A stretch of DNA of 64,000 bases, taken from the NCBI GenBank assembly GCA_950295325.1, contig OX485804.1, positions 19,654,001-19,718,000 on the forward strand, given 5' to 3'. Below are positions 1-64,000 of the stretch, piece by piece. The position numbers were made by a program, and so were the translations under genes. Position 1 is the stretch's first letter. Each line of letters starts with the position of its first letter. Below the pieces are notes generated by a model. That model was not told the DNA's origin, ran no database searches, and was given only the letters and a program-made list of their open reading frames with translations. The DNA is from Polytrichum commune (Eukaryota > Streptophyta > Polytrichopsida > Polytrichales > Polytrichaceae).

Positions 1-643
1 AACCAAAAAAACTCAACTACCAAAGTTTCATCGCACACAAATCATCTCAGATGTACAGTTTCGCAAGCAAAATTCAGTCTGCTTTCCCCTTGGAGTCGCC
101 GCTGTAAAAGTATATCCTGTAAAAGTATATCCTATACTTGCAAAAATTAGAGAAGATTGGCATGCGCCAGCCTGACATACTAACCTCCCTCCCCGGCCTG
201 CAATTCCCATCACCAACCTTGGAAAACTGTACAACTAACGTTTAAGTGTGCGAATGAATTCACAAAAATTTCCCCTTGAAATGCCACAAATATTAGACGA
301 GTTACTGCATCATACTAGTGACCGACCCAGAATTGCAAATCTCACCTGACGTCTTAGTAACCATTTAAAACCCATCTACTCATTACCCATCTACTGAAAT
401 TGTCTGACTGTTACAAGTGCAAAGAAGTTAACTTAGTGTAAACATGTCCCCCTGTCTAGTTTTTGACCAGTTGACAAACTAACTACTAGCAGAAGCTTGA
501 TCAAAATTGGAAATGACCAATTCTCCCACTTACCTGGTACTGAATAGTTTTGTACAGCACTTAGTCAGTAGATACGATTAATCAGCACTTAGTCTAATTA
601 GCAAAGCAATTACATTTCATAACTAAAGATATAGGCCAGGTCT

Positions 644-3600
644 ACATGGCGTGTTGAATTGATTCCAAACTTACACCCACAACAAGATGCAATTGACAAA
701 GAATACAACAAGATGCAAGAGAAAAGAATTGAACCCGCAAGATTGTAGAGATCCCTGAGGCAGTTGTTTTCTGTTTTTTGGTTGCCCTCAACCTCTTCAT
801 TTCATCATTCACTTCGTCATTTGTTGGTATCCTGCCAAGCTCCTCCTCCTACAATGTCACAAAATTAGAAGTATTGTCCAAATAAAAATGTTCAACAAAT
901 TATTCAACAAATTATAATACATAATCCCTCTCACATACCAAACGCTCTCGAATGGATTCTTCTCCACGAGCTGATGATGTCTGATTGCATAACCGTACAG
1001 TCTTCAACCTCTCAGCCTTAGCTATTTTGTCTGGATTTTTGATCAAAAGCTTCATGTTCTCCCAATGCTCTGGAGTGCAGGTCTTCGGCCTCTCCTTATT
1101 AGCCTCAATGCGATTCTTTAGGAGATGTCGCTTGTTCTTCAAAATCTGCTTCAAATGCTTCTCAAATGCATGATCATGGAGCTTGTAGTCTACATACTCC
1201 CATGCCTCATCCAGTCGACGCCTGATGGCTTCAATTGCAGTCTGAGGTTGTTTGTTCAAGTCAACGATGCTGCAATCCAATGCATGGGAATACCTCCGAA
1301 GTGCCGATCCCCACAAATACAACCTAGAACCTGTGGGGAATCCTTTAACATCACATTTCACCCAATATGGTTTTTGCCCTGCTTGTTTCCGTAGGATTGC
1401 TTCAGATCGTGCATCTGCTGCAATTTTTCGCCTCCGATTTCTCAACCTAACAATTTGTTCTGCTGATGACTCCCCAGGTATGCGAATTCTAAAATCAGAG
1501 TCCTCGTCATGGCCAAATTGAATGTTTGGTATGGTTGGTGCAGGTATGGCTGGAGCTGGTGCCTACAAAAATCAAGCACTCAATAAGGACTCAATAAGAA
1601 CTCAATAAGAACTCAATTTCAAATTGAGAAGCACTCATCCTCTGCTTTATAAATTGGCTACAAAAGAATATAGAAACATACCTGATTTAATAACCCGGCC
1701 AACAAGGCTCCTAGGACATTGCCTTGAGCGTGGCCAACACTAGGGTATGCTATATGTTGGGGTGCAGGTTGTTGTCCCAATGCTTGAAGTAGATAGGACA
1801 ATTGTGGATTTTGCAGATTCTGAAGTTGATGGACGGGCATAAGTTGTGGGGGAGGCTACACTTGCTGCATCTACTCAAACATAAGCAATTAGTCACCAAG
1901 AACACTCATACATACAAGCTTAATTTCAGATGATCATACTTTCAGGTATCCACTCAAGTCAGAAGAGCATTACAATAACAAGGTGAAATAAGAAACACCA
2001 GCTGAAGGCACATACCTGTGGAAGGGGTTGAGCAAGTTGGGCCTCACCAAATTCATCATTGTCGTCCTCATCGAGCTCGAATTCTCCCAACCACGATTCA
2101 TCTTCATCTTCACCAGGTAGGGGATCCACGTGTGATTTTCTTTTGTTAGGTGCCATTTTTCCTCTAGGATTCTTCACTTTGCTCCTCTTCTTCCAAACGT
2201 GCAGAAGCTCCTCCTAAAACACACAATAAAAACATGGACTGAACATTAGTATATAGATTTGTATAAACCTAATGTCATTGTGATAAACCTTTCAGAATCT
2301 GAATCACATTGAAAAGATGATCATTGAACATGACAATTGAATATGAGAAGAATTGGGATGAGTTTACACACCTAATTCTTGTACTGCATGTTACTTGGCC
2401 GAGAATAAATGGAAATACTAGGAACAACATGAAAACTGAGAGTATTCAAACAACAAAAATATTGTGTGGTATTTCGTTTCTAAGTCATGACCTATGAATA
2501 AACTGGCGAAGGATCCATCTCAAGTTCATGGTGCAGGGAGCTGTAATTGAACACACCCGTGTATTCATATAAGTCTGACGAAGGTGATTAAAACAGATGA
2601 TAATGAGAGCCCCCACTTTAACCAAATACAAGTTTGATACAGAATAAGCCACGATAGAGCACTCCTGGAGGACGAAAGTTGAAGAGGATTGGGACTCTGT
2701 AGCCTGAAGGGTACTAATGAAGAATTGTTCTCCAGACATGGAGAACTTACTCTGCACAGAATCGGTCTATACAGACACACTAGGTGAAACCACCTAAGAG
2801 CAACAAACCCATTATTTCCACGAAAGAAAACAGAAGATGTTCTATGAGAGAATCTTCCATGATGACAATTTACGAAGTTTCATCACGTACCAATATAATC
2901 CTTGCCAACAAATATGAACACAGTGAAAAGTAGAAGGCAAGACACCACCAGATGAGTCTCCCAACTACACCGTCCCAAATACAAGTCAATCCAGAGACTT
3001 GCATATTCACTGGAATCTCAAAGAGACATAAAGAACATAAAACACATAAAACACATCACAAGGACCTAGTATATGAACAGGTTATATGACCAAATTAAGC
3101 AAATTAAGGACCTAGTATATGACCAAATTAAGCAAATTGCAAAGTTAAACATAAGACTTGCAGGCAACAATACTGTTTCCTTACCCTCTTCTTCTAAACT
3201 TAACTCTTGACTCTTGACTCTTGAGAAACCTAAAGAAACTCAATACTAACCCATACTTAGTGCATTTATACATCCATACTTAGTACATTCTAACATCCAT
3301 ACTTAGCGCAAATGAGTAAGGTAGGTTAGAATGTACCTTTTTCTTAGGAGGAGGAGATGGAGGTGGAGATGTATCCTCTGTAGAGCTACTAGAACTCTCT
3401 AGATCGCCTTCAAAATCTTTGTCTTTGCTCTTGTCGTCTTCTGAAGATTCTATCAACACGCTGGTCTTATTTCTTTCTCCCTTCAAGCGCCTACTCCGTC
3501 TAGGCGTGCATATTCCTTCAATAGCACCCTCTGATCGAGGTAAGGTTTGTTGTAGTTCAAAGGTATTCACAAGGTCTGAGGTGGCTTTCTCAAGGATTGG

Positions 3601-5308
3601 TTGATGAATAGAAGGAAACCTGCTCAATGCCAAGAAAACACTCTGTTGGTCAATATCTGATATGTTAGCCAATCTTCTGATAAGATCGTTAGTATCCATT
3701 GAATGCCCCATTGTGAATCAAAAAGACAAATATGAACATCAAAATAACTTTAGGAAGCTCTAAAGTCTTTAGCAATGTGAATCAGAGTTGGGTTGCATCT
3801 TCTCAAACATAATAATAATCATAAGGATGATAAGGTACATCATAAGGCATCAGCAAGGGCAATGCCTCATTAATTACCAGACGGCTCATTAATTAAAAAA
3901 AACTCGAATGTTCTCATTGGGCAACAAATTCACTCATTACCTCATGAACATCAGAGTGGAGCAAAGTAAGTAGTTACATACTAACTACTAACTCATTGGG
4001 CAATTAGGGTTTAGGTTTAACTAAGAACCAAGATTGTAAAAAAAAGGCGGGAAAAAAGTTCTATGGAGGCGGGAAAGGAAAGTATTCACCAAACAAAGGC
4101 CAGCAACTACTTAATTGCAAGTGATGTATTGCAAGTGAGGCCAAGAATGCAATGGGTGGGAACAGTGAGGGTGGACAATTGTGGGTTTCTCAATTGTGGA
4201 CAATTGAGAGTTTCTAAGAAGTTTGACCTGACCTGGGAACTAGAGTCTTCTGACACAATCATCCTCGTCACAACTGTGACTTGCAAATTCCGAGCACTTG
4301 GATTCATGGTTGCGGCTTTCAAAACAGCATCCCCGACCTTTTTTTACCAGCATCGAACTCTTATCCACACTGGGCTCGTGATGAGTGAAGATAATCTATG
4401 TCGAGTGAGATACCATGAGAGTAGTTTGTCTCACCACTAAGTAAGTTTCTAAGTGGGCTAGGGTTTCAACAAACAAGACAAAGCAGAAATCATAAGTGGC
4501 AAGGGTTTGAATGCAGGTATGAGTAGTTTGTCTCACCACTAAGTAAGTTTCTAAGTGGGCTAGGGTTTCAACAAACAAGACAAAGCAGAAATCATAAGTG
4601 GCAAGGGTTTGAGACAAGGATTCTGAAACAAACAAAGGGAAGAGAGGAAAGGGAAGAAAGGGTTTGAGACAAACAAAGGGAAGAAATGCAAACATAAGAC
4701 ACTTGAAACCCTATCAGCTGGTAGATCTCTTAAGACAAGCTTTGCTTCGTTTTCTTCTCCACCCTATAAGCAAACAGTTTGTCCTTCGCCGTCCAAATCT
4801 CCAACACCACATTGAAGAACAGGGGCTTGTCTATAAGGATCGTTCTTCCTCATCCACATGATGTTCTATGCTTCCGCCTGCATGTTTCTAGTACTCTCTA
4901 AGTTCCTAACGACTACCGAACCTTGGAGGAGAAATCCGTGCATGTAGGCAAGGGTTCTGAAACAAGTGGCAAGGGTTTGAGGCAAGGGATTGAGTAAAGG
5001 GGTTGAGGCAAGGGTTTCAGGCAAGGGTTTCAGGCAAGGGTTTGAGGAAGTCAACAAGACAAAGCAGAAATCAACAAGACAAAACAATCAACAAAGGCGA
5101 AACAAAGGCGCTCCTCGGCCATCGGCGCGACACTCATCCTAACCCTCTCCTACAAGTAAGTACAAAAACTTGGAAGTAAGCACTAGAGAGACACGCACCT
5201 GGACTTCTCCAACCTGGGAAGATTCAATGATGCAAGAAAGGCATTGTTCTTTGCAATCTTTTGCCTTCTCAGATGCTCGTAAGCCTCAACCTCCTCACCT
5301 TCTGCCAT
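644..5308 (-). CDS. Transposase_24 / PTTA-like CACTA partner protein (multi-exon)
   Basis: Second CACTA-encoded protein, of the plant Transposase_24 (Ptta/En/Spm) type; such proteins are thought to bind subterminal repeats as TNPA does. Exons supported by GT/AG sites and matching phase are 3711-3337 (5' edge uncertain), 2213-2016, 1855-1682, 1562-939 and 848-644. A first coding exon at 5308-5199 opens MAEGEEVEAYEHLRRQK, typical of this family's N terminus. Its join to the 3711 exon is unresolved, and more exons may lie between. The order is an acidic Ser/Pro-rich region with a basic patch, an Asp/Glu-rich segment, a Gln/Pro-rich segment, then the conserved C-terminal block with the landmarks KPYWVKCD, CTPEHWENM and SSARGEESI, ending in EEELGRIPTNDE. 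No break is seen in these exons. Confidence 0.72.
4417..4613. repeat. Two direct copies of a ~92-bp segment
   Basis: The stretch starting GAGTAGTTTGTCTCACCACT and running to GGCAAGGGTTTGA occurs twice, with about 8 bp between the copies. Short degenerate GGCAAGGGTTTGA motifs recur at 4950-5050. This lies between the two divergent CACTA genes and shows no convincing exon. Confidence 0.75.
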
Positions 5309-5506
5309 AGCCAACGATCTAACGCACAACCTGAGGTTGGATGAACTACGAACAACTACGAACCCTGAAAATCGTGCAAGTGAAGGGCGCCTTTAGGTCA
5401 CTTTTTGAATTTCAAATTTTAAATACCCTATGAAGTTAATAAGGTACCTTTTGACTCACAATATGTGACATCCAGTCAATTAAACAATATTTATAAGTAC
5501 CTCTGT

Positions 5507-5588
5507 GACTTATTGACTAACCTTAGTCAATAAGTCCTAATATGCTCGTAAGCTCTGTGACTTATTGACTAACCTTAGTCAATAAGTC
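5507..5588. repeat. Twin 30-bp palindromes in the divergent CACTA promoter region
   Basis: Positions 5507-5536 and 5559-5588 are identical: GACTTATTGACTAA, two bases (CC), then the exact reverse complement. They sit between the first exons of the two divergent CACTA genes. A half-site-like TTTAGTCAATAAG recurs at 10941-10953 near the right terminus. The arrangement suits binding sites for the element's own TNPA-like protein or a regulator of both promoters. That function is inference. Confidence 0.8.
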
Positions 5589-5727
5589 CTACATGGCAAA
5601 TTGTGGTTTAATTAATTTTGTGGCATACAAATATGTATATTATTATAATGTATCAATATAATTATTATGGTATTATCTAATAAATGTTACCCCTAACATA
5701 GTGGAAGGGGAACTTGATCCCGAAACC

Positions 5728-6618
5728 ATGGAGGCTACCCTTTGTGCCAGAGAAGAACTACAAGCAAATCGTCTTAAGTTGCATGAATATCGTTGTCCAT
5801 GCAACAAATGTCATGGTTCTCAAGTGCTCAACCGAACGACGATACGAGCACATCTCCGAAAGTTCAAGCATGACGAATTCTTCACACAATCAATTCTGGT
5901 GAGTTTTTTTATTTATTCATAATATGTTGATAGTTGAATCAATTTCATTTTTTGCAACATATTGTATACTTATATTGTATATATACTTGATGTTTTGCAT
6001 TTATTTATGGTGTAGGATAAACATCGCCCACAAGTGAAAAAATCAATGAGCTTGGCATTAAAGGCTTTCCTTAGGGAAGGCTTTCCCAAGCAAGAAATGT
6101 CAGCTTCATTTGTACCTAAGGCCATAACCCAATTGGTCAATTTTGACGTGGGGAAAAACTATGGCCAATGGCCTACTCTACCAATCCCACGGATGACCCC
6201 TTTCACATGGTGGAACCGTCAATGGGAAATTAGAATATCCACATTTCCGTACATGGGTTGGGGTCTATTTACACTTCAAAATTTGGAAGCAGAAGAAGAA
6301 TTGTTTCCATTTACGGGGCCTTACTACACAACCAACCAATACAACAAGATGCGAGATTATTTTCCAAGAGTGAAACGCTATGCATTGAATGCAGAAAAAA
6401 CATTTTACATTGATGGGGATGTGGAAAAATGGAATGTTGCAAGCTATATCAATAGCTCTACTGATAGGCATGAGGAGATTGAAAATGTCATTTGGGAATA
6501 TCATGATGTGGAACCTAGACCATGGAACAAGCAAGAATGGGGATATGTAATGACTAGGTCAATTAGGCCTATCAAAGCAGGAGAAGAACTATTTGCATAC
6601 TATGTAGTAAATTTTTGA
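5728..6618 (+). CDS. Transposase-associated zinc finger joined to a SET domain
   Basis: Exon 1 (5728-5898) encodes a Cys-rich module (CPCNKC followed by a paired-His segment) of the kind that precedes tnp2 transposases. It splices in phase 0 at CTG/GTGAGT to an exon at 6016 (GTAG acceptor) that runs to a stop at 6616-6618. That exon encodes a SET-like fold: GWGLFTLQNLEAEEELF near its start, FYIDGD in the middle, NVASYINSS where the usual RFINHS motif stands, and a final GEELFAYY. SET domains normally transfer methyl groups to lysines. Here the His of NHS is Ser, so activity is uncertain. The start is the first ATG of the open frame. Joining exon 1 directly to 7132 gives tnp2 instead, so SET may be an alternative terminal exon. 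Confidence 0.7.
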
Positions 6619-7131
6619 GACTTTGAGGTTAGCAATGGACCAAGAGGTAGGATTGGGTCCCAAATGGGTTTATATGACTTGACTTTAATGGGTTTATATG
6701 ACTTGATTTTAATGGGTTTATGTGGATTGGGTCCCAAATGGGTTTATATAACTATAAATTTCAAAACATTTTATTTTTGTCTTGGTTAACTTGAGAACTT
6801 AAGAGACAATGCTTGCTGAGGGTTTTATAGTTGGCTTCATTCAATTCCCTCCTTTTTAAGATTGAGAATTTACTGAGCTTCACTCGTGTGATTCTCTTTG
6901 GTGGTGACTTCTTTTGTGTGGTCCACTGTATCTTTTGTGGCCACTCGTTCCATTATTGGCAGTGCACTGGAACAGAAGTTCACAAAATCTGTATTTTGCA
7001 TACTTTGTAAAATATATACTTTGATATATATCACAAATATATTTTGTAAGATATGTGCATTGTCTCTTGGTTAACTTGAGAACTTATTGTTTCTAAGTGG
7101 GCTAGGATTACTTCATTTCAAAATTTGGCAG

Positions 7132-10100
7132 GGACCGGATCCTGAGTTGGCGCCATTGGGTTGTGATCCTTATTCACTGTCAAATCGTGATCCCCATACA
7201 TTGGGTCGTCATGGCAATCGAATTCAAGCACCTTGTACAGGTTCATTCAATGGAAGCATAGATCCTGAAACTGAGTTGCATCGCATGTGCAATGAAGCAT
7301 TTATCCGCTATGACGAAGTCCATGGGAATAGCTCACGCCAAGATGACATCCCTGAAGAGGTGGAAAATGATGAGGATGGGCATACATTGGACTCAGAATC
7401 GCCTGTGGTGGACCCCAATTTGGATGAATTACTGAAGTGGGCTAACACTCCTTTGTATCCAGGGAGTAAAGTGAAGCTCTTACAGGCTGTGTTGCTTATT
7501 CTTAATACATGCACAGTGCATGGTACTACGAATGGCCATATAGATGAGTTATTAACTCTCATTTCTGAGGATATATTGGAGCCGGGCAATTTGTTGCCGA
7601 AATCAAGATATGAAGCCAATTTTTTTCTAAAAAACCTTGAATTGACCTATGACTCTATACACGCTTGCGAAAATGGATGCATATTGTATCGAGGGGAGCA
7701 CAAGGATCTTGACAAATGCTCAAAGTGCGATTGCAGCCGATATGTGGAAGGGTCGTCCACAGTCCCGCGAAAAGTACTTCGCCACTTCCCTTTGATCCCA
7801 AGACTTAAACGAATGTACCGTTGCAAATCCATAGCTGGGCTTATGCAACATCATGCACATAATCGACCAAATGATAAAGGATCTCCTGAAATAGGTGCAG
7901 AAAATGAGTATTTGGTGCGATCGGTATCAGATTCCAAAGCTTGGAAGCACATTGACAATATGTGGCCTGATTTTGCTATTGAGACCCGTAACATCCGATT
8001 GGGACTCGCTACAGATGGGATGAACCCATTTGGAGATTTCAACTTGAAACATTCTACATGGCCAGTGATCCTTTTAAACTATAATCTACCTCCATGGCTT
8101 GTGACAAAAAGATTTTTTGTCATGTTGGCTCTCATCATTCCTGGGAAAGAAGCGGTGAAGGATCATAACTTTGATGTTTATTTAGCACATGTCCTTGAAG
8201 AACTTCTCCAGCTATGGCAAGGAGTGTGGGCATATGATGTTGCTGCAATTAATGGTAACCATCGCTTCTTGTTGCGAGCTGTTTTAATGTGGACCATACA
8301 TGATTTCCCAGCCCTAGGTCTTGTTTCAGGGTGTATAACCAAGGGTTACAAGGCTTGTCCAAATTGCGGGCCAAATACAATTGCAAGGTACTCGAAACCT
8401 ATGCGGAAAATGATCTATACCGGTCATAGACGCCTACTCGCTCGTCCACATCCTTACCGAAAAAAGAAAAGTTGGTTCAATGGCAAGATAGAAAAGAGGA
8501 CAAAACCACGAGCACTCTTGACAGACGAGTTTATAAAAAATGGTACAGAACGGGATGAATGGATTGCTAAAGGGGGGAAACCTGGAGCCAGAAATGACCC
8601 TGTACACAAGCATGGAATGAAAAGAATGTGTGCTCTATGGAAACTCCCTTACTGGAAGGTTTGTTTATCTCAAACTTTGCTCTTTATGTACAACAAATAC
8701 TCTAGTCTTAAAGATTGTCAAATAAACCAATTATGAGCTTGTAAATTATTTTAAGACGCATTCTAGTCAAATGTTTAGTGTAGTCTATAGCATTGATTTG
8801 CTTTTAGACTAATTATGGTGTAGATATATTCCAACATTTTAAATGATTGATCCAACATAATCCAATATAGCAGTATGAAGAAGGCTTGTATCCAATCTAA
8901 GTATGTAACATAATTGATAATTTATTATGGTTTTTACAGGATCTTCGTATTCGTCACACTTTGGACGTGATGCACTGCGAGAAAAATCTCGTTGAGCACT
9001 TAATGAACATTCTTTTTGGTGAAGAAGATACAGTGGCTGTAAGGAGAGACATGGTTGCTATGAACATACGCTCAAATTTGTGGCCCATTCCTATGGGGAA
9101 TGGAGAACTAGAGCTACCACCTGCACCTTATGTGATGACAGCGGATGAACGACAAACATTTGTGGGTATAATACAGGAGTTGAAGGCCCCCACTTCATAC
9201 GCAAGTTCTTTGAAAAAAAGAATACACCCTGAGACTAGCAAATTGAAGGGCTTAAAAGCCCATGATTATCACATTCTTATGCAACAGGTCCTACCTTTAT
9301 GTGTTCGCACTATACTGCCGAAGGGACCAAGGCTTGCAATCATTCGCCTGAGTCGTGTATTTCAACGGATTTGTGCCAAAACCTTGGATCCAAGCAGTAT
9401 GAAAGAACTAAGAGAAGAGGCTGCAATGACATTGTGTATCCTTGAGAAAGAGTTTCCGCCTTCTTTGTTCAATGTAATGACACATTTGGTGTATCACCTA
9501 GTGGAGGAGTTGGATCTTTGTGGTCCTGTGCACACCAGATGGATGTACCCTATAGAAAGGTACATGAAGACATTGAAGAATTTTGTACATAACAAGGCAA
9601 GGCCGGAAGGAAGCATGGCGGAGGGGTATTCCTTTGAAGAATCGCTGGGATTTTGTACAGAGTATATGAAAGACTCCAAGAGCACAAAGACGCGAGTATG
9701 GGATGACCGTGAAGATCCCAAGATGTATGATGAAATGCCTGAAGGAGAGGGGCATGACAGGCTTAAACCTGCTATCTTGAGGGATTGGGCACACTCGTTT
9801 GTCTTGAAAAACGCAGCCGCATTACAACCTTGGAAAAAGTAAGATTTCATTTTGTGTTTTCATTTTGGCATAGGTGGCCCATGTTGTATTGAAGATCGTA
9901 TGTTGACTTTTATACCTAACTTTTTGATGGCAGGAGGTACGAAGACGCTGTGGAAGCTCAAGGCATAGCTCGATTGCACTATCAGAATAGTCATAGGAGG
10001 AGGGGAGCAAGGTTGCAATATCCATATGAGTTGAGGCCATTGCCGCCTTATGAAAATTGGATATTACCAGCCATTTCCAAAGCAATCAACGATGGAGAGA

Positions 10101-10805
10101 ACATAGAAGAGGAGGTCATTCAATTGAGCATACCTCCTACCATGAAAGCTACTGCATACCGGTCTATGTATGCAAATGGAAATCACATCCGTGTGAAGAG
10201 TGCTGAGACCAATTTGGTTACCATGGATTCTGGAGTTGCAGCTGTATTTGGGACAACGTGTCGCTCAAGTGTAAATGACAGGAATCCCATTGAAGCAGAG
10301 ATTGAATATGTAGGCTACGTGGAGGAGATCTTGGAATTAAACTATGGTACCACGTGTGTGATAGTGTTGTTGTGCAATTGGGTGAGAGCCAATCATAGAG
10401 GAGCAGGGGCTACTATGAAACGTGATGAGTATGGGTTCACTTTGGTGAACTTCAATCATATGTTACCCATCTCTGAAGATTCTTTTGCATTTCCTATCCA
10501 CGTTGAGCAGGTTTTTTTTCTCAAATGATCTCGGCAGTGAACCTGGATGGAAAGTGGTTATGAAAAACGAGCCTCGCAGTCGAAGAGTAGAATGTGCCAA
10601 GGATAAAATGGTAGAGGTGCCTTGTCTGACCTTAGGGAATGATAGCAACTATTCAGGCTTGGCAGATCCCACATTAGATGCAGGTGATGTGGAGCATGAT
10701 GATAATGCAGATGATAATGATGAGGGACAAGATATTCATGAGTTTCCATTTGACTCAGAGGACAATTCAGATTACCTTGGAATTTCATATTCAGATGAAG
10801 AATGA
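7132..10805 (+). CDS. tnp2-type CACTA transposase (TNPD-like)
   Basis: Catalytic protein of the CACTA element. Exons are 7132-8658, 8940-9838 and 9934-10805, with GT/AG sites and matching phases. The likely first exon is 5728-5898, which also joins in phase 0 and supplies the N-terminal Cys/His module. Landmarks in order: the tnp2 core with GLATDGMNPFGDFN and HSTWPVILLNYNLPPW, a Cys-pair segment (CPNCG), TLDVMHCEKNL, a DUF4218-like block (HTRWMYPIERYMKTLK, NKARPEGS), then a DUF4216-like block ending near EQVFF. The acidic C terminus resembles other tnp2 proteins. The frame breaks in a run of eight T at 10511-10518. The expected downstream residues (GWKVVMKNEPRSRR) continue in another frame to 10805, so this copy may be inactive or the base may be a sequencing error. 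Confidence 0.85.
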
Positions 10806-10984
10806 ATGTCATACCGGCTTAAGTTTTTAAGACTGTAGTTAGTCTAAATGTGTGATTGGGTCTTGAGTCAAAAAAACATATTCAATGCATAGTTTGCTTG
10901 CTTCCAATAATGTATGCCTCCTCTGATTTTGTGGACTATGTTTAGTCAATAAGTGCGATTGAATTGCTGAGTAAAAAAAACCAA

Positions 10985-11106
10985 GGGTGGTTTGGGACTA
11001 TGGTCAGTCACAAAAACCACCCTGACTATGAGGTTGGGCTACCTCAGTTAAATAAACACGGATAGTCAATTGTGCCGAGACATTAAGCCATGGATTTGTT
11101 GTAGTG
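10985..11106. repeat. CACTA right subterminal region and terminal inverted repeat
   Basis: The region contains GGGTGGTTT and its inverted partner AAACCACCC about 20 bp apart, then the terminal sequence that reads CACTACAACAAATCCATGG on the minus strand, ending at 11106. Between 10806 and 10985 I see no gene. Confidence 0.75.
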
Positions 11107-11710
11107 GGAAGAGAGAGAGCTACAAGGTGGAAGGAGGGGTTTTAAACCCTCTCACAAAAGGGTTGGACCCCTCCTCCACCGAATCCATTTTTCAAACTCT
11201 TTCCCGAAATTTTGGCTCGGGGGTTTTCCCGGTTGAGGTTGCCACCCTCTCGCCGAAGTGGCTCCGATAAAAAACCTTTAGAAATCTTTCTAATTTTTCC
11301 GCCATCGAGTTGGCAAGGGGGCAAGTGGGCAAGTAGCCCCCTTGTTCTCTTTCTAATTTTCTTCAAAAGTCTTCAAGCCGATTTTGTCTTCTTACGTAAA
11401 ACACCTCCAATAGTTTTGTGTGCCTCACACTAACTAATAAACTAACACTTGCTTAGCTAGCATCTACTAACATTTGCTTAATAGCTAGCATCTACTAATA
11501 TTTGCTTAGCTAGTTGCTTTTACTAGCTAGCATATTTTTTCTACTTTGCTATCTTCTAGCACTACTTATTTTCATTTTGACCTTCCTTCTTCTAGGCTAA
11601 ATGCTAAATGAACTAATTTTCCCTAAATTCCCTATCAATTCTAACTTTTAATGCTAACATTCTAACTAAAAGTGATCCCGCGGAGTGGTGGACCACTCAA
11701 AGGGTTCACA
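11107..11710 (+). mobile_element. LTR-A, 3' fragment of a ~3-kb solo LTR
   Basis: This segment matches the last ~700 bp of LTR-B (54303-55004) and, inverted, the start of LTR-C (58193-58870). It ends in TTCACA, the CA end of an LTR, and directly abuts gypsy-1 pol sequence at 11711. The rest of the LTR is presumably left of the CACTA element, outside the window. It carries a smaller number of the TTTGCTTAGCTAGCAT tandem motifs than LTR-B. Confidence 0.8.
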
Positions 11711-14700
11711 TCACCAATCGTTGGAAAGTTTCCGGGGCGTTACACAACCCGAAAGGCATGACGACCCACACAAACGTTCCCCAAGGTGTTGTGAATGCCG
11801 TCTTGTGGATGTCTTGGAGTGCTATCGAAATTTGGTTATACCCCACATACCCATCCATAAAAGTATATCTAGCGTGTCCTCCGACTTCCTCTAATAACGT
11901 AGTTATAAAGGGTAAGGGAAAATGGTCCTTTTGAGTACAAGAGTTCAACTTTCGGTAATCAACACACACTCTTAACTTCCCGTTCTTCTTCTTCACCAAA
12001 ACCATCGGCGACACCCAATCCGTGATTTCCACCGGTTTAATGAAACCGGCGTTTAACAATCTTTCCAATTCCGCCTTAACCAACAATTGTAGTCGTGGGT
12101 TCATCCTTCTCTCCTTTTGTCGAATCGGTTTCGCTCCCGGAATCAATGGTATACGGTGCTCCACCATCTCTTGCGGAATGCCCTTAAGCTCATCGTAGGA
12201 CTACGCAAATGTATCGCTAAACTCGTCAACTAATTTGCTATACTCCTTGACCTCCTCTTCCTTTAGGTTAGACCCCATTTTTATTTGGCAGATTTTCCCA
12301 TTCTTGGTTTTCACGTCCACGTACCGCCAATCTCCTTCCGACACGTAAGTTTGTTCGTCTTTGTTCCTATACCAATCCGCCGGCACGTTCGGGTAATCCC
12401 TGATATCGTGCCCCACAATGATACCTGTAGATGTTGTCTTAAAATGTAATGGTTCCTCTAACTTAGAGGCGTCCAAGATAGCTTCGTCGTCTTGCGTACC
12501 ATCCACGTGTATCATATTAACTTCGCCCTCGTCTACACTATCTACCCACGGGGTTAACCCCCCTAGAATCCAATCTTCTTCGGTAAGAACCTCACATGGT
12601 TCTAACGACGCATAATCTCCACTCCGAGAGGTAAGCCTTTCATCGCTCAAACATGGATGGTGAGATATTGTTAAAATATCACACTCCGACTCGGGATACT
12701 CTTTTAACCATTTGACATACTCACCATCATCTTTGTGGTGGTAAAACTTAGGACCTAAGCTTCCCGAACTTAAACTTACAATTGTGCTTTGACCCTCGGG
12801 TTGAACAACTCCCACTAAAGCCTCATCAAGGTCATCCTTAACCTCGTCCTCAACTACCTCTTCCGATGGTAGATACAATTCTTTCTTCATCCAACTTCCT
12901 AATGACCCAATCGACACTACGACTCTATTGTCCTTAGGACCATACGTGATGGATGGCTTCAACCCTCCCCAATTTACTATGGCATCCGACATCCTCAACC
13001 AAGGCATACCCAACAATATGGGAACGTATCCTTATTAGAATGCATCTTAATCATATGGAATGTGACCAAATATTCTTCTCCGCCGGTTGTCATCCTACAA
13101 TCCTTAATCATACCCAAAGGTGTCGTTGAACTTTTATTCGCTATATTAATAACCAATGGTGACGGACCGGTGAGATCAAGTCCTAACCTTTTCATAGTAT
13201 GCTCCGGCAGGATGTTCAAACTACTACCCCCATCCACTAATACATTGGGAACTACCTTGTCCACAATGACAACTTCTATCTCTATGGCTCTCACATCCCG
13301 ACCTCCATGTGACTCAATCCTAGCGGCTACCTTAGTCTTGACCTTCTTAGCTCTCCTATTTACCGGCATGCCGTCCTTGAGTGTCTTTCTCGCCACCGGT
13401 GAAATCTCCAATAGTTGTCCGAAGGTTATGTCCGCCTTGAGCGAACTAAGGTCGGCCCATAAATCATAACCGCTCGACTTCTCCACCTTAGTATTACCCA
13501 CACCATCAAATTCATCGAAAGGAATTCCCGGTCCTTCCCATTCTTCTACATCACTACCTTCTAAATCATGAACTACATTAGGTCTTCCCCTATCATGGCG
13601 AATCGCATTCTCCTCTTCTAACTCCTTGGTAACCCTCCTAACTACTCTAGCTACCTTGTCTAACTCGGGAATATTAAGACCTTCATCCGAAGAATACTCC
13701 TCTTGATCCCCTATTCCTACCTCTAGTGGAGCATCTCCTCTTCTAGCTCTAGTAGTGACCGCTAAGACCGGTACTTCATGAATAACTTCCCCCTCTAGAC
13801 CTCTCAACTCAAAAAGTGATGGCATTGGTGTGGGGAGGCCATTGACTTTGCTCCTCTCCAATACCCATTGGGAGAGGAAGCATGTCATTACAATTGGCAT
13901 CCACGACACCATCCATAAATCTAACATCTTGTGAGTTAGACGGACCCGGATCCATAGGCGGAGCTTGGCGCCTATTGTCGTGATTTTGTGGACCTCTTTG
14001 CTTACCTTGAATGGGGATGTACCCATTCGTCGTTTGCAATCCCGCCGGTGGGTTAAAAGTTTGTCTCGCGTTTCCATGGTCGTAATACAAATTTGGTGGT
14101 CTAAGTTCATTAGGTGGTCCACCTTGAGGTCTAGTTCCTCTCATATTATCCCTCGCTTGTTGTTGTGCATTGGCTACCGGATATGGCATGCTAATGACTT
14201 TATCCGGTTGACGACATTCATCCGAAGGGTGGTTTCCCCCACAATTACTACAACCGTAACCTTGTCCATCGGACCAACATTGACCTTGGGCGTGCCATTT
14301 CCCACAACCCGGGTGAAATTCTTTCCTTTCATTGCCTTGACCACCTTGACCTCTAGGAGGATAACCTCTATTGTTCCCTTGACCATAATGAGGTGGTGCT
14401 TGACCTCGTTGATTTTGTAGAGGTGGACCATTGTGTCGCCGTTGGTCACGGTTTTGTCCAACTCTACAATATTGACGAGTATGGCCCGGTTGGCCACATT
14501 GAACATACCATAAACCCGACGAATGTCTACCCGACTCAATAGGTGGTGGAAGTCCCGGTTGTTGGCTCTTGATCATTAATGACATTTGGTCGGTAAGGCT
14601 TTGCATTTGTTTGATCATGGCCTCTTGGAATCCTAATTGACTAGTACCTAACCGTCGTTCTACTTCCTCAAGGTGTGGATCAACTCTAGGGGCCGGTAGT

Positions 14701-15792
14701 GCTAGTAATGACACCGGTTCTCTAACCGCCAAAGGACGTGGACCCCCATCAGCTATAGCATAAGGAACTTGATTCTCATACTTGAACGGATCGATCGTGA
14801 CCACTCTAGGTCGAATGGGGATGAATTGAGGTATCAATTCATCTTCCCTCCTCCACAAATGCTCATGATCTTTGTCCAAACTTTCTATCTTCCTAACCGC
14901 TCGTTTGACATCCGCTAATGTGTGAGGACTTCTCTCAAGAACACTCCTAATAGTTCCCGACTTAAAAAATCCTTGGATAAAGAATTGTTTTAGTGTGTAG
15001 TCGTTGAGCATAATGCCTACGAACCGCGTACACACTAAATCAAATCTTCTAATATACGCAGAGATCTCTTCCTCCCTACCTTGCTTCAATGAAGCTAACG
15101 CCCTCAAGGCTGTGCTTTGACCAACTTCCAGGCGGAACTCGTTTAAGAACTCTCTTTGTAGTTGATCCCAACCTCTAAAATGACCTTCGGCATGGTCCCT
15201 ATACCACTCATAGGCTTCGCCCTTTAAAGTGGTGGGAAACCAAACTAACCAATAACCCGGGTTAGTCACGAGGGAGCTAGCCAACCTTTCCATATACCTC
15301 TCCATATGCCTTGAAGGATCCTCATCCTTAGTTCCATAAAACTTAGGAAGGTATGTCCAACGCTTGTAAGTTTTGTGGAACTACAATGGGTAAGCCTCTC
15401 GGCCTAACCAATGGATCAATCGGCGGTATAGAAGGTATGGGTGGCGGATCCATTTCTCGACCCCCGTCCATCGTGATTGATGAACTCTCTAACAATCCAC
15501 TATCAACTCCTATCGGAAACTCCTCTCTAGGTGTATAATTTTCCGAAGAAGTTTCACCACTCAACTTGGAGGAAGTGGCCTCCCCTTCAAGTTGAGCTCC
15601 TAATTCTAATGTATCTAAAAATGATCTAGTCCTAGGTTCAACATTTAAGCAACTCTCTATCCTAACATCATCTTGTTCTACTCTATTACTACTTCTAGAG
15701 GATTGCCTCCTTCGCGTAGATTTTTCCAATCCTACTATCAAGCTTGGTCTTTGAGAACGAGTCTTATCTTGCATTCCATAAGAATCGATCAA
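11711..15792 (-). pseudogene. Decayed gypsy-1 gag-pol polyprotein (truncated)
   Basis: Remnant of a single-frame Ty3/gypsy polyprotein homologous along its length to that of gypsy-2. Visible parts are the gag domain (GYWLVWFPTTLKGEAYEWY), two Cys-knuckle segments, an aspartic protease site with DGGSS, and the first half of reverse transcriptase up to the NAPETFQRL segment. The frame is broken at about 15345 (small deletion after the ALDIPS stretch), at about 13812 (an extra T in a T run) and at about 13018 (a missing C in a C run). A Trp codon has become TAG near 12199. Everything downstream (FVDD box, RNase H, integrase) is separated by the LTR-A and CACTA insertions and lies outside the window. 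It is clearly non-functional. Confidence 0.9.
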
Positions 15793-16671
15793 CCCTCACT
15801 TGACCAAAATACAATTCTCACATTTCCCCTCTTAGTATTATTACTTTTCTTGGTGTAAATTAAAACTTATGGAGGTGAGGAAAGAGAACCTGCAAGCCCA
15901 CTTAAGTGAAAAAAAAATCCCAACAAGGGATAGGCATGTTCATGCCAATTCTTAGTCAAGTCGGAGCATCACCTCCGCACTTTTCTTCGAATAGGCACTC
16001 ACCACAATACCGATAGTGAGGGGGTGACCGTTGCCATACACTACATTGAAAATCAAGGCATTACCCTCAAGTTTCCAACATAATGTGATGGCTAGGGAAT
16101 TACCCTCTACAACGGGTAACGACAATAACAAATATTAAAATCGTTCCTTAATTATTTAGAAGTTTCACTTGGAAGAAAATAACATACCTCAAGCTATCGC
16201 TTCCCCCTGCAAGTTAGCACTCCCCTCGGTCGTGGTTCAACGTGATATCACAATCACTAAATCTAAATAATAATTCTAACCTATAGATTTCAAGCCCCAA
16301 GACTTGGAGACTCACCCCGGGGTGAATGTCGAAGTTGAATTCCTAAATTAATTATCCCTCTAAAGATTTAATGAGCTACCGATCTTAGGTTCCTTTTGAT
16401 GTTTTTAGCAAAATCCCAAGAAGGTGGCGATCGTACCTTCGCCGCGCTCCTTCCTCAAAAATGAAATTGCATAATTGACAATGCAATTCATTCTAAGGAA
16501 TTAATTAAAATACAACTACTCTAATAAATTCAAATATAAAACCCAAGAGAGGATACTTACCGAACCTCGAGTGCTCATTCCTCCTTCTCAAGTTTGTATC
16601 TCCACATTCTCCTAGTTGCCTCCAAGTCTTCTATCTACTCCCCGCTTCACTCCCGACAGACGCACCATTTA
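15793..16671 (-). mobile_element. gypsy-1 leader with primer binding site
   Basis: Non-coding leader between gag and the right LTR, similar to 43229-44138 in gypsy-2. Just inside the LTR the minus strand reads TGGTGCGTCTGTCGGGAG, a primer-binding-site candidate that differs by one base from that of gypsy-2. The 3' end it would pair with looks like a tRNA-Arg type; I am unsure of that assignment. Confidence 0.65.
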
Positions 16672-16685
16672 TGTGAGGCCAAATT

Positions 16686-17680
16686 TGTCGCGCACCTCTC
16701 CATGAGGAGTGCCCGAAACACCATGGGCACAAGGGGGACCCCGGAGTGACACCCGGGACTTGTGGCGCCGTTGGTGAGAGGGCCCAAGTGATCCTAGTGT
16801 GGGTGAGGGCCTCGGGCGTTGGGAACGCCTCCCACCCACGGAAACTAGGAGGCACAAGGGTAAGGCCATGAGCTATGCGTAGCTCATGGCGTGGTGATTC
16901 TAGAATGCTCAAGAACACCTCAATCGGAGGTGTGAGCTAGGAGTTATGGCCATTTGAGTGGGGCGCTGTCCTGGGACAGCACCCTGGTACAGCAGTGCCT
17001 GAGAGTGATTCCCGGGACTGCCAAGGTTCAAACAGGCATAACTTCCTCACCACTTGCCCGAATGGGGCAAGTGAGGAGTCCATCGGCATCTACGTGAAGT
17101 GTAGATGAAGATGGAGTGGTCAAGTGTTAGCATCAAACATCATACAAGGAAGTTATGATGGTCTGAAGCTGTGGGGGCTTCTAGGCCCAGCGGCTAAAGG
17201 AAAATGTCCACTTGGCCCCAACTCTTGGTAGAGAGACAAGGGGTTGGTTGACGGTGGGGTAGGGGCCCCGCGTGAAGTCCTAGAGGCTTATATGGGTGAG
17301 GTGGTGTGGCCTCACCCACCCGAGGCCGAACGGCACGGCCTCCATGGGCTTTAGCCCATTGTGAGGCCATAGTTGCCTAGTATGGTTCGGGTTGTTGTAG
17401 TGTTGCTCCGGCAATGCGATGATCAACATAAGATTGGACTTCCATGGATGGAAGTCCACGTCTAAGGATTGGTTACCGATAAAAGGGGTTGGTTACCGAT
17501 GAAAGGGGTGAGTCCCAAAATCAAAGTAGGAGGGTTGGTTCCCCTCCTATGAACTAATGGTCCGGGGTTAGAGGAGCTAACCATTAGCATGGCGGTATGT
17601 GAAGGGTTAGCGACTCGTAACCTTTGCTAGAATTGAAAATTGGCAAGATGGTCAAAGGGGGGCTAGGAAGGGTTGCGACA
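16686..17680. mobile_element. 995-bp solo LTR-like insertion in the gypsy-1 LTR
   Basis: Begins TGTCGCGCACC and ends GGGTTGCGACA, giving TG...CA ends with short inverted TGTCGC/GCGACA tips. Flanks are AAATT and AAATC, an imperfect 5-bp duplication. Removing it restores the GGCCAAA-CCACCC junction seen in gypsy-2 LTRs. Inside are several small inverted repeats (for example around CCATGAGCTA and ACTTCCATGG). It has no coding capacity. Confidence 0.75.
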
Positions 17681-18239
17681 AAATCCACCACCCTTAAGCG
17701 TCCTAGTCCGGGTGATGACTTTGAGAATCACATTTATCTATTACAACATTGAACCATGTGCAAGGTAATTTTCATGTTCAAATGAACATGTATTGTCTCA
17801 CTCATTGTGCTTTATTAATGTTGGCCTCTTGGCTTGTGCTAGAGTTGGCTTTCTCAAGAGTCCAACCCGCGGCTTTAGCCGCACATGCCCTTACGGACAT
17901 TCCCCTCACTCTTTTGATCTTCACCCCATTTATCTTGCCATTGCAAGAGTCCTTCACATTCTCCATTAATAATGCAAGTAAGTTATTTTGAACGATAGGT
18001 GCAAGTGTTGAAAAACACTTTACTCTATAGTCAATGTTACATTCAATCATATGAGACTTCCACACGCCTTGCCTATCCTATCGGGCTTAACACTTGCCTA
18101 ATAACTATTTTAGTCTACGATTGGTCTAACACCCTATTGGGTAGTTTAGTGGCACCCTCCACACAATCTTAGCCTTAGCTTGCTAATCCTACCAACTGTC
18201 TAATTAGCCATGGGTACAACTCCCGCCTAGTTGCCGGCA

Positions 18240-18945
18240 GCCCCTTGATAGCCTCGGATGCCACAGCTTAATACTTCCCAATCCAGCAGTCTCGGCTGCC
18301 ACAGCTTAAAACTCTCCAAGGCCAGCAGTCTCGGCTGCCACAGCTCAATACTTACCCAGGCCAGCAGTCTCGGCTGCCACAGCTCAATACTTACCCAGTC
18401 CAGCAGTCTCGGCTGCCACAGCTCAATACTTACCCAGTCCAACAGTCTCGACTGCCACAGCTCAATACTTACCCAGTCCAGCAGTCTCGGCTGCCACAGC
18501 TTAATACTCCCCAACCCAGCAGTCTCGGCTGCCACAGCTCAATACTTAACCACTCCAGTAGTCTGGGCTGCCACAACTTAAAACTCTCCAAGGCCAGCAG
18601 TCTCGGCTGCCACAGCTCAATACTTACCCAGTCCAGCAGTCTCGGCTGCCACAGCTTAATACTCCCCAACCCAGCAGTCTCGGCTGCCACAGCTCAATAC
18701 TTACCCAGTCCAGCAGTCTCGGCTGCCACAGCTTAATACTCCCCAACCCAGCAGTCTCGGCTGCCACAGCTCAATACTTACCCAGTCCAGCAGTCTCGGC
18801 TGCCACAGCTTAATACTCCCCAACCCAACAGTCTCGGCTGCCACAGCTCAATACTTAACCAGTCCAGCAGTCTCGGCTGCCACAGCTTAAAACTCTCCAA
18901 GGCCAGCAGTCTCGGCTGCCACAGCTCAATACTTACCCAGTCCAG
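18240..18945. repeat. Tandem array of ~39-40-bp units
   Basis: About 17 units, each containing CAGTCTCGGCTGCCACAGC with a variable tail (CTCAATACTTACCCAGTC or TTAATACTCCCCAACC types). One further unit follows at 62297-62335 on the far side of the outer giant element, which therefore inserted inside the array. Long open frames across it are repeat artefacts. Confidence 0.92.
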
Positions 18946-19743
18946 GGGGAAAGTTACAGCATGAGCGTAGAGCGTAGAGCGGTGAGTGTCATGTTTTCGT
19001 GAATTTCTCCGCTCGCTTTTCAAAAATTTATTGAAACATAAGGATCCTATTACCACTAAATTTGGTCCAGACAAAATTGTAAATGTATATTTTTAGGGAA
19101 AAGAGTACCCCAAATCCGTGGAAGGGGGTCCTACTGCAAATTTTTGTTATTATATATATAGTGAAATTAGGGCTGACGTCATCATTTAAATGAAAGGGTG
19201 ATTTAAATGAGGACCGTTCAAGGTTGAAATGAAATTGTGTTTTAATTAATTCACAAATTTGTTTTAGTGTTTAAGGCTAAGGGCGTAATTAGGGCTGGCT
19301 TCATCATTTAGATGCGGGCATCCTCGAAACAATAATTTAAATGGCGAAGTTTATACAATCCAACAAGTGAATATTCTTTAGGTTGATTGGCCTCAAATTT
19401 TGATGTCAAATTAATAAGAAACAATAGTACTCAAAGTTACATACTATTCTAGGGTTTTCACGGTGGACGAGTGATAGATACGTTCGTATGCAATAATTCC
19501 CTCCCCCACCTAGATATAAAGCTTATATGATGTGTGGGGAATGGAAACAATTACTATGTCAAGGGCTTTTACTACTTCATATAAGAAATTATATGACAAA
19601 GGAAGAACATTGAGCTCCAACCATTCCAAGCATCACTTTAGAGACGCATGTGCCCTTTAACATAACCAAACGCCCCACGGGTGTTTGGAGGCAAGAAAAC
19701 ATATTTTTTTGTGTTATAATGCTATTCATAGTTTAAAAAACGC

Positions 19744-22424
19744 CTAGTCATCTCTATCACTGTCCATTCCCTGCCTGGCCTCTACATCTAAATATTCCAA
19801 CACACGCCTATCAACAGGACGAGCACGAGTAATAGGTGGAGATGGTGCGACCGCGAACTCATGGGCAAGCCCACCAGCATACAAAGGTAGTTCGAACGCC
19901 CGTGAAGGGCTTCGAAACATGTCCGGGTTGAGGACACGGATAGGGCTCTCCCGTGGAACTCTGCACACAAAGCAACATACTAGAATGCATAAGCTAAAGC
20001 AAGAAAAGAAATGAAAAAAAAACCAATGAAAGAGGTGCTAAGTTAGAAATCAGACTTACGCACACTTTCTGTGACGCCTCAGGAGCTTTTGCCGAGGTTC
20101 AGTAGAAGGGGGGTCCGGATGTGCGACAACGGGTTCGGCCGGAGGTACAGAGTCCCGCATAGGCAGTAGGACGGCCTCGAAGATCTCCGAGTCTCGCTCG
20201 AGCGCCACAATGTGGCGCTCAGCCATACGACACGCAGTGATGGATGCACCTAAATGAAAAGAAATTGAGTGAGGTAGAGAAAAAAATTAAAAATGCAAAA
20301 GCAAGGAATGAAACTCAAAGACAAAGTATAGGAGGGCAAAGAGAAACCTGTGCCACATTGCCAATCCATGACAATGTCGTGCTTCCTCGTGAGCGTCTGG
20401 ATAACAATGCTTAAGAATACCATGCTCTTCTCTCGAGCCCCTCTCCATGGCACCTTGCCATCCTTCATGAGCTGGCTCTCCTCATCCGTGAAATTGTGGA
20501 GAAGGGAATCCTTCTCCAATGAGAAGCCCAACTTCGAATAGTCCTCCGCCTCGTAAACGGAGAGAGTGGAGCCGAGGGGCACAAGAACCTTGATGAAGAA
20601 GCGTTTTGTCTACAAAGAAAATTGCATAGTTAGTGACAAAAAGAAAAATGTACAACTTGAAGTAAATGAAGAGGAGGAGAAGAAATACTTACAAACATCT
20701 TGGGATCTTGTGCGGACGTAAGGTGAAGATCATTCACGCCCCACCAATCCCTGGCGATAGTAAAGTGACATTCCAAGGCCCAATCGCGAATGTCGTCGTG
20801 CATCTTGGGGGCATCGGGGTGCATGATGACGAGGACACCATTGTCATGGAGGTTGTCCTCTGCGAAAGTAAAGACATCATCAAAGAAACTCGGACCCCGG
20901 CGGTTCCACGCTAGAATGTCGGATGGCGAAGTCGAGATGGCGGGCACCGGGGGATTGTCCGGTACATCGACAAGGAGAAGGTCGATACCGGTATGGGACT
21001 TGGGATTCCTGTTAAGGCGAGTCCGACCGACACCAACCTGTAGAGCAAAGAAGAAGGTTGAGAAGAGAAGAGGAATGCTTCACAAGATAGAAATGAATGC
21101 AAGAATGAAAAAAGAAGTGGACTCCTACCTTGACAAGGAATTCTTCGATGCGAAGGTAGGCCGCTTGGTGGGAGTTGGTCTTCGTGTAGTGGTCCATGAG
21201 CACTCCGATGTCTACATTCTCAATGAGACTGTAGGTAGAAGCAGTCTCAGAGGATGTAGCACTCGTTGCTGCTGCGAATGCCTTCCTCTTGCGAGTCAAA
21301 AAGGGGGCAGTGGCTGTGCTGTGAGAAGGAGCGGGGGCATGCAAGGCAAGAGGGAGGGATGGGCTACCTACAAAGGTGGCAGCAGGTGCAGCGGAAGCCT
21401 CGGCGGCGGCCTTCGTAGCAGAACGAGTAGACACGGTGGCTTGGGAAGCTTGAGTACCCGAGACCGCCTTCACCTTCTTGCTTTTGATTTCCTTAAGAAC
21501 CTTCAATGCCTTCGTAGTGGTCACCGACTCCTCGGGGACCACGGCCTCGTGAAAGACAACATCAGCGGGTGCCTCAGCATTCAAAGAGGTGAACAAATGA
21601 ACCTCCGAGGGAGGAACGAACCCCTTCGAACAGTCCAAATACCACCTTGCATGCTTGAGGTGAGCAAATGGGTAAACATCGTGCTCGTCAGTGTACATGA
21701 AATTCAGGGAGGAGTCCAGAACCCACTCCTCGACATAGACCGGTAGAAAGGAGGCAGAAAGAGCTTCTTTCGGAATAAGCTCGTGATAGATGTACCTAAA
21801 GCAAACGACATGGGAAAAAATGAGAGAGGTTCGAGTGTTGCAAAGAAAATGAAGGACAAGTGGAGAGGAGGAAGAAATACCTATAAAGGACACGGTGAAT
21901 GATCTTGATACCATCTTCAAACTCAGTGAGGTTCGTGCCCTTGAGGAACTTCGTGTTTGACTTCTCCTCAAAGTAATGCGGGAAGGCGTGGTCCCAGAGA
22001 AGGATCCTCCATCCATCCACGAACTTTGGTGGACGTAACACACCCCCTTGCACATCCCAATTGATGGCGCGACCAAGGCTAGCCTCTAAGGACTTGAACT
22101 CCAAATCAACCCTGTCCTCCAACTGTAGTCATAGAATGAAAAACAAGAAATGAGGATAGACAACCGTAGAGAAAACAATCAATCCAAAGGAGGGGAGAGA
22201 TTCACCTGAGCCCAGAAAGAGGCCTTATGAAGCCAGGATTCGAGGACCCTCTCCTTAAGGGGCACAATGGAAGGGAATTTGTTGCCGGTTCGGACAGTCA
22301 TGGTGGAATTCCACCAACGGAGCCACTTCGCCTTGAAATGACACGGGACATGAGTGTTGGCCACCTTAGAAAGCTTCTCGATGGTCATGTCCGGGACCGT
22401 GTTAACCGAGAAGTGCCGATTGAT
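19744..22424 (-). pseudogene. Outer-element ParB/methyltransferase gene, 3' half (methyltransferase-like domain)
   Basis: Continuation of the gene at 51141-49742. Exons: 22424-~22207, ~22122-21885, ~21795-21135, 21037-20693, 20609-20348, 20249-20060 and 19960-19744, with phased GT/AG junctions. The domain order suits a permuted beta-class amino-methyltransferase. A motif-IV-like strand LLLVDVPDNPP comes first, then GVLVIMHPD, then PWRGAREKS, then the AdoMet-binding motif as DIVMDWQCGTG followed by ALERDSEIF. Beta-class enzymes methylate adenine-N6 or cytosine-N4 in DNA. The canonical DPPY/DPPW tetrad is altered here (DVPD), so catalysis is doubtful. A low-complexity Ala/Ser/Lys linker lies near 21300-21500. 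The inner giant element sits in the intron just upstream of 22424. Confidence 0.72.
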
Positions 22425-22949
22425 CTAGATAACACTATATTCGTTAATCGGAGACTTTTGAAAGTCTCAAAATAAAATATGCCCATAGTTTGGGATGCCA
22501 ATATTGTGGGCATATGGAATGTTGGGAACATCAAGAACATGACAATTTAAAAATTTGCACGTAAAGAATATTCATAATACTAAAAATAGAAAATTGCAAT
22601 TATAATGAAAACGTGAACTCCATGTGGAAAATAACAAGCGAATCTAAAAAACAAATGGTTTATGTCATTATAGAGTTTGGGGTGCGCATCCCATAAGTAA
22701 GGTTCTTATGGTTTTGGATGGCACATCCCAAACGTATACCACAATGGAGTGTGACAAGTCTACTAAGTCTATTAAAAACCAAGACTACTAAGCACTAATG
22801 TTTTTTCCCGCCGTTAACTTTCACCTATGTTATGTTTACCCATCTCCATCTTCCGCTTCATATTCATTCTCGGCGTCATTTTCCGCAGCTGCAATACGTG
22901 CCAAGTTGTCTTTGGCAAAATCTATATGTTTTTGGGGGATGGTCATTAC

Positions 22950-25900
22950 TTATGTGTTGGAACCTTTGCGCGGCTTCCAAGCACAAAGTATAGTATCCGT
23001 GTTTATCCAAACCGGTGTGTACGCTGAGTCCACTGTCCACTTAAAATTCTTTTTGGTGTTCCAACCTAAATAAGTGCGGAGCACGTTCTGGTCTTTAGTG
23101 CTTGGACGACAATATTCCACCTCAATTTGACGAAAGTTGGGGCTAGTTCGAACAAAATTGGGTGAAGACAATGCTTTTACCAACCAAATTGGCTTGGGAT
23201 GCTCCTCATCCCCTGCTCGTACGAGGACCAAATACCCTTCATGGCAATCAACACCTACACGAAACGACGGTGCCAGTCGATTGCGGGCAGGGCCAACGTA
23301 ATGCTCGTCCATTGCGAACTCTTCACGAACGTCTCCATTGCTGAAAAATATAGTATCCGACTCGACAACCGTCAAACGACTTTGTGGCCAAAATCCTTGT
23401 GTCAAAGTCGTACGGGTGTCGCCACCAAGTGTCATCAAGGCTGAGCGAATGCGATCCCAATACGCGATCAACGGTTCATGGGTATCTCTAACACGTCTTG
23501 TGATGTCCTCCTCGCACAACTCTTTCCAATATTCAATGAATCCGGATATGCCTCTGATGATTTCCGGCCCATTCCTCATGGGTTCGGGTTTGCAAGGCTT
23601 TGGTTCCCCATCCGGGACCAAACATTTCCCATCATTGTCTTGACGCCATACGAGTATACCATCATCCAGGCCCCAATTAGGAGATGTGCACAAAAGCTTG
23701 AATTGCATGGCCGGGAGACCATTGTCCCTCATATAAAATCGGAATTGTTGTGCTTTGGTATGCCCCACCAAACGGTCCCCTCCCTTCAACATGTATGGCT
23801 TGATGAAGGCCTTGAAATCTGGTACTTCCTCAATCAAGTGCGGAATTACTGGCATATGGTCCAAATCCATATACGATTTCATAAGAAGAGGTATGGTTGG
23901 AAAATCTTCTTCATGCAACTTCATGCTCCACCGTCCGAATGATGCATCAATGTCGTCGTGTGTATGTCCCACCATCAAGAAAGACACAAACACCTCCTTG
24001 AAGATTCCTTTCGCCACGAGCAATGACCAAAAACAAAATACGTATCGACATTTGTTGTCCTTCGCACAATTATCAAGTTGAACGTGGAGAGTTGGAGGCA
24101 ATGGTTTTGCACAAATGGGTTCTCCGGGTGGTTCTGGCAATGACGACATACAAACCGCCTTCCCCGCAAGCACTGCCTCATAAAGGGATGTGGTTCCACA
24201 ACCATCAAAAAGTGCACGGGAAGAATGTACCGGTGGCTTCTCAAGATCGCGCAACAGTTTTGCAAATGAACCCACCGTGTGGTTAGCATCCCCAGGGTAA
24301 AAATCCAAACCATAATGGGCATACTTTACGTCCCCATGGCCGTGGGCAATCATATCTGGAAAAAACAAACGATGCGTGACCAAAATAATCAAAAAACCAC
24401 TAAACGGATGTATGATTTTGGACATTTGCCAAACACACCCAAGAAAATTGGATAGACTTTAAACACGTAGTTGTGATTTCATACAAACCTGTGACAGCTA
24501 CGGGCAACTTGAAGAGACCATCCGTGGCCTTTATTTTGCGTGCATAACAAGGGCATGCGGTTTTGGCGTGGTCCATTTTATCATGGATGACTGTTAGAAC
24601 CTCTGTGGGCCTCATTATGGATAGACCACGATTCTTATAGTAATCTTGACGGTGTGCCTCTTGATTGTTGACATGCTCAATATATTTTTTCTAGTGTCTG
24701 GAATGAGATTCAGTGCCTATGGGGTGGGCGTCTCGAAGACCTTTGTATTTTTCACACGTCGTACATCTAGCGAACTTGTCCCCGGGTCTTTTCAGAATGT
24801 ATTCCGCAAACTGCTGGTTTTTAATCACACTCAACTTGGACAAAGAAATGGGCCCACATCCCGCTATGCGACCCACTTCATTGATGTCCGTTAAGATGTT
24901 CTTCCATTTTGTGCCCGTGGGCAACACCATTTGAACAACCTTCTCCCCTGACGACAATGTCCTCGTCTTGTGGGGCATTGCATCGGCCAATGGCACTATG
25001 ATGGTGGATAGTGTCGCGGACGCTTGCAGTGTAGCCTCCCTAGGTTTCTTTGTGCCCGAGTTGCCATGAAATCGGGAGCGGCGACCCAACGATGAATACT
25101 TTCGAAACCTATAAAAGTCAGCCTTGGAGACGGCGTGGATAGTATACCACGTTGTACAACACACATCAACATTCTCAAGTGTCACCACCTTATGCCCATG
25201 GGTATCAAGGTGCAAATTTCTGTGGACCTCGAGTTTCTTAGCCGACCTCATACGAAAATCCGCAAGCCACATCTCTTGACGCAGAGATCTAATTTTCTCC
25301 CGCGGGAAAAATTGGCAACATTTCCTCGCGCAACAATCCTTGCCGGACACTAGACGGATAGATTCGTCCCCCAAAAGCCGATCCCGTCGACGCTCCTTAT
25401 CTCCGCGAGGCACACGGTTTGAATCATATCTACGGAGGCCTTTGCGAGGACGTGTTGTGGCCAACAAAGCTAATTGTGTTTGCTTATGCTGCCGCTCATG
25501 ATCCCACAAACTCACTTCCTCATGTAGAACTTGACGAAGCAGCCATCGACGCAAGGAAAATCTCCATGTCACCGGGACCTCTACCTGAAGCAAAGAGTTC
25601 AAGATGCACACGCCAACATCATCGAGACCTAGGGCGTTGGCATCGACACAATCACGGGGATTGGAGTTTCTACATATGCCATCTGCCACCGGGACACCAA
25701 CCTCGTTGAGTAGAACGACATCAAGGCCAACCCATTGCTCCCTCCCGAAACCGGCACACAACGGAATGTCATCGTGGTCATCTCCGGAATGCAGAGATTG
25801 TTCGTGGACTTCCAAAGATTCATGGGAGGATGTATCCACAAACACCCCCCTCACGTTTGGCACACCATTACTATCTGCCGACGGGGAAGACAGTTCACAT

Positions 25901-25965
25901 TCAGCATCGGATGACGATGCATACGTCGACAACTCCAATGAACTATCACCCACATGCAACGCCAT
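22950..25965 (-). pseudogene. Candidate transposase of the inner element (DUF7869-like, RNase-H-like landmarks)
   Basis: Two exons, about 25965-24489 and 24355-22950; the intron has GT/AG sites and the phases match. It resembles uncharacterised eukaryotic proteins that I recall as DUF7869. N-terminal part: acidic leader, a Cys-rich segment CCARKCCQFF, then VCCTTWYTIHAVSKADF. Middle: a Cys pair (CTTC), then IHDKMDHAKTACP. C-terminal exon: MIAHGHGD, LHVQLDNCAKDNK and FLMVGHTHDDIDASF. The spaced D (DKMD), DN (LDNC) and H/D (GHTHDDID) fit an RNase-H-like transposase core; that is inference. A TAG at 24691-24693 interrupts the frame; coding resumes at once (KKYIEHVNNQEAHRQDYY), so this copy is dead unless suppressed. 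The start is the ATG before ALHVGDSS; an upstream in-frame start also exists. Confidence 0.6.
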
Positions 25966-26286
25966 ACCGCCTAGACCAACCACCAGAAAATGATCAACCC
26001 AACCTCCACCGCAATGCATACAAGAGAGGATAGAATATATGTGGAGATAAATGGCCCAAAATTGACAAACAAATTTTGGTGCACCATTGGAGAACCTCAC
26101 GCACAAAGACGAACGCGCGTCCCAAAAAAATGTTTTAAGCATACGTCTAGGTTGTTCACTAATGTAAACAATACATGGACAAAGAGGAGAACAATCGTTA
26201 GTCGTCCAGGAGGGCCCTGTTGTTCGGACCACCGCCTGTCCCCATACAACCGACGACGAAATCAGAAATCCGAGAACGCCACATGT

Positions 26287-27540
26287 ATTTACGAACGCGC
26301 GTTCGTGACCTCAGTAACTTCTCCATGTGCATCCGGCGGCCTTCGAGATCCCTCATCTGAGAGCACCCTCAGGAATATCGGTTTTGTAGGTCAAAGTACC
26401 ATGTTGACTTAGGAACCTGCGCGATATACTATCACAAGAGAACACTTGTCCATACGCACAAAAGTAGTAAATCTGCAGATGATGCCTGAATCAACTCCAA
26501 CAATATTTTGAACACTGAGCACCTCCATATTGTGAATTTGATTATGTTGACTTTTGCGTACCTACCCATTTACGAATGGACGTTCGTAAATGGGTGCGAC
26601 CCCGTGTTCACATCCTTCACGGACGAGCGATGAGCATATTTTTCTTGCTAATCTGTGTTCGTAAATTACTGCCATACTGATGTGCATGAATGAAGATGTG
26701 TTGCTGGATGCGTAGACAATAATGACATGTATTTACGAACGCACGTTCGTAAATTCCCGACCATCAGGTACCAATAGATACGGGTCAAATAAGTATGTAT
26801 GATCCTCGAAGGCATATTTACGAACGCACCTTCGTAAATGACTGTCATGGATTAAGTGCATGTCACTAACCATATGAGTACCTCAATCCAGAACATGCTC
26901 TCATGTGGGATTTACGAACGCATGTTCGTAAATTACCGACCATCAGGTACCAATAGACACGGGTCAAATATGTATGTATGAACCTCGAAGGCATATTTAC
27001 GAACGCACGTTCGTAAATAAATGCCATGGATGATGTGCATGTGACTATCCATGAGTAGCTCAATCCAAAACATGATTTCCTGTGGGATTTACGAACGCAC
27101 GTTCGTAAAATTACCGACCATCAGGTACCAATAGATACGGGTCAAATATGTATGTATGATCCTTGAAGGCATATTTACGAACGCACATTCGTAAATAATT
27201 GCCATGGATTATGTGCATGTGACTATCCATGAGTAGCTCAATCCAAAACATGCTCTCAGGTGGGATTTACGAACGCACGTTCGTAAATTACCGACCATCA
27301 GGTACCAATAGATAAGGATCAAATATATTTGCATGGTCCTCGAAGGCATATTTACGAACGTACGTTCGTAAATAACTGACATGGATTACGTGCATGTGAC
27401 TATCCATATGAGTAGCTCAATCCAGAACATGCTCTCATGTGGAATTTACGAACGCACGTTCGTAAATCCTTGCCATGTACATGTCCGAATCGTTTGTCTA
27501 AACCTGAAGCTCCTCATCTTTACGAACGTGCGTTCGTAAA
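26287..27540. repeat. Palindrome family I, upstream cluster (12 copies)
   Basis: About 12 copies of a 22-24-bp palindrome: half-site (A)TTTACGAACG, two variable bases, then its reverse complement. Copies lie near 26287, 26568, 26731, 26815, 26910, 26995, 27088, 27174, 27266, 27350, 27444 and 27519. From 26731 on they are embedded in a tandem unit of 178 bp holding two palindromes each. The cluster lies immediately upstream of the transposase-candidate gene. Sequence between palindromes is also conserved (GACCATCAGGTACCAATAGA; GTGCATGTGACTATCCATGA). Confidence 0.95.
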
Positions 27541-30500
27541 GTTCCGATATTTACGGCGGTATATGCGGTAGATACAGCCTGTACTGTACCTGGGTGGTGT
27601 AGGGTTGGCGCACACCAAATGGCTTGAGCGCGTTCGGTGAGGTCTGTAGAGCGCACACTTGCATGTGCCGCTGAAAAGACCTTTGTTGTGGGGGGAAGAG
27701 CTTTAAGTACTTCACCCCGCTGGTTCAAAATCCCTTGGATGCTCTTTAAAAAACGGATTCCCGCCGCCTTCTTTGACCTAACAATCTCCCATTCCATCCA
27801 TGCGGAATTATATAAATAGCACTGTCATGTATGGAACATGCCTTGCATGCACGCCAACATATTGAAAATATATATATCGGTTGCACACCTTAGTTGTGAC
27901 CAAGGTCTCATCAAAATATATGTATATACATATACATATATGTATATGTATATATGTATATATATATGTATATACATATATATATATATATATATACACA
28001 TAATGTCTAAATATGGAGATGGTTAACATTGAATATTTAATGATTTGCGACTAAGGTATGAAGTCCAAGTTAATTGACAATTGATGCCTAATAAAGTTAT
28101 GAATGTCGAAGTCATATATATATATATATACATATATACACATATACACACACACAATGAGGTCAGAGTGGCTAAGAACATGTTGCGGACACCCCTAAAA
28201 TTATAGGTATCATATGTTTCACATTAAAAAATGACCGTAATATGGTCACCAAGTGCATGAATACAACTAAAAAATCGGGTTAATCCATAATGGCTTGCAC
28301 TAGGGTAGATTGAGGACACTATGAACTAATTATACCTAATAATATATGTAAGTTAGGTCTTCTTTCAAATGATATCTAGGTGTGAAAATAAGGAATTAAA
28401 ATGGCATGAGTAAGAAGGATTAATCAATTTGTAATGCTGCATAGTATGATAGCGTAATGATCATTGAGACTTGAAACCATACTAGCTACCGTAACGTTGA
28501 ATCATAGTTACAATTATTATGTGTTTGACGTCCTATTGGAAATTGAATTTTCGTCCACTTGTTGTAAGGGTACGGATACACATTGGTTAAATGTTTATTA
28601 GATCATTGGTGATATTTATAGTTGAATGCATTATTCGATTGCTAGTTTAAGTTGACACATGATTAAATGAGTTGAGGTCCTATTGGAAATAGACTTTTAG
28701 GGTTTGGGGAAATGCACTATTAATTTGGAATGGTGCATACAATAGTATGTACTTACAATTAATATATGTTTTGCATCCTATGAGAAGGATGTGCATCATC
28801 ATAGCTTAAAGTGTTGATATAAATTGAAGTCTTAAGACATGCATGTTATTATAATAAGATCGTGGATTGTGTGATGAAATTTCACTCAGAACTATTAAGG
28901 TGAAAGAGGGAATATTTGAAATTTCACTTATCACCTAAACCAAAGTTTTATCTCAAATCTATTAATTTGGAATGTGAAAATGACAATTGGCATCATTATT
29001 AATTATTATAGTTGTTATGAACGGAACTAAGCATTCTCCATCCAACCAACATTGGTAGACCAATTTGACCTGCCCTCAGAAAACAACATGGCCACATATA
29101 AGAAAGGTTGGTAAGATAAAAAGATGCAGGGATGTAGGGTTTAGGGTTTGCGGTTAGGGGTTTAGGGTTAGGGTTTGGGGGTAGGGTTTAGGGGTTTAGG
29201 GTTTGTGAAAGTTGTGTATGTGATATTTGGGTTTAGGTTTTAGATTGTTACTAGGATACATTACACACACAAACAATATTGATTCCTCAAAAACCCTTGT
29301 AATTGCACTAACTTCATTCATCGCAAGCTCGTAGTTGATGCTAGCAAAATAGTTGACCACTCCAGAAATGCATTAGTTCAAGCTAACACCTAATATTGGA
29401 ACTTGAATTGACATCCTATCGTATAGCAACTCTGCGCAATCTCATATTATTATGAATTCCTTTTTGCATGTAATATTTATTTGAGGAACCATCGAATTAA
29501 TTGAAAGATATCTAGCTCTTACATAAACTATATTTTAAAACACCATATACATATCTTTTGGGGGTGGATTCTACATTGACAACCTAGGAAATGACATGCA
29601 TTGTTTATTACGAATTAACTGAGTATATTTTTCTTAAATATGTTTACAAGGAATCCAAATGTAGAGGTACTAAGGAAATAAAACGAGTAAAATTCATGTA
29701 TTTGAACTAAGCTTTTCAAGTTAATGCCCTAAACGCATCCATTACATATAAATATGTCAAAGCATGAGAATAACATGAAGGGTTCCAATATACAACCATC
29801 TCCCATCTCCCATCGCATCCCATCCCATCCCATCCCTTCCCATCACCTCCCATACCATCCCATCCCATCTCCCTCCCAGCCCTAGCCAGTGGAGTTGTGC
29901 CACGTGGCAGGTGCTGGGAAACCCTAGCGGCGCACCTACCTCCCCGCGCCCCTTCCTCTTCTCCTCATTTGTCATTTCGAGGAGAGGAGGAGAGGAGGAG
30001 CGGAGCGCTTAGAGAGCGAAGCTCTTGCTTTTTTTAGTCTTGAAGTTTTAAATTAGTTTTGTTGCAAGTTTTGAGAGATTTCAGATTGAGAGCTTGTGTG
30101 AAAGCTTTTGAGTTTGTGAAAGCTTTCATTGTGAAAGCTTGTGAGTTTGTGAAAGCTTTCAGTGTGAGAGTTTGTGAGTTTCAAAAGCTTGAGAGCTTGA
30201 GTAGGAAAGCTTCAGAGTTTCGGATTGAGAGCTTGAGGGTGATCTTTAGAAGCTTCAGAGTTTAAGGAAGCTTCAGAGTTGAAGCTTGAGAGTTTATGGA
30301 AGCTTCAGAAGTGAAGCTTGAGAGTTTAGGGAAGCTTGAGAGTTAAGGGTTTGCTTAAGAGTTCAGAAGCTTGAGAGCTACAAGCTTCTGAGTTTTGTGT
30401 ACATGGGAGTATACTAGGGTTTGTATATAAGCTGTGAAGGCTTGAGGTCTGCATTAGAGAGTTATCTGAGTGTGCATTTGAAAGGCAATTGAGTGTGTAG

Positions 30501-30860
30501 TTGTGAGGATTTCTGGAATTTTCATAAAGAGAAGAAGCAGGGTTTGAAGTCTGCAGCATTTCAATGTAATTTGTTATCCTTTCCAACTCCTCTCACATTC
30601 TGAAAATGTTGCTTCTTGAATTCAATTTGTTTTGTTACATGCAATGTGAATTATCACTTTCTTCTTCATGTTTCATTCTGCATCTCATTCTGCATCTCAA
30701 TTGCTTTATGATTCAAGATTTGCATCATTCTGACCAAAATTTTGCAGGCACGGCTGCAAGCAGAGTAGCTAATAAGTGAGTTATATACATATATGTATAT
30801 ATACGTATTCATATATATATGAATACATATATGTACGGACAGGGGATCCCAAAACCATCA
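27541..30860. other. Non-coding centre of the inner element with simple repeats
   Basis: No convincing gene. A weak open frame on the minus strand at 27797-27498 ends in a palindrome and is unassigned. The stretch holds TA/TATG microsatellites at 27900-27995, 28115-28160 and 30775-30835, a (CCCAT)n run at 29790-29875, and a degenerate GAAGCTTGAGAGTT-type repeat at 30060-30400. The divergent genes of the element flank it on both sides, so their promoters must lie at its edges. Confidence 0.7.
29136..29206 (+). repeat. Interstitial telomere-like repeats
   Basis: A run of GGGTTTAGGG, GGGTTAGGG and related variants matching the plant-type TTTAGGG telomere unit, degenerate and about 70 bp long. 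Confidence 0.8.
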
Positions 30861-30861
30861 C

Positions 30862-31545
30862 ATTTACGAACGCTCGTTTGTAAATGGACATACACTGCAT
30901 ACCCACCTCCATTTACGAACGCTCGTTCGTAAATGGACATACACTGCATACCCACCTCCATTTACGAACGCTCGTTCGTAAATGGACATACACTGCATAC
31001 CGAACCTCCATTTACGAACGTGCGTTCGTAAATACGCATTCCACGTTCTTTGAAATGATCTATATTTACGAACGCACGTTCGTAAATATACTCAAAATAT
31101 CACTCAGATGGAACCTTAACTTTAATATGAACCTCTACGAATATCTAAAGAACAAATATAAATTTGTGAACACCAATAAAACAAATCACATGTACTTACG
31201 AAAGATAAATCAACCAAATGTCCGACAAGATAGACCAAATGGACAAACTTACGAACGCACGTTCGTAAATAAAACCAAATCTATAAAACCTATATCTTTT
31301 ACGAACGATCGTTCGTAAAAATAACCAAATATATTACAAATACATTCATGACGAGTAGTCTCTTTGATCTTCATATCTTTTACGAACGCTCGTTCGTAAA
31401 CTCAATACTAAAAATTTATATGATCTTGCAACCCCTCATTTACGAACGAACGTTCGTAAATATAATTACATCAATTGCAAAGATGCATTAACACTGCGTA
31501 GTATGTGGGATATGCATGTCATTTACGAACGTTCGTTCGTAAAGT
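30862..31545. repeat. Palindrome family I, second upstream cluster (10 copies)
   Basis: Copies near 30862, 30911, 30960, 31009, 31065, 31249, 31298, 31378, 31438 and 31521. The first four are spaced 49 bp with the same spacer (ACATACACTGCATACC). The cluster ends 27 bp before the CAG/ATG at which the coding sequence of the plus-strand gene begins, so it occupies that gene's 5' untranslated region or promoter. The two central bases vary between copies (for example CT, GC, AT, AA). Confidence 0.95.
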
Positions 31546-31571
31546 CACTAATTGTTTATATTCTGTTGCAG

Positions 31572-34500
31572 ATGGCGAGATCAAGCAGAAGCGCCATTGA
31601 GATGTTCGCGGTGAAGGTCGATGGCGTCCCAGAGTCGGTGTTAGACGATAACGGCAACGACAACTATGTCCCCAAAGAAGACTTCATGGGGGAGTGGACG
31701 GCATTGCCAGAGAAGATCGGGGACGGCCTCTTCTGCATGCGCTTCACCTACGAGCTGGAGACAAGACCGGACCAGCCCGAACAGTGGGTTCAAATGAAGA
31801 CGTGGGAGATAAAGTCCATAGAGGCCCAGGGGGAGTATGTAATTATGGACATGAAGAACAAGAAGGATCATATCAACCTCTTGTTGCATTTCCAGAAAAA
31901 TACCTTCTCCTACCAATACGCCACCAATAACGTAGCGGAAGATGCCAAGCACTTCGACCTGGACGGCCTCTTCTCCAAATATGCGTTGAGCCCATACTGG
32001 ACGGCAAGGAAATTGACCGCCCTGGCATTGAACATCTCCAAATACAACAGTGTGGTCACTGAGGCAAACAAGAAGAAGAAGAGCCCCAGGAAACCATCCA
32101 CATCAGGGGCAGGAGGATCTAGAAGTGCACCCAGGCCTGTGCCTTCCGCTAGCAGAGCGACGGAGGGCCCCAGTAGACACTCCACGCCATCGAAGAGAAA
32201 AAAGGAGGAGATGGAGAAATCGGGAGTAACAGAGACCGCGGAGGTGACCTCGCCTGTCGTAATGCCCACCCCCTTGAAAAAGGGCGAGAACCCTGACGCT
32301 GTGAAGGCCACGAGGATCCTTCGAGACTTCAACAACTACTCGAAGGATTGCTGGCCCATGGGACGCCACTTCACATTCAACGTGGACTGCTTCAAGTGCG
32401 AGATGTCCCCCAACAAATGGGTGGTTCGCTCTCGCGAGAGCGGTGGTGTGAAGTGGCAGATAAATAATCTAATGAACAACGTGAAGTGGGACAGGCAGAC
32501 CGTCTGCGTCATGCCGAAGGGGCTGACATCCCGTCCGACGGAGAAGGACTGGCCACGGATCCAGAATGGAGAGTTCTGGATCATAGACGACCAACACAGC
32601 TTGGAGGCATCCCAGATAATCCTCAAGGATGACAACTTCCAGCATGAGCTGAAGGAGGACTTGCGCTACTGGAAGGCGTTCTTGGTGTGGTCGGACGATT
32701 GGGACAAGCTGCGGAAGATATCCACCTTCCTCAACTCCGGCAACAAGATCAAGGCCTTCGAGGCGTCGTGGGCAGCCAACATAGTGGCTGCAAGGGACGT
32801 CTGGGTCGCCCACGGGTGCCCCCCTAAAGAAAGGGAGAACGCGAAGACGCCGTCTCCACAATGGAAGGTGAGTTTACGAACGAACGTTCGTAAATATCTT
32901 TGACATTCAAATTTTCAAGTTCTTTGACATTCAAATTTACGAACGTGCGTTCGTATTTTGTGCGTTACTGATGCCTTTCTTGCTGTAGGCATTTTGCGAC
33001 GCGATGGTGGACAAGTTCTCCTCCATCGACATGAAGTCTACAACAACCAAGTCTATCCTGGAGCTCAAGGGTGAGCTCCGCCTCATCTGTTGCAACAGGG
33101 ACACTTGGGAGTTGTGGACACAATTTTTTGATGCGCACAGCTCGGGCGATCTGGTCAACCCCGACACCGAGGAGAAATACAGCGCGGAGAAGACCGGGGA
33201 GGCCCCTCCACTACTGAGGGAGTTCTTCAGGTCCCTTCAAGGGTTAACAGAGTCCGAGTTGCAGAGGTGCGCGGTGCATCTTCTTGGGAACACAGTGGGA
33301 AGAACCATCCCATACCCGAAGATATTTTTGAAGAGGCCAAGACACAAGCCCGGCACGTATTTCATCAAGGAATGGTGCGAACACCGCAAGCTGAAGACTG
33401 CTGCAATGAGGGAGTTGAGCGCCCTAATACCAGAGTACGCATTCATCCTAGCCGATGGGGACATTAATTGGGCCAGCTGGAAGATGTTCAAGGTCGACTA
33501 CAACATCTCCGGACCCTCAATGCGTTGTCTTGTCAAGGAGCACGCCTCCATTTTGAAGCAGAAGGGGAACAAGAGGACAAAGAAAACCGAGACGGATCCC
33601 CAGGAGGTGGAGCAATACAGAAGCTTTTTGGCGCGGAAGAGGTTGGCCACATTCGAAGGAGTGGCCAGATTTTGTTTGGTGACAACCGGAGTGGAGAGGG
33701 TCACATTTTCCAAGTGGGACCGGACCATGAGCAGGGCCGAGGTGAGGGAGGATCGACAGGGGTGCCCATTTGCCTTGATCGATTTCAGGGGGATCCCCGG
33801 TGCGTCGAGGCAGGGGGGGAAGGACATCCCTTTCTACGACCCCTTCATGGCCAAGTTCAGGGAGCACAAGTTTCCGGACATGAGGGAGCCTCACGTTTGG
33901 CTGTGGATAGTGGAGCAGGAGAAGTTGTCTGTCGTCACCGACCTGTACGAGAAGACGATCAAATTCGAGTACAACATCTTCCACAGCACTTACGTGCCCG
34001 CCAAGACGGAAGGGATCGTGGCCATCAACGAGGCCAGGGGGAACAAACAGGTGGGGGCGGTCAGCCTCGTCTTCTTGACGTACAACGCGCTTCGGAATGG
34101 GCGAGCCCCTGTCAGGGCGAATACTACGTTCAAGAAGATCTACAGCATCCCCCATCCCCCTCCCAAGGATCTGCTGCAGGAGACCTTGTACACTGTCTTC
34201 CCGGCGATGGAACTCAGGTTGGAGTTCTACGTCTCCGTTTTGCAGAGCGTGGCAATAAGCGGAGAGACCGTGTACAACGTTTGTGGAGGCAGCAAGTTCA
34301 TGTATGCTGCGATGGTAATATCTCCAACTAATATTTACGAACGCTCGTTCGTAAAGTTCACCTCAACTTGTCTTGGGTTTTGATGACATTGTTTCTCGTC
34401 GTTGATGTTTACGAACGCACGTTCGTATATTCTAACGTATTTGCTTGAATCTCAGATGTTGGGGCTGGTCGTCAACAGCTTCATTGAAGCCATCGACGAG

Positions 34501-35097
34501 GAGGACTTCCACGTGCACAGGGCGAAGGCCTCCACGATAGACCTGGAGGACATGTCCCTCCCGAGGACGGACATCAACATGCCCATCGACGAAGGCATGC
34601 CCGCCATGGAGACGGACGACGACGAGCCCGCGCCCTCCTACAACGTCGAGGCGATCCTTCGATCCTTGGACGTAACTCCTCTCCGCATTTTGGCGCCGTC
34701 GGGAAATCCATCCGACGTGCAAGGGACTCCGGGTGGATACACGGGGTCGTCGGCGGGGACAACCCAAGATGTCCTCCCCGCGAGAACGTCTGGAGCGGAG
34801 GCATTCGACACTCCCGGGGGATGCTCGACATCCGTGTCGCCCAGGCCGATCGTGGTTCCCAAGATGGAGAACCTCGACCTTCTGGACCAACGGTCCCGAC
34901 CGACGTTGGACCACTACCGCAACACGAGGCGGAGGATGAAGAAGACCCCCTACGTGGAGCTGCCTCCAGGGGCAATCATCGAGGTCTCCGATGAGGACGA
35001 GGGCGACATGGAGATCATGGTCGAGTTGGGGGTAGACTTTGACAAAAACAAGAGGGTCAAAGAGGAGGCGTTGTCCGTCGCCGAGCTTAACGCCAAG
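31572..35097 (+). pseudogene. Inner-element ParB/methyltransferase-like gene, 5' part (exons 1-3a)
   Basis: Exons 31572-32867, 32989-34314 and 34456-35097, all with GT/AG sites and phase-0 joins. The ATG lies directly after an acceptor, implying a 5' UTR intron. Exon 1: an N-terminal domain, a Lys/Ser/Pro-rich linker, then a ParB/sulfiredoxin-like segment with FWIIDDQHSLEASQ in place of the usual DGxHR motif. Exon 2: a permuted methyltransferase-like domain with strand FALIDFRGIPG where motif IV (DPPY) should stand, then PHVWLWIVEQ. It ends MELRLEFYVSVLQS, ETVYNVCGGSKFMYAAM, matching the AdoMet-binding motif. The catalytic tetrad is missing, so a binding rather than an enzymatic role is likely. 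Exon 3 is acidic and disordered. Gypsy-2 interrupts exon 3 after AELNAK. Confidence 0.72.
32868..34455. repeat. Palindromes inside introns 1 and 2 of the inner big gene
   Basis: The 121-bp intron 32868-32988 carries two family-I palindromes (about 32873-32894 and 32936-32957). The 141-bp intron 34315-34455 carries two more (about 34334-34357 and 34409-34430). They make up a third of each intron. The exon between them (32989-34314) has none. Confidence 0.92.
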
Positions 35098-36927
35098 TGT
35101 GAGGCCAAACCCCCCACCCTTAAGCGTCCGTAGTCCGAGTAGTGGGTTTGGGCTCACATTCCTCCGCGGTATTGGATTTGGACTTGGATGAGTCCATAGT
35201 GCAAGGTTCACCCTTCAAGTGGTCTTGGATTTAACTTTGGTCTTTGCTTCCTTTGTCTTGCCATCGCGAGAGTGTTCCACATTCTCCATTAAGTTGTGCA
35301 CGTGGTTTATTTTTAAAGAGAGGATGCAAGTGTTAAAAAAAACACTATTCTCTATAGTCAATCTCAAATACATTTACTTGTGAAAGCCACACATAACACT
35401 AACTAGCATAATGTAACTAACTACTTGTCTATGAGCTAATTAGGTAGGCTATCTACTAAGCTCCTTCATGAACCCATCTCTTTACTTTCTAATTACATAA
35501 ACCTAGCTCCTTCATAAACCCAGCTCCTTCATAAACCCAGCTTCTTAGCTTCTAACTAAACAAACCCAGCTCCTTCATAAACCCAGCTCCTTCATGAACC
35601 CAGCTCCTTAGCTTCTAACTAAACAAACCCAGCTCCTTCATAAACCCAGCTCTTTACTTTCTAACTAAACAAACCCAGCTCCTTTATAAACCCAGCTCCT
35701 TCATGAACCCACAACTTTGTAGTTGTAATCCCCAACTACCTCACTAATTATTCAAGCCCTTAACTAATCTTCCTACCTAATTTCCCTAATTCTACTAACA
35801 ACCCCTTTCTAATCACACAATTCTTCTCTAATCCTAAAATCCTAAAATCCTAGAGAGGAGAGGGGGAGAGAGAATTTCCTAACTTCACTAAGACTAACTA
35901 ATCCACACAAGTATATTTTTGCACTCATCACAACATCAAGTGCTCAACTCTTAAATATGGAACTTGCAACCACGTGTATTCAAAACATGAACTTTAAGTA
36001 CCACAAATTGGAATCATGAATTAACTTTAAAATCCTTCACGTCAACACTAATTCTACCAAGAGGTCAAGCCCTCTTCAAGGCTAACAAGCCTTGGCTCTC
36101 AAACTAAAAACTAAGCACACACATGTGCTCCAATATGGCTTCCCACACCCACACTTATAACTCGTGGGGTGCCTTGGAGCACAAAGGAAAGAGAGGATGA
36201 GTGAGGGAAGAATGAGGGATTATATAGTAAGCTTGAGGGGGTGAGCACCCTCAAGGCTCACGATAAGCCCTTGAGATTTCCTCCTACTTAGTAGGCGCCA
36301 ATCCTATCTTCTAAGCCTTCCTCCCTCAAATGATCAACAAGGATCCTAATTCGAACATTTAACTAGCCTTGGCTTTCTACCTACCACACTTTACCAAACT
36401 TGGGATGCTTCAACCCAAACTTAGCCTCCTTCGCTTTCCGCCGCCATAACTTTCTCCCCTTACTTTCCCAAATCGTCGCTCACCACTTAATTCAAACCAC
36501 GATGCTTAACTCGTGATTTGATTGGTGCTTTGAGAATTTGCTTATCCTCCACCTTGCATTCTTCCTTGGGCCTTCCCCATTAAGTGGCCATGATGAGGTG
36601 GTCCACTTGTGCGCTCCATGTGATCCTCCATTCATCCCAATTCGAATGCACTTGCCTCTTGAGTCACTTTGGTTGTCTCCATCCATTTGTACTAGCCTAC
36701 TCACTAACTACTCAATCCAAGTTCTCCTTACCTATCCTCATTCACTCAAATCCTTCCGAAGGTAAAAACACAATAACAACTCACATCCTAGCCTCTTACA
36801 ACATGGTACTTCTAAGACTAACATTTCACTCTTTTTATATTTTTGTGAAGTAACATGCTACTTCAAAGTGCATCAACTAACGTTTCAAGGGTCTAAGACT
36901 AAATGTGGGCACCCTTTTGGGCTCACA
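35098..36927 (-). repeat. gypsy-2 left (3') LTR
   Basis: Starts TGTGAGGCC, ends TTTGGGCTCACA. Positions about 35480-35710 hold a degenerate tandem repeat of CCCAGCTCCTTCATAAA with intervening TTCTAACTAAACAA, duplicated at the same place in the other LTR. Small open frames in it are not genes. No clear polypurine tract is seen just upstream in the minus direction. Confidence 0.95.
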
Positions 36928-36988
36928 TAATTGGCGACCATCGGGGGATGAATCCAAACATCTCTTGCTCCAAGGGTAAGTTGCCTAG

Positions 36989-39900
36989 TCAAGCTCGGTA
37001 CTCCTTACATCTACTTCCCGATGTACGGGTAGGAAAGAGCTCACCATTCAACGTTTCCAATTGAATTGAATTATTAGGAAAGACCTCATAGACAAGGTAA
37101 GGTCCTAACCATACCGCATTGAATTTTGCCGGAAATTCAAGCTTTCGTGCGTCTTGAATCATGACCATCATTCCCGGTGTTAGGGCCCTTCTCTTATGTC
37201 GTTTGTCGAAAGTAATCTTTCTCCTTCTTTGGATTGCCTCAATATGTTGAGCCGCCATTCTCCTCCCTTCGTCAAGTGCTTCCAAATCGGTTAGTCGATT
37301 TCGTAAGGATTGACTTTTGGTAAGTCTCGTACTCACGGCCACCCTAAGTGACTCGACTTCATATTCGATTGGTAGTGTCGCTTCAAGACCATAGACTAAG
37401 GAAAATGGTGTAGCACGCGTAGTTACCTTATAGGTTGTACGGTATGCCCAAAGTGCCGCCGTTAGTTTCGTATCCCAATCCCGCTTCGAGTCTATAACCG
37501 TCTTGCGTAGTATACTCACCAAAATTCCGTTAACCCTTTCCGTTTGTCCATTGGTTTGAGGGTGGTAGGGAGTAGTCTTCCGGTGATCAATTTTAAATTT
37601 CTCTGTCATCTCTCGAATCAAGTCATTCAAAAAGTGAGTACCCCTATCGCTTACTAGGATCTTCGGCACCCCGAACCGCGAAATTATGTTTTCGTACATA
37701 AATGTTGCCGCGTGTTCCGCCGTGTCGGTCTTCACCGCTTTGGCTTCCGCCCACTTGGTGAGGTACTCGGTTGCCACCACAATATATTTCATTCCTTTTG
37801 AAGATTGGGGATGGACCTCACCCACATAGTCGATGCCCCATTTTTCGAAAGGAATTAAGGGTAATGATACATGTAAAGGCATCTCCATTCTAAGGTCGTC
37901 TCGGGCATACCGTTGGCAAGCGTCGCATTTCCTTACATAGTCATGGGCGTCCTTAAATAGTGTAGGCCAAAAGTAGCCCGCTCTAAGTATTTTTTGCCCG
38001 GTGAGTTGACCCGAGAAGTGACCGCCGCAAGCGCTATCGTGGCAAGCGATTAAAATCGCTTCAACCTCCGTTTTTGACACGCATCGTCGTAAAATACCAT
38101 CGGACCCCCTTCTAAACAACCTATGGCCCACTACAACAAATTGCCTACTATTTACCCTCACCTTCCTTCTCTCTTCTTTTGTCCACTCTTTGGGCAACTT
38201 GTGGGTTGTTAGAAATTCCACTATGCCCGCATACCACTCCGGTGTAGAAGTGACCACAAAGAGGCTATCATCTACTAACATATCATTTACCGGATTTTTT
38301 CCTATCTCCTCCGACAACCTAGACAAGTGGTCCGCTTGTAAATGCATACGACCCGGTTTATATTCCACCGTGTAGTCGAATTCTTCTAATAACAAAACCC
38401 ACCTAGCTAACCTACCACTTAACTCCGCCTTGTTAATTAGATACTTGATAGCCATGTGGTCAACAAAAAATACAACCGGGTTGCACATGAGGTAATGCCT
38501 AAACTTTTTAACGGAAAACACCATGGCTAGGCACTCCCTCTCCGTTGTAGAGTAGTTTCTTTCGGCGGGGGTCAATTGCTTACTCGCATAAGCTATAGGT
38601 TGATCCTTCTCTTTTTCTCCCGTTGCTTGACAAAGCGCACTCCCTATTGCCACATTACTAGCATCACAATAGACGTGAAAAGGTTTACCCCAATTGGGTG
38701 GTATCAACACCGGATAGGTGCTCAACCTATCCCGCAATTCCTCAAAGGCTTTTTGACAAGCATCCGTCCACTCGAATTTGACATCCTTTTTGAGCAAATG
38801 GGTAATGGGCACCGCTATCTTTGAAAAATTAGGAATAAGTTCCCGGTACCATCCCACATGTCCTAACAACTTAGAGATCCCCTTGGAATTGGTTGGAGTT
38901 GCCAAGTCGCTTATGGCCGCAATCTTATCCGGATCGGGTTCTCTACCTTTCTCACTAACAACATAACCCAACAACACTCCCTTATTCACTCCCAAAAATG
39001 TCTTATCCGGGTTCAATGCTAACCTCATCTTCCTACACCTAACCAATGCCTCCCTAACACAATGTAGGTGATCATCCACATTTCTTTGTGTGCTAAAATC
39101 GTCCACAAAGACGGTCATGGATTTGAACAACAAGTCGGTGAAGATATACATTACTAATCGTTGGAAAGTAGCCGGGGCATTACATAACCCAAATGGCATC
39201 ACTACCCACACAAAAGTACCCCAAGGTGTAGTAAAAGCCGTTTTATGGATATCTTGGAGGGCTATGGAAATTTGATTATAACCCGCATACCCATCCATAA
39301 AGGTATATCGCGAATGACCTCCAACCTCCTCAAGCAACAAGGTGATAAAAGGTAAGGGGAAGTGATCCTTTTGTGTGCACGAATTCAATTTCCTATAGTC
39401 GACACAAACCCTTAATTTCCCATTTTTTTTCTTTACTAAGACCATAGGAGAAACCCAATCCGTGATTTCCACCGGCTTGATAAACCCGGCCTTCAATAAC
39501 CTTTCCAATTCCGCTTTCACCAACAATTGCAATTGAGGATTCATCCTCCTCTCCTTTTGTCTAATTGGCCTCGCCCCCGGAATTAAAGGAATCCGGTGCT
39601 CTACCATTTCCCTAGGAATTCCCTTAAGCTCATCGTAGGACCATGCAAAAGTATCACTAAACTCATCCACCAAATTGCTATACTCCCTAACCTCTTTCTC
39701 CCCCAATTTGGAGCCCATCTTCATTTGTCGGGTTTTTCCATTCTTTAATTTCACATCCACGTACCGCCAATCCGCTTCCGACACATGTGCTTGTTCCTCT
39801 TTGTTCCGATACCAATCGGAAGGCACATTGGGGTAATCTTTCACATCTTGACCTACAACTATCCCCGTAGACGTGGTCTTGAAATGTAAAGGCTCCTCCA

Positions 39901-42900
39901 ATTTCGATGACTCAATAATCACATCCTCCTCTTGAGTCCCATCTACATGAATTAAACTAACCTCACCCTCTTCCACGTCATCTACCCAAGGTGTTAACCC
40001 ACCGCTAACCCACTCTTCCTCGGTGAGCACCTCACATGGCTCCAACAATGAGCCCTCTCCTAAACTAACACTAGGAAATTCACTCCCTAAGCCTACTTGG
40101 TGAAATGTAACCATTACATCAACCTCGGACTCGGGGTACTCCCTTAGCCATTGGGCATAATCCCCATTATCCCCATAATTGTAAAAATTAGGACCTAGAC
40201 TTCCCGAGCCCGAATCTATAACAACCCTTTGACCTTCGGGATGGACGACTCCCACCAATGCCTTGCCAATCTCATTCTCGTTTAAGTCATCAATTTCCTT
40301 CTCCAATGGCAAATACATCTCCTTCTTCATCCATCCTTCTAATGAACCAATGGACACTATGACCCTATTACCCTCCGGACCATAAGTGATGGATGGTTTA
40401 GGTCCACCCCAATTGACCATAGCATTCGCCATCCGCAACCAAGGCCTACCTAGCAAAATGGGGAAGGTGTCCTTGTTGGAGTGCATTTTAATGACATGGA
40501 AGGTGACCAAGTACTCCTCACCTCCCGTAGTCATTCTACAATCCTTGATCATCCCCAAAGGCGTAGTCGAACTTTGATTTGCCATATTTATGACCAAAGG
40601 TGAAGGCCCCGTGAGTCCAAGTCCCAATTTTTTCATAGTATCCTCCGGTAGTATATTTAGACTACTCCCTCCGTCGACTAGCACATTAGGAACCACCTTA
40701 TCTACTATAACAACTTCTATTTCTATAGCTTTCACGTCTCTTCCACCTTGTGATTGGATCCTAGCGGCTATTTTAGCTTTCACCTTCCTCATCCTCTTGT
40801 GTACCGGCATTCCCTCCTTTAATGTTTTCCTTGCCGTGGGTGAAATTTCCAATAGTTGGCCGAAAGTAATATCCGCCTTGAGTGTACTAAGGTCCGCCCA
40901 CAAGTCGTACCCGGTAGATCTTTCCACCTTAGAATTACCCACTACGTCAAATTCGTCTACGGGAACCCCCGGTCCTTCCCATTCACCCACATCGCTATTA
41001 TCCAAGTCATGTACCGCATTAGTCCTCTCCCTATCTTGTAAAATTATATTTTCCCTCTTTACATCCTTAGTAGCTCTTCTAGCTACCCTATCCAACTCGG
41101 AGAGATTAATCTCTTCATCCGAAGAGTAATTTCCTTGCTCTCCTATTCCTACCTCCAACGGGGCATTTCCTCTCCTAGCCCTAGTAGTTACCGCTAGTGC
41201 AGGTGCTTCTTCAACCACACCCTTACCCTTCACTAACTCATATGTAATAGCATTGGTGTGAGGAGGCCATTGACTTTGCTCCTCTCCAATTCTCGTTGGG
41301 AGAGGAAGCATGTCATCACATGTGGCCTCCAACACTCCATCCATGAACCTAACATCTTGGGAGTTAGATGGTCCCGGATCCGTTGGAGGCGCTTGTCTCC
41401 CGTTACTACCATTAGGTGGAACTCCTTGTCTATTTTGTATTGGAATGTAACCGGTTGTAGTTTGCAAGCCCGGCGGTGGATGAAAAGTTTGCCTAGCATT
41501 ACTATGGTCATAGTATAAGTTAGGTGGCCTAAGTTCATTGGCCGGTACTCCTTGTGGCCTAGCACCTCGCATATTATCCCTTGCTTGTTGTTGTGGATTA
41601 GCCACCGGGTAAGGGACATTAATTATTTTGTCCGGTTGGCGACACGTATCCGAGGGATGACTTCCTCCACAATTGCTACAATTAAACTCTTGACCTTCGG
41701 ACCAACATTGTCCTTGAGCGTGCCACCTTCCACAAAAGGGATGAAATTCCTTCTTCTCTAAATTTTGGCCACCTTGCCCTCTAGGTTGTGGTCCTCTATT
41801 GCTTCCATTTCCATAGTGAGGTGGCGCTTGACCTCGTTGATTTTGTTGAGGTGGGTTACCGTTTCCTCTTTGGTCACGGTTTTGTCCACTTCTACAAAAT
41901 TGACGCGTGTGGCCCGGTTGGCCACATTGGACACACCATAATCCGGAAGAATGCCTACCCGACTCAACCGGGGGTGGAGGCCCCGGTTGTTGACTCCGGA
42001 TCATTAATGACATTTGATCCGTGAGGCTTTGCATTTGTTTTATCATAGCCTCTTGGAATCCTAGTTGGCTAGCACCTAGTCTTCTCTCAACCTCCTCCAA
42101 GTGTGGATCCGTTCTAGGGGCCGGTAGTGCCAAAAGAGGTGCCGGTTCCCTAACCGCTAAAGGTCGGGGACCGGTGTCCACAATGGCATATGGAATTTGG
42201 TTCTCATACTTAGCGGGTTCTACCGCTACCACCCTAGGGCGTATGGGGATGAATTGTGGGATCAATTCATCCTCCCTTCTCCATAGCCTTTCGTGATCTT
42301 TATCCAAGTTTTCAATATCTCTAGCCGCACGCTTGGCATCCGCCAAGGTCAAGGGATTCCTTTCTAGAACACCCCTAATAGTTCCGGACTTAAAAAACCC
42401 TTGAATGAAAAATTGCTTTAGCGTGTCGTCGTTGAGCATGGTACCCACAAATCTAGTGCACACTAAATCAAACCTCCTAATGTAAGCCGAAATTTCTTCC
42501 TCCCTTCCTTGCTTCAATGACGACAATGCCCTTAATGCGGTACTTTGACCCACTTCCGGCCTAAATTCGTTAAGAAACTCCCTTTGTAATTGTTCCCATC
42601 CCCTAAAATGTCCCTCGGCATGATCCCGATACCATTCATAGGCTTCCCCCTCTAGAGTGGTAGGAAACCACACTAACCAATAACCCGGGTCGGTTATGAG
42701 GAAGCTAGCCAACCGTTCGATATACCGTTCCATGTGCCGAGAGGGGTCCTCATCCTTGGTCCCATAAAATTTAGGGAGATGAGATGGCATATCCATCGCC
42801 GCTAAATTTTGTGGAACCACAATTGGTAGGCCTCTTGGCCTAACCAATGGGTCTATTGGAGGTATAGGAGGTATGGGCGGAATTGGGGGTATGGGTGGTG

Positions 42901-43228
42901 GATCCATCCCCCGTTCCTCGGCCATGGTGACCGGTGAACTATTCAACAATCCCCTATCAACTTCTACCGGGAATTCTTCTCTAAGTGTGTAATTTTCCGA
43001 AGAAGTTTCACCACTCAATTTGGAGGGAGTGATCTCCTCTTCAAGTTGAGCTCCAAGTTCTAAGGTGTCTAGAATTGACCTAGTCCTAGGTTCGACGTTC
43101 AAACAACTCTCTATTCTAACATTATCTTGTTCTAATCTATCACTGATTTTAGAGGACCGCCTCTTTCGAGTAGATTTCTCTAGTCCTACTATCAAACTTG
43201 GTTTTTGTGAGCGAGTCCTACCTTGCAT
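36989..43228 (-). CDS. gypsy-2 gag-pol polyprotein, 2079 residues
   Basis: Single open frame for a non-chromodomain Ty3/gypsy polyprotein. Order (approximate residues): Pro-rich N terminus with an IPP repeat (about 110-125); gag domain (150-300); CCHC knuckle CVQCGQPGHTRQFC (about 430) and a second Cys-rich knuckle; aspartic protease DGGSS (about 850); reverse transcriptase with VDYRKLNS (about 1276) and catalytic box FVDD (about 1371); RNase H with YCDAS (about 1516); integrase HHCC finger (about 1730-1775) and D, D, E residues in IDYVG, SDRGTHF and ERVNG (about 1799-1894). The C terminus (about 2020-2079) lacks an obvious chromodomain. It replicates the element through an RNA intermediate. 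No frame damage is seen. Confidence 0.95.
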   Translation of the reverse strand: MQGRTRSQKPSLIVGLEKSTRKRRSSKISDRLEQDNVRIESCLNVEPRTRSILDTLELGAQLEEEITPSKLSGETSSENYTLREEFPVEVDRGLLNSSPVTMAEERGMDPPPIPPIPPIPPIPPIDPLVRPRGLPIVVPQNLAAMDMPSHLPKFYGTKDEDPSRHMERYIERLASFLITDPGYWLVWFPTTLEGEAYEWYRDHAEGHFRGWEQLQREFLNEFRPEVGQSTALRALSSLKQGREEEISAYIRRFDLVCTRFVGTMLNDDTLKQFFIQGFFKSGTIRGVLERNPLTLADAKRAARDIENLDKDHERLWRREDELIPQFIPIRPRVVAVEPAKYENQIPYAIVDTGPRPLAVREPAPLLALPAPRTDPHLEEVERRLGASQLGFQEAMIKQMQSLTDQMSLMIRSQQPGPPPPVESGRHSSGLWCVQCGQPGHTRQFCRSGQNRDQRGNGNPPQQNQRGQAPPHYGNGSNRGPQPRGQGGQNLEKKEFHPFCGRWHAQGQCWSEGQEFNCSNCGGSHPSDTCRQPDKIINVPYPVANPQQQARDNMRGARPQGVPANELRPPNLYYDHSNARQTFHPPPGLQTTTGYIPIQNRQGVPPNGSNGRQAPPTDPGPSNSQDVRFMDGVLEATCDDMLPLPTRIGEEQSQWPPHTNAITYELVKGKGVVEEAPALAVTTRARRGNAPLEVGIGEQGNYSSDEEINLSELDRVARRATKDVKRENIILQDRERTNAVHDLDNSDVGEWEGPGVPVDEFDVVGNSKVERSTGYDLWADLSTLKADITFGQLLEISPTARKTLKEGMPVHKRMRKVKAKIAARIQSQGGRDVKAIEIEVVIVDKVVPNVLVDGGSSLNILPEDTMKKLGLGLTGPSPLVINMANQSSTTPLGMIKDCRMTTGGEEYLVTFHVIKMHSNKDTFPILLGRPWLRMANAMVNWGGPKPSITYGPEGNRVIVSIGSLEGWMKKEMYLPLEKEIDDLNENEIGKALVGVVHPEGQRVVIDSGSGSLGPNFYNYGDNGDYAQWLREYPESEVDVMVTFHQVGLGSEFPSVSLGEGSLLEPCEVLTEEEWVSGGLTPWVDDVEEGEVSLIHVDGTQEEDVIIESSKLEEPLHFKTTSTGIVVGQDVKDYPNVPSDWYRNKEEQAHVSEADWRYVDVKLKNGKTRQMKMGSKLGEKEVREYSNLVDEFSDTFAWSYDELKGIPREMVEHRIPLIPGARPIRQKERRMNPQLQLLVKAELERLLKAGFIKPVEITDWVSPMVLVKKKNGKLRVCVDYRKLNSCTQKDHFPLPFITLLLEEVGGHSRYTFMDGYAGYNQISIALQDIHKTAFTTPWGTFVWVVMPFGLCNAPATFQRLVMYIFTDLLFKSMTVFVDDFSTQRNVDDHLHCVREALVRCRKMRLALNPDKTFLGVNKGVLLGYVVSEKGREPDPDKIAAISDLATPTNSKGISKLLGHVGWYRELIPNFSKIAVPITHLLKKDVKFEWTDACQKAFEELRDRLSTYPVLIPPNWGKPFHVYCDASNVAIGSALCQATGEKEKDQPIAYASKQLTPAERNYSTTERECLAMVFSVKKFRHYLMCNPVVFFVDHMAIKYLINKAELSGRLARWVLLLEEFDYTVEYKPGRMHLQADHLSRLSEEIGKNPVNDMLVDDSLFVVTSTPEWYAGIVEFLTTHKLPKEWTKEERRKVRVNSRQFVVVGHRLFRRGSDGILRRCVSKTEVEAILIACHDSACGGHFSGQLTGQKILRAGYFWPTLFKDAHDYVRKCDACQRYARDDLRMEMPLHVSLPLIPFEKWGIDYVGEVHPQSSKGMKYIVVATEYLTKWAEAKAVKTDTAEHAATFMYENIISRFGVPKILVSDRGTHFLNDLIREMTEKFKIDHRKTTPYHPQTNGQTERVNGILVSILRKTVIDSKRDWDTKLTAALWAYRTTYKVTTRATPFSLVYGLEATLPIEYEVESLRVAVSTRLTKSQSLRNRLTDLEALDEGRRMAAQHIEAIQRRRKITFDKRHKRRALTPGMMVMIQDARKLEFPAKFNAVWLGPYLVYEVFPNNSIQLETLNGELFPTRTSGSRCKEYRA

Positions 43229-44138
43229 TCCATAAGAATCGATCGACCCTCACTTGACCACACATAATCCTAGCAATTCCCCTCTTAATATTTTCACTTG
43301 TCTTGGTGTGGTTATAATTTTTTTAGGAGGTGAGGAAAAGAACCTGCAAGCCCACTTAGGTGAAAGAATCCCAATAGGTGATAGGCATGTTCATGTTAAT
43401 TTTTTGGTTAAGTCGGAGCATCACCTCCGCACCTTCCCGCAAATTAACACTCACCACAATACCGATTGTGAGGGGGTGACCTTCCGAGTAGATTATGTTA
43501 AAAGTCGAGGCTTCACCCTTCAACTTCTCACACCATCTACAATTCGGGAATTACCCTCTACAACGGATAACAACAATCACGAGTACAAAAGGCATTCCTT
43601 AATTAGTTAATGAGTTCACTTTGAAGAAATAAACATACCTTGAGCAATCGCATCCCCTTGTGAGTTAGCACTCCCCTCAATCGTGACTCAATGTAACAAC
43701 ACCATAAACTTTGTGAAATATTAATTTAATCTAGAGCATGAAATGACAACTCCCAAAACTTTGAGACTCACCCCGAGGTGAGTGTCAAAGTTCAATGTCC
43801 TAAGGTGAATTTACCCTCTAATGTTTTAATGAGCTACTCGGTTATAGGTTCCTTTTAAGTTCTTAGCAAATCCCCAAAAAGGTTGAGGACGTACCTTCGC
43901 CGCGCTCCTTCCTCAAAAATGAATTTGCGTAATTGACAATGCAATTCATTCCAAGGAATAGTTGAAATACAATGAATTCAAATGTAACCCAAAGAGAGAA
44001 TACTTACCGAGTTTCGGGTGCTCCTTCCCTTCTCTCAAGTTTGTGTCTCCAATTTTTCCTAGTTGCCTCCAAGTCTCCTAGTCGCCTCCAAGTCTTGTAA
44101 CTACCTTCCGCTTCGCTCCCGGCAGACGCACCAATTAT
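43229..44138 (-). mobile_element. gypsy-2 leader with primer binding site
   Basis: Non-coding leader between the 5' LTR and gag. On the minus strand just inside the LTR is TGGTGCGTCTGCCGGGAG, starting three bases after TAAT and beginning TGG as primer binding sites do. The complement would end in ACGCACCA, possibly a tRNA-Arg; I am unsure of the tRNA. Confidence 0.65.
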
Positions 44139-45967
44139 GTGAGGCCAAACCCCCCACCCTTAAGCGTCCGTAGTCTGAGTAGTGGGTTTGGGCTCACATT
44201 CCTCCGCGGTATTGGATTTGGACTTGGATGAGTCCATAGTGCAAGGTTCACCCTTCAAGTGGTCTTGGATTTAACTTTGGTCTTTGCTTCCTTTGTCTTG
44301 CCATCGCGAGAGTGTTCCACATTCTCCATTAAGTTGTGCACGTGGTTTATTTTTAAAGAGAGGATGCAAGTGTTAAAAAAAACACTATTCTCTATAGTCA
44401 ATCTCAAATACATTTACTTGTGAAAGCCACACATAACACTAACTAGCATAATGTAACTAACTACTTGTCTATGAGCTAATTAGGTAGGCTATCTACTAAG
44501 CTCCTTCATGAACCCATCTCTTTACTTTCTAATTACATAAACCTAGCTCCTTCATAAACCCAGCTCCTTCATAAACCCAGCTTCTTAGCTTCTAACTAAA
44601 CAAACCCAGCTCCTTCATAAACCCAGCTCCTTCATGAACCCAGCTCCTTAGCTTCTAACTAAACAAACCCAGCTCCTTCATAAACCCAGCTCTTTACTTT
44701 CTAACTAAACAAACCCAGCTCCTTTATAAACCCAGCTCCTTCATGAACCCACAACTTTGTAGTTGTAATCCCCAACTACCTCACTAATTATTCAAGCCCT
44801 TAACTAATCTTCCTACCTAATTTCCCTAATTCTACTAACAACCCCTTTCTAATCACACAATTCTTCTCTAATCCTAAAATCCTAAAATCCTAGAGAGGAG
44901 AGGGGGAGAGAGAATTTCCTAACTTCACTAAGACTAACTAATCCACACAAGTATATTTTTGCACTCATCACAACATCAAGTGCTCAACTCTTAAATATGG
45001 AACTTGCAACCACGTGTATTCAAAACATGAACTTTAAGTACCACAAATTGGAATCATGAATTAACTTTAAAATCCTTCACGTCAACACTAATTCTACCAA
45101 GAGGTCAAGCCCTCTTCAAGGCTAACAAGCCTTGGCTCTCAAACTAAAAACTAAGCACACACATGTGCTCCAATATGGCTTCCCACACCCACACTTATAA
45201 CTCGTGGGGTGCCTTGGAGCACAAAGGAAAGAGAGGATGAGTGAGGGAAGAATGAGGGATTATATAGTAAGCTTGAGGGGGTGAGCACCCTCAAGGCTCA
45301 CGATAAGCCCTTGAGATTTCCTCCTACTTAGTAGGCGCCAATCCTATCTTCTAAGCCTTCCTCCCTCAAATGATCAACAAGGATCCTAATTCGAACATTT
45401 AACTAGCCTTGGCTTTCTACCTACCACACTTTACCAAACTTGGGATGCTTCAACCCAAACTTAGCCTCCTTCGCTTTCCGCCGCCATAACTTTCTCCCCT
45501 TACTTTCCCAAATCGTCGCTCACCACTTAATTCAAACCACGATGCTTAACTCGTGATTTGATTGGTGCTTTGAGAATTTGCTTATCCTCCACCTTGCATT
45601 CTTCCTTGGGCCTTCCCCATTAAGTGGCCATGATGAGGTGGTCCACTTGTGCGCTCCATGTGATCCTCCATTCATCCCAATTCGAATGCACTTGCCTCTT
45701 GAGTCACTTTGGTTGTCTCCATCCATTTGTACTAGCCTACTCACTAACTACTCAATCCAAGTTCTCCTTACCTATCCTCATTCACTCAAATCCTTCCGAA
45801 GGTAAAAACACAATAACAACTCACATCCTAGCCTCTTACAACATGGTACTTCTAAGACTAACATTTCACTCTTTTTATATTTTTGTGAAGTAACATGCTA
45901 CTTCAAAGTGCATCAACTAACGTTTCAAGGGTCTAAGACTAAATGTGGGCACCCTTTTGGGCTCACA
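44139..45967 (-). repeat. gypsy-2 right (5') LTR
   Basis: Nearly identical to 35098-36927 (one difference seen is CGTAGTCTGAG against CGTAGTCCGAG, plus one base of length). The transcription start and polyadenylation signals of the element should lie here on the minus strand; I could not place a TATA box with confidence. Confidence 0.95.
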
Positions 45968-48150
45968 CCAAGCTCGAGCAAAAAATGAAGGAGGACATGG
46001 CGAAGGCGGCAGAGGAGAATGCCAAGAAAATGTTCGCAATTCAGGAGGAGCTGAGGCAGTCCAACGAGAAGACGGACGCCATCCTCGCCATGCTCCAGCG
46101 TATGCAGAGCTTCTCGGCGCCCCCCCAGCCGGCCTACCCCTTCCCTGGAGGATACCCCTCCCAATCCCCTCCACCAGGCATGTTCACCGGAGGGCCTTCC
46201 CGCCAGCAGGCGCCCCACCCTACGCCTGTTGGCACCCCTCCACCCCCAGAGGTTCCCTCGACCACCTCCCACGATGCTGTGGCTGCGGCCATCCAGGAGG
46301 ACGAGGATTTACGAACGCGCGTTCGTGAATCTTCAGGTCCTCCAGTCCTCACCCCTCCCCCTTCAAGGGTAGGACTGCCATCATACACCGATGCGTCGTC
46401 TTTCACCGTCGTCCCCAGGGTAGTAGACAGACATGGCGATGACTCTGCGCGACACACTGACATGGTCATTGTGGAGGACACGCAGGGGAGCCCCAATGAC
46501 GCACCAGGGGTGCAAGGGATGGACGTGGAAGAAACCCATGCGGCGTGGATGGAGGATGTCAGGATGGACGCGCTCGACCTGGGCGCCGAGGAAGAAAACG
46601 CGCTGCGCATCCAGGCGACACAGGCATCTCAACCGGAGCGTGAGGCAGAGGCCATGGAGACAGAGGCGGCTGCAGCTGTGGAGGTTACGAACGCGCGTTC
46701 GTTAATCGTTGAGGATGGACCTGCTGCTCGGTCCAGCGCCGCTGCCCCTCCCCCCGATGACGAGGTAACTCTCCTCTGAGAATACCATTTTTTTACGAAC
46801 GCGCGTTCGTAACCTCTCTAACATCGCGATGTTTTTCTCTTCATCGACATCCAGTGGCCTTGCGAGAGCCCTCTTCAGCGGTCCCCCTTAGGGTCGAACA
46901 GTTTTGTAGGACACGGCATTATTTTGCCTTAGGAAAATGTGATAGACTATCACGTGAGAAATGTAAATATTCAACGGATTAATATATGAGCCTATGTTAT
47001 CTGCATCGCGTTGCTTCAAATTCTCTGCCCTCAACCCCTTCTCGTATATTGTATATGTTGATGCGATTATGTTCATTCTTGCATACCCACCTCATTCGCG
47101 AACGCTCGTTCGTGAAAGGGTGCGACCCACTGTCCACCTCATTCGCGAACGACCGCTCGTAAATGTACGTGTAGCCGCGCTTACGAACGAGCGCTCGTAA
47201 ATGATGCGCACCGCCCCCGCAACCTTCATTCACGAACGCTCGTTCGCAAGTGTGCCCTTGAGCACATTTTCCTTGCACTCTCCTCACTTCCTCGTCTTTC
47301 CCCATAATGCACCGTCTTCATTTTCTACGCAAAATTTCATTATTGGATCATAGAATTAAACTAGTCGAGTTGTTCATCACAGGACCCCCTGGAGATAGGT
47401 CGCAACCCCTCGACCAGTGGACCTCCCACCCGGCACAAACCTTTCATCGTTTTTGACCTCAACGGGGTGTTGTGTCACACCCAACACATCCCAAGGGTCC
47501 CCACGCGTCCCTTTCGTCACCCCGACGAAAGGGACTACGACGGCGAGCTCGACACCCTCATTAACCGCAAGGCTGTCCGCGCCCGTCCCGGCTTGCGTGA
47601 CTTCCTTCGCGAGGTGGTCGAGTTCGCTCACGTCATTGTGTGGAGCTCCATGGTCATGGAGAACACGGAGCCCATCGTCCACTTCTTGTTCCGCGATCTC
47701 CCGAGCCCGTGCCTCGTCCTCGGCCAAGAGGACTACGACGAGCTGCTCGACGAGAAAGGTCAACCGGTGCCCAAGTTTGGCGGTCGGGGCGGAGGACAAC
47801 AGTTCCTCAAGGTCCTCCGCTCGAGACTCTGGCGAGGCGTCCCCCGTCTGCAAGGGACGCCGCACGGGTGGTGGCCGACTCCAGAGAACACCGTCCTCAT
47901 CGACGACAGCCCCACCAAGAGCGTCTTGAACCCCCCGGGAAACGTCATCTTCCCGGACACTTGGACCGGCGATAGGCAAGACACATTTTTGGTCGATAGG
48001 CTAGCCCCCTACCTTAGAAGGCTCGTGCTCCACGCCGGTAGCATCCCATTTTTTGTTAGGTCCAACCCCTTCGGCAATGCGGCACTTAGCCCCCGCGATA
48101 ATGTATTCAAGAGCATCATGAGGCTCGCCAAACTCAATAAATTGATTTGA
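45968..48150 (+). pseudogene. Inner-element big gene, 3' part (exons 3b-4) with FCP1-like HAD domain
   Basis: Exon 3 resumes after gypsy-2 (45973-46764) with LEQKMKEDMAKAAEE, a coiled-coil stretch, then Pro-rich and acidic regions. Exon 4 (47383-48150) joins in phase 0 after a 618-bp intron. It encodes an FCP1/NIF-type HAD phosphatase domain: FIVFDLNGVLCHT (nucleophile Asp present, the +2 acid replaced by Asn), VIVWSSM and LIDDSPTKS. HAD enzymes of this type dephosphorylate phospho-Ser, for example in the RNA polymerase II tail. The DLN variant may weaken activity. With gypsy-2 removed on paper the four exons give about 1607 residues. In this copy the gene is broken by gypsy-2. Confidence 0.75.
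46307..47250. repeat. Palindrome family I in exon 3 and intron 3 of the big gene
   Basis: Two copies lie inside coding sequence: about 46307-46330 (translated within DLRTRVRES) and about 46683-46705 (translated within EVTNARSLI). About five lie in the intron 46765-47382: near 46793, 47096, 47147, 47178 and 47228. Several have diverged (CATTCGCGAACG halves). A further worn copy sits at about 48506-48525. Confidence 0.9.
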
Positions 48151-48285
48151 AATGCCTCCTTGTCTTTGCTTGTATCATGTGGTTCACATTTACTAATGCT
48201 TGCTTCGTTTTTGGATGTCTTTTGTTGTTGTGATTGTTGTTGTTCTTGTTCTTGCCCATAGTCTGCCCCCATATGCGACGCCCCT

Positions 48286-49233
48286 GTGGTCGACGTCCCT
48301 TCCCGTCCCCTCTCGCCCCCTGCCTCCCCTTCCCGCGACGTCACGGACTTCCAAATGCCATCCCTCTACCAGTTCTCGGCGGTGGACGCGGCCTCGGCCG
48401 TGGATTACTCCCGCGACATCGGCATTGACGACGGCGTCGTCAACAGCCCGCCCCCCGCACTTGTCGCCCACGCCTACGCCCCGTCGCCCTCCCCCCTCTC
48501 CAAGGAGAAACGGACGCTCGTTCGTTTGGGGCACCTCTCGCCCTCTAAGGACGACGCCGTCGCTCGTCGCGGGCCAAGCCGCCGGCGTCTCCGCATGGAA
48601 GGCCCCCGTTGCCACACCTCCCCCGCCGATTCCGTTCCTCCCCCCGCAACGTCCTCCGCCATCGTGAGCCCTCCACGCCTCGACTCCCCCCCACCACTCA
48701 CCAATACAATAGTTCCATCGGCTCCGGATGCTACCGTCGACGCCCCCCTCGTTCCCACCGTTCCCCGCATGGACGTCCCCAAAGCCAAGGTGCCCTCCTC
48801 AACCCTAAACCCCTTTCCCGCTTTTGCTTCCCTTGTCTTCCGTTTGCGTGCCGTTCTCTTTACGAGCGCCCATCCCAAACCGCCCTCATTATTTTCCCCA
48901 CTCCATTCCTATTCTTATCTTCCTATGACGTTGTTTCGCAGGTGCCTACCCGCTCGCTTGGTGCCCGGCCCTCCTCCACGTCCTCCTTGGATAGGCACGC
49001 CCTCAAGGCCGCATCTTCCGAGTCCGATCGTTGTCTGGCCCTCCGGAGAAGCGCAAGACGTTCCCTTTCGCAAACACCCTCGTATTCTACTTATAATACC
49101 ACCTCTTACAATTCGGGAGCGCGTCCTGAAACATGCAAGAACGACACATATTCCTGTCCAGGCAACACACAAGGATGCAGTCGTGGGCCTGAGATTTTTA
49201 GAGCCATGGAGGCCGCCAAAAAAAAGGACTTAG
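48286..49233 (+). CDS. Hypothetical Pro/Ser-rich open frame downstream of the HAD exon
   Basis: Open frame rich in Pro, Ser and Ala with no recognised domain. An acceptor-like CCCATAG precedes it at about 48260, so it could be a further exon of the big gene or part of its 3' untranslated region. It contains a worn family-I palindrome near 48506. Overlapping frames in the same GC-rich stretch are equally long, so coding status is uncertain. Confidence 0.25.
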   Translation: MVDVPSRPLSPPASPSRDVTDFQMPSLYQFSAVDAASAVDYSRDIGIDDGVVNSPPPALVAHAYAPSPSPLSKEKRTLVRLGHLSPSKDDAVARRGPSRRRLRMEGPRCHTSPADSVPPPATSSAIVSPPRLDSPPPLTNTIVPSAPDATVDAPLVPTVPRMDVPKAKVPSSTLNPFPAFASLVFRLRAVLFTSAHPKPPSLFSPLHSYSYLPMTLFRRCLPARLVPGPPPRPPWIGTPSRPHLPSPIVVWPSGEAQDVPFRKHPRILLIIPPLTIRERVLKHARTTHIPVQATHKDAVVGLRFLEPWRPPKKRT

Positions 49234-49741
49234 CCGCAAAAAAAAATAGTGGGTCGCACTAGTGTGACGTCTAGAAGCATACTAGTGGGACGGACTCCCT
49301 AAATGGGCTTAGGTGTAGAACATATTTAAGTGCTTACTTTCTATGCTATTCCAAGTTACTCAAGACATTGATGGTATTTCCATTATAATTGTATTTCAAT
49401 CCCAATTAATTCATTCAACTTCCATTCATTCTTCGCATCTTCCTTTCCATTCATAACGAGTTGTCATTTCATACGCAACTATTCTCATGTATGCCTCACA
49501 TTTTTGTTCACTTCCATGCCTTTATGTATAATAATAGTAGCATACCATTATACATATGGGATTTTTAGTCGTCATTACTGATCCAATTTTGAAATGTGCA
49601 TCCTTATATAGTCTCATAATCAACAAAAAGTCTCCAAATACCGAATATAGTGTTAGATGAGGAAATTGGAGGTGAGTTAGCAAAATCGAGAAGAAATCAC
49701 GAAGGACAAATCGAAGGAGAAGAGAAGATGAAGAGGAGCAC

Positions 49742-51141
49742 CTCATCAAAGAAGGCGTCGGTATTCTCGGAGTTGGCAACGGCCACATACTTCTCGAAGC
49801 TCTTGGAGCGAATGGACTTTCTGGCCTTCTCCTCAGCAAGTGTCATGGCCCCCCAAACACCGAGAGCGGTCCTCTGATCGGCCGGAGTCTCATCCTTGTA
49901 AGCTCTAGCTGCAGCGTCGGAGGCGGCGGAGATCTCTCTCTGGTTGCAAGCAAAGGTAAGCCAACGAAGAAGATGGAAATTGAAAGGAGAGAAATCAAAG
50001 TGTGGGGAAGTGATTACCTTGTAGAGAAAGGAGACGAAGACGTCGATGGTCAAGGGGTACCAAGTGTTGTGCTTCCTCTTGGCATTGATACAAGCCAAGT
50101 AGTCCTCCTTGGAAATGAGGTCCTTGAAGTCCTCCAACTCCAAGGTCCCAAAGTAGCGGATGCAGTGAAGCTTGGAGGGGAGGCTGGACTTGACGTGGTC
50201 GTTCTTGATAGACCTACAAAAAATTGAAGAAGACAAGATGAGAAGACACTCACAAACAAAGAATGAAGTAGCAAAGAATAGAGAGAGACATACCGATTCA
50301 CGTCGTTCATGGCATTCATGAGAACGCCACTATGCTTCCACGAATCCAAGGCAATACAATAGGGAGAGATATGCCACGCCTCTTCCGTAGGATGGAACCT
50401 GTTCATGTGGCGCCACCAAGCGGTCAACCGGTGGTTCCCCTCCCACACGTAGAACATCTTGCCCACAAAGTAGACAAGATCGGGGTCGGCGGCCATCCGT
50501 GCATCGAATCTTTCACTCTCAAGCTTCCACAACGGACTCTAGGTGGACGAGATGTCCTCCGTGACCTCCAAGATGTCGTCCTTGTTGTTGTAGATGGAAA
50601 CATAGAGAACACGGTCACCATCTCGGTACCCCGTAACGAATTCGTTCTCCAACCTCTGGACATCCAACTCGTTGATGGGCCGAACGAGTGGCAAATCCCG
50701 CAAGCAGCAGAAGGGGATGCAAAGTCGAGACTTCTCAAGAGGCTGAATGCGGAGGCGATTGATGACTGCCGTCAAATCTTGTTTCTGCTTCACTCAAAGA
50801 TTGACCTCACTCTCCTCGGGGTTAGCCGACTTGGGAGGTTCCTCGGGAAGTCTAGAGGGAGTCTACAAACATCCGATTCAATTTAGTACACACGAGAATA
50901 ACTCAACCACCGACTCTAAAGGAGGGCAGGTGCAAGAACGGAAGACATAAGTGTCTAAATCAACTACCTCCTGCATGTCGGTGTTCACCCGGTCAACTTG
51001 CTCGAGTTGTTCTGGAACAACCTCCTCAATATCCTCCAGCTCTTCGACGTTGTTCAAGTCCACAGCATCCTCCGCTTGCTCCTCCTCCACAGAGGGCTCC
51101 AAGACCACAAGATCATCGGAGAGATCCATTCCCTCCAACTC
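49742..51141 (-). pseudogene. Outer-element ParB/methyltransferase gene, 5' half (ParB-like domain)
   Basis: Exons 51141-50968, 50862-50294, 50213-50018 and 49939-49742, joined by 78-105-bp introns in matching phase. After an acidic N terminus comes a ParB/sulfiredoxin-like domain: RPINELDVQRLENEF, then FYVWEGNHRLTAWW, equivalent to the dGhHRlaA motif that binds nucleotide in ParB relatives. ParB proteins bind palindromic parS sites in bacteria. The protein continues in 22424-19744 after the intron that now holds the inner giant element. Two in-frame stops break it: TGA at about 50795 and TAG at about 50538. The first exon shown starts at an acceptor, so the true start lies upstream and was not found. 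Confidence 0.72.
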
Positions 51142-51230
51142 CTACATAGAGAGAAACAAATGGCATTAACAAAATGAAAGACTAATGAGATGAAGCAGCA
51201 AAGAAACTGTGAAAATTTGACCATATCTCT

Positions 51231-51953
51231 TAATCCCACGGATCCGTGGGATTGGAGCAAACTGTCCACGAAGCCGCAACCGAGGTGCCTGACAAGTGAA
51301 AATCTGCCGGGTGGGGGGCGTCCTCCCTCACTAACTAAACTTCAATTGGTCACCCCTTACCTCCATTTCTCAGATGACTTGATCACAAGTGGTGTGTAAA
51401 ACACCTTTTCTTTATTGATTTTCACTTTCTAAAGAGCATTTACAAATGCTTTGCTCATACATAGAGTTCGTTTTTTGCATCCCTATCTTTAATACTACTA
51501 TTACATCAGTCCCTTCAACTGTGTAAACACTTGTCAATCCCACGGATCCGTGGGATTGATGAATGTTAGCTCCGATGTAAAAATTTATGCACATGCATCA
51601 ATCCCACGGATCCGTGAAATTGGTGAATGTCGGTATCGTTGCTCAACTGCGTAAACACTTGCCAATCCCAAGGATCCGTGGGATTGATGAATGTCGGCAT
51701 CGTTGCTCAACTGCGCAAACACTTGCCAATCCCACGGATCCATGGGATTGATGAATGTTAGCTCCGATGTAAAAATGTATGCACATGCATCAATCCCACG
51801 GATCCGTGGGATTGGTGAATGTCGGCATCGTTGCTCAACTGCGTAAACATTTGCCAATCCCACGGATCCGTGGGATTGATGAATGTTAGCTCCGATGTAA
51901 AAATGTATGCACATGCATCAATCCCAAAGATCCGTGGGATTGATGAATATCGG
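51231..51953. repeat. Palindrome family II array, first part
   Basis: About eight copies of a 22-bp palindrome with half-site AATCCCACGGA plus its reverse complement (BamHI site at the centre). They lie near 51231, 51534, 51597, 51662, 51725, 51788, 51854 and 51918, spaced about 63 bp. The alternating spacers are GATGAATGTTAGCTCCGATG and GTGAATGTCGGCATCGTTGC types. Some copies have one to three changes. The array stands upstream of the ParB half-gene. Confidence 0.93.
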
Positions 51954-54900
51954 TGTGGTACTTTTGGGCCACCCCCTTTCGAAGAAGTCTAAAAGTATCA
52001 CACAAGCCCTTCGGTGAAGGTGGCCTGCATTTGCAGGCGCCCAAGCCGAACCCGGATGATAGGTGTATAACGTGAGTAGTTAGATTTTTAAGGGAGATTA
52101 AATATGCGTCGTAGTACCTCCGGAGGTTGGGCCTTAGTTTTTTACTAGTGTGGCTTTAAACTCCACTAACCAATTTCATATCTAGTTCTAACTTTAACCT
52201 ACAACCTATTCTACGCGCAGACGCACCAGCCTTGAAACCAAGGCAATCCTAATTTGTGAATTGGCATGGTTCTGATACATCCAACCGGATGTGACTCATA
52301 CCACCCTAACTCAACGAACGGAATAACGACAATTTGATGGACCATTCAATTCTTCCTATTTCTTTATTTAGTTCTATTTAGTTTTCTAAGTGGGAAAACT
52401 TGGCCTAAGTCCCACCCTTCACACAAATTCCTTCTTAATTACTTACTTTTGTTTGCACGTCCTAACTCACTACATTAACATATTAGGCATCACCCCTTAC
52501 CTGGTTGGTGCACCCCTTACCTCGGAACCTTCTAAGGCCTCGTGCAGGTCCTTTGAAGGTCGAGTAACATCTCAAACCCTTCGGACATCAATGGTTCGAA
52601 GGGTGGTGTCACTCTACCGAGTTAAGTTTCCGATTCGGGTCTCTTGCCAACAAGGGTTTACGATTTATTTTGTATGTTTTGATTATTAAATGTGTTTACA
52701 CTGGATAGACCACGAAATGCAACTCAATGGGACCAAGGTGACGGGTAACCTGTACGTTCAACCTGTTGCGCAATCTTCATAAATTGGGGCCATTACTCCC
52801 AATCTATGGGGCCAACAACATAATAGTGGATTCGCAGGTCATTAACCCCACCTTTCCACCAACAACATTCAGAGTGGTCGTGTCGGTGATTAATCCGACT
52901 TACCACACACGAAACTTGCTAATAAATGAAGCTACTACCACAAAACATACCAAGGGCCCCGAAAACAATGGAGTTGGATATTCCTTTGGCGGTCAAGTGG
53001 TCAAGCCACTTGACCTTACGAAATAGGTGAGTGGGTTTATAGATGCGTACCTTAGCTGCGCTCCCTCCAACCTTAAATGGAAGGCTAGCGTTAGTAAATT
53101 TACCTCAATTCTCCTCGGTTGATTTGGGCTCGATGTAGGCCGAGCCGCTACCTCCTTCCTTGCTCCATTTCCCGAGCGTCGATCTTGCCTCCTTCTTTGT
53201 AACTAGTTTGGTAGTAAGCGCACCTTAGTTAACAATTAAAATATAAAATATTTATTCTGCATTGTAATTTAATCCTAAGCATAATATTTATACTTAGTGC
53301 ACCTAATTATCTTTCCAATGATCTAAAAATCACTTAAATCGGATAAGAATTGCAAAAGTTATGAGGGTTGGAAGTGTGAGGTCGATTCAACCGACCCTTC
53401 CAACCCACCTATCTACCTTCTAACTTCAAAAATTCATAGCACATTCCTTACTACTTGGATCTAGGCTTTCCTTATACCATTGGACAGCTATGAACAAGCT
53501 CTAACTAGAAAAATTATGACATCAGCAGGTTAAGCTAATAAAAATTCAGCAGACTCCTTGTAACACAACAGTCAATTAAAAAGGCTTAAACTATGTATCT
53601 CGCCTTCAACAATTCATATCTAATTCAAATCTTATTCAAATCAAACGTTCTATATGACCCTGGAGAGATATTAAAAATATGTATTTGATAAAAATATGTG
53701 ATTAGAAAGGTAAGCCGAAGTGAACCCAGCAGATCCTCTGTAATGAAGCAGTCAACCAAAAGTTCTCAAACTATGTGTCCCATCTTGCACAATTCATATC
53801 TAATTCAAATCATGCTCAAATCAAATGTTCTAAGCCATTTTGGAAAGCTACACAAAAGTTATACTTGGGAAAAATATAACTTCTTGGAATTAAAATTCCT
53901 ATTGGGCTCGCAGGTCTGATCCAGCAGCCGCTACCCACAAGACCACCTAGTTTTTTCTACTCCATCTTTGGAAATCCATAACTAATTGTCATCTTAACCA
54001 AATTACAAATGGGAAATAGCTATGGATAGCTATATGAAATCTCTCTAAGAGAAAAATGATAAGTATCTTGTTCTAGCTTCTGAACTAAGCTTTCAGGACA
54101 TTGGCAGATGAGGTCTACAATGCCTCCACTCAAAACTCTACCATCCAACCTACCTCTACAAAAGAAGGAATAATTTTGTTGGTGTGTTAATAAACACACA
54201 TTCTAACTAGGAGAGAGAGTAGAGGAGGTTCTCAAGCCTTTCTTTTAGGCCATTGAGAATGCATGCTAAAGGATTTTTTCCTAACTACATTGAAGCAGGG
54301 CTTCGCCCAAGCATTAGAAGAAGAGAGAGACCTACAAGGTGGAAGGAGGGATTTTTAAACCCTCTCACAAAAGGGTCGGACCCCTCCTCCACCGGATCCA
54401 TTTTTCAAACCCTTTCCCGAAATTTTGGCTCGGGGGTTTTTCCCGGTTGAGGTTGTCACCCTCTCGCCGAGGTGGCTCCGACGGGGAACCTAGAAATCTT
54501 TCTAATTTTTCCGCCATCGAGTTGGCAAGGGGACAAGTGGGCAAGTAACCCCCTTGCTCTCTTTCTTTTTTGTCTTCAAAAGTCTTCAAGCCGATTTTGT
54601 TTTCTTACGTAAAACACCTCCAATAGTCTTGTCTGCCTCACCCTAACTAATAAACTAACATTTGCTTAGCTAGCATTTACTAACATTTGCTTAATAGCTA
54701 GCATTTACTAATATTTGCTTAATAGCTAGCATCTACTAATATTTGCTTAGCTAGCATCTACTAACATTTGCTTAATAGCTAGCATCTACTAATATTTGCT
54801 TAGCTAGTTGCTTTTACTAGCTAGCATATTTTTTCTACTTTGGTATCTTCTAGCACTACTTAGTTTCATTTTGACCTTCCTTCTTCTAGGCTAAATGCTA

Positions 54901-55004
54901 AATGAACTAATTTTCCCTAAATTCCCTATCAATTCTAACTTTTAATGCTAACATTCTAACTAAAAGTGATCCCGCAGAGTGGTGGACCACTCAAAGGGTT
55001 CACA
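51954..55004 (+). mobile_element. LTR-B, ~3.05-kb solo LTR
   Basis: Begins TGTGGTACTTTTGGG and ends GGGTTCACA, flanked by ATCGG at 51949-51953 and 55005-55009. It is an inverted copy of LTR-C. It has no internal gag-pol, hence a solo LTR left by recombination. Near 54660-54800 a TTTGCTTAATAGCTAGCAT tandem motif is expanded relative to LTR-C. Short open frames in it are not genes. Confidence 0.93.
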
Positions 55005-55560
55005 ATCGGCATAGTTGTTCAACTGCGTAAACACTTGCCAATCCCACGGATCCGTGGGATTGATGAATGTTAGCTCCGATGTAAAAATGTAAACACTTGC
55101 ATCAATCCCACGGATCCGTGGAATTGGTGAATGTCGGCATCGTTGCTCAACTGCGTAAACACTTGCCAATCCCACGGATCCGTGGGATTGATGAATGTTA
55201 GCTCCGATGTAAAAATGTATGCACATGCATCAATCCCACGGATCCGTGGGATTGGTGAATGTCGGCATCGTTGCTCAACTGCGTAAACACTTGCCAATCC
55301 CACGGATCCGTTGGATTGATGAATGTTAGCTCTGATGTAAAAATGTAAACACTTGCCAATCCCACGGATCCGTTGGATTGATGAATGTTAGCTCCGATGT
55401 AAAAATGTATGCACATGCATCAATCCCACAGATCCGTGGGATTGATGAATGTCGGTATCGTTGCTTGATGTGTTAGGAAAAAATTAATCTGACGAATCGG
55501 GAGTAAATTGTTGTTCCCAACAAGAAATACATTATCCAATCCCACGGATCTGTGGGATTG
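55005..55560. repeat. Palindrome family II array, second part
   Basis: Continuation of the array at 51231-51953 across LTR-B. About eight copies lie near 55036, 55102, 55166, 55229, 55293, 55353, 55417 and 55536, with the same half-site, spacers and ~63-bp spacing. With LTR-B removed the two parts join in register. Confidence 0.93.
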
Positions 55561-55594
55561 GTGAATTTCTCAACTCTATCAAAAGCCGGGGAAT

Positions 55595-56470
55595 TTAGCT
55601 GAATGCAGTTTCATGTTCAGTCAGCAATGAGAAGTCTAGATGCAAATGGAATGATTGCCTTACTTGTGAATCATCGAGTGTCCCCGATCGAGTCTTTTTG
55701 CGTTGCTCCCTCGAGGCCTCTTTGTTTGGCGTTCTTGCTTCCATCAGATGTCCCGCGCCTCCCCGCATAGCTGGTGTAATACAATTTGTGCGCTTCTCTT
55801 CTCCCTCTAAAGCTATCACTTCGTGATCTGGAGATTCTATATCATCCGTATCTCTATAGATATGTCCGCTATCAGGGCTATCTTCTTGCTAATGAATCAC
55901 AAACATATCTCGCGTTAGTTCAAACTACTACAATGATTAGGGTTTCAACAGAAGCTTAAGCCTCCAAGGAAAAACCACTTACATCGTCCGCGGGAGGATC
56001 ACTTGTCTGCTGAGGTGAATCCATCTTACTAGCATCACTCGCTCTGCTACTCGATTCCTTCTCTTGTTCGCTCTCGTCCATCGCTGTTGCAACTGAGGTC
56101 CCGTGAATCTTGCCCACGTCCTCAGTTTCTGCTATCGACTCTAGGTGTAACGACCGTATTTTACACCTCCCTCTCCAAGTTCCTCCCTGATCCTCTTCCG
56201 CTTCGTCGCTCAAATTCGATGGAGTTCCACGACCCTCAATGCTCGGGGTGTCCTTCTTCAGATCCCTCGCAGGGCGCCTCTTCTGCTTCGAGTTGCTGAA
56301 GTTCGTCCTGCCCCTCCTCTTCCTAGGCTTCCGTGACGGCTCCGCTGAAGAGACTGCTGTGTGCCCTGTTTCCTTCATGTATGCGTCTCGATGCCCCACC
56401 AATGCCCGAACTTCTCTGCTCCTACACAAATTCTCATGCACACTAGCTACTCTCACGAGATGCTCCTCCC
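55595..56470 (-). CDS. Hypothetical basic, Ser-rich protein of the outer element (two exons seen)
   Basis: Exons about 56470-55983 (preceded by a TTAG acceptor) and 55888 to about 55657, or to a stop at 55595. The GAT/GTAAGT donor and TTAG acceptor join in phase 0. The protein has an N-terminal HLVRVASVHENLCRSREV segment, a basic stretch (KPRKRRGR, KQKRRPAR) that could localise to the nucleus, and acidic Ser-rich tails. I recognise no domain. It sits between the palindrome array and the divergent SWIM gene. The true 5' end was not found. Confidence 0.4.
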
Positions 56471-57039
56471 GGAACTAATCGTACGTTCATGTCTCCCAAG
56501 TTAGTCCTCCGTATCCCTTTCCTTTGTATTTAATTTCTATCAAGCTATGTCATCGAATTATATTCCCGCGTTTAATAAAACGCGGTATCCGAGATTAGAT
56601 CACTGACAACACTGACATCAGTTACTAATCTATTTCGAATTTGTCGATATATTTACGCATCTCTTCTGACAATGACGGCCTCCACAAATTTTCAAATTTA
56701 TTATTTTTCCATAAAAGGTACATACACCTTTAGGGTTTAACTTCATCATTTCGGCATAGCATATATTAGGTTATCAAAAATGAGTTATTTTTTAGTGTGT
56801 TGGAAAATTAGTCTATACTGACATGTATCATATTTGGTGGTCATAAAGTAATGACTATTACTGGAGTATATTCTAATCCTACATGAAACAGGTTGTCTAG
56901 AATTGACATGAATAAATATTGACTATTAATTGATCTAATAGGTTGTCATATATTTGGGTATTGGTGTCTACCCAAGGTGTATATAATACCCAATTATTGG
57001 TACCCTTTCCTTCATGTCATCTCATCATATTTTTCTCCA

Positions 57040-58192
57040 ATGGGTACTGACTCACGTCTCCCAAGCCTTGCTCCATTAGGTGCTCCTAGTTCATCTCAAC
57101 TTCACACCACGTTGTCCATCGATGGTTCTGCAGACGTCAACAACATGAAGATTGCCAACCCACCTGACTGCTCAGTTACTCCGGCGGTCGTCGTTCACAC
57201 TCCTAAACCACAGACTCCATCTTTGCGGGCAGTTGATGCAACACTGATACAGAACAAGTCTACTTTCAAGATTCATGCCTATTCTAGAGAAGGGGTTATT
57301 AAACCTGGCACTTACTCTACATCCATATTAAGGAGTGCCAAAGGTCAGAAACTCGATTGCGCAGGATGCACTGCAGTTCGTAATTTAGGGATTGACCATT
57401 GTCATAAACATGACGGTGAGAAATATGGCAAAGGGCCCCATATGGAAAATGCCCCATTTTCGTCTGGCACTCCATGATTCTTAATATTTCCCATAATTAA
57501 CCAAACATTTTCTGACTACATCATGTACATGTCTGGGATGTCCAACGATTTCATCAACCTCTCATGTATATATCCCATTATGTTTTTTCAATCCCCCTTT
57601 TGCAAATGCATTCACATAGCTTTGTCAAATTGTTTCTCAATGTCTTCCGCTGCTGTCCAAGCTCCACTCTTCGATGCCATCGAACTTGTTTCTCCTGGAT
57701 CTCTTATCCCTACATGCATACCTACTGGCCCTGATGGAACCGCTGATCTCACTCCCCAGTGGCTATCCATTCGTTATGATTTCGATGTTGATAGCTTGTG
57801 GTTAGAGACAGATGTTGTCGATCCGGAAACTCGAAATGTCCTTTATTCCTTATACGTCCAGCCCGTAACGTTAGAGAATAATGCTCGCGTTTGGAAACTC
57901 AAGCCCGGAAGGTATCGCGTCTTTGGCTTGTTGGAGTCCATGAACGCTTCTACAGTCCTACTCACTCCTCGCACTTCCTCCACACTGTGCATTGAAGCCC
58001 CCTTACTGTCTCGTGTCAAGATCGAACCAACAGTGGAAGTGGAACGCCCAACACAGCCCCCTGCCTCAACTGGCATAGATATTGGACGGGTGACGGCCGT
58101 GGAGGAGACTCGTGTGAATGAAAAGCTATGGCACATTCCCCGACTTAATAAGGTTTCTGCGAAGGCTTGTTGGGCGCAGATGGCTGTCACTC
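57040..58192 (+). pseudogene. SWIM zinc-finger gene, 5' part, cut by LTR-C
   Basis: Probably two exons: 57040 to a GTGAGA donor near 57414, then an exon from about 57619 (CATAG acceptor) to the LTR-C insertion at 58192. The first exon has a Cys/His cluster (CAGCTAV with GIDHCHKH). The second has SIRYDFDVDSLWLETDV and KLKPGRYRVFGL, which I do not recognise. The frame AKACWAQMAVT runs into LTR-C and resumes at 61037. The exon-exon join in this part is tentative. Positions 56471-57039 hold only the spacer to the divergent minus-strand gene. Confidence 0.55.
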
Positions 58193-61031
58193 TGTGAACC
58201 CTTTGAGTGGTCCACCACTCTGCGGGATCACTTTTAGTTAGAATGTTAGCATTAAAAGTTAGAATTGATAGGGAATTTAGGAAAAATTAGTTCATTTAGC
58301 ATTTAGCCTAGAAGAAGGAAGGTCAAAATGAAACTAAGTAGTGCTAGAAGATAGCAAAGTAGAAAAAATGTGCTAGCTAGTAAAAACAACTAGCTAAGCA
58401 AATATTAGTAGATGCTAGCTATTAAGCAAATGTTAGTAAATGCTAGCTAAGCAAGTTTTAGTTTATTAGTTAGTGTGAGGCACACAAGACTATTAGAGGT
58501 GGTTTAGGTAAGAAGATAAAATCGGCTTGAAGACTTTTGAAGACAAAAAAGAAAGAGAGCAAGGGGGATACTTGCCCACTTGCCCCCTTGCCAACTCGAT
58601 GGCGGAAAAATTAGAAAGATTTCTAAAGGTTTTTTGTCGGAGCCACCTCGGCGAGAGGGTGGCAACCTCAACCGGGAAAACCCCCGAGCCAAAATTTCGG
58701 GAAAGGGTTTGAAAAATGGATCCGGTGGAGGAAGGGTCCAACCCTTTTGTGAGAGGGTTTAAAAACCCCTCCTTCCACCTTGTAGCTCTCTCTCTTTCTC
58801 TAGTTTTTGGGCGAAGCCCTGCTTCAATGTAGTTAGGAAAAAATCCTTTAGCATGTATTCTCAATGGTCTAAAAGAAAGGCTTGAGAACCTCCTCTACTC
58901 TCTCTCTCCTAGTTAGGTTGTGTGTTTATTAACACACCAACAAAATTATTCCTTCTTTTGTAGAGGTAGGTTGGATGGTAGAGTTTTGAGTAGAGGCATT
59001 ATAGACCTCATCTGCCAATGCCCTGAAGGCTTAGTTCAAAAGCTAGAACAAGATACTTATCATTTTTCTCTTAGAGAGATTTCATATAGCTATCCATAGC
59101 CGTTTCCCATTTGTGATTTGGTTGAGATGACAATTAGTTATGGATTTTCAAAGATGGAGTAGAAAAACTGGGTGGTCTTGTGGGTAGCGGCTGCTGGATC
59201 AGACCTGCGAGCCCAATAGGAATTTTAATTCCAAGAAATTATATTTTTCCCAAGTAGAACTTTTGTGTAGCTTTCCAAAATGGCTTAGAACATTTGATTT
59301 GAGCATGATTTGAATTAGATATGAATTGTGCAAGATGGGACACATAGTTTGAGAACTTTTGGTTGACTGCTGCATTACAGAGGACCTGCTGGGTTCACTT
59401 CGGCTTACCTTTCTAATCACATATTTTTATCAAATACATATTTTTAATATCTCTCCAGGGTCATATAGAACGTTTGATTTGACTAAGATTTGAATTAGAT
59501 ATGAATTGTTGAAGGCGAGATACATAGTTTAAGCCTTCTTGATTGACTGCTGTGTTACAAGGAGTCCGCTGAATTTCTATTAGCTTAACCTGCTGATGTC
59601 ATAATTTTTCTAGTTAGAGCTTGTTCATAGCTTTCCAATGGTATAAGGAAAGCCTAGATCCAAGTAGTAAGGAATGTGCTATGAATTTTTGAAGTTAGAA
59701 GGTAGATAGGTGGGTTGGAAGGGTCGGTTGAATCGACCTCACACTTCCAACCCTCATAACTTTTGCATTTCTTATCCGATTAGAGTGATTTTTAGATCAT
59801 TGGAAAGATAATTAGGTGCACTAAGTATAAATATTATGCTTAGGATTAAATTACAGGGCATAATAACACTTTATATTTTAATTGTTAACTAAGGTACGCT
59901 TACTACCAAACTAGTTACAAAGAAGGAGGCAAGGTCGACGCTCGGAAAGTGGAGCAAGGAAGGAGGTAGCGGCTCGGCCTACATCAAGCCCAAATCAACC
60001 GAGGAAAATTGAGGTAAATTAACTAACCTTAAGCCTTCCATTTAGAATTGGAGGGAGCACAGCTAAGGTACGCATTTCTAAACCCACTCACCTATTTCGT
60101 AAGGTCAAGTGGCTTGACCACTTGACCGCCAAGGGAGTACCCAATTCCATTGTTTTCGGGGCCCTTGGTATGTTTTGTGGTAGTAGCTTCATTTATTAGC
60201 AAGTTTCGTGTGTGGTAAGTCGGATTAATCACCGACACGACCACTCTGAATGTTGTTGGTGGAAAGGTGGGGTTAATGACCCGCGAATCCACTATTATGT
60301 TGTTGGCCCCATAGATTGGGAGTAATGGCCCCAATTTATGAAGATTGCGCAACAGGTTGAACCTACAGGTCGCCCGTCACCTTGGTCCCATTGAGTTGCA
60401 TTTCGTGGTCTATCCAGTGTAAACACATTTAACAATCAAAACATACAAAATAAATCGTAAACCCTTGTTGGCAAGAGACCCGAGGTAAGGGGTGATGCCT
60501 AATATATTAATGTAGTAAGTTAGGACGTGCAAACAAAAGTAAGTAATTAAGAAGGAATTTGTGTGAAGGGTGGGACTTAGGCCAAGTTCCTCCGCTTAGA
60601 AAACTAAATAGAACTAAATAAAGAAATAGGAAGAATTGAATGGTCCATCAAATTGTCGTTATTCCGTTCGTTGAGTTAGGGTGGTATGAGTCACACCCGG
60701 TTGGGTGTATCAGAACCATCCCAATTCACAAATTAGGATTGCCTTGGTTTCAAGGCTGGTGCGTCTGCGCGTAGAATAGGTTGTAGGTTAAAGTTAGAAC
60801 TAGATATGAAATTGGTTAGTGGAGTTTAAAGCCACACTAGTAAAAAACTAAGGCCTAACCCCCGGAGGTACTACGACGCATATTTAATCTCCCTTAAAAT
60901 TCTAACTACTCACGTTATACACCTATCATCCGGGTTCGGCTTGGGCGCCTGCAAATGCAGGCCACCTTCACCGAAGGGCTTGTGTGATACTTTTAGGCTC
61001 CCTCGAAAGGGGGTGGCCCAAAAGTACCACA
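58193..61031 (-). mobile_element. LTR-C, ~2.84-kb solo LTR, inverted relative to LTR-B
   Basis: Begins TGTGAACCC and ends TAGTACCACA-like (AAAGTACCACA), flanked by CACTC at 58188-58192 and 61032-61036. It matches LTR-B in reverse orientation over its length. It lacks about 130 bp present in LTR-B near 52500-52635, apparently lost between two copies of CACCCCTTACCT. It interrupts the coding frame of the SWIM gene. Confidence 0.93.
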
Positions 61032-61036
61032 CACTC

Positions 61037-61842
61037 GAAAGAAGTGTACATCACGTATCGTCCAAAACGGGAAGAGCACCCCAGCTCCCACATACACTGG
61101 CCTTTGGACCCACCCTCAAAAAGGTAACCAGAAGGTGGTGGAGCAGTTTTTTTTCTGTGCTGACGATATTGAGAGGTGTGTGAAGGGGCATCGTCGACGA
61201 TGGATAGAGCCATTTTCGGATTACGAGGAACGACCTCCCATCCCGTTGATTTGGCCTGTGAAGATAGGGACCAATCTCACACGTTCCGAGATTAAGGCGT
61301 TGGAGAATGCGGGATTTCAACTTCCCCAAAAGCAAAGAGTTCCTATGAGCCGCACGTTCAACAGTGTAGCACCGCCACCGGATCTGTCACAGGTTCCAAT
61401 GCCAGATAATGCGGACGTTTATCCAAAAACACGAAAGTCAAAGAACATGCGCCGCTCAATCACTTGTGCCAGTTCGAAGCACATGCAGAACATTGATTCC
61501 GCTAGAGCAATGAAGGCAAGTATTCTGAAGGTAGTAATGATACCTCAACCCGGTTTTGGATGCGTTGTAACTTTGCAATCTAAACCAGCTCCCACGGAGT
61601 CAGTTTACCATCTCTCAATCAGTGCCTACCCAGACTGCAATTGCCCGGCGTTCAAAGAGACAATGGCTAAACTGGGTAGACGCGGGTGTCCATTCCGACC
61701 TTGTAAGCATCTTTACTATCTCTACGTACAAGTTTGCAAACTAGAGGCCGACCATGACCTCTTCATGCATGCGCCTACCCTCAGTTTCAAGGAGGTGAAA
61801 ACAATTCTTGAAAGGGGGATCTTAGCCCATGCTACAGTTTAA
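61037..61842 (+). pseudogene. SWIM zinc-finger gene, 3' part
   Basis: Resumes the frame broken at 58192: with LTR-C and one CACTC removed, codons run on without a shift (AVT then RKKCTSRIV). The C-terminal half has a SWIM-type finger, CNCPAF with a later CKHLYYLY (CxCx(n)CxH), a domain for DNA or protein binding that is typical of Mutator-like transposases and FAR1 relatives. No MULE catalytic block is recognised, so calling it a transposase would go beyond what I see. The stop is at 61840-61842. Intact apart from the insertion. Confidence 0.68.
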
Positions 61843-62305
61843 ATTCAGCAGATTTATTTATTAGTCTCATATATATGTTCTTTTTCATAAACGTGTATGA
61901 CACACGTCACTCTATGTATTTACACAATTTAGTGAATACGTATATATAAATATATATTATTTGTTCGCTATGTTAAATTTATGAATCACTTGTACTTGTC
62001 CTTCACTTGTGTTGTTCCGTGAACATGTGTCCTTTTAGTTCTATTCAATAAAGTATTCTATTTCCTCCAAAATTCGGTCACAGATAAATTTATTCCATGT
62101 CAAGCCCATTTTGCACGGTTATGGGTACTGAATTCCACGGTCATAAGACAATAATATTCGAATATTCTGAGGAATATATGTTCCCAAAAATATTTTTTCT
62201 ATTTTTGGACAAAAGTTTACTAAAAATAATTCCTCTCCGCTCAAAATTCAGAAAATGTACGCTCTACGCTCTACGCTCATGCCCTAGCAACGCCCCCCAG
62301 TCCAG

Positions 62306-62407
62306 CAATCTCGGCTGCCACAGCTTAATACTTCCTAAGGTCCTAGTGACTATATGTTAAGTCTATCTACTAGTTACCCTTAATGCAACCCTTCTCATTC
62401 ACTAATC

Positions 62408-62438
<31 letters not shown>

Positions 62439-63063
62439 GCTTCTAAGTCATGAGCTAATCTAACACACTACTTTAACTAACTACCACCTAATCACTACAT
62501 GCAAACTTAAGCTCTAGAGCTCCCTCACTTGGGAGGCCTTGAGAGAGAGAGCCTAACTAATTAACTTCACTAAAACTAATGTCACACACACGTGGCTCAA
62601 GCTCTTAAGAGCTTGCTCCCTTGAGAGCGCTTGATGGAGAGAGAGGAAAATGAGAGAGAAACCACCTTAAGTAGCAAAGAGGGAGAGAGGGAGAGAGAGG
62701 TGAGGATAGGGTGAGAGGATTAGCACCTCCAATCACAATCCCTTAACCTTCACCTTCAAAGTAGGGACTAATCCCCTTCCACCAAGCTTCCTTCTTCCTA
62801 AACTACCAAGGTGGATCCAAAAGTGGGCATTTAACCCGCGGAGCTCACCTTGCTCCACCTTACCCCCTACTCACAATATCAAGGCATACTCTTATTGAAT
62901 TCAACCTTGAAATAATCACACAACACATTCTAAAGCCTAAACTTAAATCCACACCACACTTCACTCTTTTTATGTTTTGTGAATAATCATAACACCTCAA
63001 AGTCAAACTAAAATTGGTTTCGAAGAGTTAATCACCACATGTGGGCACCATTTTGGGCTCACA
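62306..63063 (-). mobile_element. gypsy-1 right LTR, second part
   Basis: Follows the 9-bp duplication of the outer giant element. It begins with the rest of one 40-bp array unit and ends CATGTGGGCACCATTTTGGGCTCACA-like, matching the gypsy-2 LTR end. It contains 26 consecutive T at 62413-62438. There is no gene in it. Confidence 0.78.
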
Positions 63064-63250
63064 GGTGTTGAGGTTGGATCCACAACCTTTGCGAACACCT
63101 TTGCATGTAATGGGATAATTATGCAAGTGGGAGGGGACATCACATTATTCAAAAATTAAAAAAAACTCAAATGGTTCACATTTAATATTGGAGAATAACA
63201 CGTTGAATGACTTCAAGATTGAACAAAGAAGGAACAAATGGTGAACTTAC

Positions 63251-63342
63251 GTAATCCATTGGGATTTCGTGGAAACTTTTGAATAGGTTCCTCATCATCA
63301 TCATCATCATCAACATCATTAAGGGAGACTATCTTCGCCATT
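63251..63342 (-). CDS. Possible first exon of a gene flanking the stack
   Basis: On the minus strand an ATG at 63342 opens MAKIVSLNDVDDDDDDEE and runs to PRNPNGL before a GTAAGT donor at about 63250. The acidic Asp run comes from a CAT repeat. No domain can be assigned. If real, the nest would sit in or beside this gene. The rest of 63064-64000 is AT-rich and shows no other gene. Confidence 0.25.
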
Positions 63343-64000
63343 GAGCCACCACTAGGAGGTGAGGATAAAGTACTCTATGATGATGCCCATATAACATTGA
63401 ATATGACAGAGTATCTCTCAAATGCGATGAAATAGCGTTACTACACCAACAAGCATAAATAAATGCAGGTGCAATTCGCATAGACATGTGGACTATATTC
63501 AATGTTTGAAATCCACAATTACAATAAAACAAAATTCACATGTAGATGCACGAGCATCAATGTGTACCCCAATATAGTCAATACCTCTATTAAGAACTAC
63601 AAAGACTTTTGTTTTTGTCCTTGTCCACCTCTTTATAAAACATTTATTTTTATAGTTTGCGTTTATGCAATAGTGAAATTGAATTCTCTCTACTACCCAT
63701 GTTTGCTACACTTTCTAGTCTACATTACCCTACTACCTAGACTTTACTACTATCATGTTACCAGTGATATTATTCTTGAAAGTTGTACCGGTACTACCCA
63801 CCCCATGCTATTGGTCAAGACTCATAGGTGTACTATCGTGTAATTTGACTACTTATAACCTTATCTTTGTACTAGTTATATGATATATCTTCTAATTTAC
63901 TCCCTCTTATACCGGCAACGTTACACTCCTCCAATTTGTGATCATGCACAACTACCCATTATTGATTTGCCATATTTACCTCTAGCTTCCTAACTTAGAC

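Follow-up and report, generated by a model that had tools for sequence, protein, structure and literature searches.

Private palindromes in two nested DNA transposons of Polytrichum commune, one of which encodes a methyltransferase relative with an altered catalytic motif

The window, a 64,000-nucleotide stretch of Polytrichum commune contig OX485804.1, contains one transposon nested in another. A sequence-only reading proposed that both encode a ParB/sulfiredoxin-like domain followed by a methyltransferase-like domain. The locus raises the question of whether the two elements carry the same kind of protein, and what such a protein might do for a transposon. The most informative feature is one that the earlier reading lacked, namely palindromes specific to each element (Table 1). 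These private palindromes look like a means of element self-recognition, and perhaps of self-protection.

Table 1. Features of the two nested transposons (window coordinates)
Feature	Position	Strand	Remarks
Outer transposon	18946..62296		Inverted ends and target duplication; about 10.2 kb of own sequence
Outer gene, 3' part	19744..22424	-	Seven predicted exons; relative of beta-class amino-methyltransferases
Inner transposon	22431..49654		Ends AACACTATATTCG; 4-bp duplication AGAT; about 16.3 kb without LTR retrotransposon
Inner DUF7869 gene, putative mobilisation gene	22950..26232	-	Pfam PF25273, E 1.7e-39 (22950-24425)
Inner palindromes	26288..31543		22 copies of TTTACGAACGNNCGTTCGTAAA, up to 3 mismatches, between two divergent genes
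Inner large gene, part before retrotransposon	31572..35097	+	Three predicted exons; two palindromes per intron
Ty3/gypsy-type LTR retrotransposon	35098..45972		Target duplication CCAAG; no palindromes inside
Remainder of split inner exon and stretch after it	45973..47250	+	Two palindromes, then five
FCP1/NIF-like HAD domain of inner gene	47385..48150	+	Motif I DLNGVL
Outer gene, 5' part	49742..51141	-	Four predicted exons; WEGNHRL.AW motif; ParB/sulfiredoxin-like by motif only
Outer palindromes, first 8 of 16	51231..51953		Up to 2 mismatches; 64-bp spacing except the gene-proximal one
Outer palindromes, other 8	55039..55560		Separated from first 8 by a solo LTR
Outer partner gene, probable first part	57523..58197	+	Interrupted by solo LTR
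Outer partner gene, last part	61135..61842	+	Cys/His pattern, taken to be SWIM-like

The nesting itself is borne out. The outer element has inverted ends (GGGG...GCATGAGCGTAGAGCGTAGAGCG), for which the earlier reading had suggested looking, and in the one copy analysed a 9-bp target duplication, CCAGTCCAG, flanks it at 18937-18945 and 62297-62305. Mutator-like elements, the group that includes VANDALs, typically make 9-bp target duplications, and this one copy combines such a duplication with terminal inverted repeats. The inner element sits within a predicted intron of the outer gene, and its own large gene (predicted exons 31572-32867, 32989-34314 and 34456-35097) is interrupted within a coding exon by the retrotransposon. 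Both elements had been called giant; once later insertions are removed, they measure about 10.2 and 16.3 kb. Two long inverted repeats, at 51954-55004 and 58193-61032, were rejected as transposon ends. They begin with TG, end with CA, and are flanked by 5-bp duplications (ATCGG and GAGTG), so they are solo LTRs within the outer element. CACTA tnp2 genes at 7-10.5 kb were rejected as part of the outer element, because they lie outside it.

The C-terminal half of the outer protein, judging from several profile and homology searches, is related to beta-class N6/N4 amino-methyltransferases, as the earlier reading had proposed. The profiles were built from a seven-member alignment of the outer protein and six relatives, whose introns were taken out by hand. 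All seven members match one PHROG methyltransferase family at E up to 0.1 (best 1.3e-5), and Pfam N6_N4_Mtase matches three of the seven, with a best E of 7.5e-4 that is below the curated cut-off. The PDB search gives DpnA at E 0.011, and the next match, at 0.057, is already an unrelated phosphatase. By hhalign the outer type aligns with one phage methylase at E 6.7e-5 (probability 64%) and with another at 2.1e-5 (77%). A tblastn search with the 3' part, taken to E 1, finds 48 phage records, with 2e-4 the best among the matches listed; 19 of the 20 listed are annotated as methylase or methyltransferase, and one record has no annotation. In beta-class enzymes, motifs IV and X precede motif I, which lies close to the C terminus. 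The 3' part contains a motif IV-like DVPDN, a motif X-like region and motif I as DWQCGTG; the profiles align the C-terminal motif I region, and motif IV is aligned by eye only.

The catalytic site has changed throughout the family, as that reading had noted for this copy. The motif [DNS]PP[YFW] occurs in none of the 28 readable outer-type copies (of 32 loci). Most copies have DVPEN or DVPDN in its place, and across the set the fourth position can be E, D, G, A or K. Motif I CG.G is retained in 23 of 26 rows. The window copy of the outer gene is broken, because its 5' part has two stop codons; the 3' part has no internal stop. Relatives of the gene have the same exons with recurring exon boundaries, and the three exons tested are under purifying selection. 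At dS 0.3-1, median dN/dS is 0.20 for outer exon B3 (127 pairs) and 0.17 for the ParB-motif exon (102 pairs). Relatives of the outer gene keep a methyltransferase-type domain under selection despite its altered catalytic motif. Because these alterations persist across the outer family, a read-out function, which the earlier reading preferred, fits better than methylation.

The N-terminal domain of the outer protein is less well placed. ParB and sulfiredoxin proteins have a phosphate motif of the GxHR/GxxR type. The outer type has such a motif, and the ParB-like assignment is drawn from its WEGNHRL.AW form. The GNHR motif is present in all seven members of alignment A3 and, in a broader set, in 23 of 26 rows, some of them decayed; the arginine is missing in L049, L051 and L053. 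A Box II arginine of ParB-fold proteins is described in PMC12704722. None of six members matches any Pfam family in this region, NCBIfam gives no match for the one member searched, and PHROGs yields weak families of unknown function alone (best 0.086). The PDB contains no genuine match to the alignments of this region, a ricin chain at E 1.9 with the first alignment being a chance hit. Comparison with Escherichia coli YbdM by hhalign finds no match (probability 0.27), and tblastn against phages with this exon finds none. AlphaFold models of single sequences reach pLDDT 36.5 and 37.4, too poor for a fold search. The proposed ParB/sulfiredoxin-like domain thus stands as a motif.

The inner large gene gives a different picture. 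The FCP1-like HAD domain that had been predicted is recovered by Pfam NIF at 47467-48150 (E 2.9e-13, above the cut-off), and it is the only domain of this gene that profile searches confirm. The motif I of FCP1/NIF proteins is DxDx[TV]; it is absent here, where DLNGVL is found instead, and phmmer against the PDB finds no match to this domain at E up to 0.01. For the ParB and methyltransferase domains claimed for the inner protein, profile searches, including NCBIfam, give no match. The corresponding inner stretch, IIDDQHSLEAS, lacks the arginine of the phosphate motif, and phage tblastn with exon 1 gives a single match at E 3. Viral contigs searched with both palindromes and inner exon 2 contain no relative, and a peptide-pattern search of these contigs matched four stretches, none of them a relative. 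Because the inner domains have no match and hhalign detects no similarity between the inner and outer auxiliary proteins, the proposal of one domain order in both elements is not borne out.

Neither large gene is a single-copy host gene, an outcome that favours the earlier reading. The inner type was scored in 91 copies of 1,098 candidates and the outer type at 150 places of 673, where the 149 places other than the window are 35-96% identical in exon B3. Each large gene is recurrently paired with a divergent partner gene. A partner lies upstream on the other strand in 62 of 91 inner copies (0.4 expected by chance), in 71 of 150 outer-type places (chance 1.4; downstream control 6), and in 9 of 11 close outer copies (chance 0.1; downstream control 0). 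Of the two exceptions among these 11, one has only a same-strand partner and the other has none within 50 kb. The outer partner gene is interrupted in the window copy; other outer copies have longer open frames, for example of 493 codons, spanning its first exon. Pfam finds no MULE transposase domain in four ORFs of 55956-61842 and no match for the last part of the partner gene, whose Cys/His pattern we take to be SWIM-like. The lone weak Pfam score in these ORFs is Endonuclease_7, at E 0.043.

The outer palindrome, CAATCCCACGGATCCGTGGGATTG, has 64 perfect sites in 408 Mb, and a reversed-pattern control has 0. The 50 sites listed of these 64 form nine clusters, all adjoining outer-family copies and each near one of the 11 close exon copies. 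Eight clusters lie 2.8-9.1 kb from the exon; the window cluster lies 30 kb away, with the inner element in between. The inner palindrome, TTTACGAACGNNCGTTCGTAAA, has 33 near-perfect sites in the inner element and 2,909 perfect sites genome-wide. At up to 3 mismatches, all sites of the window fall inside an element, 16 of them in the outer and 33 in the inner, against 0 in the remaining 20.7 kb. As far as listed, then, palindromes are confined to their own family. No inner site lies in the DUF7869 ORFs, exons 1, 2 and 3a, the FCP1 ORF or the retrotransposon; within the gene, each predicted intron and the exon part after the retrotransposon have two. The sites are conserved against unconserved flanks: over 38 inner sites with up to 7 mismatches, mean column identity falls from 0.85 for the arms to 0.37 for the centre and 0.28 for the flanking 30 bp. 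Longer repeated units do not account for most inner sites.

The outer gene family has at least five palindrome types, and those of the relatives are built around a CGG-NN-CCG core. In the loci read, the palindromes change between clades of the auxiliary gene, and the sister sequences L067 and L068 have the same type. The palindromes are 20-26 bp long, and the sites of both elements are dyads with a 2-bp centre. Centres AA and TT were rejected as two types, being one site seen from either strand. Palindromes with an AT centre contain GATC, and those with AA/TT or CT centres do not, so GATC methylation was rejected as a general target.

We propose, with a probability of about 0.45, that a transposon-encoded pseudo-methyltransferase binds the palindromes of its own element and counters silencing, by analogy with VANC of VANDAL elements. 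On this view, both elements would be DNA transposons of one layout, in which many copies of a single private palindrome occupy the non-coding DNA and the two genes are divergent. One of these genes, probably for mobilisation, is DUF7869 in the inner element and the SWIM-like gene in the outer; the other is the large auxiliary gene. The auxiliary protein might sit on the palindrome as a dimer, one half-site per monomer across the 2-bp spacer, and load on many sites through its GNHR domain or another. The outer methyltransferase half presumably still folds, may hold the methyl donor SAM and would no longer methylate bases; perhaps it is a scaffold or a cofactor-sensing switch. Dense loading could then mark the element as self and oppose host silencing, so that the element stays expressed and mobile. 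We infer both the identity of the binder, the auxiliary rather than the partner protein, and the anti-silencing effect.

To our knowledge, VANDAL elements are the main known case of transposons that label themselves through private binding sites. Arrays of element-private motifs in non-coding DNA are found here as well. VANC is described as binding short motifs arrayed in VANDAL21 introns and intergenic DNA, and these motifs as differing among families and evolving by tandem repeats (PMC5735166). The Arabidopsis system so described resembles ours in its element-encoded auxiliary gene, its short motif arrays in the element's own introns and non-coding DNA, and its family-specific motifs (PMC5735166). 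It differs in that the VANC21 motif, as given there, has 9 bp in one orientation, in contrast to a 20-26-bp palindrome (PMC5735166). A further difference from VANC is that the outer protein is a methyltransferase relative.

The palindromes could instead be bound by the partner protein (DUF7869 or SWIM-like) and serve transposition as assembly or enhancer sites, with the auxiliary protein otherwise employed, a reading we consider rather unlikely. CACTA elements, with their subterminal TnpA sites, are a model for it. The inner element resembles them in its ends, AA then CACTA, and in its many short motif copies; it differs in having DUF7869 rather than a tnp2 transposase, a 4-bp rather than a 3-bp duplication, and internal palindromes. 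Many sites do lie between the divergent genes, which are paired across the genome. However, inner sites are also intronic and are absent from 22950-26232 and 48151-49654 towards the ends, and the partner genes of the two elements differ while the site design is identical. It is quite improbable that the outer protein is a working enzyme which methylates its own palindromes as a self mark, with the altered DPPY tolerated. Its relationship to DpnA and phage methylases, the retained CG.G and the GATC of AT-centre sites would suit such an enzyme, whereas the loss of [DNS]PP[YFW] in all readable copies, the variable fourth position and the palindromes without GATC would not.

A ParB-fold protein that loads on the palindromes and spreads, as at parS, for copy maintenance or clustering would account for arrays of 20-26-bp palindromes close to a gene with a GNHR-type motif. 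We think this very improbable, because the fold finds no match by profile or hhalign and partition is superfluous for chromosomal transposons. Scarcely any weight falls on functionless passenger satellites: some arrays are regular tandem repeats, but conserved inner arms stand between near-random flanks and around near-random centres, inner sites occur in both predicted introns, and the core is common to clades.

Returning to self-recognition by the auxiliary protein, the parallel between the two elements may be one of layout only, because their auxiliary proteins have no detectable homology. A bolder and doubtful extension is that two unrelated lineages independently evolved, or exchanged, one kind of module for self-recognition. 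Its protein would derive from an enzyme, have altered active sites, sit on private palindromes, coevolve with them in each clade and use a bound nucleotide or SAM as a switch that keeps the element open in the face of silencing. If true, such modules would amount to a new class of sequence-specific chromatin factors and a source of ready-made orthogonal protein-site pairs. Because one genome holds many copies (at least 91 inner copies and 150 outer-type places scored) and at least five palindrome types of the outer family, it is a direct testing ground for protein-site coevolution and anti-silencing.

Methyltransferases have been described in other mobile DNA. DIRS retrotransposons are reported to carry Dam-like adenine methyltransferases, and other retrotransposons cytosine methyltransferases (PMC5890265). 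These resemble the outer element as transposons with a DNA-methyltransferase-type domain, and differ in being retrotransposons, for which that account, in the part consulted, mentions no palindrome arrays (PMC5890265), and in the altered motif IV seen here. Phage fusions of a ParB fold with an N6_N4 methyltransferase, as described in PMC12704722, offer the combination proposed for the outer protein on mobile DNA; here, in contrast, the ParB part lacks profile support, the genes are intron-bearing transposon genes and motif IV is altered.

A 15-bp half-site at 6180 is, by an estimate made by hand, within chance for the comparison that gave it. Individual loci vary in their sites, and the cases that follow weigh against the reading proposed above, as do the missing GNHR arginine of three rows and the two exceptions to partner pairing. 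L066 has no palindrome of its own clade type in the stretch read, and L042 (the same place as L062) has very few. Two close outer copies, L039 (5.0 kb read) and L072 (1.8 kb read), have the gene-proximal site alone in these stretches, and the palindrome array of L072 lies 5.6 kb from the exon. Arrays with fixed spacing have periods of 64, 85, 128 and 139 bp, and in part owe their arrangement to tandem duplication.

The outer and inner elements, two nested DNA transposons that each carry a large auxiliary gene and a divergent partner gene (a putative mobilisation gene), contain multiple copies of short palindromes. The outer element is inserted within a 39-bp tandem repeat, and GCATGAGCGTAGAGCGTAGAGCG is common to both of its inverted ends. 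Mutator-like elements typically produce a 9-bp target duplication. The inner element occupies a predicted intron of the outer gene, and when later insertions are subtracted, the outer element measures ~10.2 kb and the inner ~16.3 kb. The kinds of transposon present agree with the plant origin named in the sequence-only reading. Target duplications were read in one copy per element, that of the window (C2:19654001-19718000 in a 408-Mb assembly of 64 contigs, at least seven of which are 42-78 Mb long).

Features of the nested elements and their surroundings (window positions)
Feature	Position	Strand	Remarks
SET-domain ORF	6034-6618	+	Pfam E 2.1e-10; adjoins the CACTA-type tnp2
CACTA-type ORF	7087-10528	+	tnp2 transposase (Pfam E 5.2e-70) with DUF4218 (E 2.7e-38); DUF4216 at E 3.5e-6, just below its cut-off
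Second gypsy-type element	11108-18035		~77% identity to the retrotransposon at 35098-45972; cut short near 11708, at the end of a solo-LTR family fragment
39-bp tandem repeat, ~18 copies	18253-18945		target of outer element insertion
Outer transposon	18946-62296		flanking 9-bp duplication CCAGTCCAG at 18937-18945 and 62297-62305
Inner transposon	22431-49654		ends AACACTATATTCG; 4-bp duplication AGAT
Ty3/gypsy-type retrotransposon	35098-45972		CCAAG duplicated; inserted in coding exon of inner gene
Solo LTR	51954-55004		splits outer palindrome array
Solo LTR	58193-61032		splits outer partner gene (by inference)

When up to three mismatches are allowed, 16 sites are found in the outer element and 33 in the inner element, and neither palindrome occurs in the 20.7 kb of the window that lies outside both. 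The inner sites are located between the divergent genes (22), in two predicted introns (two in each), in the portion of the split exon that follows the retrotransposon (two) and in the stretch beyond that portion (five), and are absent from the other tabulated stretches of the inner element. Among 38 inner sites with at most seven mismatches, column identity is 85% in the arms, 37% in the centre and 28% in the flanks; conserved arms beside a variable centre and flanks imply that most sites do not come from recent duplication of longer units. The inner core was seen 24 times, versus a mean of 0 in shuffles of roughly equal dinucleotide content.

The perfect outer palindrome is found at 64 sites in the 408 Mb (control, 0). 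The 50 of these that were listed fall into nine clusters, each adjoining one of 11 close outer-family exons, at 2.8-9.1 kb in eight cases and at 30 kb in the window, where the inner element has inserted between cluster and exon. Close outer copies at C7:35.66 and C7:40.46 Mb have no assigned cluster among these 50 sites; the other 14 lie outside the listing. The inner palindrome has 2,909 sites genome-wide (control, 0). The 86 of these that were listed all come from the first 2.6 Mb of contig 1 and comprise 53 sites at three scored inner copies, a cluster of 26 at C1:640-646 kb and seven elsewhere. On either side of the C1:640-646 kb cluster are stretches that lack any ORF of 120 codons and contain degenerate remnants of the FCP1 part (70% identity, E 9e-34) and of the ORF adjacent to DUF7869 (63%, E 2e-10). 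This cluster, whose flanks were read rather than the 5 kb between them, may be a derivative that kept its sites and lost its genes.

Distant outer-type copies have palindromes of other types, as judged from the regions read upstream of or around them. Beyond ten close relatives, scored outer-type copies share 35-48% identity in exon B3, from the 3' part of the outer gene. The palindromes are GACCCTCTCGG-NN-CCGAGAGGGTC (centre AA, or TT on the other strand, or AT), CACCCTCTCGG-CT-CCGAGAGGGTG, GAGGCCTCGG-AT-CCGAGGCCTC (with one base changed in most sites of locus L068), and imperfect dyads around CTCGG-AA-CCGAG at loci L043 and L045; CGG-NN-CCG is common to all of them. L067 and L068, which pair as sisters in the tree of the ParB exon (support 0.996), have one type in common; L043 and L045 are also sisters (0.83), and the window copy has a type of its own. 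Arrays are weak or missing in the stretch read at L039, L042/L062, L066 and L072. A further palindrome, approximately CCCACGGGTGNNCACCCGTGGG, occurs at loci of two clades (L039 at 242, 337 and 1627; L067 at 1394, 1464 and 1862) and not in the window at up to three mismatches.

The palindromes are private and clade-dependent, their arms have resisted drift, and hardly any of them fall within recognised coding domains. Together these features point to an element-encoded binding protein. Because both elements share one site design and have different partner genes, the auxiliary protein is favoured as the putative binder, an assignment weakened by the fact that the two auxiliary proteins show no homology to each other. 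By analogy with the VANC model, the auxiliary protein might counter host silencing of its own element. VANC is described as binding short motifs located in introns and between genes, in arrays that evolve together with it (PMC5735166). Private motif arrays of an element with an auxiliary protein are already known from VANDAL. Fusions of ParB and N6_N4 domains in phages are listed in a survey of the ParB fold (PMC12704722), and transposon-borne methyltransferases are reported for DIRS and other retrotransposons (PMC5890265). The titles and abstract openings of the top-ranked literature, which covers few subscription journals, contain no description of such elements.

The partner genes accompany the auxiliary genes. 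The inner partner, a DUF7869 gene, is divergent from the large gene, and a scored DUF7869 copy (87 of 1,825 candidates were scored) lies upstream on the opposite strand within 40 kb of 62 of 91 inner copies (0.4 expected by uniform chance), 55 of them at 7.9-8.9 kb. The outer partner has a SWIM-like Cys/His pattern and no Pfam match. With 150 of 1,822 partner candidates scored, it is upstream on the opposite strand within 50 kb of nine of 11 close outer copies (chance, 0.1; downstream control, 0) and of 71 of 150 places with the ParB-motif exon, a 5' exon of the outer gene (chance, 1.4; downstream control, 6). Some listed partner copies stand without a scored auxiliary gene nearby.

The sequence-only reading held that both auxiliary genes encode ParB-like and methyltransferase-like fusions with altered DPPY sites. 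For the outer gene (11 predicted exons in the part read; two stops in the window copy, both 5'), the methyltransferase relationship is borne out around motif I by matches in Pfam, PHROGs, PDB and phage sequences, most of them scoring modestly. The alteration also holds: [DNS]PP[YFW] is absent at the motif IV position from all 28 readable loci of 32, most of which have DVPEN or DVPDN, with G, A or K in fourth place once each and NVPEN once. The CG.G of motif I is kept in 23 of 26 readable loci, and this combination suggests a structural or sensing role. The block KMF.VWEGNHRL.AW of the 5' part is identical in all seven sequences of one alignment, and its GNHR arginine is missing in three rows of a wider set of 26, a set in which three rows repeat a locus. 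The block resembles ParB/sulfiredoxin motifs, a relationship for which profile, hhalign and fold tests gave no support.

The only confirmed domain of the inner protein is FCP1/NIF, as had been proposed, with DLNGVL as motif I. Its supposed ParB-like and methyltransferase-like parts were motifs picked by eye; Pfam and NCBIfam searches returned no match to either, and hhalign found no similarity to the outer protein. The 91 scored inner copies (of 1,098 candidates) are 84-100% identical, and 60 have a matched frame without a stop.

Median dN/dS by dS class (pairs in parentheses)
Exon	0.005-0.05	0.05-0.3	0.3-1	>1	Total pairs
ParB-motif exon	0.69 (16)	0.28 (139)	0.17 (102)	0.09 (21)	325
Outer exon B3	0.58 (58)	0.33 (14)	0.20 (127)	0.30 (199, near saturation)	406
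Inner exon 1	0.47 (3)	0.12 (3)			28

These medians are descriptive, since the pairs have branches in common and a few loci are represented by more than one row; they are consistent with proteins that stayed functional in the spreading lineages. At ~41-59 Mb of contig C4, perhaps a region of low recombination, lie many outer-type copies that contain stop codons. Many copies of the ParB-motif exon in this genome are open apart from a single recurring TAG, and L046, L054 and L055 have an in-frame stop near the match start that may be intron sequence.
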